Source of the DNA: Entoloma clypeatum
Taxonomy: Eukaryota > Basidiomycota > Agaricomycetes > Agaricales > Entolomataceae
Length of the DNA: 64,000 nt
Assembly (NCBI GenBank): GCA_963565915.1
Contig: OY751492.1
Coordinates: forward strand, 2,914,001 to 2,978,000
Direction of reading: 5' to 3'
Of the stretch, positions 1 to 64,000 are shown piece after piece. Position 1 is the stretch's first letter, and each line of letters starts with the position of its first letter. The position numbers and the translations under genes are program-made. Under the pieces are notes generated by a model. That model was given only the letters and a program-made list of their open reading frames with translations, was not told the origin of the DNA and ran no database searches.

Positions 1-1029
1 ATTCAGGAAAATTTGGCTGTCGTCTTCAGTGCGCTATGCCTGGACGACAACGTACCGAGCCTACAGCCTACAACAGCAAGTCCAAGGATCGGATCACGTG
101 GGTTCGAACTGGTTCCACTACAAGTCCCTCAATAGGTCAACTTGGTCAATCAGCGAGTTCCTCAAAAGGATGACTCGGTTCGGTTCAGCAGAGCTAAGTC
201 CTCGCAAGGTACTTAGTTTGAGAGCGGTTCAGATAAGACAATTAAGCGTTAATTGCCTAGGTCAAGCTGAGGACCTCTACTCTAAAGTTACAAGTCTTAT
301 ATACATTATCCTATGGCTATAAATAAGTATATGCTGCGCAGGAGCTAAATAAGCCATTGGTTAGATAGATGTTTCAAGGGGGCTGTGGCATAGGAGTCAG
401 AGATAAGGCCTCGAGGCCGTGAGTCATAGATAACAAGTGAAAATGTATACTAAAGGGGAAATAGTCCAAGTCGATGTGAGTCATAACATTGATAGAGGGG
501 ACACATCCCAGGGTTGTCGGAGTTTAGTGAAATGGGGTTCAATAAGAATCGGGGGTCGAAGGGTCATAGGAAAGGGGTGAAAAAGTGTAACACATGCCCA
601 ACGGCGGTCCCTCACGCCCCAGGCTTCTCCTTGTATCCAACAGCCGCCCCTCATATTCAACGGCAGTCTCTCATGCTCAACAGCCTCCAGTCGTGACCCC
701 TCGTGCTCAATGGCCACCCCTCGTATTCAACGGCCATCCCTCATGCCCCAGGCCATCTCTCATATCCAACGGCCCTTCATATCTAATAGCCATCCCTCGT
801 GCCCCAGGCTGCCCCTCTTGCCTATCAGCCGCCCCTTGTATCCAACGGCCACCCCTCATATTCAACGGCAGTCCCTCATGCCCAACAGCCTCCAGTTGTG
901 ACCCCTCGTGCTCAACAGCCGTCCCTTGTATCCAATGGCCGTCCCTCAGTTTAGAAGGGGGGCAAGGAGTCCCAAGAGATGTGCCAGCTGTGAGATGGGA
1001 CTGATGCAAAGGATGGCCCCTTTAAAACT
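1..1029. repeat. Repeat unit A, copy 1 (with internal minisatellite)
   Basis: This stretch is nearly identical to 13622-14650 in the same orientation, with a constant offset of 13,621 bp. It probably continues left of the window. From about 590 to 955 it holds a degenerate minisatellite built on CCCCTCATATTCAACGGCC-like units of about 20-25 bp. Open frames there are low-complexity artefacts and are not called as genes. Its right end is interrupted at 1030 by a Copia LTR. A third, partial, inverted copy lies near 62990-63085. The origin is unknown, possibly part of an old retroelement. Confidence 0.85.
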
Positions 1030-1120
1030 GTTGAAACTTTTCCCATCACGTAGATTAGATTAGATTAGATTACATCACATGACCTTTACATATCTTCATT
1101 ACATACTTGTTTGGTTGGTA
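1030..1120 (-). mobile_element. Copia LTR fragment running into the assembly gap
   Basis: The sequence starts TGTTGAAAC and matches the reverse complement of the end of the 311 bp LTRs at 24801-25111 and 30233-30543, including the four ATTAG repeats, with a few substitutions. It is cut by the N gap, so the gap probably hides part of another Copia copy or a solo LTR. The repeat may be the reason the assembly broke here. Confidence 0.85.
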
Positions 1121-1320
1121 NNNNNNNNNNNNNNNNNNNNNNNNNNNNNNNNNNNNNNNNNNNNNNNNNNNNNNNNNNNNNNNNNNNNNNNNNNNNNNNN
1201 NNNNNNNNNNNNNNNNNNNNNNNNNNNNNNNNNNNNNNNNNNNNNNNNNNNNNNNNNNNNNNNNNNNNNNNNNNNNNNNNNNNNNNNNNNNNNNNNNNNN
1301 NNNNNNNNNNNNNNNNNNNN
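1121..1320. other. Assembly gap (200 N)
   Basis: A run of exactly 200 N, a usual placeholder for a gap of unknown length. It separates the Copia LTR fragment from the truncated arm A copy of YAE1, so the outer end of arm A cannot be seen. Confidence 0.99.
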
Positions 1321-1810
1321 GGGTATAACGGCAGGGAAAGAGGCGGCGGTGCAGGAAGGCTTTGATGCAGGCTTCGCAGATGTCGGTGTCCCGCTCGGAC
1401 GCGAGATAGGGCAGCTCAGGGGGCGAGCGTCTGCCGCGCTCGCGTTTCTCATCAAAGCAAAGGAGTCAAATCCGTTCATGCCCGAGATACTAGTGGACGA
1501 GGCGCGTGAGATCAACGCGGACCTGGGAAATGTGCGGTACTCCGATATCGAGCCCCGGGATGAGGAGGCGGAGAGGCATGCGAGGGAGCACCTGGAGGTG
1601 GAGGGCGAGGAGATGGAGCGTGTTGAAAGCGTGGAGGAGAGGCCAACGATGGAAGGGGTGGAGGATATGTTGGCGGGGTTAGGTGTGGATGAGAAGGGGA
1701 AGAAGCAGAGGCCGACGATGGAGGATGTGGGTATGTTGAAGCTGAGGTTGGAAGTATTGGTGATCAGGATTGGATTGAGTGGTTATAATCAAGAAGATGC
1801 TGTATTATGA
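1321..1810 (+). CDS. YAE1: YAE1 family protein, arm A copy truncated by the gap
   Basis: Only the second exon remains, beginning within the GITAGKEAAVQEGF segment. The first exon and the splice acceptor lie in the N gap. The spaced glycines (G-x3-G-x3-G type) match the deca-GX3 motif of Yae1/Lto1 proteins. In yeast these proteins act as an adaptor for cytosolic iron-sulfur delivery to the ribosome-recycling ATPase Rli1/ABCE1. The complete gene is the arm B copy at 40517-41208, with which this part is identical. Confidence 0.8.
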
Positions 1811-1906
1811 GGATATGTACAACCGCCCTAGTGGGCGGGTATAATGTAGACATCCGGTTTGTACAATGTATAGTCCGCGATATCTGGCTTTGAGGAATAC
1901 ATACTT

Positions 1907-3092
1907 TTATTTCCCTGGAGCGACGTAGTCTCGCGACAGATCGATCTCGCCCTTCATATGCGTATTCGTAATCCGCACTTGGCGCTGCCGTGGCGCTCCT
2001 CCGCGCTTGCCCTTCTTCTTGGTTGTTGGGGCTTTGGGGGCGGGAGCTTCGGCATTCGTGACCTGTAGGCCCTCTACCCCCGTATAATTCAGAATGGCCG
2101 GAGAAATGAGTGAAAATCAAAAGCGATGATGTACCTGACGCTAGTTGCTTCAGGAGGTCAACGTCATTCGGGACATTGAGCGAGTGCCACAGATCGTGGA
2201 ACTCTGAAGTCCAGGACATCATCAGCAATGGTCAAAATCATGATTTTCGGATAAAATCAGAGCTCGAACGCCACACATCCGAACCTCCCACGTACCCGCT
2301 TCGACTGAGGCACCACCGCTCTCCTCCGTCGGTTTGATTTCGTTCCAAAAGACCATTCGCAGTTGACCGTCTTTCAGTGTTCTTGTCACCAGCACCTCAC
2401 CCTCTTCCTCTAGCTCCTCAATAGCGGTAGGAGCTTCCTTCCAAGACTCTTTCAGGGCGCGGACAGAGATACCACTTCCTTTCCGCGTTTGTCGTTGAAT
2501 TTCGGTCAACAGAGCGGCTTTGTTGCGGAAATTGAATTCATGCTGTGACATTGGTTTAATATACAATGGGGGGTATCTGAACACAAGATTGCTCACTTTG
2601 TAAGAGTATAGATCCGTCCTTGGGTCCCAAGCGATCCGATCATGACCTTTGAACTTTTCCAACAGCACTGGGTCTGTATCTAATGATGTGTTGGTGACAA
2701 TAGCAATATCCTGCAGACGCATAGGATTCGGCGTTGACTGTAATGATGCGGGTGAGTGGCCCGCTTGTCAATGGATCTGGAGTACCCACTTTGAGATGAT
2801 TGACGGCATAGACTAGCTGCGTGTTTATGTTCGTCCCAGTACCCGTGTCGGCAGGCTGCGAGTACACGATGTCTATAGCAGTTTTATGAGATCAATTAGA
2901 GGACAAGTTTGAAGGTCGAGCTCGGATACTTGTTTTCGGGCGTTTCTTCTTCTGACCAGGCGGCTGCGCGGCCGACGGCTCTGGCGTCGAAGTCGGGGCT
3001 TCGAGCGCAGGCGGCTGCGAATGCCACGAGGTGTAGTCCTGCCGCTTGAGCACGGATTTGAACGCAGCAGCGTCCTTGGTGAGCAGCGACAT
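1907..3092 (-). CDS. TFA2: Transcription factor IIE subunit beta, arm A copy
   Basis: TFIIE-beta works with TFIIE-alpha to recruit and stimulate TFIIH at RNA polymerase II promoters in the nucleus. Five exons are readable: the start exon with MSLLTKDAAAFKSV, a short exon ending YAVNHLK, an exon with the RLQDIAIVTNTSLDTDP winged-helix segment, an exon with FNFRNKAALLTEIQRQTR and VRALKESWKEAP, and a last exon with VPNDVDLLKQLAS and the basic tail ending RDYVAPGK. Introns are about 50-60 bp with GT-AG ends. The start codon lies 45 bp from that of the divergent gene at 3138. Identical to the arm B copy at 39235-40420. Confidence 0.88.
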
Positions 3093-3137
3093 GGTGGACT
3101 CGGTCGATGAGCGTCACTGCCGTGACAGTCACATTCT
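3093..3137. promoter_or_regulatory. 45 bp divergent spacer between two start codons
   Basis: The start codon of TFA2 (minus) and that of the proline-rich gene (plus) are separated by only 45 bp. Transcription start sites must therefore lie in this spacer or inside the opposite gene. No TATA-like sequence is visible. Confidence 0.55.
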
Positions 3138-4610
3138 ATGGATGAGCGTGCCCCGAAACGACGACGGGGGGTCGCCGTCCCCAGCGCGGACCCCTGCTTC
3201 GACACCCGCAAACCCGCAGAGGGGCCGAAGATCAGCAGGGTCCCGATATCAGGGCTTGTGCCAGAGTTCTGGTCAGCGCCAGCGCAGAAACCGAAGTCTG
3301 GTCTTGCTACAAAGCCCATATCCAATATCAGGCAGGGTCCACCAGTGCTACCGCCCTCCAAGACCGTCACGCCCAATGTCCCGCCGACGCTCACACTCCT
3401 TCAGGAGGCGGACGAAAAGTCAAAGCAGAGTGCTACCGAGAAAGTACCCTTGACTGTCAAACACAGTGGGCCGACCTTCAGATTTCCCCCTCAGAAGGAT
3501 CTCGGAAAGCCCAAGTCTAAACTTTCTGCATTTCCCCCTCTTCGGCCCCCCGATATCCCTGCACCCCCAAGGGTGGGCCTGCGCTTGCACCCTCTTCCCC
3601 AGCCAGACTTCGCCTCTGCCAAGCCCAATGCTAGCTCTTTCAAGACGCTTCCGCCTCCGCTGCCTCTCCCTATGTCAGAACCGGCCTCGGATAAATCTAT
3701 GCGCACCATATCGACAACTGAAATTGCCCTCGCTACTGATCTTTTTACGGAAAGCGGCACTGCCGAGCTGGCGCATATCTTTTTGCACGACCAGCACCCA
3801 GATTTAGTCAACCGCCAAAACGACGATCCATTCACTGGTAACATTGGCCTTAGTCCGCGAAAACCCAAATCCGGAAAAGAACCCCGGTTCCTTCGGTGAG
3901 TGCCCAAAATTATTCATCTCTTGTGCAAATAACGACACTTCTTCAGCAACGGCCTTGCTCAACGCGCTTCGGAACTAAAGAAACGCACGCACACCGATCT
4001 CGTTCTCTGGCAAAAAGAGACTGAAGACAAGTTCGCATCAACATCATCTTCCTCTGCCTCCTCCCATCGCACCATGGTACCCGACCTCCGTCTGCGCATC
4101 ATCAAAATCCTCGACCTACCCGCAGGCGCAAAGCCTTCCTCTCCTCGCAAGCCCAAACTGTCATCATCTTCAGCCGTCGCCTTTTCCCCGGGACTCGCAA
4201 TATGCCGCATCATCCGCCCTCTCTCTTCTTCTTCCTCCTCAACAACCCTCAAACACATAACGCCGAAATCGATACAAGACAACGACCACTTCGTCCTCCT
4301 CTCCTTCCCATGTGTCGCGCCTCCTCCGCATGGACGTGGCTCCATAACACGCCTACACGCGTCCAATCCTGAAGACTTTGTTGTTGGTAGAGAGGTCTAT
4401 GTTTGGGAGCCTTGGTATGAGGTTCTGTTATATCCTGGAACAGAGAAGCAGCAGAGACAGGAAGACGCAGAGCACTTGGGGAAACTCGAACCGGCACCAT
4501 TCCCCCTTCTTCCATCTACATTTCCTCGTCCCCTTGAGCCAGGTGACGATGAATTGCGTCCTGTGGGCGAGGTGGCTTTGCTCTGCTCTCGGTTTGTAGT
4601 CATGCCATAA
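3138..4610 (+). CDS. Unrecognised proline/serine-rich protein, arm A copy
   Basis: Two exons (3138-3895 and 3947-4610) are joined by a 51 bp GT-AG intron; the join keeps the frame (FLR then NGLAQRASELKKR). The protein is about 473 residues. It begins with a basic stretch (APKRRRG) that could be a nuclear localisation signal. The first half is rich in proline and serine. A more conserved-looking segment follows (TTEIALATDLFTESGTAEL, then LFLHD-like and AQRASELKKRTHTDLVLWQ). The C-terminal half contains DNDHFVLLSFPC and VYVWEPWYEVLLY. I do not recognise the family. Being head-to-head with TFA2 suggests co-regulation only by proximity. The same gene is in arm B at 37717-39189. Confidence 0.75.
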
Positions 4611-4793
4611 TTGTGTACTACACCGCTCGTTTTGAAATAATACCATTGTGCTTTAGTTATCGGAATCTTATGGCGTGTCACATACAAGCCTCCATAATAC
4701 ATATGGCTCTAAACCCTGTAGAAATCGAAGATAACAGGGAGAGAGAAGGGACAGCCTGCATGTGCAAACGCAGCGTTGTAGATCCAGACAACG

Positions 4794-5753
4794 TCAGAAT
4801 ATACTGGACAACACTGTATCCATCTGTCCGTCCGTGTTCTTTTTCTTGCGAACCTCATCTCCTTCCTCTGCTGCTGGCCTCTTTCTTCTTGTCGGCTCCT
4901 TGTTGACAGGCATGAACCCGAACTCTTCCCCCTTTTCCCGCTTCTTCTCTGCACGTTTTTCCAACACGCGCGCAAGCTCCACGTTCTTCAGATACTCGTT
5001 CTGTTCCGCCCGAGATTGTGAGAGTTCAATGCGGAGCTTAGCTGCGTGAATGGCCGCTTCATGTGCTAAGAGGTAGAATGAATCAATAACATTGTTCAAT
5101 AAAACAGATATTGCACCCACCCACTTGCTCAGTGAGCATGTTCCATTTGAATCTGGGCAGATACTTCATCGTCCAGACATCGTCTCTCCATCTCGTTCCC
5201 TTCTTCCCCCCAATAGGTTGCGCATTCAACATCTCCGCAACACTCCGTGCGACCTTTTTGTCCTTGAACTCGACCCACCCCTCGGTGTAATGCGCCTTCT
5301 TCGTAGACGTATACTTCCGCCTCAGATACGCTCTCTTTGCATCTGGAAAGAAAAAGAAAAGAGGTGTCAATTATACGAGGGATGAGTCAGTACAACAGAA
5401 AAACGCTCACCTTCCTGCTGCAAATACACCCTTCCGATCTCCCCATACACACTCATCAAATGCCGCACCTTGGCGGGGCGCATCCCAGGCGGAATACGCG
5501 AGATGTAGATCACTCCCGCGCGGTCCTGCGCCGCCTGGAACGCAGCGAGCGCCTCGCGCGTCAAGGGTTTCACCACCTTTTCTGAGGGCCCTGAAACCCC
5601 TTCGGGGTCCATGCCATCTGTGAGGTCGCCTCCTTCTTCACCCTCAGGGTCTGTGCTTGAGTCTTCTTCTAGGTCAGCTGTGTTATCGTGGTGATGGGTT
5701 GAGGCATCGCTGAGGCTGGAGGGTCCATCTTCTGAGAGAGATTTTGTCGTCAT
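4794..5753 (-). CDS. ESF2: Pre-rRNA processing RNA-binding protein ESF2/ABT1, arm A copy
   Basis: ESF2 is a nucleolar RRM protein of the small-subunit processome. Three exons can be read. The first has an acidic serine-rich N-terminus, then [20 protein letters not shown], the first strand and helix of the RRM. The second has [19 protein letters not shown] and the family hallmark [19 protein letters not shown]. The third has [24 protein letters not shown] and a lysine-rich tail. Joins [17 protein letters not shown] and [15 protein letters not shown] keep the frame. The gene convergently faces the gene at 3138. Identical to the arm B copy at 36574-37533. Confidence 0.9.
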
Positions 5754-5979
5754 TACTTATGGCTGTGTTAAAAATCAAATTGCGCGACTTCATAACTAAC
5801 CAAAAGTGTCCCCCGAAGTTGTACGAGATTCAGCCATATGTTGATATCGCACGGGCACCTGCTACTTATATCTTGAAGTCCTATCATTCAGATCCTCCTT
5901 ATTGAATCGAAACATGTTCTGTACTTGTACGCAGTAAGTACTAGCATTTCGCGAGAGTAAAGCCGTGTGATTGGGCCAT

Positions 5980-8579
5980 TCAAAGTGTGCCAAATGCGAC
6001 CTTGCCGTCAACCACAGTCGCGCTGACCTTCGTCTGCAAAATCTCCGAAAACGGGATGGTCATAATATCGCGATCAAGCACCACGAAATCCGCCTTCTTT
6101 CCGGGCGTCAGCGACCCCAGAATTTCTTCCGCAAATGACGCATACGCAGGATCTAGCGTCATGCCCTTCAAGGCTTGTGCGCGCGTAAGACGCTGTTCCG
6201 GAAACCTAAGAGTATGAACAATGGTGAAAAAAGGTTTACCGGAACTGTCGGAGTGGTGTCGTCGTGATTCGTACTCACCATCCCCCAGGTCCATGTGGCG
6301 AAGATCCGTCAGCCCGTAGACGCGAAACAGCAGCATAGAATCCGAAAAGGGGGTTTACGGATTCGACCGGAAAGTCAGAGCCAAGTGGCAAAACGTGATG
6401 TGGAGATAGACTGTAAGGAATTTAGAGGTCGAAAAGTGGCGTGGATAATGTGGCGAATGTACCTGAGCAAGGTTTGGTATGCATATGCGCCTTTGATCCT
6501 TTCAGCTCCCTAATAAGCAAGAATAGACGGGTCAAATTTGGTCCATGATTTAAGACTGGAAATACCGACCAAACGACTTTCCGCATACGACATGTCAGAA
6601 GTTCTGTAAGCCAGAAGGCAGTGTTTAGGTTATCATCGCGAAAGCATGAGAACACATCTTACGCATGCGTCGGCTGTACACTAGCGATGACTATCGAGAA
6701 TAACCATCACGATACTGAAACACTCTGTTGAGTTGCAAAAAAAAAACGTACCAGCCAATCTCCCAATCCTCTCAAGATCTTCCAAAGAGAAAATTTGCGC
6801 ATGCTCAATGCGAGGTCTCCATTCAGATACATTTGCCCCGTCTTGTAGAATCCGTTCATAGATGTCGAGCATATCTCTGCTGGCGCGGTCTCCTATGCAA
6901 TGTACCCCCTAGATAACGATCGTGAACGAGAGCACGCTCTAAGGAACGTGACGTACCACCTGGAAACCATCCTTCCAAAATTGATGGGTTAAATTGAACA
7001 GCAGTTCGGTAGGTGTTAAGAGGAGGCCGCGAGTTTCTGGTTTGTCAGAGTACGGCTCCAGGAGTGCTGCACCCCAGGACCCTAACGCACCTGATGTATT
7101 GAGAAAACAGATGTCATTGTTATGCGGAAAACGGTGCAAGTAGAACACACCGTCAGCATACAGCTTCACGCTCCTGATAGTAAGGCGACTGTGTTCCCCA
7201 TAATTTTCCAGGCGGGGAATTTGGGATCCCCAGTATTCAGTAGAGGGGACATTCCCCATGACATAAAGACGAATCTGGAGCAAACCACGATAAGCCAGGC
7301 GAGTAGAAATGACATATCACTGACCGGTAATTCACCCAATTCAGCCTTCCTAAAAATTTACAAGGTGTCAGTGAATCATATAATGTTAGGAATAGTGTCA
7401 AGGACTTTTTGAAAGTAGATATATGATCAAGCCGAGCGTCCGCATCATGTATGGAAGTGAGGCCATGCGAAAGCGCCTCCTTCAACGTGGTATCAAAAAA
7501 GTTGGACAGGCGGTCTTCTGTCCAAGGAGGAGTTGGAATTAAATTGATTGCATTATCTATGAATATTCCTACCGAAACGTTGTCAACAACGTGGAAACAA
7601 AACGCCCATGAGCGGAGGATACATACCCGTTGGTCGACCGTTCTCATCGCGGAGAATGTGGCCTCCTTCCACTTCGTCAGGAAGCTCCCCCATTATTTCG
7701 AGGACTCGCCGGGATACCCATTTTGCGTGACCGTCTACACGGGTGAGAGAGATTGGTCGATTTCGTAGAATAGGATCCATGTCAAGATCATCCTGTTTTT
7801 GTCCCGATGTTCATTACCACGAAATGAAAGCGAGCAAGCGGTACGTACAAAAGTCGGGAACTGGGATTCTAGCCATTTGGTTTGGTCCCATCCCCATCCT
7901 TCGATCCACTGCGCATGGTCATCAATGATATCTGGGTGGCTGACAATATAGTCCTTGACGCGCTGGACGACGTCTGAAAGTCGTCCGAGTAGTAAGTATG
8001 AGTTTGGAACGAATTTGAAATTGGCTCACCTTCAATAGAAGTAGTCGCAGACAGAGGAAGCTGCATCATAAACCCGTTTTCCATAATGTGAGCATGTGCA
8101 TCTGTTGAAGGCACCCTGAGCAGACTTCGTGGCGGGTCAAAAGCTAAAGCTACCTGCAAGACCGGGGACAACAACGGAACGGGAACCGATCCGGTAGACG
8201 TTCTTGCGGTGCACAGCTCTCAGCAACCATGATGGAATAAATTGGGATTTAGATGATACTCGGCGATCCTCAATGTCATCTACGAAGCGCGTCAGTAGCT
8301 TAGCGGTGACAGCAGGTGCCAATACATACGAAAAGACCCGGTGTCCATTATAGTCGAGCCCTTCACGAACATGCATTCCACCCGCGGCTTCGATTCGTCC
8401 ACAGTGTATATATTGTTTGATTGAGAGCAGACAGTACATCCCGGGTTGCTCAGTCGGTCATAGGCATTGAAAAGCTGGCTGGATTCTCGATAAAGCAAGA
8501 GGGAGGCAGCAACGACACCGATTTTCCGCCATGTTCGCGAAGACGTCGTTTTGATTGGTGCAGCGCGTTTCTCAGCCAT
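5980..8579 (-). CDS. Membrane-anchored amidohydrolase family 3 (YtcJ-like), arm A copy
   Basis: A multi-exon metal-dependent hydrolase of the Amidohydro_3 type. The N-terminus has one predicted signal anchor (WRKIGVVAASLLLY), so the enzyme is probably extracytoplasmic or in the endomembrane system. The metal-binding HxH is in DAHAHIMENG. Later come VDGHAKWVS, GLTSIHDADARL, SVKLYADG, RIEHAQIFS and GSDFPVESVNP with the last metal-ligand aspartate. The C-terminus GSLTPGKKADFVVLDRD is typical of the family. The substrate cannot be told. About nine exons; boundaries are only partly resolved. The start codon lies inside the target duplication of the MITE at 8583-9009. Identical to the arm B copy. 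Confidence 0.85.
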
Positions 8580-8582
8580 TTC

Positions 8583-9009
8583 TAGGGTTGCGGAAATAAC
8601 TCGGCTGAGGTTCCTTACCAGTAAATTACCACCGGTCGGTCGGGACCTAGATATTTACCGAGTAGTTTACTGGTAAATTACTCAGTCACGTGCCAAGAAT
8701 GTGACTTTTTTCCATTCTAAATTTTTTGCCATGAGGCTGCTGCGCCTGCAAAACAGACATATAGAATGTGTATGTGCATTGGTAATGGTATGCCAATCTA
8801 TTTTTGAGGTAGACTCATTTCTATTTATAAAACTTTCGAGAGAGAGAAAGTTTTCAGGGAGCCTATCATTATATGGTCATACTTGCTGCACGTGACTTGA
8901 GTAATTTACCTGCTGAAAAGTGGGCCTTGGTAAATTACCAGTAAATTACCGGTAAATTACTTGTAAATAACTAAATCGGTAAATAACTAGAGTTATTTCC
9001 GCAACCCTA
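8583..9009. mobile_element. 427 bp hAT-like MITE at the amidohydrolase start codon, arm A copy
   Basis: Terminal inverted repeats TAGGGTTGCGGAAATAACT are perfect at both ends. The element is flanked by the 8 bp direct repeat GCCATTTC (8575-8582 and 9010-9017), as expected for hAT-type transposition. The interior is AT-rich with repeated GGTAAATTACC-like palindromes near both ends and no coding capacity. The left target duplication contains the ATG of the amidohydrolase gene (8577-8579). The element fills almost the whole divergent promoter between that gene and TMA22. It is present in both arms, so it predates the duplication. Confidence 0.92.
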
Positions 9010-9061
9010 GCCATTTCCAACAAAATTTGTGTCACGTGGGGGACGATCTCTTCTACACCCC

Positions 9062-9880
9062 ATGCCCAAGAAGAACGCGACACCAGCAAAGCCCGATCCT
9101 CCCCCCGCAGCCCAAGAGCCGGAGGGACCACCACCGCCAGACCCAGTGCCCCCGGTCCAAGTTCTCTACTGTGCAGGTTTATAGGAATAATCTGACGACC
9201 ATCGTTTCACCCATTGACTGAATCTCGCATCCGCTATCTAGTCTGCTCATTCCCACCCGAATACTGCGAATTCGGATCACATTTGACTCGATGTAAGGAA
9301 TGGCTCAAGGAGACCCATTCCGACCTGTACGAGAGGTATTATTCTGAAAGTATGTGGACGATCATGTCTAATCTTCCTCTCTGATTGGTCGAATACAATA
9401 TAGATGCCCTCGTTTCGAAGGTAGGAACGCTGAGCTTGGAAGCGCAGGCAAAATTAGAGAAGGATACGGCAAAGAAGGAGGCTAAAGCAGAGGCGAAGGC
9501 CGATGCTGAGTTGAAGAAGAAGATGGCATCCCAGGTGCGCCTCCTCCTTCATCATATCCTGCAATTTGTATATCGCTGAGCTCCAAATGTAGGTGACCAT
9601 AAAACGGATAGAGAGGAACAAGCGAAAGCATGTCACTTCCATCTATGGACTCGATGCATTCGGTGTGGATCTGAAGAAAGCGTCCAAACAGTTTGCAGCG
9701 AAATTTGCCACTGGTTCATCTGTCACAAAAAATGCTCAAGGACAGGAGGAGATTGTTGTGCAGGGAGATGTCAGCGACGAGATCCTAGAGATGATTGAAG
9801 GTGAGGTTGGGGTATTGAAGGGTATACCTGCAGATAACGTGGAGATTGTGGAGGAGAAGAAGAAGAAAGGCGCAGATTGA
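9062..9880 (+). CDS. TMA22: TMA22/density-regulated protein (SUI1 domain), arm A copy
   Basis: TMA22 (DENR family) works with Tma20/MCT-1 in recycling 40S subunits and in re-initiation. The first exon MPKKNATPAKPDP...QVLYCA is followed by CSFPPEYCEFGSHLTRCKEW, a Cys-containing DENR N-terminal motif. Then come an alanine/lysine-rich linker and the SUI1 domain starting VTIKRIERNKRKHVTSIYGL and ending near KGIPADNVEIVEEKKKKGAD. Four exons with short GT-AG introns keep the frame. The start is the first ATG after the MITE, 44 bp from its 8 bp duplication. Identical to the arm B copy at 32447-33265. Confidence 0.92.
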
Positions 9881-9974
9881 ATTGTGCAAGTCATTCAGTG
9901 GTGTCACGATCAATTGGTATAAATTGCGATTTGAAACCATAAGACGAGGGAGCACGGAACGAGAGAGATGGTGA

Positions 9975-10975
9975 GGACCACCATAAGCAGGAAATGCCGA
10001 TCGTTGGTGAAATCGAAGAGATGGAATTTTTACGAACACATTCGAAACAGGGATGACTGGGCGTAAGCAAGCATCTCCTTCCTCCACTTCTCATATTCCA
10101 TGCAAATCCCAAATTTTCCCCAGGTATTTCGTTGCGGTGTGGCCCTCGGCAAAAGCCCCTTAACATTCAATGAAGCCAGTTCTGTCTGTATCTACATCGA
10201 TGAAGTATCAGGAAGCAAAGACTGCCCCGGCCTCGGCGAAACTTTCGGGGCGAAGAAGGCGAAGGCCAAGCTACGTGCGCAAGCTCGCAACCGTGGACAT
10301 CGCTGCCATGGAGGCTATCATGGTCCACTTAGCAAGGGATTGACAAAGGTCGGATCGTTGACAAAAGGTGCATATTATACCCTTTGTATAACTCCCAAGG
10401 GCGAGTGGAAGGCTTTGTCAGTCAATCCACTTATTATTGACCTACAAATCGCCGGGATTGATTCCATTTACACCTCAGCCGAAATTTGTCGAAGAGCAAG
10501 GAGACTTTGTATGCCAGTACCTTGCGCTCTCTGGAACGCTTTCTGATCTACCGTCATTTACCAGGAACGTGTTCTATACGTTGCTGTGATGTTTGCATTC
10601 CATAAAACATCACAGTTCAACAAGGGGGGTATTGAACGAGATCATCACCTCGCTCAAAAAAATGCCTGGCGTGCCTCCAGTTGCCACCGACAGCTCGCTC
10701 ACAAGGTTTTGAATCCCGGGGTTCCACGACGTATAGTATTTATTGTACTGAGAGGTCCATCCAGTCATGTCCCGACGTCAGGGAACTATAAACCTTCTAT
10801 CCCATATGATTGTTCTCTGTCCGAGGGCAGACGGTTTGGCCACAGTTTCGAGCGTTCTTGCACGCGATCTCAGCATGGCTTTTCAAAGGCTTCAAGCTAT
10901 GCAACTGTCGTTTACCCTCATCGCTCAAAGGTTTTGGAACAAATCAGGGATAAGGTCTGCCTGAGTGTCTCATGA
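9975..10975 (+). other. Possible small multi-exon gene or decayed coding stretch, arm A copy
   Basis: No family is recognised. A start at 9975 reads MVRTTISRKCRSLVKSKRW and can be spliced over a GTAAGC...CCCCAG intron into YFVAVWPSAKAP and a stop. Further right one frame gives coding-looking fragments such as VRKLATVDIAAMEAIMVHLA, VCQYLALSGTLSDLPSFTR, LNEIITSLKKMPGVPPVATD and SVLARDLSMAFQRLQAMQL. They are separated by stop codons that could be introns or decay. The last part, from about 10920, is shared with a dispersed repeat at 20034-20146 (inverted), which favours an old transposon remnant for that end. Confidence 0.35.
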
Positions 10976-11060
10976 GGTCTTGAGATCTCGACTCGACCCG
11001 ACTCGACCAGAAGATTTTAGCGGTCTTCTGCTTACCGCCAACGGTTGTGTTGGATGTTGG
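10917..11060. repeat. Dispersed repeat shared with the LINE 5' flank, arm A copy
   Basis: The segment around CTCATGAGGTCTTGAGATC and GACTCGACCCGACTCGACC matches 20034-20146 in inverted orientation at roughly 85-90 percent by eye, and the arm B copy at 31267-31410 exactly. It may be part of the same retroelement family as the LINE at 20427-23836. Confidence 0.6.
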
Positions 11061-11081
11061 ACGGGAGCCCTAGACGTAGTA

Positions 11082-11187
11082 TTGATATATCATAGTCCTT
11101 TAACTATAGCACAGCCATGTTACATCTACATCATTAATTACAGGTCCACCAGGTGATACATCACAGGTGATATATCATGATATATCA
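11082..11187. repeat. About 105 bp repeat bounded by TGATATATCA palindromes, arm A copy
   Basis: The unit runs from one TGATATATCA to a tandem pair of the same palindrome and contains a CATCATTAATTACAGGTCC core. Related units occur at 23832-23936 (next to the LINE 3' end and the inner edge of arm B) and, partially, at 13447-13486 (inner edge of arm A). The arm B copy is 31140-31245. It may be a LINE 3' tail or a small transposon. Confidence 0.6.
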
Positions 11188-11251
11188 CCCATCTGCCTTG
11201 GTCTCGTAATATATTGATCTGTCCTTTGCACGTCGGTGCCTCAGTGCCATC

Positions 11252-12044
11252 CAAGGGGGTGTCGGAACGCGATCCCGGCAACACACGTGGGTGGGGGGGG
11301 GGGGTCCTCGGGGGTGAAAAAAAAAAGTCCGACACCCAGATTAATTGGCCGAAAACGGCAGTCAGGATGCCCAGCAACACACGAGTTTCTTTCTGGCATC
11401 TCCCCCCGTCTCCGCACCCTGAGCCTCGCGTTCGAAGGCCCCCTGCAGGCCTGCGGCTCCGTCTCGACCTTCCTCGATGCCCTCCCGGGCTCTCCTCCTT
11501 CTCAACAACCACACCAAGACGCTGGCACGCTGCGGGACTGCGTATCCAGCCCGCGCTCCCTTGTCATTCCCATTCCCGTTCCCACTGTTCCCATTGCCAA
11601 CTCCGTTGACACCCTCACCCTCACCCTCACTGCCCCCGACCACCTCCGACCACCTCCACGCTCTCCGCCGCCCGCGCGTACATCCGCGGCTTCAAACACA
11701 CATCAACGGTGCTTGCCCTCCTGCACGCCCTTGTCGCTGCCCGACCTCCAAGAGGCGCTGTGCGCCCTGAGCCTCTCGGTGCATGGGAAGAAGAACTCAG
11801 AGCCGCTGCGGCGGCTGCGGGCAGAGGTATGGGTGCGGTGCCTCGCGCCGGCGCTCGTCGATTTTGTAATTGAGCAAGAGGGCCACGTATTTCCTTTATT
11901 TTATCTCATGTTTTTCACAGAAATATATATGTTTGTGGGCATAACATACTATATTAGGAAGGAGGGGGTGGGGGGGGGGGTCTAGCAAGGCCGAAAAAAA
12001 AAGTCCGACGTGTGTTGCTGTAGTCGCATTCCGACACCCCCTTG
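11252..12044. mobile_element. 793 bp non-autonomous hAT-like element, arm A only
   Basis: Termini CAAGGGGGTGTCGGAA and TTCCGACACCCCCTTG are inverted repeats of at least 16 bp. Flanks are an 8 bp direct repeat GTGCCATC (11244-11251 and 12045-12052). The corresponding site in arm B (31076-31083) holds a single GATGGCAC, so it is a clean empty site. Sub-terminal parts are G-rich runs next to A-rich runs and ACACACGT. No transposase is encoded. The interior from about 11370 to 11870 is GC-rich and looks like captured gene sequence. Confidence 0.92.
11385..11865 (+). other. GC-rich gene-like insert inside the hAT-like element
   Basis: One frame reads FLSGISPRLRTLSLAFEGPL, followed by a proline-rich stretch and LPDLQEALCALSLS. 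The first part has the look of fungal F-box/leucine-rich-repeat proteins. GC content is clearly above the surroundings and above the element's own ends. This suggests capture of a host exon fragment, but the family assignment is weak and no complete gene is present. Confidence 0.35.
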
Positions 12045-13486
12045 GTGCCATCAGGCCGCGTCTGGCGGCTGTCTCTATTAATATATTGATTTGCCCTTGG
12101 CACGTCGGTGTGGCTGTGCATCAAATCATCAGTTTCCGTACCTTCGCTCGCAAAACATCCGTGAAAAACCTAGTATAACATACTAATCCAGCTCCTTTAA
12201 TTGGTATTTCTGACTGCATAGCTGACATCAAAATCAAGTAAAGGGATCAATTGGGGCTGCATACTGTTCAAGATTTACAGATATGATTTCCTCATGTCAG
12301 TCACAAAAAACATAATATATTGGCAGATCCGTGGCACAGCCTCCTTTCGTTTCTATTCCCCTTCAATTTACACTTATTTGTAGTGATTTTCGCCAAACGA
12401 ATAAAGGAGATTCCATGTCTGTGACTTGATGAAATAGTTCAGAAATGTTGTAGGAAAATCTACAAAAACAAAACATACTTGTGTTCTTTGCACTGCAAGG
12501 TACTTAATCTAGGATCAACAAGGTCTGAGGTGTGTCAGGATTCCTGGTAGAAAATACTTTGGATGGGAACCAGAGTGAGGACTCGGACAATAGTAGGTAG
12601 CACTTATTTTGTAAGTTTGAGTTGAGATTTGGGCTATTTCTTGCCCCTGTTGTCTGACCTTTTCATTTTCAGGGTCTGGGCTTTTGCAAGTATCTCATTC
12701 GAAGGAATGTCTTACAAATTGTGTATTCTTGCAATATCTAAAAGAACTATCAGATGGATGGCATACTGTACGGTAATCTGTGTTTTTTCCGAACCTCAAT
12801 AATGAAGTCATGTGATGGAATGTTCAACTTCACATCTTGACCATCAATGCCCAGCCTCAACATCAACGCCCGCATCCATGGTGCTGACACCACATCGACG
12901 GGGCCATACGCGGGGGCGGAGGACAGGACGAACGGTACGAACGGGACAGGGCGGGCGACCGGGGATGGGACGGGATGGGGGCTGGACATGATGGCATGAG
13001 AGACAGGACGGGACGAGGGACCCAATCAGACGGGATGAGAGCTGCGACCCCACTGTCCACAACCCCAAACTTGCCCACTGCTACCACCTACCCGTCTGCC
13101 AAATGGCGCGGGAGGCGAAAGCAGTGGCCAGAGAGGGGGAGGGTGACAACGGCAGTGGCATACGTCGTGGGGAGTGGGGCGGGGTGCGCGGGGACAGTGG
13201 GGCATGCGCGAGGAACGGCTGAGGGAACACAGCCGAGGGAACGCAGAGGTCGGTGAGAAACGGCACCCAAGACGTGAGGACGGCAGCAGGCGCGCGGGGA
13301 ACGCATGGGGCAGGTAAGATCGGGATCAGGAAGAAATAAAAATAACTAAGCCGACGAATTAAAAATGGAATAGTGCACAAGCATATATTAGGCCTACTGA
13401 CTACGTTGCGTGAACCAGCAAACAGAACTGCTGTCATATATTACAGTGAGGGTGATATATCATGAGTGATATATCATCCAGCTACC
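12045..13486. other. Gene-free inner part of arm A
   Basis: No gene is supported. At 12323-12415 lies a member of a dispersed family recognised by AGATCCGTGG...GATTTTCGCCAAACGAATAA; relatives are at 56030-56112 and 56170-56262. A direct repeat of about 40 bp (AATATATTGAT...GCACGTCGGTG) occurs at 11208-11251 and 12078-12122. From about 12880 to 13310 the sequence is GC-rich with several overlapping open frames that show no family features and are not called. The segment ends in TGATATATCA repeats at 13452-13476. Confidence 0.7.
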
Positions 13487-13509
13487 ACATCACTGCCCTT
13501 CAATGAGAG

Positions 13510-13795
13510 GTTTTGCACATCTGTGATGCATACATGCACACAGTTGTCCCCTGCCCAATTATGATCATTCTTGGTACTGCCGATGGCCCTGGCGCTGCTT
13601 CAATGATGGGAACCGTTGGGCATTCAGGAAAATTTGGCTGTCGTCTTCAGTGCGCTATGCCTGGACGACAACGTACCGAGCCTACAGCCTACAACAGCAA
13701 GTCCAAGGATCAGATCACGTGGGTTCGAACTGGTTCCACTACAAGTCCCTCAATAGATCAACTTGGTCAATCAGCGAGTTCCTCAAAAGGATGAC
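13510..13795 (+). pseudogene. Possible fragment of a basidiomycete Plavaka/CACTA-like transposase
   Basis: The frame reads GTADGPGAASMMGTVGHSGK, then GCRLQCAMPGRQRTE. This resembles the G-H-x-G-K-x-x-C-R-x-x-C segment followed by GR that I associate with Tnp2/Plavaka-type transposases of mushrooms. Only about 90 residues are open, and the frame breaks inside repeat unit A. The assignment is tentative. Confidence 0.4.
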
Positions 13796-14650
13796 TCGGT
13801 TCGGTTCAGCAGAGCTAAGTCCTCGCAAGGTACTTAGTTTGAGAGCGGTTCAGATAAGACAATTAAGCGTTAATTGCCTAGGTCAAGCTGAGGACCTCTA
13901 CTCTAAAGTTACAAGTCTTATATACATTATCCTATGGCTATAAATAAGTATATGCTGTGCAGGAGCTAAATAAGCCATTGGTTAGATAGATGTTTCAAGG
14001 GGGCTGTGGCATAGGAGTCAGAGATAAGGCCTCGAGGCCGTGAGTCATAGATAACAAGTGAGAATGTATACTAAAGGGGAAATAGTCCAAGTCGATGTGA
14101 GTCATAACATTGATAGAGGGGACACATCCCAGGGTTGTCGGAGTTTAGTGAAATGGGGTTCAATAAGAATTGAGGGTCGAAGGGTCATAGGAAAGGGGTG
14201 AAAAAGTGTAACACATGCCCAACGGCGGTCCCTCACGCCCCAGGCTTCTCCTTGTATCCAACAGCCACCCCTCATATTCAACGGCAGTCTCTCATGCTCA
14301 ACAGCCTCCAGTCGTGACCCCTCGTGCTCAATGGCCACCCCTCGTATTCAACGGGCATCCCTCATGCCCCAGGCCATCTCTCATATCCAACGGCCCCTCA
14401 TATCTAATAGCCATCTCTCGTGCCCCAGGCTGCCCCTCTTGCCTATCAGCCGCCCCTTGTATCCAACGGCCACCCCTCATATTCAACGGCAGTCCCTCAT
14501 GCCCAACAGCATCCAGTCGTGACCCCTCGTGCTCAACAGCCGTCCCTTGTATCCAATGGCCGTCCCTCAGTTTAGAAGGGGGGCAAGGAGTCCCAAGAGA
14601 TGTGCCAGCTGTGAGATGGGACTGATGCAAAGGATGGCCCCTTTGAAACT
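13622..14650. repeat. Repeat unit A, copy 2 (with internal minisatellite)
   Basis: Direct copy of 1-1029 with scattered substitutions. The minisatellite lies at about 14211-14576. To the right it continues without interruption into the CTACCATGCTACA-rich stretch and the Gypsy remnant, showing what lay beyond copy 1 before the Copia insertion. Confidence 0.88.
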
Positions 14651-15008
14651 AAATGATATATATATGTTATCATGAATGCTACTTTTATTTGAATGACCTA
14701 CTTGAATCAACTTTGACCACTTGATGCTGAATTCCCCAAGTAGCTCAAAGGCAAAAAAATCTTCAAGTAGCTTCAAGTATGTAACATAAAGTGGAGACCC
14801 ATTTTGCTGATGCCAACTACCATGCTACAAGGTGCTACATTGCTATATGTTGCTACAGCCCTCTACCATGCTACATTAATACTCAACTACCATGCTACAG
14901 GGCACTACAATTGTCTACCATACTATGGAACACTACCAGGCACTACAAATTTGGTGATGTTTGCTACCATTTGCTACTATTTGCTACCACCAAAATCTGG
15001 ATTTGCTG

Positions 15009-16085
15009 ATGTCCTGCATCCCAGCCAACTCCATCTGCTATCAGTCCCAACAGAATGATGGCTGGTAACCAGTGTTGACTTCATTACTGAATTACCAGAA
15101 GCCCATGGATATGATGCAATCATGGTTGTGGTGGACTCAGTTGAAAAAAGAGGACACCTCATTCTGATGAACTCTACTCTCTCCACTCTCAGCTTGGCAA
15201 AGTTGTATGTTTGGCAGGTATGGAAGCTGCACGGTCTATCGGAAGCCATTGTCTCCAATCATGAAGCCCAGTTCATCGCCAAGTTCATGCATGAACCTTA
15301 CAGGCTGCTGGGCATCCAGGTTGCTGCAACAACCACTTACCATCTGCAGTCCGACGGACAGAGAGAGCACATGAATCAAGAACTGGAGCAATATCTCCAA
15401 CTGTTTGTCAATTAACAACAGGATGACTGGGATGAATGGCTTCTGATGGTGGAGTTCACATACAACAGCCATGTTCATGTGTCCACGCATCAAACTCCAT
15501 TCTACACCAACACTGGGTGTTATCCTCAGATGGGCTTTGAGCCTCACCAATAACTGTTGGAGATTGAGGCAGTGGAAGAAGCATGGGCAGCTTTGGAAAA
15601 AGCCAAGGATGATATGGCACGGTACTACAACCAATGTTGGACACCTACTCTGACATTCCAACAGGGCAACAAGGTTTTTCTTGACTCCTCCGACTAACCA
15701 AAAAACTGGCTCATCAATATGTGGGCCCATTTCCAGTGGTCCAACCAGTTGGAACATATGCCTACAAACTCAAACTATCCCCTTCAATGTGTCAAGTACA
15801 GCCTATGTTTCACATCGTAAAACTATTGTTGGCTCCAGAAGACCCATTCCAAGGACAAGTCCAAATCCCTCTGCCTCCGACTGCTATCAGAGATGAAATG
15901 GAATATGATGTCGAAGCCATCTTGGATAGCCAACTACAACAAGGAAAATTACAGTTCCTGGTGAAGTGGAAAGGATATGGATATGGGTATGAGGAAAATT
16001 CATGGGTGATGGAGGAGAATGTCCATGGTCTGCGACTGGTCCGAGACTTCTATTGTTGGCATCCTGGGGCTCCACCTCAAATTGC
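15009..16085 (+). pseudogene. Decayed Ty3/Gypsy integrase with C-terminal chromodomain
   Basis: In order: an integrase core with ELPEAHGYDAIMVVVDSVEK, LHGLSEAIVSNHEAQF and LGIQVAATTTYHLQSDGQ; then an EFTYNSHVHVSTHQTPF segment; then a chromodomain with YDVEAILDS, FLVKWKGYGYGYEENSWV. Several stop codons and frame changes (for example near 15413, 15551 and 15696) break the frame, so it is inactive. The usual SDRG at the second catalytic aspartate reads SNHE. The chromodomain marks it as a chromovirus. A shorter copy with the same substitution lies at 62161-62541. Confidence 0.9.
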
Positions 16086-16509
16086 TAGTGTTTTAAAGTC
16101 ACATTAAGTCAAGTTAATGGTCTTAAAATCCATTAACCTAACTCAACTGAATTAATAGTTTTCTTGAAAATCTTTAACTTTGACTTAACTTTGGTTATTT
16201 CAAGTTAAAGTTAAAAAAACTTGTTTACAATTTTTAACTTTTTTCTTAACTTGACCAAACTTAACCAGAATTAACCAGTTAATTGTCTTAACTTTGCCAT
16301 TATTGCCTGTTTTTTGTGGTTTTTAGCACTACTTTGCAGGCTTGAAGGCTTGAAATCTTAACCTGAAATAACTGGTTAATTCAAGTTAAGTTAAGTAAAT
16401 TAACTAGAATTAACTTGTTCAAATTTCTTTAACATTAATAAAAAGGTTAAGTTAATTTGAGTTAAGTTATACTTAACTGCCAGTTAAGTAATGTGACTTC
16501 AAAACACTA
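16086..16509. mobile_element. 424 bp hAT-like MITE rich in TTAACTT
   Basis: Termini TAGTGTTTTAAAGTCACATTA-like and its inverted copy TAATGTGACTTCAAAACACTA are nearly perfect over about 20 bp. Flanks are the 8 bp direct repeat CAAATTGC (16078-16085 and 16510-16517). The interior is very AT-rich with many AAGTTAA/TTAACTT words and no coding frame. It was inserted just after the chromodomain of the Gypsy remnant. Confidence 0.92.
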
Positions 16510-16983
16510 CAAATTGCTGTAGCAGCCTTTGACTCATGCAATTTCTGCCTTGCATGTTGAGATGCCATGCCTTAAAGTAAGGGCAACCATCTGATTCCCC
16601 TTCCGACTGTCTGATACTCGTCCAACATATCCAACCCTCGTCCGACCCATCTCCAATTTTCAATGTATTGTCGTGGTGCATTCATAAAGCAAAAGGAAGC
16701 AATTGGCGCTTTTTTCATAATGGTATCTATTTTTTTTCAGGTGTGGCCAATATTTTTGGGTTCACTAAACAGTAAATTGCACTTTGCAGATCTGCTCGTG
16801 GAAATCTCTCTGGAACACGATGGATTAGCAGCATCTCACAGTCGCTTTCAATTCCGTGCATTCTGAAGGTGAAAAAAATCATTCAATTTTTTTGTTGTTT
16901 TTGACTCCCACCATCTTCTATATGTTTGGTCTCTCTACACGTAGTTTATTATATTAATAGATGTGGTTTTGCCCTACTAGGGG
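16510..16983. other. AT-rich flank upstream of the CRN1 promoter
   Basis: No gene seen. The part from about 16785 is the shared 5' flank of both CRN genes and includes GGTGAAAAAAATCATTCAAT and TTGGTCTCTCTACACG. At 16979 (CTACTAGGGGATGG) the right-hand copy carries the TA-flanked MITE. Confidence 0.6.
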
Positions 16984-17028
16984 ATGGTTTTAGGAGCCTG
17001 GGAAACAATGAGAAATATCATTCTTCAT

Positions 17029-17036
17029 TATATAAG
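17029..17036 (+). promoter_or_regulatory. TATA box of CRN1
   Basis: TATATAAG lies about 180 bp upstream of the chosen start codon and is conserved at the matching place upstream of CRN2. No other element was recognised. Confidence 0.5.
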
Positions 17037-17217
17037 CAAGCCAAATACTGCGCACAGGCCAGCTGACGCACACAAACATTGTTCGTCCCAGTCGATATCA
17101 GCAAACCCAACACAGCCTCCAGACCTCGCAGTCAAGGACGCCAACACCCTTTCCCCGCACTCCACAGCAAGCGGCGCACTCTTTCTGTTGTCCACATCTG
17201 ACCAAGCGGAGGCCGCT

Positions 17218-19749
17218 ATGGATCTCAGCGATGACGACCTTCATCTTCATTGCATCATCGAAGGCGAATCCGAGGCGTTTGTAATTGATGTTGGAGGGTC
17301 ATTGTGGCACAATCAGAATTTCACAGTTAGCCACCTGAAGAAGAGAATACAAGAGGAGCGAAAAGATGGTCCGTTAGCCGGCGTTGATGCCCACATCCTA
17401 GTACTCTGGAAGGTGTGTGAGATTCGCGATGTCAGACAATGGCTTACTTCCCTGCCTTTTTAGCCCAAAGATACCAATCCCATCGATGTGAAGCTGGACG
17501 ACCTTGCGTCTGTCCGCGGCGATGAACAACTGGCTGAGAAATTACGCTCTGCTTGTCCCGTTGACTATATTTTTCCAACCCAACCTTCCCTCGATCATTT
17601 ACATATTGTTGTATGTATTGGTGAGTGACGGTGCTTTTCCATGGCTGTACACTGCTGATAGATTTTTGTTTTGGTTGTCCCCCCTCCTATCCCCATAACA
17701 CACGACTATATGCTCTGCATATCTCTGTCTCTTCTGCTCACCCAATGATGTCCCCTCGATAACATATTAATATTCTGGTGCCTTTTCTTAGCCTCTCGGA
17801 AACGCTCACGCCCGCCCACAGAAGAGGATGGTCAGTCAGCGAAGCGTCAGCAGATAGGCGAGTAAAGCCTGCCTCCGCCTATAACGAACCTTCTAATTCA
17901 CTGTCGGCTGGATGTAGGGGAGATATCGGAAACACAGAACAGAGTGGGGAGTGTGTCCGACGTACAGGCCCGTTGTGTCGCAATTCATGAGGCGATCAAA
18001 GCCATGCCGGATGATCTAGACTTGTCCAACCCTTCGACATTCACAACGCTCCCTTTCCCTTCGTTGTTCCCAATGCCATCCCCACGCTTCGAGAGGACGA
18101 AAATCAACAGCATCAACTGCTTTGAATATATGGGGAGGTCTCAATTTCGCCAATTGCAAAAGCGTGTCGAGAATGAGAATTTTCTCGATGCACGCGAAAG
18201 CCTATACCTGTATGGGACGTCTGGTTCAGGGAAATCGCATCTCCTTGCTGCGCTTGTGTACCACCTTGTTCGTGAAGGGAAACGCGTCTTCTATATTCCT
18301 GATTGCTCCACTCTCCAACTGGAGCCGGCAAAGGCGATGTGGGGGGCATTAAACTTCGCGTTCTACAACTCGGCTATTCTCGAAACCATAAAAAATCCTC
18401 ACGACATCGAGGAGTTGATTGAGTTGATGTCTAGCCTTTCAGATCTCTACATCATCGTTGACCAAGTGAACGCTCTGGAGATCGCTGAGAATGACAGCCG
18501 CACAGCCAAAAAGGTCCAGGCGTCAAACTGGCTTGACGCCTTGAGGTTCAACCATCGTTATGTATTCAGCGCTTCAGCCAACGAAACATCCAATCGAGAA
18601 GCTGATAGGAAACAAAGTGGAATTTCGGTTTTCCGAATATTTGGAGGGATGAGCAAGGTAGGCTGATAGCTCACGTTGTTCCATGCACCACTTATGCCCC
18701 ATAGGACGAAACTGATCAGTGGTTTACTCACCATGGCGATCGAATTTCCCTGTTGTCGGCTGAACAACGACAACATGTTGAATATCTCACTGGTTGCATT
18801 CCGCTTCTGCTACGCTGCCTTTTCAACTTCACCAACTTCGTCGAACTCGAATTCAGGAATACTTCCGATCTGCGTAAGGTCGCCTTGGATGTCGAGACAT
18901 TCTTTAGAACCAAAATCGCATCCCTGTCTTCGTTCAGGAAAGAAAGGTCATACATCCTGCTATTTCCCTTTCCATCTAAATCAATTTTTTCGGGCTAGGT
19001 ATTTCACAATCATGAAGGCATGCGTCCAGGGTGATCAAGTTCAAATTGATGACCGAAGCTTGTATGATTTGCGATACTTTTACGTCGACGAAAATAGAGT
19101 TGGAAGGTTTACATGCGGAACTGCCTTTGAATCCATGGTCTCAATATTGCGAACATACGACAACGCTCCATTCCTGGAAGATTCGTGGTACATATCGGTT
19201 TCACAATCCACCAATCCTGTTGTTCGAGGCTTCTTGGCCGAGCAAATTTGCCTTAGCAACATTGGTATCAATGGTCTAAAGGTTGTCCACCCAAAGCTTG
19301 GCCGAATGTCTACTACGATTTTCGCGACGCATCCAAACTTCGCCGAGTTTCTCTCCAGTGATCACGGGACCCGCCTCTATATTCCCACTGCCTACAATTT
19401 CATGGCCGTCGATGGTGTCATACTGCTGTTGGATCGCGCCTCCAAGCAAGCCACCATGTTCCCTATCCAATTCACGCTATCCCACAACCATAAACAATCA
19501 GATAAGGAATTCCACACTAGGTTGTGGCCGACGTGGATCGAGCCGATCAAATCAGCTGGGTACAGCGTTCAATCGACTTTTGTCTGGATAGACAAAAAGC
19601 AGCCATCGGAACACGTCGAACCTGAACTCGTGAAAGCACTGCGATCTGGCAATAAGGTTGTTCACCCCGAATATTCTGTGGTTCATGTGGATGTGGAAAT
19701 GGTGAATCCAAGGCTTGCTTCTGTCCTTGAAGTCAGCATTATGGGGTAG
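17218..19749 (+). CDS. Crinkler-type NTPase-nuclease protein (CRN1)
   Basis: Exons: 17218-17412, 17464-17620, a short third exon from 17792 with an unresolved end, one ending at 18657, 18705-18946 and 18999-19749. The start MDLSDDDLHLHCIIEG opens a ubiquitin-like Crinkler header (FVIDVGGSLWHNQNFTVSHL, ILVLWKPKDTNPIDVKLDDL, then DHLHIVV). A basic linker (ASRKRSRPPTEEDGQSAKRQ) could be a nuclear signal. The P-loop NTPase has Walker A YGTSGSGKSH and Walker B LYIIVDQVN. The C-terminus looks like a PD-(D/E)XK nuclease: YNFMAVDGVILL, then FPIQFTLSHNH, giving D...QxT. Known relatives are secreted or intracellular effectors, and in fungi often of unknown role. The frame is intact from header to stop if one intron is placed between about 17830 and 17921. 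It shares only the header with CRN2. Confidence 0.82.
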
Positions 19750-20426
19750 TTTTCTCGGTAGGATATATCATTAAAAATTCTATCAATGTCAGGATGTGTC
19801 TCTCCATGATGTGGTCACCAATGAAAAAAAAAACTGGCGTTGAGATGATACATCAACAAGATCGATGAAATCAAATAAAATGATATAAAACCTGTTTCGT
19901 GTCCAAATACCATTGGTATGTTAGCTTGAGGAAAATGCAACAACAAAGTCAGGTGTATCTACCCGGTCCATCCTAGGCCTTCAATATGTTTGAACAGTTC
20001 TCTGAACCTCATGTGTCGAGGTGCCATCAAGGGCACTGGTTGGCAGAAGACCACTATAATATTCTGGTTGAGTCGGGTTGAGTTGAGATCTCAAGACTCC
20101 ATGAGACACTTAGGCAGACCTTATCCCTGATTTTTTCCAAAACCTTTTATTGAACAGCATGCCTTGCAGATGCAGAGAAAGCCTGGTTAATGATACTCAC
20201 ATTGAAGTGTAGAGGTTGAGATTGTTAGAAGAGTGGGCGATAATGGAAGTTGTAGAACTTGTAAAGCCTATTATGCTACACTACTTACATGCAGTATTTA
20301 TACCTATGAGAGTGTGCACAGACCAATAATGAGCAAGTAACACTGTTGGCTAGAAGGTGATAGAACCCTATGGAATATCACTGGTACACAGTAACAAGGC
20401 TGTGATGCGCAGCATTCTGAGTCATT
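19750..20426. other. Gene-free stretch between CRN1 and the LINE
   Basis: CRN1 3' flank up to about 19970. At 20034-20146 lies an inverted match to the dispersed repeat of the palindrome arms (10917-11060). From 20147 to 20426 I see no gene, only anonymous sequence with GTAGAGGTTGAGATTGTTAG and TATGAGAGTGTGCACAGACC. Confidence 0.6.
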
Positions 20427-20429
20427 GGA

Positions 20430-22682
20430 GTGTCGCGCCACAACCATAATGCTTCTCTGCTTGCAGACTTTGCGTTCTCACACGGACTTGTTTATCAAAG
20501 GACTGGGTTCACCCACTTTCCTAAGAATAACAATGCCCCCTCCATCATCGACTTGGTCTTTCTCTCTAACACGGACAAAGACTCAATCATTAAACTCGGT
20601 AGCCCAGACGAGTCGGATCACCGCTCGATTGTCACCCACCTCAGATCTCCCGTCATGGACGCGAGGCTCTACCCCCGCATCACGGTGGACTTGGAGGAGG
20701 AAACCCTCTTCCTATCTGCCCTTACGGAATCCCTTGCCTCTATCCCTATCCTGGCCTCGGCCTCTAGGGAAGACCTCACTAGTATTACCCAAATGGTACA
20801 GGAACGTGTCCTGGCCAAGTGGACCTCTCACGCGAGCTCTCCCTGGGATTCGTTCCAGTCGAAGGGCTGGTGGGACAAGGACTGCAAGGCCGGATGGCGC
20901 ACCTACTCCAATTCGGGTAAGACAGACCAGGACTGGCGCGCTATGCACAAAATCATTCGCACAGCCAAACGGAGCTTCTTCAACAAAAAAATTGACGATG
21001 TCTCCAACAAAAATAAGTGTCCTTGGGACCTTACTGCATGGGTCGGACCGAGAAAGAACGCCTCCCCGGAGGCGGTTATCTTTGACGGCAAGACCTGCTC
21101 CTCTACTGCCGAGACCTGTGAGGCATTTCACAAGTCCTTCCAATCCGCTGAGGCACGCCCCATCAACCCCGACAGGCTGCGCAGTGCTCCACAACCCCAG
21201 CCCAAAAGGCCGTGGGTCCCATTCACATCGCAAGAGGTCCTCCAGGCCCTGGCCGGCTGCTCAGGCAGGTCAGCCCCTGGTCCCAATCATCTTATATGGT
21301 CTCATCTCAAGTGCCTAACCGCACATGAGCACATTTTGAAGCTCTTTGTCTGGATCCTGAACGCTTGCCTCTCGGCAGGGTTCTGGCCCGACGCCTTCAA
21401 GGTCTCAACTACCGTCATTATTCCTAAACCGAATAAGCCGGCATACAACGTTCCCAAGGCGTTCCGCCCCATCGTGCTTTTAAACACCCTGGACAAACTC
21501 TTTGAGAAAGCTATCGTTAACAGACTACAGTGGGAACTCGCCCGCCACGGTCTACTGCATCCAGGTCAATTTGGGGGGGTTCGCCAGAACTCCACTGAAG
21601 ATGCCGGCCAATTCCTCACTCACCTCATTCGTGCGGGGTGGGCAAGGAAACTCAAGACAAGTGTTGTTGCCATCGATTTGGCACAGTACTTTCCCTCTCT
21701 CAACCACTCGGTTATTACACTTGTATTGGATAGGATGGGGTTCCCCGACACCGTCGTGGACTTCTTCTCTAACTATCTGATAGGAAGAAAGACCCAATAT
21801 GCCTGGGAGGATGACCTCTCAGACCTCTTCTCTGTGGATATCGGCGTAGGCCAGAACTCTGCCCTCTCCCCTGTGCTCTCATCCATCTACCTCGCCCCGC
21901 TGATATACATGTTTCATGCTGAACAATCACAGGCCATCCTCATCTCCTACGTCGACGACGGGACCATCATAGTTCAGTCAGACACGTGGAAGGTAAACCT
22001 TGCCAAAATAAAAAAAGCATACAAGTGTCTGTTTGAGTTGAGCTCGTCCCTAGGGCTGGCCCTTGAACATACCAAATTGGAGGTGTTCCATTTCTCCAGG
22101 ACAAATGGTGACGAGAACCCCCCGGTTGATCTTGGGTATGTGCCCTTCACAGGTGACACCCCCCTCGTCCCCAAGACCCTCTGGAGGTACCTGGGCTTCT
22201 TCTTCAACCGCAAGCTCCTCTTCACAGAGCACGCGAAACGGTATGCCACTAAGGCCTTCTCTGCTACGGGAGCCTTATTATCCTTGGGGAACTCTGTTCG
22301 CGGCCTCTCCCCCAAACACAAGCGCACCTTATACCGATCATGCATTTTGCCGATCACATTATACGGTGCCAATCTATGGAACTTCAACGGCGCCCGTAAC
22401 AAAGGCGTCATCAAGTCTATCTCCAGAGTCCAGAGGCATGCAGCCCTGTGGATCCTGGGTGCCTTCCGCACCACCCCTACAGGGGCGGTCGAATCCCTTG
22501 CCAGCTTGCCTCCGGTGCATCTGCACCTGAAGAAGCTATCCTGCAGAAACTGTGTCCACATGCATTCTCTTGCACCAAGACATATGACCGTCATGGTACG
22601 CGACGAGGAAGATCCCTCCAAGCGACCCTGGTACTCCCCTGAGTTTATGTACAACCTTAAATCCCCCCTCGTCGACATCTGA
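20430..22682 (+). pseudogene. LINE ORF2 part 1: endonuclease C-terminus and reverse transcriptase
   Basis: About 750 residues. Residues 1-75 are the end of the EEP endonuclease with the SDHRS histidine. RT motifs include ALAGCSGRSAPGPNHLIW, STTVIIPKPNKP, FRPIVLLNTLDKLFEKAIV, VVAIDLAQYFPSLNH, GVGQNSALSPVLSSIYLAPL and the catalytic YVDD near residue 507 (ISYVDDGTIIV). A thumb-like region with LGFFFNRKL follows. The frame ends at a TGA that is in the same frame as the RNase H part, so it looks like a nonsense mutation in a longer ORF. Confidence 0.9.
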
Positions 22683-22709
22683 GCTTACCGTGCAAATGTT
22701 ACAGTCCCC

Positions 22710-23831
22710 TTGTCCCCATTCAATAATTACAACGCTCCAGGCAAACGCGTCCTTGACCGCTTCCCTGATCATATCATCCACGACATCACCCTTATACGCG
22801 GTAAAACTGTGAAGGATCGTGCCGAAGCAAGAAAACTGTGCCTCATCGCCCTTAACAAGGTGTTTGACGCCAATATCTGTTCCAAGAAATCCGCGGTCAT
22901 AGTCACGGACGCGGCTGTTCCCTCCCTCACGTCAGGCCACCAAGCTGTTGCAGCATGGGAAACCTGGCATATGGGATACTCCATCAACAAGGACTGGGCG
23001 GCCGGCGGCCTCGCAGTCTCTGACGACACTGAAACCTTAGCCATCGGACACGGGTTCTCCAACATGGTCAACTTACTAGGGGGTCTATCTCAACTGGAAG
23101 AAATCCACATCTTCACCGACTCTGTCAACGCCATTAGGCGTGCCACAGACCCGGACCTCCACTCTGCGCAGGCATCTGCGCTTGCCATCATCAGCAACCT
23201 GGTCCCTTGGTTTGAGGAACCTGGTCTGAAATCAAGAGTGTTCTTCCACCATGTCCCAGATTGCTCGGACCATGGCTTCGAACCGCACTGTGCAGTGCAC
23301 GACTTTGCTTCCTCAATCCATATTGAGTGTGGCAAGTCAGCCTCCAGATCCCTTAACTTCAATATGAAGCAATTCACTGATGACATGCTTAAGGATTGGG
23401 ACGATCTGTACCAGTCCCCGAAGTACGTCGGCAGCCATTATCAATTCCTGAGGTCATGCGTCAGACGCCAAGACCATGCCCGGGCTAAACGCATGAAGCC
23501 ATCCCATCTCAAGGGCGGCACTTGGCTCAAGGATGTGGGTCACTCCCAATCCCTCACAGCACAAATGGTTCGCGGCCTCACCAGCCATGCCCCAATTGGC
23601 CACTATAGACATAGATTCAACATCGGAGACAGCGTTGAACAATGTGACTGTGGAACGAGGTCCAACGAGGACTTCACCCACGCTTTCTACAAATGTCTGC
23701 ACCACCCTACCAGGCCGCCAGATATGCCCTCCTTCTCGAGGAACACTCCCATTTGGGACGTCTTCGAAAAATTCATTATGGACAACCCTGGGGCATTCGC
23801 CTTCAGGGACCGTCCACAACCTAGTCAGTAG
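22710..23831 (+). pseudogene. LINE ORF2 part 2: RNase H and zinc-finger-like end
   Basis: Same frame as the RT part, separated only by TGA at 22680-22682 (LVDI-stop-AYRANVTV). The RNase H core has VIVTDAAVPS with the first aspartate, LSQLEEIHIFTDSVNA with the glutamate and second aspartate, and a HHVPDCSDHG segment where other RNases H have VPGHSG. The end holds EQCDCGTRSNEDFTHAFYKC, a C-x-C...H...C arrangement common in LINEs of this kind. Confidence 0.85.
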
Positions 23832-23936
23832 GGGTGATATATCAAATCCTAATACCTTGGCACGACTGTGTTGCATCCACAGCATTAATCACAGGTAGCT
23901 GGATGATATATCACTCATGATATATCACCCTCACTG
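23832..23936. repeat. TGATATATCA-bounded repeat at the inner edge of arm B
   Basis: Relative of 11082-11187 and 31140-31245. The right half, from AGCTGGATGATATATCACT onwards, is shared with arm A (13447-13486). The left half (CATTAATCACAG and the outer TGATATATCA) is absent from arm A, so the duplication boundary falls inside this repeat at 23894. Confidence 0.7.
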
Positions 23937-24800
23937 TAATATATGACAGCAGTTCTGTTTGCTGGTTCACGCAACGTAGTCAGTAGGCCTAATATATGCT
24001 TGTGCACTATTCCATTTTTAATTCGTCGGCTTAGTTATTTTTATTTCTTCCTGATCCCGATCTTACCTGCCCCATGCGCTCCCCGCGCGCCTGCTGCCGT
24101 CCTCACGTCTTGGGTGCCGTTTCTCACCGACCTCTGCGTTCCCTCGGCTGTGTTCCCTCAGCCGTTCCTCGCGCATGCCCCACTGTCCCCGCGCACCCCG
24201 CCCCACTCCCCACGACGTATGCCACTGCCGTTGTCACCCTCCCCCTCTCTGGCCACTGCTTTCGCCTCCCGCGCCATTTGGCAGACGGGTAGGTGGTAGC
24301 AGTGGGCAAGTTTGGGGTTGTGGACAGTGGGGTCGCAGCTCTCATCCCGTCTGATTGGGTCCCTCGTCCCGTCCTGTCTCTCATGCCATCATGTCCAGCC
24401 CCCATCCCGTCCCATCCCCGGTCGCCCGCCCTGTCCCGTTCGTACCGTTCGTCCTGTCCTCCGCCCCCGCGTATGGCCCCGTCGATGTGGTGTCAGCACC
24501 ATGGATGCGGGCGTTGATGTTGAGGCTGGGCATTGATGGTCAAGATGTGAAGTTGAACATTCCATCACATGACTTCATTATTGAGGTTCGGAAAAAACAC
24601 AGATTACCGTACAGTATGCCATCCATCTGATAGTTCTTTTAGATATTGCAAGAATACACAATTTGTAAGACATTCCTTCGAATGAGATACTTGCAAAAGC
24701 CCAGACCCTGAAAATGAAAAGGTCAGACAACAGGTGCAAGAAATAGCCCAAATCTCAACTCAAACTTACAAAATAAGTGCTACCTACTATTGTCTGAGTC

Positions 24801-25111
24801 TGTTGAAGTTCCACCTGGGCGCTAGCCACAGGTGTACTGAGCAACATAGCTACAGTGGAAGTACTCTACAATACCGCTATGGTCACTTACATGGTTTGGA
24901 GGGGGTAAGGCTAGTGAGAGCGGTTGAGGCTGGTGAGAGCGATGGAGCTGGTTAAGAGTCAAGAGACAACTTGTTGATATTGACAGTTTCCTGGTCTTAT
25001 ATACCGTACTACTGTTTGTACCAACCAAACAAGTATGTAATTGAAGATGTGTAAAGGTCACGTGATGTAATCTAATCTAATCTAATCTACGTGATGGGAA
25101 AAGTTTCAACA
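24801..25111 (-). repeat. Copia 3' LTR
   Basis: 311 bp. It differs from the 5' LTR at five positions, all of them CpG in one copy and TpG or CpA in the other. It is followed on the internal side by CCCCCCC (25112-25118), i.e. the G-rich polypurine tract on the element's strand. Confidence 0.95.
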
Positions 25112-25120
25112 CCCCCCCAT
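25112..25120 (-). other. Polypurine tract of the Copia element
   Basis: ATGGGGGGG on the minus strand directly abuts the 3' LTR, the usual site for plus-strand primer formation. Confidence 0.7.
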
Positions 25121-25179
25121 ATTTAGTACATACTTCTAAATACATCTTACTTTTTCCCATATAGGTACTCTTTCTTCGT

Positions 25180-28100
25180 CTAGTCTTTAAGTAATCCAAA
25201 GTACGGGATAAACTTGTTGAAGAGGATCTTCCCCAGATTCTTAGTTAAAAGGTCTGCAGGGTTATTCACTCCTTCGATGAATTCGACCGTAATAATTCCT
25301 TCGGATACTTTTTCTCTGACAAAGTGAAATCGCACGTCGATGTGCTTGGACCGCTTTTCAGTTACAGGGTTGGATGCGATAAAGACGGAGCCATTGTTAT
25401 CTCCATAGATCGGGACTGATCCGATCTGCATTCCAAGTTCGGCAAGCATGCTTCTAAGCCATGTCACTGCGCGACTGCAATCTGATAGCGCCATGTATTC
25501 TGCTTCTGTGGAAGAGAGGGCAATGGTTTTCTGTGCTGACGAAACCCATGTTACTGCTCCAGACGCCAGTGATATGAAGTAACCAGTAGTGGATTTCCTG
25601 GTGTTTTCATCTGATGCCCAATCGGAGTCTGTAAATGCGTAGATCCCTTTCCCAGAATCGCCATCGTACATGATCGCGTAATCTTTTGTCGCCTTCAAAT
25701 ACCTGCAAATATCCCTAGCCACTTCTAAATGGCGTTTGGTAGGGTTTGCGGAGAATTGGGACATTTTGATCACGGCGAAACAAATGTCAGGTCTTGTCCC
25801 GATCATTAAGTACAGTAGTGACCCGATGATGGATTGGTACTTGGATCTGAGTTCCGTATTGGGTTCATCCTCAGACTTCATGGGTTTGTAGCCCGTCGGG
25901 AGTGGGGTATGGGTGGCATTAGATTCGCTCATCCCCATACGTGCAAGAATTTTCTCAAGGTAAGGTACTTGATCAATGAAGATCTTCTTCCCACGTTGCC
26001 TTATTTGGATTGAGAGAAATTCCTTTGGTTTCCCATCAGGCACTAGGTGACCTAGGTCCCTACATTCCCATGTTGTCATGAAGGCCTTCTTCTTTTCTAG
26101 CGTATATTCCCGGTTTGTGCCGAGAAAAGCAGAGTCGTCGACATAGATGACGGCAATTACAATTTCCCCGTTGGTACTTTTGTGAATGAACACTCCCGCA
26201 TCGGAGTGAAGCCGGACAAAGCCGAGCTTTTTCATGGAGGAGTCAAGTTCTCTTCACCAGGCTAATGCGGCCTGCTTAAGTCCATATAGAGCTTTGTATA
26301 GTCGGTACATGAGGTGTTCTTTCCCTTTTACTACGTAGCCCTCAGGCTGTCGCATGTAGATGACCTCACGGAGCGTTCCATAGAGGAAGGCTGATGAGAC
26401 GTCCAAAAGTGTCATGAACCACCCTTCAAGGGCTGTCAATGCCAGTATTAATCGGACGGTTTCATATCTCACGACTGGTGAGAAGATTTGATCAAAGTCG
26501 ATCCCTTCTACCTGTGAGAAGCCTTTTGCGACGAGGCGCGCTTTCAGACGCCCATCGGATTTTTCATTGTAAACCCATTTGTTCCTTAGAGCTTTCCTCC
26601 CTTCAGGCAGGGGTACTAGCTCCGTGATCACCCCGCGGCGTTTGAGCATATCTAGCTCTTTTCGTTCAGCCGCATACCAGTCTTCTTTATTTGGAAGAGG
26701 GTATATGTCCTTGTGAGACATTTCAACGATGCCAACTTGGACTGATATTGCCTCCATCAGGAGGTCATTCATCCATGCCGTTTGACCGCCCAATCTCCGT
26801 CTTCGATCTAATTTTTCAAGATCAGACACTGGAGTGTCTTCCCCATAGATGCTTCCTGGCATCTTCCGAAATCGTCGTTCCCTGATCGGTCGATCTGGTA
26901 CTTGCTCGGGTTCCGGAGTGGGTACTCGCGGTTCGTCATCAGGCTCACTGGCAGGCATTTCGTTGTCTGATTCAGGTTGATCCTGTTCAATGGGAACTGT
27001 GTTATGAGGTGTTTCGTTGTGACTATCGTCGTCATTGCTGCCGGGGATGAGATCCTCAAACTCATCAGCTGGCTCTGGGTTTTCCATTTCTGGATGGTTT
27101 TCTGGCAAAGGGTCGATGTGGCATCTAGGGTACTTGCTCTCATCAAAGATCGCTTTCCCACCCATGAAAATCGTATTAGTCTCAGGATCCATAAAGCGGT
27201 ATCCTTTGACTCCTGGTTTCAATCCGAGATAAATCATCAATCGTGATCTGGATTCCAGGGAGTTTTTCTGTTTCTCTTTTGGGATATATACATATGCCTG
27301 GCATCCGAAGACTCTGACACTTGACATGTCGGGGATCTCATTAGTCACCCTGAAGTAAGGGGTTTTCCATTCAAGACGCTGCATGGGGGTTCTGTTGTAG
27401 AGGAACGCTGCATGTTCCAAACAGAATTCCCACCACATAGGTGGTAGACACGCGTCGAAGCGCAAAGCTTGAGATTTTTCCCATAGAGTTCGATTGATCC
27501 TTTCTGCTCTACCATTCTGCTGATGCTGATATGGGAGTGTGATATCGATCAGAATTCCATGGTCGGCAAGTACATCCTTGTATTCGTCGAACTCTCCACC
27601 TCCATCAACTCGCCACTTTTTAGGGGTAGCAGCGAACTGATTCTGGATCATCGCAAGAAATTGTCTTAGTGCCGTGATGGCATCAGACTTCTTTCTAAGC
27701 AAGACGATCCAGACGTGGGATGAGAAGTCGTCCAAAAACGTAAGGAAATATTTGTATTTGTGATAGGATGCCGTGGATATCTGTTTGAGATCAGAATGGA
27801 TAAGATCGAAGGTTTTGGTTGCTCTTGTCATCGAATTGGGGTATGATTGATTCGGCATTTTCCCTTTGAGGCAACCTGTACAACTTTCCTGTGATTTCTC
27901 ACGTACTAGTGTCTTAGGTACCCCTTTGGTACTGGTGGGAATCTTTCGAAGTGCTTGATCATTTGGGTGACCAAGACGCTTATGCCAGGTTTCGACAGTG
28001 ATTTCGCTGGAGATCACGTGGATTTGGTCATGGCATATTTCAGTGTCTAACCAATAAATGGTTTGTCCGAGAATGTGAGGCGAGAACTGTATTTTGTTCT

Positions 28101-28191
28101 GTCCTTTGGAGATGTTGATTTCCCCACGCATTCCATCTACTTTGTAACCGTGATTAAGGAAGACGCCTAGGGACAATAGGCATGTGTCCAT
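25180..28191 (-). pseudogene. Copia pol: integrase, reverse transcriptase, RNase H
   Basis: Zinc-binding GAG-preintegrase (ETWHKRLGHPNDQAL...CTGCLKGK), then integrase catalytic residues in FDLIHSDL, WRVDGGGEFDEY and QNGRAERINRTLWE. An acidic linker follows, then RT with RLKARLVAKGFSQVEGIDF, LDVSSAFLYG and the catalytic VIYVDDSAFLG. RNase H carries FTDSDWASDENTRKSTTGY and SSTEAEYMALSD, ending KHIDVRFHFVREKV. The frame 28191-26254 stops at a TGA after QAALAW and resumes in the same frame, so a single nonsense codon splits the RT. Confidence 0.93.
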
Positions 28192-29869
28192 GTCCGGAAT
28201 GTAGAATACAGGTCGGAGAAGATGGGTTTTACTTCCCCATTTAGGGTATGCCGTACTGGAACGGCCCCAACTCCGAGAATTTCCAGTTTCTTTCCCTTTT
28301 CAGCTGTTTGGACAAATCGCTTAGCCTTGAGAGGCCTGTAGTACACGAAGTCCTTGAACTCATGGGTAAAGTGTAACGAGGCACCGGAGTCTAAGATCCA
28401 TTGTGCGCGTTCTTTCTCCTTACAGTGTGTGCATGACGCAAAGTGCTTTGTATATTTTTTATATAGATCGTTGTCAATATGATCCATACATTCTGCACTA
28501 GTACTAGCTAATATTTTACATGTCTGTAAGGAGGTGTTATTAGCTTTCCTTAATTGGTCAGATTCAGGAGAGGAAGATGACGAACCGTCAAGTTCAATAA
28601 GCCCATCTTCGAATTGGTCCGGCCCCATACGCTCGCTCTGATGGTCTATGTCCATCATCCTGAGGGAGTCATCCAAGGGCGGAGTGACTCGACACTGCTT
28701 GGATGGTCTTTCATCTTCTTCTGGGATAATCGTATCCAGAATCCGAAGATTTGACCCTGAGGGACGAGCACCAATGTTCCGCGCGAGTTTCCTGACGTGA
28801 TCATTCTTTTTCCACGCAGACGGCTTGCCCAAAGGAAGCCCGGTGTACTGGGATGGCGGCGGGTTCATTCGCTGAAGGAGCGACTGCATTCTTTGAGAGT
28901 CTGGCTGGGCGGTACTCATTGTTTTTCCGTGCCCAGTGACCATAGTGAAGGATGGTGGCGGAAGAGGAGGGAAGTGGATGGTGGGAGCAACAAACTCAAC
29001 CGTTTCTTCCACATGGTCGGACGTGTTGTCCGCAGTGTTAGCGCTTTTCTTCTGATTGCGCCAGCGTCCCTTTCCCTTCTTCTTTTCAGAAGCGGTACTC
29101 GGGTCCATCGAGTTAGGCTGCTCGTCAGCATCGTTCTGCGAGGTACTCGGCTTTTGCTGCTTTTCCCATTTGGGGTCCTGCCCCTTTCGCTTTGTGCCGG
29201 AAATTTTCCGGGCCTGCTCATTGGACGCACGAGTAGACCCAACCGAATACTTGCGCCTGTACTCTGAGATGATGCTGCTGGAGACTGCCTGCCATGTGAA
29301 GTCGTTGGCATCGTACACCTGGAAGAGGGCGGTGGAGAGAGACGACCAGGCGTCGGGAATCGCATTGGCCAGGATCATTGCCTGCATCAGATCGGGGACG
29401 ATAAAGTTCGAATCAGCGAGCCGGGCGAAAAGGGACCCCAGGCGTTCGATTTCGGGCACGGGGTCACGTCCAGACAGAAGTCGCCGAAGATGACAGCTGG
29501 GGATACCTTGGAGTAGGCATCTTTCAACGTTTCCCATGTGTCAAGCGCCGAGGTGCTGTCTTTGATGTGGCGTCTGATCGCCTCAGAGACCTTCAGGCGT
29601 ATCGCCCCGAGAGCTACGTCGTCGTCCCTGATCCAGGCCTTCTCTTCCTTGCGGAAGCTGGGCTGGTCAACAGTGGTAACCAGTGCATCGGTGTCGTGAG
29701 TGGAGACCGTAGTGGTGAAGTCGGCGATGTCGGGACGGGTGATGTCGCCAGAGACGATGCGCCAGACTCCTTGATGGAGGAGGTAAGACTTCATTTTCTC
29801 GGCCCAGCTCTGGTAGTCAATGCCGTCAAAGGCAGTGATGATGTCGAGGGCAGAGCGAGAGGTAGACAT
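28167..29869 (-). pseudogene. Copia gag and protease, frameshifted
   Basis: The first frame starts at 29869 (MSTSRSALDIITAFDGIDYQ) with the gag signature YQSWAEKMKSYLL, TWETLKDAYS and AVIFGDF. Near 29475 the frame shifts by one base into the frame ending at 28167, which carries PVPEIERLGSLFARLADSNF, a lysine-rich linker and the aspartic protease WILDSGASLHFTHEF. A second shift near 28190 separates protease from integrase. No complete CCHC knuckle was seen, only a CTHC remnant before the protease. Confidence 0.88.
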
Positions 29870-30232
29870 TTTTAGATGAATCTAAAAAAGGGTTCCCAAT
29901 CAGTGATGTGTTATGAATATGATTTAAGAAAACAATTAAATGATTCCTTATGACATATTCCCTTTAGGAATAGCGGTCATGGGAAAACCTTTTATATGTC
30001 AGAAACGTATAAGGAGCGATCAACGTTTCCACATGGAGTGTACTAGGTCAATCCCCTTAGGGACGTCTCATGACAGGTACTTGTCGTAATGACGTTCCCA
30101 GGTTCATATGTGAAGAAATAAGACTCAGAACCTAGATCTTTCGATCGGTTCTTTCCCAACCAGGGTAGAGTGGGCAGGTACTTGCTGTTGCCAGCGTTTC
30201 CCAAGTCCCTCTGCTATCCGGGGCCCATAACC
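29870..30232 (-). other. Copia 5' leader and putative primer binding site
   Basis: Untranslated leader between the gag start and the 5' LTR. Directly inside the LTR the minus strand reads GGTTATGGGCCCCGG, the place expected for a tRNA primer site; the primer tRNA was not identified. Confidence 0.6.
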
Positions 30233-30543
30233 TGTTGAAGTTCCACCTGGGCGCTAGCCACAGGTGTACTGAGCAACATAGCTACAGTGGAAGTACTCTA
30301 CGATACCACTATGGTCACTTACATGGTTTGGAGGGGGTAAGGCTAGTGAGAGCGGTTGAGGCTGGTGAGAGTGATGGAGCTGGTTAAGAGTCAAGAGACA
30401 ACTTGTTGATATTGACAGTTTCCTGGTCTTATATACCGTACTACTGTTTGTACCAACCAAACAAGTATGTAATCGAAGATGTGTAAAGGTCACGTGATGT
30501 AATCTAATCTAATCTAATCTATGTGATGGGAAAAGTTTCAACA
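30233..30543 (-). repeat. Copia 5' LTR
   Basis: 311 bp copy with the same termini as 24801-25111. TATATACC within it is a possible TATA region for the element's transcript. Confidence 0.95.
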
Positions 30544-31139
30544 GAGTCCTCACTCTGGTTCCCATCCAAAGTATTTTCTACCAGGAATCCTGACACACCT
30601 CAGACCTTGTTGATCCTAGATTAAGTACCTTGCAGTGCAAAGAACACAAGTATGTTTTGTTTTTGTAGATTTTCCTACAACATTTCTGAACTATTTCATC
30701 AAGTCACAGACATGGAATCTCCTTTATTCGTTTGGCGAAAATCACTACAAATAAGTGTAAATTGAAGGGGAATAGAAACGAAAGGAGGCTGTGCCACGGA
30801 TCTGCCAATATATTATGTTTTTTGTGACTGACATGAGGAAATCATATCTGTAAATCTTGAACAGTATGCAGCCCCAATTGATCCCTTTACTTGATTTTGA
30901 TGTCAGCTATGCAGTCAGAAATACCAATTAAAGGAGCTGGATTAGTATGTTATACTAGGTTTTTCACGGATGTTTTGCGAGCGAAGGTACGGAAACTGAT
31001 GATTTGATGCACAGCCACACCGACGTGCCAAGGGCAAATCAATATATTAATAGAGACAGCCGCCAGACGCGGCCTGATGGCACTGAGGCACCGACGTGCA
31101 AAGGACAGATCAATATATTACGAGACCGAGGCAGATGGG
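30544..31139. other. Gene-free part of arm B beyond the Copia element
   Basis: Counterpart of 12053-12584 followed by 11188-11251, without the hAT-like element. The empty site GATGGCAC is at 31076-31083. The dispersed AGATCCGTGG/GATTTTCGCC repeat lies at 30713-30805, inverted. Confidence 0.75.
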
Positions 31140-31245
31140 TGATATATCATGATATATCACCTGTGATGTATCACCTGGTGGACCTGTAATTAATGATGTA
31201 GATGTAACATGGCTGTGCTATAGTTAAAGGACTATGATATATCAA
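31140..31245. repeat. About 105 bp TGATATATCA-bounded repeat, arm B copy
   Basis: Exact counterpart of 11082-11187. Begins GGGTGATATATCATGATATA and ends ACTATGATATATCA. Confidence 0.6.
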
Positions 31246-31351
31246 TACTACGTCTAGGGCTCCCGTCCAACATCCAACACAACCGTTGGCGGTAAGCAGA
31301 AGACCGCTAAAATCTTCTGGTCGAGTCGGGTCGAGTCGAGATCTCAAGACC

Positions 31352-32353
31352 TCATGAGACACTCAGGCAGACCTTATCCCTGATTTGTTCCAAAACCTTT
31401 GAGCGATGAGGGTAAACGACAGTTGCATAGCTTGAAGCCTTTGAAAAGCCATGCTGAGATCGCGTGCAAGAACGCTCGAAACTGTGGCCAAACCGTCTGC
31501 CCTCGGACAGAGAACAATCATATGGGATAGAAGGTTTATAGTTCCCTGACGTCGGGACATGACTGGATGGACCTCTCAGTACAATAAATACTATACGTCG
31601 TGGAACCCCGGGATTCAAAACCTTGTGAGCGAGCTGTCGGTGGCAACTGGAGGCACGCCAGGCATTTTTTTGAGCGAGGTGATGATCTCGTTCAATACCC
31701 CCCTTGTTGAACTGTGATGTTTTATGGAATGCAAACATCACAGCAACGTATAGAACACGTTCCTGGTAAATGACGGTAGATCAGAAAGCGTTCCAGAGAG
31801 CGCAAGGTACTGGCATACAAAGTCTCCTTGCTCTTCGACAAATTTCGGCTGAGGTGTAAATGGAATCAATCCCGGCGATTTGTAGGTCAATAATAAGTGG
31901 ATTGACTGACAAAGCCTTCCACTCGCCCTTGGGAGTTATACAAAGGGTATAATATGCACCTTTTGTCAACGATCCGACCTTTGTCAATCCCTTGCTAAGT
32001 GGACCATGATAGCCTCCATGGCAGCGATGTCCACGGTTGCGAGCTTGCGCACGTAGCTTGGCCTTCGCCTTCTTCGCCCCGAAAGTTTCGCCGAGGCCGG
32101 GGCAGTCTTTGCTTCCTGATACTTCATCGATGTAGATACAGACAGAACTGGCTTCATTGAATGTTAAGGGGCTTTTGCCGAGGGCCACACCGCAACGAAA
32201 TACCTGGGGAAAATTTGGGATTTGCATGGAATATGAGAAGTGGAGGAAGGAGATGCTTGCTTACGCCCAGTCATCCCTGTTTCGAATGTGTTCGTAAAAA
32301 TTCCATCTCTTCGATTTCACCAACGATCGGCATTTCCTGCTTATGGTGGTCCT
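31352..32353 (-). other. Possible small multi-exon gene or decayed coding stretch, arm B copy
   Basis: Identical counterpart of 9975-10975 in every frame compared. Conservation of the degenerate stretch together with the genes shows that the arms were copied as a block and not kept alike by selection on coding regions only. Confidence 0.35.
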
Positions 32354-32446
32354 CACCATCTCTCTCGTTCCGTGCTCCCTCGTCTTATGGTTTCAAATCG
32401 CAATTTATACCAATTGATCGTGACACCACTGAATGACTTGCACAAT

Positions 32447-33265
32447 TCAATCTGCGCCTTTCTTCTTCTTCTCCTCCACAATCTCCACGTTATCTGCAGG
32501 TATACCCTTCAATACCCCAACCTCACCTTCAATCATCTCTAGGATCTCGTCGCTGACATCTCCCTGCACAACAATCTCCTCCTGTCCTTGAGCATTTTTT
32601 GTGACAGATGAACCAGTGGCAAATTTCGCTGCAAACTGTTTGGACGCTTTCTTCAGATCCACACCGAATGCATCGAGTCCATAGATGGAAGTGACATGCT
32701 TTCGCTTGTTCCTCTCTATCCGTTTTATGGTCACCTACATTTGGAGCTCAGCGATATACAAATTGCAGGATATGATGAAGGAGGAGGCGCACCTGGGATG
32801 CCATCTTCTTCTTCAACTCAGCATCGGCCTTCGCCTCTGCTTTAGCCTCCTTCTTTGCCGTATCCTTCTCTAATTTTGCCTGCGCTTCCAAGCTCAGCGT
32901 TCCTACCTTCGAAACGAGGGCATCTATATTGTATTCGACCAATCAGAGAGGAAGATTAGACATGATCGTCCACATACTTTCAGAATAATACCTCTCGTAC
33001 AGGTCGGAATGGGTCTCCTTGAGCCATTCCTTACATCGAGTCAAATGTGATCCGAATTCGCAGTATTCGGGTGGGAATGAGCAGACTAGATAGCGGATGC
33101 GAGATTCAGTCAATGGGTGAAACGATGGTCGTCAGATTATTCCTATAAACCTGCACAGTAGAGAACTTGGACCGGGGGCACTGGGTCTGGCGGTGGTGGT
33201 CCCTCCGGCTCTTGGGCTGCGGGGGGAGGATCGGGCTTTGCTGGTGTCGCGTTCTTCTTGGGCAT
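32447..33265 (-). CDS. TMA22: TMA22/density-regulated protein (SUI1 domain), arm B copy
   Basis: Second, identical copy of the gene at 9062-9880, with the same four exons: MPKKNATPAKP start, CSFPPEYCEFGSHL motif and C-terminal SUI1 domain. Start at 33265, just outside the MITE target duplication. Both copies have open frames and intact splice sites and could both be expressed. Confidence 0.92.
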
Positions 33266-33317
33266 GGGGTGTAGAAGAGATCGTCCCCCACGTGACACAA
33301 ATTTTGTTGGAAATGGC

Positions 33318-33744
33318 TAGGGTTGCGGAAATAACTCTAGTTATTTACCGATTTAGTTATTTACAAGTAATTTACCGGTAATTTACTGGTAATTTACCAA
33401 GGCCCACTTTTCAGCAGGTAAATTACTCAAGTCACGTGCAGCAAGTATGACCATATAATGATAGGCTCCCTGAAAACTTTCTCTCTCTCGAAAGTTTTAT
33501 AAATAGAAATGAGTCTACCTCAAAAATAGATTGGCATACCATTACCAATGCACATACACATTCTATATGTCTGTTTTGCAGGCGCAGCAGCCTCATGGCA
33601 AAAAATTTAGAATGGAAAAAAGTCACATTCTTGGCACGTGACTGAGTAATTTACCAGTAAACTACTCGGTAAATATCTAGGTCCCGACCGACCGGTGGTA
33701 ATTTACTGGTAAGGAACCTCAGCCGAGTTATTTCCGCAACCCTA
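33318..33744. mobile_element. 427 bp hAT-like MITE, arm B copy
   Basis: Inverted counterpart of 8583-9009, with the 8 bp duplication GAAATGGC at 33310-33317 and 33745-33752. The amidohydrolase ATG (33748-33750) lies inside the second duplication. Confidence 0.92.
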
Positions 33745-33747
33745 GAA

Positions 33748-36347
33748 ATGGCTGAGAAACGCGCTGCACCAATCAAAACGACGTCTTCGCGAACATGGCG
33801 GAAAATCGGTGTCGTTGCTGCCTCCCTCTTGCTTTATCGAGAATCCAGCCAGCTTTTCAATGCCTATGACCGACTGAGCAACCCGGGATGTACTGTCTGC
33901 TCTCAATCAAACAATATATACACTGTGGACGAATCGAAGCCGCGGGTGGAATGCATGTTCGTGAAGGGCTCGACTATAATGGACACCGGGTCTTTTCGTA
34001 TGTATTGGCACCTGCTGTCACCGCTAAGCTACTGACGCGCTTCGTAGATGACATTGAGGATCGCCGAGTATCATCTAAATCCCAATTTATTCCATCATGG
34101 TTGCTGAGAGCTGTGCACCGCAAGAACGTCTACCGGATCGGTTCCCGTTCCGTTGTTGTCCCCGGTCTTGCAGGTAGCTTTAGCTTTTGACCCGCCACGA
34201 AGTCTGCTCAGGGTGCCTTCAACAGATGCACATGCTCACATTATGGAAAACGGGTTTATGATGCAGCTTCCTCTGTCTGCGACTACTTCTATTGAAGGTG
34301 AGCCAATTTCAAATTCGTTCCAAACTCATACTTACTACTCGGACGACTTTCAGACGTCGTCCAGCGCGTCAAGGACTATATTGTCAGCCACCCAGATATC
34401 ATTGATGACCATGCGCAGTGGATCGAAGGATGGGGATGGGACCAAACCAAATGGCTAGAATCCCAGTTCCCGACTTTTGTACGTACCGCTTGCTCGCTTT
34501 CATTTCGTGGTAATGAACATCGGGACAAAAACAGGATGATCTTGACATGGATCCTATTCTACGAAATCGACCAATCTCTCTCACCCGTGTAGACGGTCAC
34601 GCAAAATGGGTATCCCGGCGAGTCCTCGAAATAATGGGGGAGCTTCCTGACGAAGTGGAAGGAGGCCACATTCTCCGCGATGAGAACGGTCGACCAACGG
34701 GTATGTATCCTCCGCTCATGGGCGTTTTGTTTCCACGTTGTTGACAACGTTTCGGTAGGAATATTCATAGATAATGCAATCAATTTAATTCCAACTCCTC
34801 CTTGGACAGAAGACCGCCTGTCCAACTTTTTTGATACCACGTTGAAGGAGGCGCTTTCGCATGGCCTCACTTCCATACATGATGCGGACGCTCGGCTTGA
34901 TCATATATCTACTTTCAAAAAGTCCTTGACACTATTCCTAACATTATATGATTCACTGACACCTTGTAAATTTTTAGGAAGGCTGAATTGGGTGAATTAC
35001 CGGTCAGTGATATGTCATTTCTACTCGCCTGGCTTATCGTGGTTTGCTCCAGATTCGTCTTTATGTCATGGGGAATGTCCCCTCTACTGAATACTGGGGA
35101 TCCCAAATTCCCCGCCTGGAAAATTATGGGGAACACAGTCGCCTTACTATCAGGAGCGTGAAGCTGTATGCTGACGGTGTGTTCTACTTGCACCGTTTTC
35201 CGCATAACAATGACATCTGTTTTCTCAATACATCAGGTGCGTTAGGGTCCTGGGGTGCAGCACTCCTGGAGCCGTACTCTGACAAACCAGAAACTCGCGG
35301 CCTCCTCTTAACACCTACCGAACTGCTGTTCAATTTAACCCATCAATTTTGGAAGGATGGTTTCCAGGTGGTACGTCACGTTCCTTAGAGCGTGCTCTCG
35401 TTCACGATCGTTATCTAGGGGGTACATTGCATAGGAGACCGCGCCAGCAGAGATATGCTCGACATCTATGAACGGATTCTACAAGACGGGGCAAATGTAT
35501 CTGAATGGAGACCTCGCATTGAGCATGCGCAAATTTTCTCTTTGGAAGATCTTGAGAGGATTGGGAGATTGGCTGGTACGTTTTTTTTTTGCAACTCAAC
35601 AGAGTGTTTCAGTATCGTGATGGTTATTCTCGATAGTCATCGCTAGTGTACAGCCGACGCATGCGTAAGATGTGTTCTCATGCTTTCGCGATGATAACCT
35701 AAACACTGCCTTCTGGCTTACAGAACTTCTGACATGTCGTATGCGGAAAGTCGTTTGGTCGGTATTTCCAGTCTTAAATCATGGACCAAATTTGACCCGT
35801 CTATTCTTGCTTATTAGGGAGCTGAAAGGATCAAAGGCGCATATGCATACCAAACCTTGCTCAGGTACATTCGCCACATTATCCACGCCACTTTTCGACC
35901 TCTAAATTCCTTACAGTCTATCTCCACATCACGTTTTGCCACTTGGCTCTGACTTTCCGGTCGAATCCGTAAACCCCCTTTTCGGATTCTATGCTGCTGT
36001 TTCGCGTCTACGGGCTGACGGATCTTCGCCACATGGACCTGGGGGATGGTGAGTACGAATCACGACGACACCACTCCGACAGTTCCGGTAAACCTTTTTT
36101 CACCATTGTTCATACTCTTAGGTTTCCGGAACAGCGTCTTACGCGCGCACAAGCCTTGAAGGGCATGACGCTAGATCCTGCGTATGCGTCATTTGCGGAA
36201 GAAATTCTGGGGTCGCTGACGCCCGGAAAGAAGGCGGATTTCGTGGTGCTTGATCGCGATATTATGACCATCCCGTTTTCGGAGATTTTGCAGACGAAGG
36301 TCAGCGCGACTGTGGTTGACGGCAAGGTCGCATTTGGCACACTTTGA
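33748..36347 (+). CDS. Membrane-anchored amidohydrolase family 3, arm B copy
   Basis: Identical to the arm A copy at 5980-8579. Exon starts that can be read on the plus strand include MAEKRAAPIKTTSSRTWRK, the HxH exon DAHAHIMENGFMMQLPL, the DLDMDPILRNRPISLTRVDG exon, the DRLSNFFDTTLKEALSHGL exon, the YERILQDGANVSEWRPRIEH exon and the GSDFPVESVNPLFGFYAAVS exon. The last exon ends VVDGKVAFGTL. Nothing disrupts the frame. Confidence 0.85.
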
Positions 36348-36573
36348 ATGGCCCAATCACACGGCTTTACTCTCGCGAAATGCTAGTACTTACTGCGTAC
36401 AAGTACAGAACATGTTTCGATTCAATAAGGAGGATCTGAATGATAGGACTTCAAGATATAAGTAGCAGGTGCCCGTGCGATATCAACATATGGCTGAATC
36501 TCGTACAACTTCGGGGGACACTTTTGGTTAGTTATGAAGTCGCGCAATTTGATTTTTAACACAGCCATAAGTA

Positions 36574-37533
36574 ATGACGACAAAATCTCTCTCAGAAGAT
36601 GGACCCTCCAGCCTCAGCGATGCCTCAACCCATCACCACGATAACACAGCTGACCTAGAAGAAGACTCAAGCACAGACCCTGAGGGTGAAGAAGGAGGCG
36701 ACCTCACAGATGGCATGGACCCCGAAGGGGTTTCAGGGCCCTCAGAAAAGGTGGTGAAACCCTTGACGCGCGAGGCGCTCGCTGCGTTCCAGGCGGCGCA
36801 GGACCGCGCGGGAGTGATCTACATCTCGCGTATTCCGCCTGGGATGCGCCCCGCCAAGGTGCGGCATTTGATGAGTGTGTATGGGGAGATCGGAAGGGTG
36901 TATTTGCAGCAGGAAGGTGAGCGTTTTTCTGTTGTACTGACTCATCCCTCGTATAATTGACACCTCTTTTCTTTTTCTTTCCAGATGCAAAGAGAGCGTA
37001 TCTGAGGCGGAAGTATACGTCTACGAAGAAGGCGCATTACACCGAGGGGTGGGTCGAGTTCAAGGACAAAAAGGTCGCACGGAGTGTTGCGGAGATGTTG
37101 AATGCGCAACCTATTGGGGGGAAGAAGGGAACGAGATGGAGAGACGATGTCTGGACGATGAAGTATCTGCCCAGATTCAAATGGAACATGCTCACTGAGC
37201 AAGTGGGTGGGTGCAATATCTGTTTTATTGAACAATGTTATTGATTCATTCTACCTCTTAGCACATGAAGCGGCCATTCACGCAGCTAAGCTCCGCATTG
37301 AACTCTCACAATCTCGGGCGGAACAGAACGAGTATCTGAAGAACGTGGAGCTTGCGCGCGTGTTGGAAAAACGTGCAGAGAAGAAGCGGGAAAAGGGGGA
37401 AGAGTTCGGGTTCATGCCTGTCAACAAGGAGCCGACAAGAAGAAAGAGGCCAGCAGCAGAGGAAGGAGATGAGGTTCGCAAGAAAAAGAACACGGACGGA
37501 CAGATGGATACAGTGTTGTCCAGTATATTCTGA
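36574..37533 (+). CDS. ESF2: Pre-rRNA processing RNA-binding protein ESF2/ABT1, arm B copy
   Basis: Exons 36574-36916, 36985-37206 and about 37262-37533. The donor GTGAGCG and acceptor TTTCCAG bound intron 1. The second intron donor lies among repeated GTGGGTGG, of which the choice GTGGGTGC keeps the frame ([15 protein letters not shown]). RRM and the family motif [18 protein letters not shown] are complete. Identical to 4794-5753. Confidence 0.9.
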
Positions 37534-37716
37534 CGTTGTCTGGATCTACAACGCTGCGTTTGCACATGCAGGCTGTCCCTTCTCTCTCCCTGTTATCTTC
37601 GATTTCTACAGGGTTTAGAGCCATATGTATTATGGAGGCTTGTATGTGACACGCCATAAGATTCCGATAACTAAAGCACAATGGTATTATTTCAAAACGA
37701 GCGGTGTAGTACACAA

Positions 37717-39189
37717 TTATGGCATGACTACAAACCGAGAGCAGAGCAAAGCCACCTCGCCCACAGGACGCAATTCATCGTCACCTGGCTCAAGGGGACG
37801 AGGAAATGTAGATGGAAGAAGGGGGAATGGTGCCGGTTCGAGTTTCCCCAAGTGCTCTGCGTCTTCCTGTCTCTGCTGCTTCTCTGTTCCAGGATATAAC
37901 AGAACCTCATACCAAGGCTCCCAAACATAGACCTCTCTACCAACAACAAAGTCTTCAGGATTGGACGCGTGTAGGCGTGTTATGGAGCCACGTCCATGCG
38001 GAGGAGGCGCGACACATGGGAAGGAGAGGAGGACGAAGTGGTCGTTGTCTTGTATCGATTTCGGCGTTATGTGTTTGAGGGTTGTTGAGGAGGAAGAAGA
38101 AGAGAGAGGGCGGATGATGCGGCATATTGCGAGTCCCGGGGAAAAGGCGACGGCTGAAGATGATGACAGTTTGGGCTTGCGAGGAGAGGAAGGCTTTGCG
38201 CCTGCGGGTAGGTCGAGGATTTTGATGATGCGCAGACGGAGGTCGGGTACCATGGTGCGATGGGAGGAGGCAGAGGAAGATGATGTTGATGCGAACTTGT
38301 CTTCAGTCTCTTTTTGCCAGAGAACGAGATCGGTGTGCGTGCGTTTCTTTAGTTCCGAAGCGCGTTGAGCAAGGCCGTTGCTGAAGAAGTGTCGTTATTT
38401 GCACAAGAGATGAATAATTTTGGGCACTCACCGAAGGAACCGGGGTTCTTTTCCGGATTTGGGTTTTCGCGGACTAAGGCCAATGTTACCAGTGAATGGA
38501 TCGTCGTTTTGGCGGTTGACTAAATCTGGGTGCTGGTCGTGCAAAAAGATATGCGCCAGCTCGGCAGTGCCGCTTTCCGTAAAAAGATCAGTAGCGAGGG
38601 CAATTTCAGTTGTCGATATGGTGCGCATAGATTTATCCGAGGCCGGTTCTGACATAGGGAGAGGCAGCGGAGGCGGAAGCGTCTTGAAAGAGCTAGCATT
38701 GGGCTTGGCAGAGGCGAAGTCTGGCTGGGGAAGAGGGTGCAAGCGCAGGCCCACCCTTGGGGGTGCAGGGATATCGGGGGGCCGAAGAGGGGGAAATGCA
38801 GAAAGTTTAGACTTGGGCTTTCCGAGATCCTTCTGAGGGGGAAATCTGAAGGTCGGCCCACTGTGTTTGACAGTCAAGGGTACTTTCTCGGTAGCACTCT
38901 GCTTTGACTTTTCGTCCGCCTCCTGAAGGAGTGTGAGCGTCGGCGGGACATTGGGCGTGACGGTCTTGGAGGGCGGTAGCACTGGTGGACCCTGCCTGAT
39001 ATTGGATATGGGCTTTGTAGCAAGACCAGACTTCGGTTTCTGCGCTGGCGCTGACCAGAACTCTGGCACAAGCCCTGATATCGGGACCCTGCTGATCTTC
39101 GGCCCCTCTGCGGGTTTGCGGGTGTCGAAGCAGGGGTCCGCGCTGGGGACGGCGACCCCCCGTCGTCGTTTCGGGGCACGCTCATCCAT
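37717..39189 (-). CDS. Unrecognised proline/serine-rich protein, arm B copy
   Basis: Identical counterpart of 3138-4610 with the same single intron. Start at 39189, 45 bp from the TFA2 start at 39235. No known domain was recognised. Confidence 0.75.
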
Positions 39190-39234
39190 AGAATGTGACT
39201 GTCACGGCAGTGACGCTCATCGACCGAGTCCACC
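39190..39234. promoter_or_regulatory. 45 bp divergent spacer, arm B copy
   Basis: Counterpart of 3093-3137, between the starts of the proline-rich gene and TFA2. Confidence 0.55.
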
Positions 39235-40420
39235 ATGTCGCTGCTCACCAAGGACGCTGCTGCGTTCAAATCCGTGCTCAAGCGGCAGGACTACACCTCG
39301 TGGCATTCGCAGCCGCCTGCGCTCGAAGCCCCGACTTCGACGCCAGAGCCGTCGGCCGCGCAGCCGCCTGGTCAGAAGAAGAAACGCCCGAAAACAAGTA
39401 TCCGAGCTCGACCTTCAAACTTGTCCTCTAATTGATCTCATAAAACTGCTATAGACATCGTGTACTCGCAGCCTGCCGACACGGGTACTGGGACGAACAT
39501 AAACACGCAGCTAGTCTATGCCGTCAATCATCTCAAAGTGGGTACTCCAGATCCATTGACAAGCGGGCCACTCACCCGCATCATTACAGTCAACGCCGAA
39601 TCCTATGCGTCTGCAGGATATTGCTATTGTCACCAACACATCATTAGATACAGACCCAGTGCTGTTGGAAAAGTTCAAAGGTCATGATCGGATCGCTTGG
39701 GACCCAAGGACGGATCTATACTCTTACAAAGTGAGCAATCTTGTGTTCAGATACCCCCCATTGTATATTAAACCAATGTCACAGCATGAATTCAATTTCC
39801 GCAACAAAGCCGCTCTGTTGACCGAAATTCAACGACAAACGCGGAAAGGAAGTGGTATCTCTGTCCGCGCCCTGAAAGAGTCTTGGAAGGAAGCTCCTAC
39901 CGCTATTGAGGAGCTAGAGGAAGAGGGTGAGGTGCTGGTGACAAGAACACTGAAAGACGGTCAACTGCGAATGGTCTTTTGGAACGAAATCAAACCGACG
40001 GAGGAGAGCGGTGGTGCCTCAGTCGAAGCGGGTACGTGGGAGGTTCGGATGTGTGGCGTTCGAGCTCTGATTTTATCCGAAAATCATGATTTTGACCATT
40101 GCTGATGATGTCCTGGACTTCAGAGTTCCACGATCTGTGGCACTCGCTCAATGTCCCGAATGACGTTGACCTCCTGAAGCAACTAGCGTCAGGTACATCA
40201 TCGCTTTTGATTTTCACTCATTTCTCCGGCCATTCTGAATTATACGGGGGTAGAGGGCCTACAGGTCACGAATGCCGAAGCTCCCGCCCCCAAAGCCCCA
40301 ACAACCAAGAAGAAGGGCAAGCGCGGAGGAGCGCCACGGCAGCGCCAAGTGCGGATTACGAATACGCATATGAAGGGCGAGATCGATCTGTCGCGAGACT
40401 ACGTCGCTCCAGGGAAATAA
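39235..40420 (+). CDS. TFA2: Transcription factor IIE subunit beta, arm B copy
   Basis: Readable here on the plus strand: start exon to the donor after RPKT, exon DIVYSQPADTG...YAVNHLK, a 52 bp intron, exon STPNPMRLQDIAIVTNTSL...LYSYK, exon HEFNFRNKAALLTEI...SVEA, exon EFHDLWHSLNVPNDVDLL, and the last exon GLQVTNAEAPAPKAPTTKKK to RDYVAPGK and TAA at 40420. All joins keep the frame. Identical to 1907-3092. Confidence 0.9.
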
Positions 40421-40516
40421 AAGTATGTATTCCTCAAAGCCAGATATCGCGGACTATACATTGTACAAACCGGATGTCTACATTATACCCGCCCACTAGG
40501 GCGGTTGTACATATCC

Positions 40517-41208
40517 TCATAATACAGCATCTTCTTGATTATAACCACTCAATCCAATCCTGATCACCAATACTTCCAACCTCAGCTTCAACATACCCAC
40601 ATCCTCCATCGTCGGCCTCTGCTTCTTCCCCTTCTCATCCACACCTAACCCCGCCAACATATCCTCCACCCCTTCCATCGTTGGCCTCTCCTCCACGCTT
40701 TCAACACGCTCCATCTCCTCGCCCTCCACCTCCAGGTGCTCCCTCGCATGCCTCTCCGCCTCCTCATCCCGGGGCTCGATATCGGAGTACCGCACATTTC
40801 CCAGGTCCGCGTTGATCTCACGCGCCTCGTCCACTAGTATCTCGGGCATGAACGGATTTGACTCCTTTGCTTTGATGAGAAACGCGAGCGCGGCAGACGC
40901 TCGCCCCCTGAGCTGCCCTATCTCGCGTCCGAGCGGGACACCGACATCTGCGAAGCCTGCATCAAAGCCTTCCTGCACCGCCGCCTCTTTCCCTGCCGTT
41001 ATACCCTCGCGGTATCCGGCCTGAACAGATGTTTGTTTACAGAGCCACCGTGAGTTTTGAATATGACTTGGGAGGATTGTGGAGGTGCTGGACGCACATT
41101 GGTGAATTCAGAGGACATTCTTGTCCATTCGGTTTCCCTAACGGCGGACCTTACGTCCGCTATTATCCAGGACTCCGGATCACCGTCGTCCCATAGGGAA
41201 TCATCCAT
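40517..41208 (-). CDS. YAE1: YAE1 family protein, complete copy
   Basis: Exon 1 41208-41098 (37 codons, MDDSLWDDGDPESW to WTRMSSEFTN), intron 41097-41021 with GTGCGTCC...CTGTTCAG, exon 2 41020-40517 beginning AGYREGITAGKEAAVQEGFD. The glycine spacing is the deca-GX3 motif of Yae1. In yeast, Yae1 with Lto1 guides the cytosolic iron-sulfur machinery to Rli1/ABCE1. The C-terminal part is acidic and contains two near-repeats of RPTMEGVEDML / RPTMEDVGML. It converges on TFA2 with about 96 bp between the stops. Confidence 0.88.
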
Positions 41209-41647
41209 GGGTACGTACTTGGTAGAAGGATGAAAATGGTTGTGTTATCTAATCTACGGAATCTAACTCATACTTATACGTAGTTACCGCACTATCTAAC
41301 TAGGGATTGAACAGGGCAGGGGTAAGTGGATGTCACCTCAACATCACGATTTGATGGTATTATAGGCCTGTGAAAGGGGGGGGGGGGTTACACAGTAGCG
41401 TTGGCGGGAACTCCACGGCAGACTTTGTATTTGACATTTGATAGATGTCCACTGACTAATGATCGGTCAACCACTGTGCCGGTTTCGTCCAACAATCCCA
41501 CCACGACAGGTTCAGAGCTTGAATCATCGGTATGCAAGCATCCCAGTCAAGGAGCACATGATGCATATATGCCGTTGATCCATTGTACCCTCTACATACA
41601 TATGACACAGTATCAATACAATGTTCACAAGATGATGAATCCTCAGA
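41209..41647. other. Intergenic stretch between YAE1 and the integrase-like gene
   Basis: No gene seen. It holds YAE1 upstream sequence, a run of 11 G near 41378-41389 and the 3' flank of the next gene. This is where single-copy sequence resumes after the arm. Confidence 0.6.
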
Positions 41648-43292
41648 CTATTCAAGTCCGGCAGGAATCAAGGGCGTCATTAGGGAGAAAATCTTCCAGC
41701 CTGATAGCACGAGAAGCTCAGGCTTTCCAATCAAATCATAGGCATCTTGAGCTGCCTTATCAAAATCATCACTAACCCAACACATCACTGCTTCCCGAGA
41801 CTGAGGGATCTGGAGGCGAAGGGCATCAATCGTATCCTTAGATACTGGAATACGACAATCCAAAGCACCAAGAGAGTCGGCAACTGTGAAAGCATGCTTG
41901 GGAGTGTATCCAGACATGTTTGGTTTGTCTTTCTGTGGTCGTATCTTGTGGTTGTTCCAATACTCAACGAACTTGCAAGCTGAATCTGCAGGATCTTCGG
42001 CCAAAGCCAGTAGAATAGATTCCTTGATTCATCCACCAATTATTAGCATCACATAATTAACCTGGAATCTAAGTATGACGGGTGACTCATGGGTGTAGGG
42101 GATGGTTCGGATTATATGTTCCATTCACGTAGCCACCACGGATGATTTCCTTGATGTCCTGCCCCGACGTCTTCTGAAACCAGTGCCAGAAGCCTTCAAT
42201 AGGTGTGTTGTGAACGCTTTTAAGTTGGAGAACGGGAGGATATTCATCAATGTCGATATCTGGGGCATAGGCCTCGCTGGGGCCCGGATGGTATAGTGGT
42301 TAGCGGAGATTGCCTTTGGATGAATCGTGGCTCACCGTAACCCATGCTGATTGGCATAGAGAAACACTGTTTCAGATCCCTTGTCAATCACCTGGGTGAT
42401 AGGAATAACTAACGGTAAGGTTGGTTATTGGCAGACTCGGGCTCTGGCGGGGTGCAGGGTCGTGACTCACATCCATGCTTTTCAATGCAATCAAGATGAA
42501 CGTGGCCAATCGTTGTGGCAAGCCTGGGGTTAGGCACAGTCACAAGATGAAGTACATATGAGGCCCATTGATCCTTATTGCCATAGATCCCAAGCCCGAC
42601 ACCCCCCATCATCAATGCCTGGGCGTTCAATTTCTCGTGTCCATCTGCATGGTGCTGTTGGTTTGGGCCGATTGCAGAAAGGGAAGACCGGGGTATTCCC
42701 TTTGCACCTGGAAAACGATGTGTGAGACCATCGGGTGCATGTTGCGCGAGTACTTTGCGAATGAAGTCACTAGAGGCCAGTGCAGAAGATCGAAAATTTA
42801 CATCAATAATCCACATCGAATGACTTCAGCAAGACTCACCGTGGCAAGACCATTCCCTCGTTACTCAACAGATTCCCGATTGCTCCGACCCCATTCCTCT
42901 GCAGTGGATCCTCGGCAACTTTCTCCAGGACTGATTGTGTAGCAAGATCACGGGGAGGTGGCTTCCGGGCGCTTGGGACCTCAAACTTGTTGTTGAGTTC
43001 ATATAATCGTGAAGGTCTTTGAGCAGTGACACAATGTCAGTGATATATCTTGCGGCCACGGGGGCTTATCAAACAAACCTAATGGCAAGGTCATGTTCGA
43101 CTTTCAGGCGTAGGAGTCGTTGTTGTGTTGTCAGTCGTTCCTTTGCATATTGATGGAGAGCACCACGAAGAATGTCATCTGGTGGGTCTTAGAAAATTAA
43201 GGGATTCAGTATAATGTCATGAGTGGATGAGAAAGCATGTACAATTCTTGACTCCATAGCCGTTTTTGCCTGTTGCATTGTTACTCATCATG
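41648..43292 (-). CDS. Integrase-core (DDE) domain protein of basidiomycete transposon-like family
   Basis: A multi-exon gene. The start exon MMSNNATGKNGYG is followed by ILRGALHQYAKERLTTQQRL, then VLEKVAEDPLQRNGVGAIGN and DFIRKVLAQHAPDGL. The catalytic core has HHADGHEKLNAQALMMGGVG, YVLHLVTVPNPRLATTIGHV, VIDKGSETVFLYANQHG and SVHNTPIEGFWHWFQKTSG, giving a D, D, E order. The C-terminal part is LVLSGWKIFSLMTPL. Such integrase-core genes are multicopy in mushroom genomes. Near 43010 the exon reading LKDLHDY changes frame by two bases relative to ELNNKFEVPSARKPPP, which may be a real frameshift. Confidence 0.62.
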
Positions 43293-43541
43293 GTGAGGAG
43301 GCGGGAGGCACACGAGCTTGAGAGCAGACTTGATTCCACTGGCAAGCCAGTGAGGTATGCCACAGGTGACGGAGGTTTGAAACGGACACTCTACCAAGAA
43401 CCACATCTTATACAGAGTACAATGCACACTTGACACATGAGCTGATTGTCCATTACACACATCAAGAAACCCCCAGCAGCCAGCATGAAGCAAGAAATAT
43501 GTAACAAGATGTAAGCCAAGAGTGCGGAACCTAATCATGTA

Positions 43542-45902
43542 TCACGTATCCAAGTTGTCCTCCTCCTCCGGCGAAGAACCACCACCACCATTACCATTGG
43601 AGTTGGCCTGGCCCTGAAGCTCGACAAGGCCAAATGAGGAACAGATATGGTGTTGCTCAATGAAAGATGTGATACCACGTTCACCATAATCTCCGATTCC
43701 GGTATCGCTGAATGGGTAAGAACTTGAAGTAAGTGTGGTGCTCGATCGGTGTTGAGAGACTTGGATTGAAACTTACCCTGCCTTGGAATGGGTCATGATA
43801 TCAAACAGAACAATCATGTTACAGCCATCAATCATCATCGGAGAACCTACAGATAACCTTGTGAATAATGTAGGATGGCTCAATTGAATTCAAATACCCT
43901 GGATGTCTGCGAGAACAATGTCTTGGTGACTCATTTCGTAGACAAAATGAGAGAATGCTGATATCGTGATTGCCAATTTGTCTGAACGCGGTGACGGATG
44001 AACGAGGGTACCGCTGAACTTCTGCACTGAGGTAGTTCGACGTGGTTCCACCAGCCAGACAGCAGTGTCTTCAACTGGTGGTAAATCTGATACAGACGAA
44101 GGCAATCCTAACTCCCGAATAAGAAATCCATCAGAGACGACAATGTCTAGGTGTTAGGGGTTTCTAAGAATGATAAAGCATACACGAAGCTAAATATCAA
44201 CGTACCCGTGACAATATCAATTCCACGCTTCTTCGCAAGATTTTTGAATGCCGACAGGAACCAAGCGACCATCTTGAGACATGTCAACTCTTGTTTCAAA
44301 GACAACTCATTTAAATCCGCAGATACTAAGTCATCAGTTGTGATATCGACAAATCGCTTCGCCACGAAGAGTTCGGAGCCAATGGCGAGCTAATATAGAT
44401 CACGGTCAGTAGTTCAAGAATATTTTGGGGATGCAGATCTCACTGTATGGACATGCTTTGTAGCACCTGATGCAAAGACATCTTTTCCTAAGATACCTTC
44501 GACATGTGGTGCATTCTCGACCCAGGAGATTTCGATGGCACCGGTTTTGTCATCACAGGTTGTACTTGCCTTGGCAAAGCAGACCATTGTACTGGACGAA
44601 GAATCTTTACCTCCCGCAGGGCGGGAGCTGGACGTAATACGGACGAAGGACGATTGAAGGATTCCTATATTTATTGAGAAGGTTATTTGGAGTTTAGGTT
44701 TTGAGTCATAGTTCACTTGCCTCCTGACGGTGCAATTGCCTGACGTTTTGTAGGAGCATTTCTCACGAGCGTGGATGTGGTTGTAGCACTGCGCTTGCGT
44801 GAGGGGAGGGAGGAATCAGTGTACTGATGTCGAATCTCGTTGCGTCGTTGGATGGAGTCGATGATGAGTCATAGAAATGAACAGGATTGGGAATACTTAC
44901 CGAAGCCTTGTCGATATAAAGTTCCAGCGCCATTGACAGCTGGTTGGGCCGAGCCTTCTGAGTTTTTCGATCACTAATGCTATAGAACGATGCCATATCT
45001 CCCATCATGTATTCTTTATAGACATTCCAGACTGTATCGTTCTGTGTTCCTGGGTGGAAAACCTTGTTCCCTGCCCAGCGGAGTTCAACTTCTCCCCTGA
45101 AAAAAGTTGTTCAATAAATTCAATGTGAAAATGCAAATATGAGACAATTATGAACCACAAAAGACTCATGCCTTCAGTCTTTTCCCAATGGCTAGCATTT
45201 AATGTTATAAGAGCATCATCAAGGACCTCTAGAGAATAGTCTTCCATGAATGACACAAGTAAGCGGCATAATCAAAACCAACATACCCAACAAGTACTTG
45301 TCCTTCGCCCATGATTTCGCCCACACCCCACAGTTCGGATCAGTTTGATTCTGGTCACGCCGGTTGGTGCTCTTCACGCGGCAAGCAATTGATATCATGA
45401 TACGGTTGTCGGCCGTTGAGCTACTACTTGCTTTTGCAGCAGTGAGTGTTGCAGTGTTGTGCTTGTTGAGGCGAGCATCCATTGCATTCCCTCGCGCCTT
45501 GCGTGCAGCGTCGATTGCGGTTTGTAATTCAAGCTCCGAGTTAGTACCATGACCATCTACAGATTGTATCATAAGTGTGAAGTGCAAAGAAGAATTGAAT
45601 CAACCACCAACCTAATGGTTTTGCAACGGAAATCGGCACTTGTTGGGAGCATTGTCCGCAGATGGTGGCGCTGAGATTCCTGAATGCAATTCCACAGCTT
45701 TTACACTGTCGGAAACCCTAGGCACAATTAACGCCAGTTATTAGAGATTGGGGACGACCCGTACCTTCCATTCCTCATATTGCATGGAATCGGTTGGTAA
45801 AGTCGACAGTTTGTGACACTTAGCACACAAACCGGGATTGGATTTGTTGATAAAGAGGCTGCCACAGCCGTCGCCATCAGCATAGCAGAGTTTTGGGTCC
45901 AT
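43542..45902 (-). CDS. Alpha-type protein kinase with N-terminal zinc finger
   Basis: Start MDPKLCYADGDGCGSLF at 45902 opens a cysteine-rich module: C-x7-C-x12-C-x2-C, then CKSCGIAFRNLSATICGQC. A basic alanine/serine-rich linker follows. The alpha-kinase domain is recognised from FSHFVYEMSHQDIVLADIQG (the metal-binding aspartate region) and the C-terminal DTGIGDYGERGITSFIEQHH. About ten short exons; several boundaries are unresolved. Alpha-kinases phosphorylate Ser/Thr in helical targets and are strongly expanded in agaricomycetes; the substrate is unknown. The end SSPEEEDNLDT with TGA at 43542-43544 fixes the stop. Confidence 0.8.
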
Positions 45903-46389
45903 AAGCAGTGAGTAGACGTGTAGGCAATGGTGGGAGAAGAATAGAATTGTCGTGGGGATTGGGCAGTTGTTGTATGAAACAACTGGCGGCACATCTCTTA
46001 TATCATGTCGGATGGCTCACCTACGGCTTGACTTTGTCAAATATACATCGTCTCTGGACTACGTTTCAGAAGCATCTGGCACCTGTTCGGTGTCAAGTGA
46101 GTCAATAGGTATTGGGTAGTGATTCGCAGAAGTTGCAAAAACATACCTCGCAATTTCGAACATGTGGTCATTGAGTCCCCAAGGACAGTGGATCAAGACG
46201 GGAACGAGGAAGTCCGTTATTCGGTGTTCCCTCTGAACACACTGGAATCATGGTATATTTCATTCAAGGCTTCTTCGACAACGGGAATCCCCCAAAAGCA
46301 TGCGAGAAGGCCCAAGGGCTGGATTATATTGTGGTTGCTATATGTAAAACAGTAGAATGGCTGCTTAATTGACGTCAGCCAAACCGAGA

Positions 46390-47195
46390 AAAAAATGGAG
46401 TACCAAGGAATGACTCACACCTCAATTATGTGTTGATGTTGGTAAAACTATAAGGTACGAGATGCTTCCAGGGAGCATGCTCAACATGCCCCACCTCAGA
46501 GACCACCCAGGCTACCTTCAAATCTGTTCCTAAATTGGTGACGTGGCGATAGCACTCTGGAATCAAGACTGGTGGGTCTGGACCTAGTCGTGTCACAAAG
46601 AACCTGTAGTAAGTAATCGCATAATGGCTCGTACGTTGTTCCTGGATCCACTTTCAAGAATCGCCTCTATCGTTCTCCTCGCCTCGAGGGAAGCCATGCC
46701 ACTCTGCAGGCCGCATTACAAGCAAGCGCGTCAGTATTGCCTCGACCCTGGTGACAAACCGAATCACAATTGACATGACTCGAGTTCTTGCTGTTACTAC
46801 GACTCTCAGCACGATTCAACAGAACATCATTACACTCACCTGCAATGGGGAAATGGGAAGTTCAAACAATCATCGAGAAGTTTGCTGAACATGTGAATTT
46901 CGCCACCATCATCCCTCTCATATATAACAATTTCCTCAGCACTCAGCAGGAAGCCGAATCGAAGACGGAGGGCAAGGAAATGCCACTGCAGCCAGTGCAG
47001 TAGCAATGGTGGGCCGTAATCGATGCCATTAGTCATTGTCGGAAGTCGAACGTCGAATTGCAAATCAGCCGTGGAGTTCCCGCCAACCTTAACACAGGCC
47101 TGGAGACCTAGAACGCGCCTGAACTCACACACTGCCAATAATTGTTGAAATAACTCAGATATTACCTGTTGAGAAGAGTGCTCCGACATTTTCAC
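46390..47195 (-). CDS. Hypothetical protein, poorly resolved multi-exon gene
   Basis: Not recognised. A long frame from 47195 reads MKMSEHSSQQVISELFQQLL and LQACVKVGGNSTADLQFDV. Further coding-looking pieces follow on the same strand: MASLEARRTIEAILESG, then across a GTACGAG...CTACAG intron FFVTRLGPDPPVLIPECYRH and VSEVGHVEHAPWKHLVPYS to a stop. Exon limits between these are uncertain, and the gene could be a pseudogene. A piece left of 46390 (FWGIPVVEEALNEIYHDSS) may belong to it or to another remnant. Confidence 0.4.
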
Positions 47196-48042
47196 ACCCG
47201 CCCATCACATGCATCACATGTCATGAGGGGCAATCAACACCCATCAACAAAACTTTCCCTGATCGGGCACTGCCGCGCCCTGTTGCTCGGCTACTGCGCG
47301 CCCGCTGCCATGCACGATGATCTCAATAATTTCACCATCCCTTCATCTTTTTACATAGTTTCTTCTTTGTATCCCAAGGTACTATCAATATATAGTGTTT
47401 CTTTGAGGTAGATAACCCTACAATGGCCCTGTAGGCTGTCTATGAGATATATAGTATAGATAGAGCATCTTGTCATCCCTCATCATCAGAGGGCTCTGAT
47501 CATTGTTTCTATGGCACATAACTGATGTAATATAGAGAGAGTACACGTGGGAAGAGGTAGAGGAAGATAGAAGGAGAACCAGCCCTCAAAAAAGCGCACA
47601 TCTGAGGAGGAGGAGAACTACCTTCCCAGCAATATAGATGTGGCCAGAATGCATCTCCAACAGTCCCCAGCAATGTATGGTCCTCTGATGAATATATAGG
47701 CCTGTGCCTTGAGTTGAAGTGAGTGACAAATGCATAAAGGTCATAGTGGGGCAGGAGGAGAACATACCTGCTGGAAGGTGATCTGGGCAGTATCTCCATA
47801 GGTCCTATCGGTGAAAAAGGCCTGTATATGCATAGGATTAGGGCTACAGTGTCATATATGCCTCGGAGCGATGGGGAGATGGTGAAAAAATCGAATATGT
47901 AGATTGGTGTAGGTGCTTACCTAGGCATGGCATACAGTGATTCCGTGGGCTCATGTGGTCGGGGACCACCCTAGATAATGTTCCTACATGTAAGGGGGCC
48001 TCCAAGCGCTGGTAGCGCCGCCTGTGGAAGCGATGGATGGGG
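47196..48042. other. Gene-free stretch
   Basis: No supported gene. The sequence has AT-rich tracts (CTATGAGATATATAGTATAG) and an open frame at 47509-47799 on the minus strand without recognisable features, left uncalled. Confidence 0.6.
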
Positions 48043-48477
48043 TGTTAATGGTGAATGTAAGGAGGTGATGGAGAAATGATGTATTTCTCACCTACCATCA
48101 GATCAAACCATTGGATATTCATATGAAGGGTCGGAAAATATACCAGGGATGGTGTAGGGCAGTCCTCAAGTGGTCCGAAGGGATTGGGAGAGTTGAGGAA
48201 GTCAGGGGGCAGGATATGGTCGTCGGAACGCAACATGACATAGTGAACAAACAATTGCCTAAGCAGGATTCAACCACACCTCCTGCCCCAACCGTGACAA
48301 CTATATCTCATCCTCCAGCTTCAACAATTCTCCAAATCCCTTCGGACCACTTGAGGACTGCCCTACACCATCCCTGGTATATTTTCCGACCCTTCATATG
48401 AATATCCAATGGTTTGATCTGGTGGTAGGTGAGAAATACATCATTTCTCCATCACCTCCTTACATTCACCATTAACA
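48043..48477. repeat. 435 bp hairpin: two 155 bp inverted arms around a 125 bp loop
   Basis: 48043-48197 and 48323-48477 are reverse complements with about four mismatches, starting TGTTAATGGTGAATG and ending CATTCACCATTAACA. Positions pair as p and 96520-p. Near the loop the pairing fades with small indels. There is no clear target duplication. A transcript from either strand would fold into a long, nearly perfect stem. Confidence 0.92.
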
Positions 48478-48956
48478 TGGCGAAACGGGGCGGTCAGAGT
48501 GAAATTCAATTTTCTCACGATTTTCGTGCCATCAGAGGTCAAAATCGAATCCAGAATCGCAACAAGAAAATCGGCGAAAATCGACCGAAAATCGCCCACT
48601 CTGACTCCCCCTATTTATCACGATCACTTCTAACACCCACGAAATATACATAATAACTTTGACAAGTGATTCTGGAGGTGGAAGCCACTTTGCATAATAA
48701 ACAACGAGGGTATGACCCGTGCCGTATGGCGCGGAGTGTGATGCATCATACGGCATGGAGGGACTATATATTATTATTTAGTTGCACCCCCCTCCGGGGG
48801 GTGGGGGAGGGTGGAGATGGTATTAATTCTCCTCATTCATTGAAATAATGGTCTATCTACAATATTTAGTTGCACCCCCCACCCCCTGAATTATGTGTAA
48901 ATTATTCATCTATGACAGAGTCCGGTTATTATAGGCTGTCAGAATAGTAATTGTAC
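48478..48956. other. Helitron 3' flank with candidate terminus
   Basis: Contains 48490-48612, bounded by short inverted GTCAGAGTG repeats. At 48704-48734 begins a copy of the sequence that also lies right of the Helitron at 55565-55595, with a 12 bp imperfect stem (48717-48728 and 48747-48758). Two TTAGTTGCACCCCCC motifs (from 48778 and 48866) read on the minus strand as G-rich sequence ending in CTAA, the first directly after a CCCCCCGGAGGGGGG hairpin, as expected of a Helitron 3' end. Confidence 0.55.
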
Positions 48957-51900
48957 TCACAATATTAGACCACTGAAAACATCTCTGTATACAATATTTG
49001 CAGTTTTTCTATCTTCATTGCCTGCTGGGAGCAAAACTTTGATGCGATCACCGGAAGTACATCGTGACAATGCGACATAGAGTTGCCCATGAGAAAAGAC
49101 AGGTGTGCGCAGATCAAGTCCTACATTTTTGACTGACTGGCCTTGGGATTTGTTGATTGTCATTGCAAATGCAAGACGGACAGGAAATTGTCTTCGTCTG
49201 AGTGGAATAGGAAGTGTTTCTGCAGATGGTTCCAAAGTAATTCTTGGAATCAATGCCAGTTGTCCTGCAAACTTTTGATCACCACTAATGATTCTACATT
49301 TCAGAACACGTTGACCAACAGCAAGAACTATTAAACGTGTTCCATTGCAAAGACCTTTGGATGCTTCCAGATTACGAAGAACCATGAGGGGACATCCAGT
49401 TTTCATTGTGAGTTTTGAAAGTGGTAAACCACTTGCTTTGAGTGAATTGAGAAATTCCACAGGATATGGCTGATTTGTTCCATTATCATCAAGGTTGACA
49501 GAATCTGCACTCAACATAACATGCTTCTCACGATTGGGATAAATTGTATCAAGTATAACATCATTAATAGCATCAACATCATTGTTTTTGGGAGACAAAA
49601 TTGTTCTGTCCAAGAAGTACTGATCTTCTTTATCATTGTCTCCAGAGATGTTTGGATATGTTGATGCAATAAGATTGTCAAGTGTATTATCTGTGAAGCA
49701 CATTTGCTCAGGTAATTGCACAGTATCTTGATTATCACTACCGGTTCCAGCTCCAATATTCAGCAGCCAAGCAGCATGTCTGTCACTGTCGGGAGTTCTG
49801 TCCAAGCGCATATTTTGTGTCAGATAGTGGACTTCCACCTGTCCCCAGAGATTGCCTTTGCAAAGAGAGGCATTGACAATTTGTTCTCTAGTTCCTTGAG
49901 GTACTACAGGAAGTGTTTGTCGAAAGTCACCACCAAAGACTACTGTTATTCCTCCAAAAGATGCATTGGGTTTGTCTAACAGATCTCTAAGACCCCGATC
50001 AACAGCATCAATAGCATACTTGTGTTGCATTGGAACTTCATCCCAGATAATAACTTTTGTCTTTTGTAAAACCTCATAGATTGGTAGACTGCGTTTGAGT
50101 GATGCGACAGATGTTTCATTGATGTGAATGGGTATTTTGAACCTTGAGTGTGCAGTTCGACCACCCTCAAGAAGCAATGCAGCAATGCCAGAGGATGCAA
50201 CACACAATGCAACACCACCTTCCTCAGATCTAACTGTGGCAGCAATTGTATTACACAAAAAGGTTTTTCCACCACCACCACCACTGTGGATAAAAAGCAT
50301 TTTTCCCAGGTTATTATTGACAGAATCGAGTACAGCATTATAAACAGATCGTTGTTCATTATTAAAAGACTGACAATTTCTTTCCACCAACTGAATGAGT
50401 TCATCATGATCATAGTCTAATTGTTCATGCAGTAGATAATTGTTGGAGAGATGTTGATTCCAGTCATTTCTAACAGGCAATGGCATGGGTGGAAAATCCT
50501 TCAAAGTTTTGCCAGACTTCATGAGAATATTGTTCAATAGATATAGTCCATAATCATAAATTTCATCTTCTGATAAATCATAGTTTGGAAGCATTCTTTC
50601 CAGTCTAACTCTCAGATCATCACATATATCAAGCTTGAATTTATCCCATAGAATATCTGGTTGAGCAGGAAAGCAGTTCAATAGTATAATAGCAAACAAT
50701 GATCTGAGTGATGAGCCAGGCTGCATCTGTGTAGCCTCTCTCAAACACTGTTCCCACTCATAATCGTCTTCCAATAACCCACGCTGCAGACAGACAGCTT
50801 TAAAAGAATCAAATGTCTCTCCATTGAAAGTACGCAGATATTGGAAAGAAGTAGCTCCAGGAATAACAGTCAATAATAGTCTTAGATAAAACCGCTCTCC
50901 TTGAGCAGGAGATGCAAAGTACATGCGTCCAATAGCAGGTGGACTCCTAGTCCGAAGTGTCCACTTTTTGGTTTTTTTATTAAAAGAATATTTTTTAGGA
51001 AAATCTTGATAAAGAATCTGCCGTGCTTCTATATTATTATCATCAGCATTTATTTTGAACCATGCAGTCAGTTGAGTTTCATTGATATTTCTCCGTGATA
51101 AAACCTCATCAATAGTATCTTCTTCATTATAATAAACCAACTGTTGGTTTGGCAAATGAACAGGCAAACGATACACAGCTGGTGATTCAGAGTGCATGGA
51201 AAATTCAAAGATGCGCCAGCATGCTTCAGATGCAGATATATAACGTGCATCAAGAAATTCCTTGATTTCATCTCTTTGAGCTCCAGATGAGAGTTCAATA
51301 GTAGTTTTATCAAAGCCTTTATAGATGTACTTGTGAATATACTTGACAGCATGAATAGAAGCACAGATTTCAACATTGATGTGACATCTGTATTTGGCAG
51401 ACAGATAAGGGTTGTATGGTACCACATCTCTGATAAGACCAATATTAGCATAGGATCTTGTTTGAAAGCAAAAAGGTACATACTTGTTGGTATAGATATA
51501 ATCACCCTTTTGAAAGTGAACACCATTATCACGTCTTCTGTATTTTGGATAGCCATCATCTCCATATAGTGTAGTTGGCTGATAAGACTTTGGAAAGTCT
51601 TTTCTGCATTTGTTATTTATCATACATCGTTCACTGCAGGGACCATGAACCATAGACTTTGTTACAACATCATATAGTATTGGATGTTCATTCTTGTCAG
51701 GAATCTCAGCACAGACAATACGATCCACATCTTCAGCACTTCTAATTTTGCAACTCTCATCAAGGAAGATTAGCAGATGCATATGAGGAAGACCTCTTTT
51801 CTGAAATTCAATTGTATGAACCATAGCAGCAACCTTTCCAAAGACACGACCTTCTTTTATTTCTTTCAACAAAGCATTCTTTTTTTCTTCAAACACACAC

Positions 51901-54780
51901 ACAACAATATCTGGTCTATCAGAAACAGTTTGTTTTCTTCCATTCGGATTTGTGAGAAGATTTTCCAGAATCTCAGGCCAAGATGGATCAGCAGTCATAG
52001 TCAAGAAGATATCAGGCTTGCTAAAAGCCCGGCAGATTGCCATAGAATCTTGAAATAGCTGCTGCATATGTCGTTCACTTCCAATAAAAGAAGATGGAAG
52101 AATGATACGCTGGCCATGATTAGCAAGGTCAAACTCAGCATTTGTGTCATTCCGAACCACATCCTGAAGGCCTTGATAAACTTCAGCTCTTATTTTTTTC
52201 TGATTGTGTCTAGTCCAGTTCAATAGGTTCTGTTGAGTAGAAGCCCAAGCATCAACAACAAACTGCTGAAGTAGCTTTGATCCCCAGAACAATGGAGGTA
52301 GATCTCTGATATTGACTTCTCTGTAATGTATACGATGTGCATAGTAGCATCTTTCACTAACAAATTTACATCTGACTTTTCCATCAGGGCCAGGATATGA
52401 TGGAATAGCAGGAAACCATCCATTTTCACCATAGGGAAATAACAAAACATAATGCAGAGAGGCGTAAGATTTATGAAGATGACTGATCCGGTGCAGAGCT
52501 CCATCTTTTAGACGAAGAACAATATCTCTGTGATTGGAATATTCTTGAGTTCCATCTCCTGGTATCAAGACAGCTATTTCATCTTGAGCAGTTACATCAT
52601 TGTATCTTCTTTGATCACCCCAGTCAGATCGGAGTACCATCTGAAAATTCTGCTGTTGTTCAGCAGGTTCTTCACGTATTCTCTGGATAGCTTGTTGATA
52701 CAGTTGAATATAAGGATGAACATTAAGCAGCATGGCCTGAAGATCAGCCACAACTTCAGATCTTAGATTGGGATTTCTTCCCATGCGTATTTGTTGTTGA
52801 ACAGCAGGATCATTTATATATATTTGAGCATATCTTGGTACTTCACCTTCTTGTGGTAATAGAGTACCACATCGATGATGAAGTTCACCATTTATACGAA
52901 AAGTATATGGTGCAGGTGCACCGGCAGTAGAAAGAACAGAATGGTCAATGTTAACCCCCAGAGAAGTAAATGCAAATGCTGCATTGTATTGGCGGATATT
53001 TTCTATAAAATGTGCAGAGTATTCATGTGAGCCAGAAAACAGTCTCCAAAGTTCAGGTGGTGGTGGTCTCAGAGGAGTAAGCTTTACTTGGCCTTGAAGA
53101 CAACATATGCCAAACTTTGGATTATTCTTGGTTGACTTTGAGAGTTTTTCAGAATCAAAATGTAGAGCATTGCAGTGAGAGCATTCAATATTCATAGGAC
53201 CCAGATAATGAGGCTCAGGCTCTGGTGATCTGTATGGACCATAACCCAAAGGTATAGTCTGTCTGTTATTTCTCTGAGGCTGATTCTGTTGAGGCTGTTG
53301 TTGATAAGGGGCCAATGCAGGTGCAGCAGAGATATTTTGATTTTGATTGATTATCTCCTCCTCCTCCTCCTCCTCCTCATTATCTTCCTGCTGAGCTCGC
53401 TCTTGTTCTCGTCTGTTTATACGCTCTAGTCTGGCAAGATCATCTTGAAGAGCCTGCTGTCTCTCTAGTTCTTCTTGTTCTTGTTGTGCCAGTCGTCGAT
53501 CTTCTTCTATTTGTCTTTGACATGGATCAACATCATCATCAAGTTCTGCTTGTCGTTCAGCTTCCAGCTGTCGCACATAAGCCATATATCTCTGAGCAGC
53601 ATCAGCATTTCGTAGTTGTCTGTCTGGATCCTCATCCATCCGGGCAAGACGTCTCATTTCTTCTGCCAATATATTATTGGTTTCTCTTCTTTCAGCTGCC
53701 AGTTGAGCCTCAAGTTGTTGTCTTTCAGCCAGTGCCAAGCGTCATTGTTGCTGTTCAACCTCTAACTGAGCATCAAGCCTTGCCTGTTCATCTGCCCTGA
53801 TCTGTTCCTGTTGAAGAATTTCTGCCTGCATTTGCTCTTGTCTCTCCTGCTCTTGTCTTTGAATCTGTTTCTGCTGCTGAAGTTCAGCCAGCAAATGTGC
53901 ATGCAAATATGCTTGCATATCATTCTGGTGTCTCCTATGTTCTTCTTCTCTTCTTCTGATATTCTCCTGTTGCAGAGCTTCAGCCTGCAGTTCCATTTGT
54001 CTTTGACGCTCTTCTCTTTCAATACGAATCTGTTCTAACTGGTTTGTTATAGCTCTATGATTTGCAGCAAGCTCCCGATGAGCAATCTGACCACAGTGAA
54101 GATTATTCCATGCAGGATTGGCCTGATTCCCTGATAAATGATGAAGAGGTCCAATAGGTGGTCTAGTACCTCTTCTAGTTGAACGTGCAGGCAGAGATGG
54201 AACAATAGGAATAGGATTTTCTAGAGGTCTATCCCAGTTCTCAGGCAACTGCACCTGAGGTATATCATCAACAGAAATAACAGACTGAACTGCAGGCTGT
54301 ACTTGTAGTATACTGTTCTCAGATAGTCTCTGATAATTTATCCCAGATGGCAAGTTGAGTATCATAAAAGGATCATCTATAGCAGCAGCAGCAGATATTC
54401 CAGACATAGCAACAGAAGGTCCAGAAATAGCAGGCATAGCAGCAGAAGACCCAGCAACAGAAGCAATAGGATTGGTGTTAGACAATCCATGAACAGGTGG
54501 AACATACACCTGCGGAATATTAGCAGCAAGCATAGATCCAAAATTGAGGAGAGGAGCAGCATCAACAGCTGGTGTAGAACGTCCACTGCGGCTACGACGA
54601 TGATCAGGATCAGTCATCTGGTTACGACGCAGACGGTCAGTCAATCGTGCACTATGGCGTGCACTCTCGGGAGTTGATGGGGATGTGGGACGGTGAGGAG
54701 TGGCAGGGGGAGTAGTAGAAGTGGACCTAAGACAGTCAGTTTAATCAGAAATGATAGAAATATACATCACTCACATGTTT
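48957..54780 (-). pseudogene. Helitron Rep-helicase, one in-frame stop
   Basis: A single frame of about 1,930 residues on the minus strand, split only by TGA at 53739-53741 (EVEQQQ-stop-RLALAERQQ). The N-terminal part is low-complexity Q/E/R-rich and coiled-coil-like. Next comes a zinc-finger-like CSHC...CC segment, then the Rep nuclease with the HUH motif GLPHMHLLIF (near residue 650 of the downstream frame) and the tyrosine motif VKYIHKYIYKG (near 800). The PIF1-type helicase has Walker A SGGGGGKT (near 1150), VIIWDEVPMQ, VFGGDFRQTLPVV and a C-terminal MTINKSQGQSVKNVG...YVALSRC. The first codon may be split by an intron (AT, GTGAGTG...CTTAG, G at about 54724-54770). Rolling-circle transposition would need the missing read-through. 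Confidence 0.9.
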
Positions 54781-54814
54781 GATGAAATTTTTCTTAAAAT
54801 CTGTTCAAAATATA

Positions 54815-55290
54815 TAACGTCACCTTGAAGATTGAAGATTCAATACTCAGAATGCCCTAGATCAGAAAAAAAATCAGCTTATATGATGACAGATTGGCTA
54901 AAAGGAGTTAAAACCTGGTTTAATGACTGAAAACAGTTAGAAAAATGGCTTATAATATGATGCTATGCATAACCCACCTTGTCTGAATAGCAAGAATAGT
55001 GAGTCAATACTCAAAAAGTCCTATATCAACAAAGATCAGCTTATCTGATGATAGATCACCTCAAAACAACCAAAACCTGGTTAAATGGCTGAAAAAAGTC
55101 AGTCAAATGGCTTGTAATATACTCCAAAGCACTACTTACCTTTGAATAATTTGCAAGAATGATGATTCCAACCTCCCAGAACCCTGTAGCAGCAAAGATC
55201 AGCTCATCTGATAGTAGATCAACACAGATCAGCCATTACAATGAGAAAGCCTGCTTAAATGAGTGATAGAAGTCAGCCAAATGATTGATG
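54815..55290. repeat. Three degenerate tandem copies of about 155 bp
   Basis: Each copy has the order AAGATCAGCTTATCTGATGA, then AAAACCTGGTTAAATG, CTGAAAAAAGTCAG and AATGGCTTGTAATAT. The copies start near 54815, 54985 and 55145 and diverge by roughly a quarter. They sit directly upstream of the Helitron reading frame, in its promoter or 5' region. Confidence 0.75.
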
Positions 55291-55433
55291 CATGGCCAAT
55301 ACATCACACACAATGTGTTTTGTCCAATGTTGAGGGAAGAGATGGGTGGGGAGCAAAGAAATGTGGAAGGTGAGGAACAGAGGTGCGCTTTTGCTTACAT
55401 AATTTTGATGAATTGATGATGGAGCCTTCGCCC

Positions 55434-55570
55434 TCGGACAGTACATGGGAGGGATTTTGCTTAAGTAAGACTTACCAATCCTGACTCAGCTTACTAAGAT
55501 TCATCAATCTTAGTCAGTTCTGACCAATCTTAGTCATCGACCCCCCCCCTCCCACTTGTTATAGACGAGG
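55434..55570. repeat. 137 bp direct repeat, copy 1
   Basis: From CGGACAGTACATGGGAGGG to CCCACTTGTTATAGACGAG; copy 2 is 56510-56645. After the shared TATAGACGAG the two copies continue differently, which marks an element boundary. Confidence 0.9.
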
Positions 55571-55623
55571 GTATGACCCGTGCCGTATGGCGCGGGCGTG
55601 AGAAAATGCGCCATACGGCACGG
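55565..55623. repeat. Helitron-flank repeat with a 16 bp perfect hairpin
   Basis: ACGAGGGTATGACCCGTGCC at 55565 also occurs at 48704, in the same orientation. CCGTGCCGTATGGCGC (55578-55593) pairs perfectly with 55608-55623 around a 14-base loop. It is likely to be a terminal hairpin of the Helitron or of a related non-autonomous copy. Confidence 0.75.
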
Positions 55624-56507
55624 AGGTTGGTGTGGTGCGAAAAAGTAACTGTTTGTGTCCATAATTGATGTATTATAGAATCATTTTTCCAAAAAATTGC
55701 ATCACATGTATGTCTACTGCACTCAAGCCTCCTGCCTTTCTGTTGTTTACCCGTTGCTTACTGATTGCAAAAATCTGGGTTTTCCACTAAAACTGGTTGG
55801 TAAGTCCAATCACTTTCTGTTGTTTACCCGTTGCTTACTGAGTCGCTTCAACAAAATATTTAATATTGACAAAATGATGGGGGAAATACATTCCACCTTC
55901 TGTATCCTTGATTTGTGCATTGAATGAGTGAATTTGACTGGAGGAGTAAGGGAAATAATGTTCCAATCAGTCATGAAACCCATGTTCTCCCCATTTTTCT
56001 ATATTTCAACAAAACACTGAATATAAGCAGATCCGTGGAACAGATCCCTATTGTCTCTTTTGTCCCTTGCATTATCCATATCATGGATGATTTTCGCCGA
56101 ATGAATAAGCTGGGAATTGCCTATATACAGTACACACCCTGACCCCCTCCTTTCTGCTTATTTTCATAATATCAACAGATCCGTGGAACAGATCCCTATC
56201 ATCTTTTTTGGCCCTTGCATTATGCATATTATGGATGATTTTCGCTGAAGGAATAAGCCAGAAAGTCCCTACACAAATTGTAACAATTCTGCAGTCTCAT
56301 CAGGCAAATATCTTATTTCTTTACAGCCATTCATGGTTATTTTTATTTTACTCCATATTTTGTTCAGGTTACTCAAATACATGCTACAAGACATGGCCCA
56401 CATAGTATACATACCTTCAGTGAAAGGATCCACAATATTCAGTGAATTGATGGCTGCATCAATGGATTGATGGGAGATTGATGGAGCCATGGCTCGTGCT
56501 TCGCACT
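55624..56507. other. Gene-free repeat-rich stretch right of the Helitron
   Basis: Holds two copies of CTGTTGTTTACCCGTTGCTT (near 55739 and 55818). It also holds two of the AGATCCGTGGAACAGATCCC...GATTTTCGC(C/T)GAA family (56030-56112 and 56170-56262), distantly matching 12323-12415. No gene seen. Confidence 0.65.
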
Positions 56508-56509
56508 CG

Positions 56510-56645
56510 TCGGACAGTACATGGGAGGGATTTTGCTTAAGTAAGACTTACCAATCCTGACTCAGCTTACTAAGATTCATCAATCTTAGTCAGTTCTGAC
56601 CAATCTTAGTCATTGACCCCCCCCCTCCCACTTGTTATAGACGAG
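56510..56645. repeat. 137 bp direct repeat, copy 2
   Basis: Matches 55434-55570 with few changes and ends in the same TATAGACGAG, here followed by CTTATTAACCCGTGCTTCGC. Confidence 0.9.
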
Positions 56646-57520
56646 CTTATTAACCCGTGCTTCGCTACGGCAGTGAGCATTGCTCGCGGTGCTCGCAAAA
56701 GCTCACAACCGTTGAGCTTCGCACAGGTCACAGCTCGTTGGGGGCTGCCGCCCCCAAACCCCTGCTGCCAGTTTTTGTGCTCGCCAAGGCTCGCCATATC
56801 CTATTTCTAGGGTTCCATTCATCGAACTTATTCTTTTAACCTTGGCACTCGCCAAGGCTCCTGCTTGTATACAAATTTTGTGCTCGCCAAGGCTCACAGA
56901 GAAAGTATCTTTATACAATGTGTTATGGCGCTCGGACCTGCGGCCCTCGCTTGTCTGGTGGAATAGTAACACTTTACGCAATGTGTCATGGCACTCGCCA
57001 AGGCTCCTGCCTGTATACAAATTTTGTGCTCGCCAAGGCTCACAGAGTAAGTATCTTTATGCAATGTGTCATGCCGCTCGGACCTGCGGCCCTCGCTTGT
57101 CTTTTAGAATAGTAACACTTTACGCAATGTGTCATGGCGCTCAGACCTGCGGCCCTCGCTTGTCTGGATTAACCCGTGCTTCACTATGGATCACAGCTCA
57201 TTGGGGGCTGCTGCCCCCAAACCCCTGCCACTGTATATATTCTTGTGCTCGCCAAGGCTCACCATATCCTATTTCTAGGGTTCCCCCCTCCAGGGGGAGG
57301 GGGTGGCGGATGCCAAGGCTCCTGTCTGTATACAAATTTTGTGCTCGCCAAGGCTCACAGAGTAAGTATCTTTATGCAATGTGTCATGCCGCTCGGACCT
57401 GCGGCCCTCGCTTGTCTGGTGGAATTTACACAATGTGTCATGGCGCTCAGACCTGCGGCAGTAACATAATATGGTCCTCAGATCTCCTGCCCTTGCTTGT
57501 GTGCCCAAGGACTCACCCAA
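56646..57520. repeat. GC-rich array of interspersed tandem units (Helitron-like)
   Basis: Recurring words: CTCGCCAAGGCTCACAGAG, TCGGACCTGCGGCCCTCGC, TTGTATACAAATTTTGTGC and AACCCGTGCTTC. Units of about 150 bp start near 56853, 56990 and 57315. GGGGGCTGCCGCCCCCAAAC is a strong hairpin at about 56739 and recurs, with one change, near 57204. Open frames over this stretch are repeats and not genes. It is probably one or more non-autonomous rolling-circle elements. Confidence 0.7.
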
Positions 57521-58050
57521 ACAACCAAAAAAGCGCCCCATGGCAACCTTGATGGGAGAAATGCAGCCGTTGCATGGCCCCAAGGCACAGACCCTGAGAC
57601 AGGGCTCCATCAAAATCAGGAAAAAAGATTCGCACTCCGTGCTCACACAGGAAATAAGGTTCGTGCTCCGCACTCACCCCATGGGAGGACGAAAAGCTGA
57701 CCAATTTCTTATGTAATTTTACATAAGACTTACCTAAAACTTACATAACTTTGTTGCATTCTTGGTCAGAATTGGTCAGACTATTCCCACTGTTGTCAAA
57801 ATGTCAAGCAACCACCTTCCCACCTTCCCTCCCATTAGTAGTATAGATTGCACTCCTGTACACTGTAGATAGAACACCTGTAAGGAAGACATTTCCCGCA
57901 GCTTCGAGCTGGTTAATACCATGGCCTTCACCCTTAGCCCCGCGACTCAGTGCAGTGCGGAATGACTGGGTTGTTGTGTGTAAGATCTGTGAGCATAGCC
58001 TAACAAGTTGATTCCAGCATGAAAGCGAGCGCATGGAAGAATGTTTGTTC
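57521..58050. other. Gene-free 3' flank of CRN2
   Basis: Contains CTTGATGGGAGAAATGCAGC and the AT-rich TTACATAAGACTTACC. No gene supported; the last part is probably the 3' untranslated region of CRN2. Confidence 0.55.
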
Positions 58051-61000
58051 TCAATTTCCGCTAGCCATCGCATCTGCTTTTCGCTTCTTGGCAAGAGCAT
58101 GCTCCATCGGTTCCAGAACACCCCTAGCCTGATCCTCTGCAACGAAGTGGGCTCTGAAGGCATCCATATTGATGGTGGCTAACACAACACCTGTGCCGAG
58201 CGCAGCAATAGCATTAGTGACAGAAGCGGCCCCTAAGTTGAGATCGGGAGGAAGTGGGTAGCCACCCACGAAGCGGAGGACACGATGCCGCTCTATGGCA
58301 TGGATGAGTTTCTGACGTAGATGAGATGGCTGTTGCAAGATTCAGAGCGAGCTGTGCACATGGATGAAACCAATGGACTCACCGACTTCTTAAACCAGTG
58401 GTCTTGATGCAAAGAAGTGAGAGCATGGCTGATCGTTTTCGCATCGAGGGATTCTTTGTTACCCACCGTGTAAGACTTGAATTGGCCGATCAAAAGGGCA
58501 TTCCCACACCATACCAAAACGTCTGGGCCAAAGAGGATGCTGGGAACAAGCACCGCCGGCGTGGCGGTCGGGTTTTCAATCCACTTTAAAACCTCGTGAA
58601 TATCGGCCGCATATTGCACCGCGCCGAGACCCGGGTTCTGCGGGGCTTCTCCTATAACATCCACTGCTACGGCAGTGCCATCAAGACGTCCAACGATCTG
58701 GGTCCTTTCGTCAGCCCATTGAGGAATGGTACCGTGAAATTTGAAAATTGTGCTAAAGGGGACTGGGTAGCGCAGTGCTCGAAGCAGATACAAAATGATC
58801 AGCTCCTCGTAAGCAGGTCCACGAGAGGACTGAGAAGCAAGTCGCGTTCGGAGATTTGTTTGCAAATTGAGGTCAGGGTGATTATCGAGCCACTTCAACA
58901 GGGACAGAAATGCAAGTGGCTCGACTATTTGACCCCCGTGTCTGTCGCGGAGACGAGCTAACCCATACTCGACAAGTCGGACAGTGACAGGTCCGAACGT
59001 CGGAGAATCCCCCTTAGTCAAGTGAGACTGTATAACCTGGGCTGCTTCTCGAAGTGCGACCGGATCTGAGCTACGTGAAATGAGGAAATGGAGGTTGAAG
59101 GAAGAGCTTACCCGCCTGGAGTCTATCCCATTCAAAACCGGTCATCGAGACCGCGATATTCAACTCAGGCTCATTCAAAGTAAAAGGAAGGCCACTATCG
59201 CCTGGGAAGCAAGTCGTATGTTCGTTGATAAATGCATTCAGCAGTTTGTGTGGCGATTCCAGCCCATTCGTCAAGAGGTATTCCAGAAAGGATACGGAGA
59301 AACGATATCTGCTGTCGGTCAGATGGACTCTGTCGGTCTAAACGAAAGTGTCTGCTCACCGACCCAGAAGATATTCCTGAATCCGTTGTTGCAAGCGATA
59401 CCCAGAACGTGTCTCTAAAAAGGAAGCAGGGAGGTACTGTTCGAGGAACTTCTTCAATTTCGGCCAGGTATCGAACATCCCAAGATTGTGGAACAATTCA
59501 ACTCCAATAGGTTTTGACACTCCAGATGCCATGGCTTCATGTAGGTCCTCTAGCGACACGCCTGTACCGGACACAACGAGCTTGATCGGCATGTTGGTGA
59601 AGACTTTAACTATTTCGCGGAGGATTGATCGGGTTACTTCCTCGCTTGCGGATGATATAAAGGAATAACGATATAATCGGACGGCCTGCTGTGCTTCGTC
59701 TACCCCAACTATGAAGTGCGCGAAAGGCATATATTTCTGACGAATGGTACCCAGGCGTCCAATCAATATGTCAAGAGCTTCATTTGAGGCCTGGCGAAGA
59801 CAACCCCTCATAATCTGAACAAATGGATGATGGTCGGTCCTGCTTGGGTTGGACAACTGGAACAGCAACCAAATGCGCTTATGCTTTTCCTGCAATTCCC
59901 CGTCGACATCGATCGCGAGCTCTAGGAACAGTTGGAAAGCCACTATGCGTGCAGCCATAACTCTCTTGAGGAGCCTAGATGCAATCGTGCGGTTGATTTC
60001 GCTACGAGCAGCGCGTTTCTCGGAAGATAGCGGGCGAAGGTCGGATATCCATTCACGCTTATCAGCGGCTTGATCCAAAGAATACCGCAAATCTGGGACG
60101 CCAACGCCGTTGCTATCCGGAACTACAACAAAGTAGAATCCCCAGTACACCGTGAGGCATTCCAACATGCGCCGTGTTTTCCCTGATCCGGATGTGTTGC
60201 AAACGCACCTACAGCTTGTGGTGAGAATAGTTCGAAGCACACGTAATAACTGCATACATGTGTCGAACACCTTCAAATGTCTTTGTGATTTCAGCACGAT
60301 CGCACATATGGAGATTATGAAATAGAAGACTTGGGTTGCGATTCTGATAAGCTGGTATTTGGAGGCTTGCGAGAAAGTCGCGGTTGCTCGGCGTGGCGTT
60401 GTCCGGAGGAACCCAGGTGGGTGGCTCAGGACTTTTCAGAAATGTCTCAACCACCGCGCGAAGCGATTGGAGCTCCTTTCCAATCCGCTGGTCGATTATG
60501 TCGATATCGAAGTTATACTCTGTCGGTGTAATGTTCCGCTTCGCTACTGCCAACGAAGTGGGCAACCAGTAGATTTGAGAAAATCGACGCGGTTGCGATG
60601 GCAATTGGAAAGGAAAGTCGGCAATGTTGGGGCAAGAATCTATCAGCAGTTACAGCCATGGAAAAGCACCGTCACTCACCAATACATACAACAATATGTA
60701 AATGATCGAGGGAAGGTTGGGTTGGAAAAATATAGTCAACGGGACAAGCAGAGCGTAATTTCTCAGCCAGTTGTTCATCGCCGCGGACAGACGCAAGGTC
60801 GTCCAGCTTCACATCGATGGGATTGGTATCTTTGGGCTAAAAAGGCAGGGAAGTAAGCCATTGTCTGACATCGCGAATCTCACACACCTTCCAGAGTACT
60901 AGGATGTGGGCATCAACGCCGGCTAACGGACCATCTTTTCGCTCCTCTTGTATTCTCTTCTTCAGGTGGCTAACTGTGAAATTCTGATTGTGCCACAATG

Positions 61001-61082
61001 ACCCTCCAACATCAATTACAAACGCCTCGGATTCGCCTTCGATGATGCAATGAAGATGAAGGTCGTCATCGCTGAGATCCAT
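58051..61082 (-). CDS. Crinkler-type NTPase-nuclease protein (CRN2)
   Basis: Exons by splice joins that keep the frame: 61082-60888, 60836-60680, 60639-60258, 60208-59360, 59311-59112, 59070-58383 and 58329-58051. The header (MDLSDDDLHLHCIIEG to DHLHIVV) is identical to CRN1; the rest is unrelated at sequence level. The body starts DSCPNIADFPF. Then come QIYWLPTSLAVAKRN, Walker A CNTSGSGKTRRML, Walker B FIVGVDEAQQA, VVSGTGVSLEDL and GRRYRFSVSFLEYLL. A nuclease-like end follows (FGPDVLVWCGNALLIGQFKS, i.e. D...QxK), then a basic tail AKKRKADAMASGN that could be a nuclear signal. Length is about 915 residues. All frames are open, so the gene looks functional. By family, probably a nuclear or host-acting DNA-processing effector; its role in a fungus is unknown. 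Confidence 0.83.
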
Positions 61083-61263
61083 AGCGGCCTCCGCTTGGTC
61101 AGATGTGGACAACAGAAAGAGTGCGCCGCTTGCTGTGGAGTGCGGGGAAAGGGTGTTGGCGTCCTTGACTGCGAGGTCTGGAGGCTGTGTTGGGTTTGCT
61201 GATATCGACTGGGACGAACAATGTTTGTGTGCGTCAGCTGGCCTGTGCGCAGTGTTTGGCTTG

Positions 61264-61271
61264 CTTATATA
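61264..61271 (-). promoter_or_regulatory. TATA box of CRN2
   Basis: TATATAAG on the minus strand, at the position matching 17029-17036. The MITE inserted about 50 bp upstream of it. Confidence 0.5.
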
Positions 61272-61322
61272 ATGAAGAATGATATTTCTCATTGTTTCCC
61301 AGGCTCCTAAAACCATCCCCTA

Positions 61323-61990
61323 CTATCGTTAACCCAGTGATGCATCACTCAAAATTTACCCACGTAGTGATGCATCACCCACTGATTGACCTCCCCCAGC
61401 ACCACAATCCACATCGGGGCCTTGGGATGTCAAGATCAAGCATTGTTACACATGGTAGAATAGTTGAGACCATTATATTTCTGTACTCCAGGTTGAGGGC
61501 TTGTTCTGTGGCTCAAAAAGTGCTCTGAAAAAGCATATTTCACACTGTTTGTGCTCAGAAATAAGAAGAAATTGCTGATCCTTCGAGCACAACCCTGTCC
61601 AATTGTATTACAAGTGAAATATACATTTGTAGAGGCATAGACACGAGACGCAACCATAAAAAGGTGAGGTGTGACAATCGGGCAGCGGAGACAATGCAGT
61701 TTAGAGTTTAAACTCAGGATCCATGTGCGAGCGCGTGATGCATGTCCCCCTGCCGAAGCGGCATGTTTGTGACTCAATCGTGACAGGTGATGCATCTCCC
61801 CGTAAGTTCGAACCCTTCAAGATTCCATCTCTAGCACTTGTTCTCCTCCACATCCCCTCAAGATTGTTACTACGGTCTTGAAGCAGAGATGACAGGCTTT
61901 CGAATGGTGCAGGAATTATAGAATTTGGATATGTCTACGTAAAGCTAGAGGCCCATCTATAAAAGTGATGCATAACTGGGTTAACGATAG
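61323..61990. mobile_element. 668 bp TA-flanked MITE upstream of CRN2
   Basis: Termini CTATCGTTAACCCAGT and its inverted copy ACTGGGTTAACGATAG are perfect over at least 15 bp. The flanks are TA on both sides (61321-61322 and 61991-61992); the left CRN block has a single TA at the matching place (16977-16978). A TA duplication fits a Tc1/mariner-type element. GTGATGCATCAC palindromes occur just inside the left end and again near 61374 and 61788. No transposase is encoded. Confidence 0.9.
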
Positions 61991-62160
61991 TAGTAGGGCA
62001 AAACCACATCTATTAATATAATAAACTATGTGTAGAGAGACCAAACAAATAGAAGATGGTGGGTGGTTAAGCTACAGTTGAGGACAGTCAAAAACAACAA
62101 AAAAATTGAACGATTTTTTTCACCTCCATGCACGGAATTGAAAGTGACTGTGAGATGCTG

Positions 62161-62541
62161 CTAATCCATTGTGTTCCAGAGAGATTTCCACAAGCAGATC
62201 TGCAACAGTTGGAGATATTGCTCCAGTCCTTGATTCATGTGCTCCCTCTGTCTGTCAGACTGCAGATGGTAAGTGGTTGTTGCAGCAACCTGGATGCCCA
62301 GCAGCCTGTAAAGTTCATGCGTGAACTTGGCAATGAACTGGGCTTTGTGATTGGAGACAATGGCTTCCGGTAGACTGTGCAGCTTCCATACCTGCCAAAC
62401 ATACAACTTTGCCAAGCTGAGAGTGGGGAGAGTAGAGTTCATCAGAATGAAGTGTCCCCTTTTTTCAACTGAGTCCACCACAACCATGATTGCATCATAC
62501 CCATGGGCTTCTGCCAGGTAATTCAGTAATGAAGTCAACAC
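62161..62541 (-). pseudogene. Ty3/Gypsy integrase fragment, right copy
   Basis: Reads NYLAEAHGYDAIMVVVDSVE, LPEAIVSNHKAQFIAKF and YHLQSDRQREHMNQ, then runs out of homology where the 1.38 kb deletion starts. It carries the same SNH in place of SDR as the left copy, so the element was already mutated when the block was duplicated. Confidence 0.88.
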
Positions 62542-63085
62542 TGGTTACAACTTACTGGCCATCATTCTGTTGGGACTGGTAGCAGATGGAGTTGGCTGGG
62601 GTGCAGGACATCAGCAAATCCAGATTTTGGTGGTAGCAAATAGTAGCAAATGGTAGCAAACATCACCAAATTTGTAGTGCCTGATAGTGTCCCATAGTAT
62701 GGTAGACAATTGTAGTGCCCTGTAGCATAGTAGTTGAGTATTAATGTAGCATGGTAGAGGGCTGTAGCAACATATAGCAATGTAACACCTTGTAGCATGG
62801 TAGTTGGCATCAGCAAAATGGGTCTCCACTTTATGTTACATACTTGAAGCTACTTGAAGATTTTTTTGCCTTTGAGCTACTTGGGGAATTCAGCATCAAG
62901 TGGTCAAAGTTGATTCAAGTAGGTCATTCAAATAAAAGTAGCATTCATAGTAACATATATATATCATTTAGTGTCAAAGGGGCCATCCTTTGCATCAGTC
63001 CCATGTCACAGCTGACACATCTCTTGGGACCCCTTGCCCCCCTTCTAAACTGAGGGACAGCCATTGGATATGAGGGATGGCCGTT

Positions 63086-64000
63086 GGGCACGAGGGGCAG
63101 CCTGGGGCGTGAGAGGCAGTCATGGGACATGAGGCTCACAGTTTGTCTTTGCATCTCATGCATGCAGGTCTGTTAATGATGTTATTGTCTTCACATGGTG
63201 GTGGGGCTTACCGTCTGCCGAGCCACCAAGGCATGCACCCAGCCGCCGCGCAACACGCAGGAGGGGGTGTGTCAGAGTTCGAACTGACTTAGACAACTTC
63301 ATGATGACACACAGGCCTTCAGCAATTTTCTATCAAATCATGTGAGTTCATGTTGAACTTTCGTGTCTCTTCTCTTTTCTCCCTCACTCTCTCCTCACAA
63401 CACCGCCAAACATGGCATGCGCCTTGGTGAGCCCTGCACATGTATCACCACATACAAAAGAACTACAATTGCAAGTCAATTATTTGACTATAATTGCAAT
63501 AAATACTCACACAACAGTCGGCTTGATTATTCAATTGCCTATAAATCTGTTTATGGAATATGATTTCAGGGGGAGATCTTCCAATCTCTGATAAACCCTA
63601 AATCAGTATAATCCATATGTTGCCCGAGCCGCAATTATACTTTGCAATGCTCAGATATTATGGGATATCTTTGAGCAATCTAAACATTCTCTATGACACT
63701 TAGTGTTTGAAAGTCCGGTCCGGTCTCGTTTTTGACCCCTGAAAAGGGAGGACCAAGGACCAGACCAGTCTCAATTGTGGACGGATGAGGCCAAAAACCG
63801 AACCAGACCGGTGAGAGACCAGTCTGACCAATCTGTTTATTGAGGTCTCATGAGACTGGACTGGTTTAAACCAGTCCAGACTGGTAGTAACTATAGTACA
63901 TACATCGTGTAGTTACCTGTACGGCATGTGCGTGCCTATCTAAGTGCGGTGTGCTACACGTGCATCATGTTCCTACCCTGTCCCCCAGTCTCCCACGTGA
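63086..64000. other. Gene-free right end of the window
   Basis: No gene supported. 63715-63890 has many GACCAGACCGGT-like words and ends in a 25 bp palindrome centred on TTTAAA (CTGGACTGGTTTAAACCAGT), probably the end of a small transposon. Confidence 0.5.

Follow-up and report, generated by a model that had tools for sequence, protein, structure and literature searches.

The two genes CRN1 and CRN2 are probably effector-like Crinkler-type genes of what looks like an agaricomycete fungus, shaped by front swaps within an intron combined with gene conversion among their headers. The window, by which the whole 64,000-nucleotide stretch analysed is meant (C11:2914001-2978000), was compared with the 60.1 Mb of one assembly, divided into 20 contigs. 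The header frames of CRN1 (16984-17463) and CRN2 (61316-60837 on the reverse strand) had been described as identical in the first-pass annotation, and this is nearly exact, as a single one of the 480 positions differs (17046, T/C). In the window self-BLAST the alignable block spans 16975-17668 on the forward and 60633-61325 on the reverse strand, with 99.4% identity over 694 bp. The header exons of both genes agree in length (195 and 157 nt), phase and donor site: exon 1 lies at 17218-17412 (+) in CRN1, where its 65 codons in phase 0 form the first half of the Crinkler N-terminal domain (PF20147), and at 60888-61082 (−) in CRN2, without any substitution, while exon 2 occupies 17464-17620 (+), ending in phase 1 just past an HIVV motif at GTGAGT, and 60680-60836 (−, phase 1), respectively. 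The statement that homology continues through exon 2 into intron 2 and then stops also held: in CRN1 it ends 48 nt inside the predicted 171-nt intron 2 (17621-17791, +, with splice signals in the sequence). The predicted intron 2 of CRN2 is as short as 40 nt (60679-60640), therefore the shared block reaches seven bases into CRN2 exon 3.

The block of 690 bp is not a unit, since homology goes on upstream beyond its left end. It resumes at 16784-16979, paired with 62205-61991, and at 14523-15405, paired with 63097-62204; the first of these segments (unstranded) differs from its CRN2 counterpart by 3.6% substitutions versus 0.3% in the header. The upstream homology is broken in CRN2 by a 665-bp insert at 61326-61990 (unstranded), which has terminal inverted repeats with CTATCGTTAACCCAGT ends and a TA duplication; the matching site in CRN1 is empty (both by eye), and the insert sits within a stretch common to CRN2 and another copy, L012. 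The window also holds a 9.9-kb inverted repeat (99.99%), a 200-N gap and a Helitron with Helitron_like_N and PIF1 domains.

The header was recognized by PF20147, the profile that defines Crinkler (CRN/CR) headers. It matched CRN1 exon 1 with E 5.1e-7 and 30.8 bits, above the cut-off of 24.6, and its tail on exon 2 alone gave 13.7 bits, which is below it; in the genome profile search the matches crossed intron 1 and reached 48.1 bits (C11:2931239-2931613 for CRN1 and C11:2974687-2975061 for CRN2). Of the LxLFLAK- and HVLVxxP-like motifs, variants only were seen by eye, namely ILVLWK (end of exon 1) and LHIVV (end of exon 2).

Body B1 of CRN1 begins with exon 3 (17792-17857, +; the start is the 3′ splice site and the end is deduced from a GC donor), which encodes a basic, NLS-like linker (by eye) and has homologous exons in L018, L028, and L030. 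The following exon (17917-18659, +, limits deduced from splice signals) is predicted to encode a P-loop NTPase, based on the Pfam matches IstB (9e-7, 29.1 bits, cut-off 24.1) and nSTAND1 (3.6e-6, 27.3 bits, cut-off 27.1). A middle exon and a C-terminal, nuclease-like exon extend to the stop (18704-19749, +, internal limits deduced likewise); the C-terminus has PD-(D/E)XK-like features, which are suggestive of a nuclease. In CRN2, the exon 3 open frame with the linker and the start of body B2 (60212-60639, −, 3′ end not fixed) lies in a region collinear with L016, L017, and L019. It is followed by an NTPase-like frame with NTSGSGKT and VDEAQ motifs (59359-60231, −, by eye), which has 18 genome matches, and by C-terminal frames with an E..D..QxK motif (58054-59093, −, comprising 58296-59093 and a tail at 58054-58341). 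The NTPase-like frame gave no Pfam match at 0.1, and its Walker-like motifs were found by eye only. Residues E96, D191, Q204, and K206 of the C-terminal frame are kept at 90% or more; the AF2 model of this frame had a pLDDT of 62.4, and the fold search with it gave no useful match. The earlier assignment of a P-loop NTPase plus a nuclease to both genes thus stands for the CRN1 NTPase, is suggestive for the CRN1 nuclease, and is a matter of motifs for both parts of CRN2. That the two bodies are unrelated agrees with the hhalign probability of 0.6% between their C-terminal profiles (A1 and A2) and with the window self-BLAST, where no body-to-body link appeared (E up to 1e-5, rows of at least 60 bp).

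Following the header through the genome revealed how freely it is combined. A DNA search gave 22 matches, from which six short pieces were set aside, leaving at least 16 copies of this header (class A) on contigs C6, C8, C10, C11, C13, and C15; the number is a lower bound because the search scores the best candidates only. The bodies following intron 2, whose listing had been proposed in the first-pass annotation, were B1 in five copies (CRN1 or L009, L011, L012, the truncated L014, and the degenerate L018), B2 in four (CRN2 or L010, L016, L017, and L019) and a B2-related body in six (L020-L023 and L025, 26-31% to the B2 NTPase, and L026, placed by its DNA similarity to L020), and the last copy, L024, has no body, and what comes next is a Copia-like polyprotein (by eye). 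From the side of the body, the B1 NTPase exon, used as a protein query, was matched 12 times at 10 loci. Their fronts were header A in four cases (L009, L011, L012, and L018), a non-Crinkler front, X, in three (L013, L015, and L030) and other Crinkler headers in two (L028 and L031), and at L029 none was recognized (L029-L033 were read as short stretches only). One header does precede different bodies, as had been claimed, and body B1 itself stands behind several fronts.

The comparison of these copies indicates that CRN1 is the recombinant and CRN2 the ordinary gene. Over its full extent, 5′ leader and body included, CRN2 is collinear with L016, L017, and L019 (C10 and C15), mostly at 93-99% per 150 bp, with the exception of a part of exon 1 (0.77-0.83 to CRN2 and 0.78-0.93 among the three). 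The junction was located at 17665-17668 (+), to the left of which CRN1 resembles CRN2 and the other class-A headers and to the right the X-B1 genes L013 and L015; at this point the CRN2 header runs into the same linker as L016, L017, and L019, whereas CRN1 departs. From 17665 on, CRN1 is 99.86% identical to L013 and 99.82% to L015 (2,763 bp). Header A (CRN1, L011, and L012) and front X (L013 and L015) are thus followed by B1 bodies that are 99.8-99.9% alike, and the break lies at the same intron point behind both fronts; the fronts of CRN1 and L018 gave no BLAST hit at 0.01 against those of L013, L028, and L030. L030, an X-B1 copy that is approximately 10% diverged and whose NTPase exon is interrupted by a frame break, matches L013 collinearly to the left and to the right of the junction; the X-B1 arrangement would therefore be older than A-B1, and CRN1 and its sisters would carry header A in the place of X.

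The type of the event is best seen in L012. Its 5′ flank is that of CRN2 (no difference at 871 aligned sites in three segments), and this common flank extends at least approximately 2.7 kb upstream of the header block, up to the edge of the stretch examined, while from the junction on L012 is 99.96% identical to L013 over 2,621 bp (L011 reaches 99.98% to L013 over 5,094 bp). Since L012 joins the 5′ flank of one parent to the 3′ part of the other, a single break-and-join is a better explanation than the insertion of a cassette. On C11 the B1 bodies are near-identical and the header flanks differ by 2-5%, therefore homogenization of the bodies has to be added to this scheme.

Front X is a copy of 5′ exons of a cellular gene on C15: it aligns at 87% with C15:3651479-3651954, beginning at the start codon and reaching into exon 3, which in the cellular gene itself continues as a long proline-rich exon. 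This exon had 158 protein matches, with names from many agaricomycetes among the matches listed (two of the 120 listed were named EH domain-containing by a source), and nothing was found with it in Pfam. In X-B1, the third exon is 30 nt long and is followed by a donor in phase 1, as in the Crinkler header. In the genome, X exon 1 is present at four sites.

Another join was read in L018 on C6, where header A and intron 2 are followed by a part of the B2-type linker and then, from approximately 8 nt before exon 3, by body B1. As its junction differs and its body is sister to that of L028, this join is independent of the one on C11. L018 is probably a dead gene, as its NTPase exon contains a frame break and nothing in it matched the nuclease part. 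Decay (a frame break or stop, truncation) also affects L028, the relative of its body; these two loci and L030 therefore demonstrate that joins occurred, not that they worked.

The separate histories of headers and bodies were also apparent in the trees. In the header tree, built from exon 2 and the start of intron 2 of 15 of the 16 copies (the truncated L024 was left out), a single clade of the five B1-bearing headers was rejected (p-AU 3.7e-5). The B1 NTPase-exon tree had six rows, as L011, L012, and L013, which are identical to L009, were not re-entered and the distant L031 was left out; here, a single clade of the A-headed bodies L009 and L018 was rejected (p-AU 1.6e-46). The partner of L018 is L028 (94%), which has a different header, and L009 groups with the X-fronted L015, L030 being next. 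Over 717 bp of the NTPase exon there is no difference between L009, L011, and L012 with header A and L013 with front X. These trees, the comparison of which had been suggested earlier, contradict a header and body that always co-evolve and indicate that they do not.

It had also been argued that a breakpoint in an intron keeps the frame whatever body is attached. Both joins read lie in the intron, and the fronts of CRN1, CRN2, X-B1 (L013), and L018 all end in phase 1, that is, they are compatible as far as predicted exon limits and candidate donors can tell; L026, L028, L031, and L032 have a candidate phase-1 donor there too. Twenty more header ends were taken and 19 scored (L057 was omitted). 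A GT[AG]AG donor 13-16 nt past the profile match was present in seven of the 19, always in phase 1, and the other 12, including most C2 headers and C13, were without it, so a border of this kind is not a general feature. The stretch that was scanned contained two further donors, in phase 0 and phase 2. The binomial p of 7e-13 obtained for the phase-1 donors is too strong, because some headers are near-copies and the offsets were picked after looking.

The near-identity of the two window headers looks like the outcome of later gene conversion, which would also be behind the mosaic structure of exon 1. Between CRN1 and CRN2, two of 689 sites differ from the leader to intron 2, compared with 26 of 599 sites in two segments further upstream (Fisher p 2e-7). 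The mosaic test of exon 1 included 13 copies and 112 polymorphic sites: L011 equals L012 over an uninterrupted run of 68 polymorphic sites (0 of 3,000 shuffles), L017 equals L021 over 36 sites (global P 0.0007), and L012 on C11 equals L023 on C15 over 64 sites, for which the global permutation P, taken alone, is 0.12. Synonymous divergence in nine copies is 0.224 in exon 1 versus 0.063 in exon 2, and pN/pS is 0.51 in exon 1 and 1.11 over the 48 codons of exon 2. The exchange of old haplotypes explains the exon 1 pattern, and selection may act on header exon 2.

Considering these results, the header may be regarded as a two-exon 5′ module ending in a phase-1 intron, behind which the body would evolve separately, because rearrangements that end in such introns leave the gene readable with any body. 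CRN1 would have been formed when a CRN2-like 5′ part and an X-B1 3′ part were joined by one intronic break. Judging from the flanks, the simplest route would be a deletion between tandem neighbours followed by amplification of the array, although an intermediate of this route was looked for in vain among the copies read. Later ectopic conversion among the dispersed headers would then have made the window headers near-identical and left other copies with an exon 1 of mosaic structure. What a front swap presumably yields is a delivery or targeting front newly paired with an NTPase-nuclease body, in one step and with the frame kept.

The first-pass annotation had proposed a mobile header block with its promoter, that is, promoter and exons 1-2 transposed as a TIR element or by a Helitron in front of other bodies. 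The spread of header copies over six contigs and the Helitron in the window speak for it, but the borders do not: no terminal inverted repeat, target-site duplication or constant end was seen by eye in eight locus pairs (six read on both sides and two on the right side alone), unit lengths vary by pair from 3.5 to 6.3 kb where both sides are visible, the flank of CRN2 and L012 is common for approximately 2.7 kb upstream, and L012 has DNA of different parents beside the junction. This reading is therefore not upheld, and we consider it quite improbable. Somewhat less improbable, though still unlikely, is that CRN2 is the hybrid and that a homologous crossover in the conserved header set a B2 body behind the header of CRN1. 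Two window headers as similar as these would be expected from it, as would the C11-type deletion of 9 bp that L010 has in common with L009, L011, L012, and L014 at the end of exon 2; against it, CRN2 is collinear with, and approximately equally diverged from, L016, L017, and L019 in exon 2, intron 2 and the body, and the abrupt join occurs in the CRN1 type only, with the same break in X-B1. The likeness could also come from one window header having later converted the other, which belongs to the favoured account.

An assembly artefact or haplotig duplication, in which reads from a repetitive array were merged or mis-joined, might be suspected from the near-identical copies, the inverted repeat at 99.99% and the 200-N gap. 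Nevertheless, the body at the C6 join and that of L028 on C2 are only 94% alike and the X-B1 copy L030 stands at 90%, so misassembly of identical reads cannot give these joins; in addition, the junction position differs between C11 and C6. This explanation is the most improbable of all, although in a near-identical array known from a single assembly an error has some small probability. The intronic front swap with later header conversion is hence preferred.

The swaps are recent enough for their junctions to be read: they lie in one intron, in phase, with the parental flanks and the previous partner still visible, and a mechanism of modular effector evolution thereby becomes testable. A Crinkler header is not the only possible front, since a cellular 5′ end precedes the same body, and this bears on the role of the header and on whether all such proteins reach other cells. 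More speculatively, and with considerable doubt, the phase-1 intron after the Crinkler motif could be a standing socket for combinatorial effector building. If so, any phase-1 front, even cellular 5′ exons, could plug onto toxin bodies, header exon 1 would go on being reshuffled by ectopic conversion between chromosomes, and front, header surface and body could vary independently, comparable to antigenic variation. Literature searches found no report of an intron socket or a cellular front, and as far as they show, intronic phase-1 junctions with traceable parents, a cellular front and a cross-contig exon 1 mosaic are new in a basidiomycete.

Phytophthora CRNs reportedly recombine between N- and C-terminal parts at the HVLVVVP motif, as is said to have been described by Haas in 2009. 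In the excerpts of Shen 2013 (PMC3726527) and of a review (PMC5289972) this motif of oomycete CRNs is a recombination border, and both one header with another body and one body with another header are described; according to the former, genes with a common N-terminus but unrelated C-termini make up 32% and those with the opposite pattern 35%, and short fragments are exchanged too. In an excerpt of Stam 2013 (PMC3607596), randomly selected P. capsici CRN amplicons are without introns. Measured against these portions of the sources, the genes described here share with Phytophthora CRNs a conserved header, diverse bodies and a border just past an H-[IV]-V motif, and are unlike them in that the border is a phase-1 intron with the breaks inside and that one body also has a non-Crinkler cellular front. 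The CR (Crinkler-RHS) proteins, as summarized from Zhang 2016 in the excerpted review (PMC5289972), combine ubiquitin-like headers with P-loop NTPase and REase bodies. The PF20147 header, the NTPase and PD-(D/E)XK-like C-terminus of B1 and the matching motifs of B2 resemble this plan, whereas front X is absent among the headers named in that excerpt. Terminal reassortment is also described for bacterial type III effectors in the excerpt of Shen 2013 (PMC3726527); on that description, effector ends are newly joined by non-homologous recombination in both systems, whereas the joins reported here are eukaryotic and intron-borne, and they keep the parental flanks.

Comparison of the header copies revealed that exon 1 of the Crinkler header of L012, a locus on contig C11 (exon at L012:3690-3884), matches that of L023 on contig C15 (exon at L023:2600-2794; both in gene orientation) over 64 consecutive polymorphic sites, an agreement that was probably produced by conversion between the two contigs. 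Other header copies are broken: exon 1 has a 5-nt insertion in L014 and single-base deletions in L017 and L019, the latter also having no ATG at the usual position of the start codon. The 5' leader of L016 includes a stretch of about 150 bp (2781-2931 in gene orientation), to which similar sequence was found in L017 and L019, and which is missing from the C11 headers.

Further features lie near the two Crinkler genes of the window, CRN1 and CRN2. Immediately 3' of CRN1, an ORF for an RVT_1 reverse transcriptase is followed by a second ORF (20430-23831, + strand), and this pair appears LINE-like, judged by look. A Helitron ORF (48957-53738, - strand) with Helitron_like_N and PIF1 helicase domains is separated by about 4.3 kb from the point where CRN2 ends; short direct repeats are clustered 3' of CRN2 at 54837-57459. 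The upstream region of CRN2 carries a TIR element with a TA duplication (61326-61990), inside which none of the listed ORFs of 200 aa falls. This element is common to CRN2 and L012, while the corresponding site of CRN1 is without it.

CRN1 is flanked by the arms of a large inverted repeat (1-13486 and 23894-41006), which in a self-comparison of the window were 99.99% alike over 9.9 kb and 99.7-100% in other pieces. The sequence of one arm is interrupted at 1121-1320 by a gap of 200 N. A Copia-like element lies in the other arm, and its LTR-like ends (24800-25111 and 30232-30543) share 98.4% identity. Each arm carries a copy of a 253-aa ORF (3138-3899 and 38428-39189), and the 38428-39189 copy gave no Pfam match at a threshold of 0.001.

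The genome search also detected tandem pairs of Crinkler headers, spaced by about 100-300 bp, at several sites, among others C2:266264-266959, C2:473243-473947 and C13:3182388-3183092 of this assembly, and these pairs possibly represent double-header genes.
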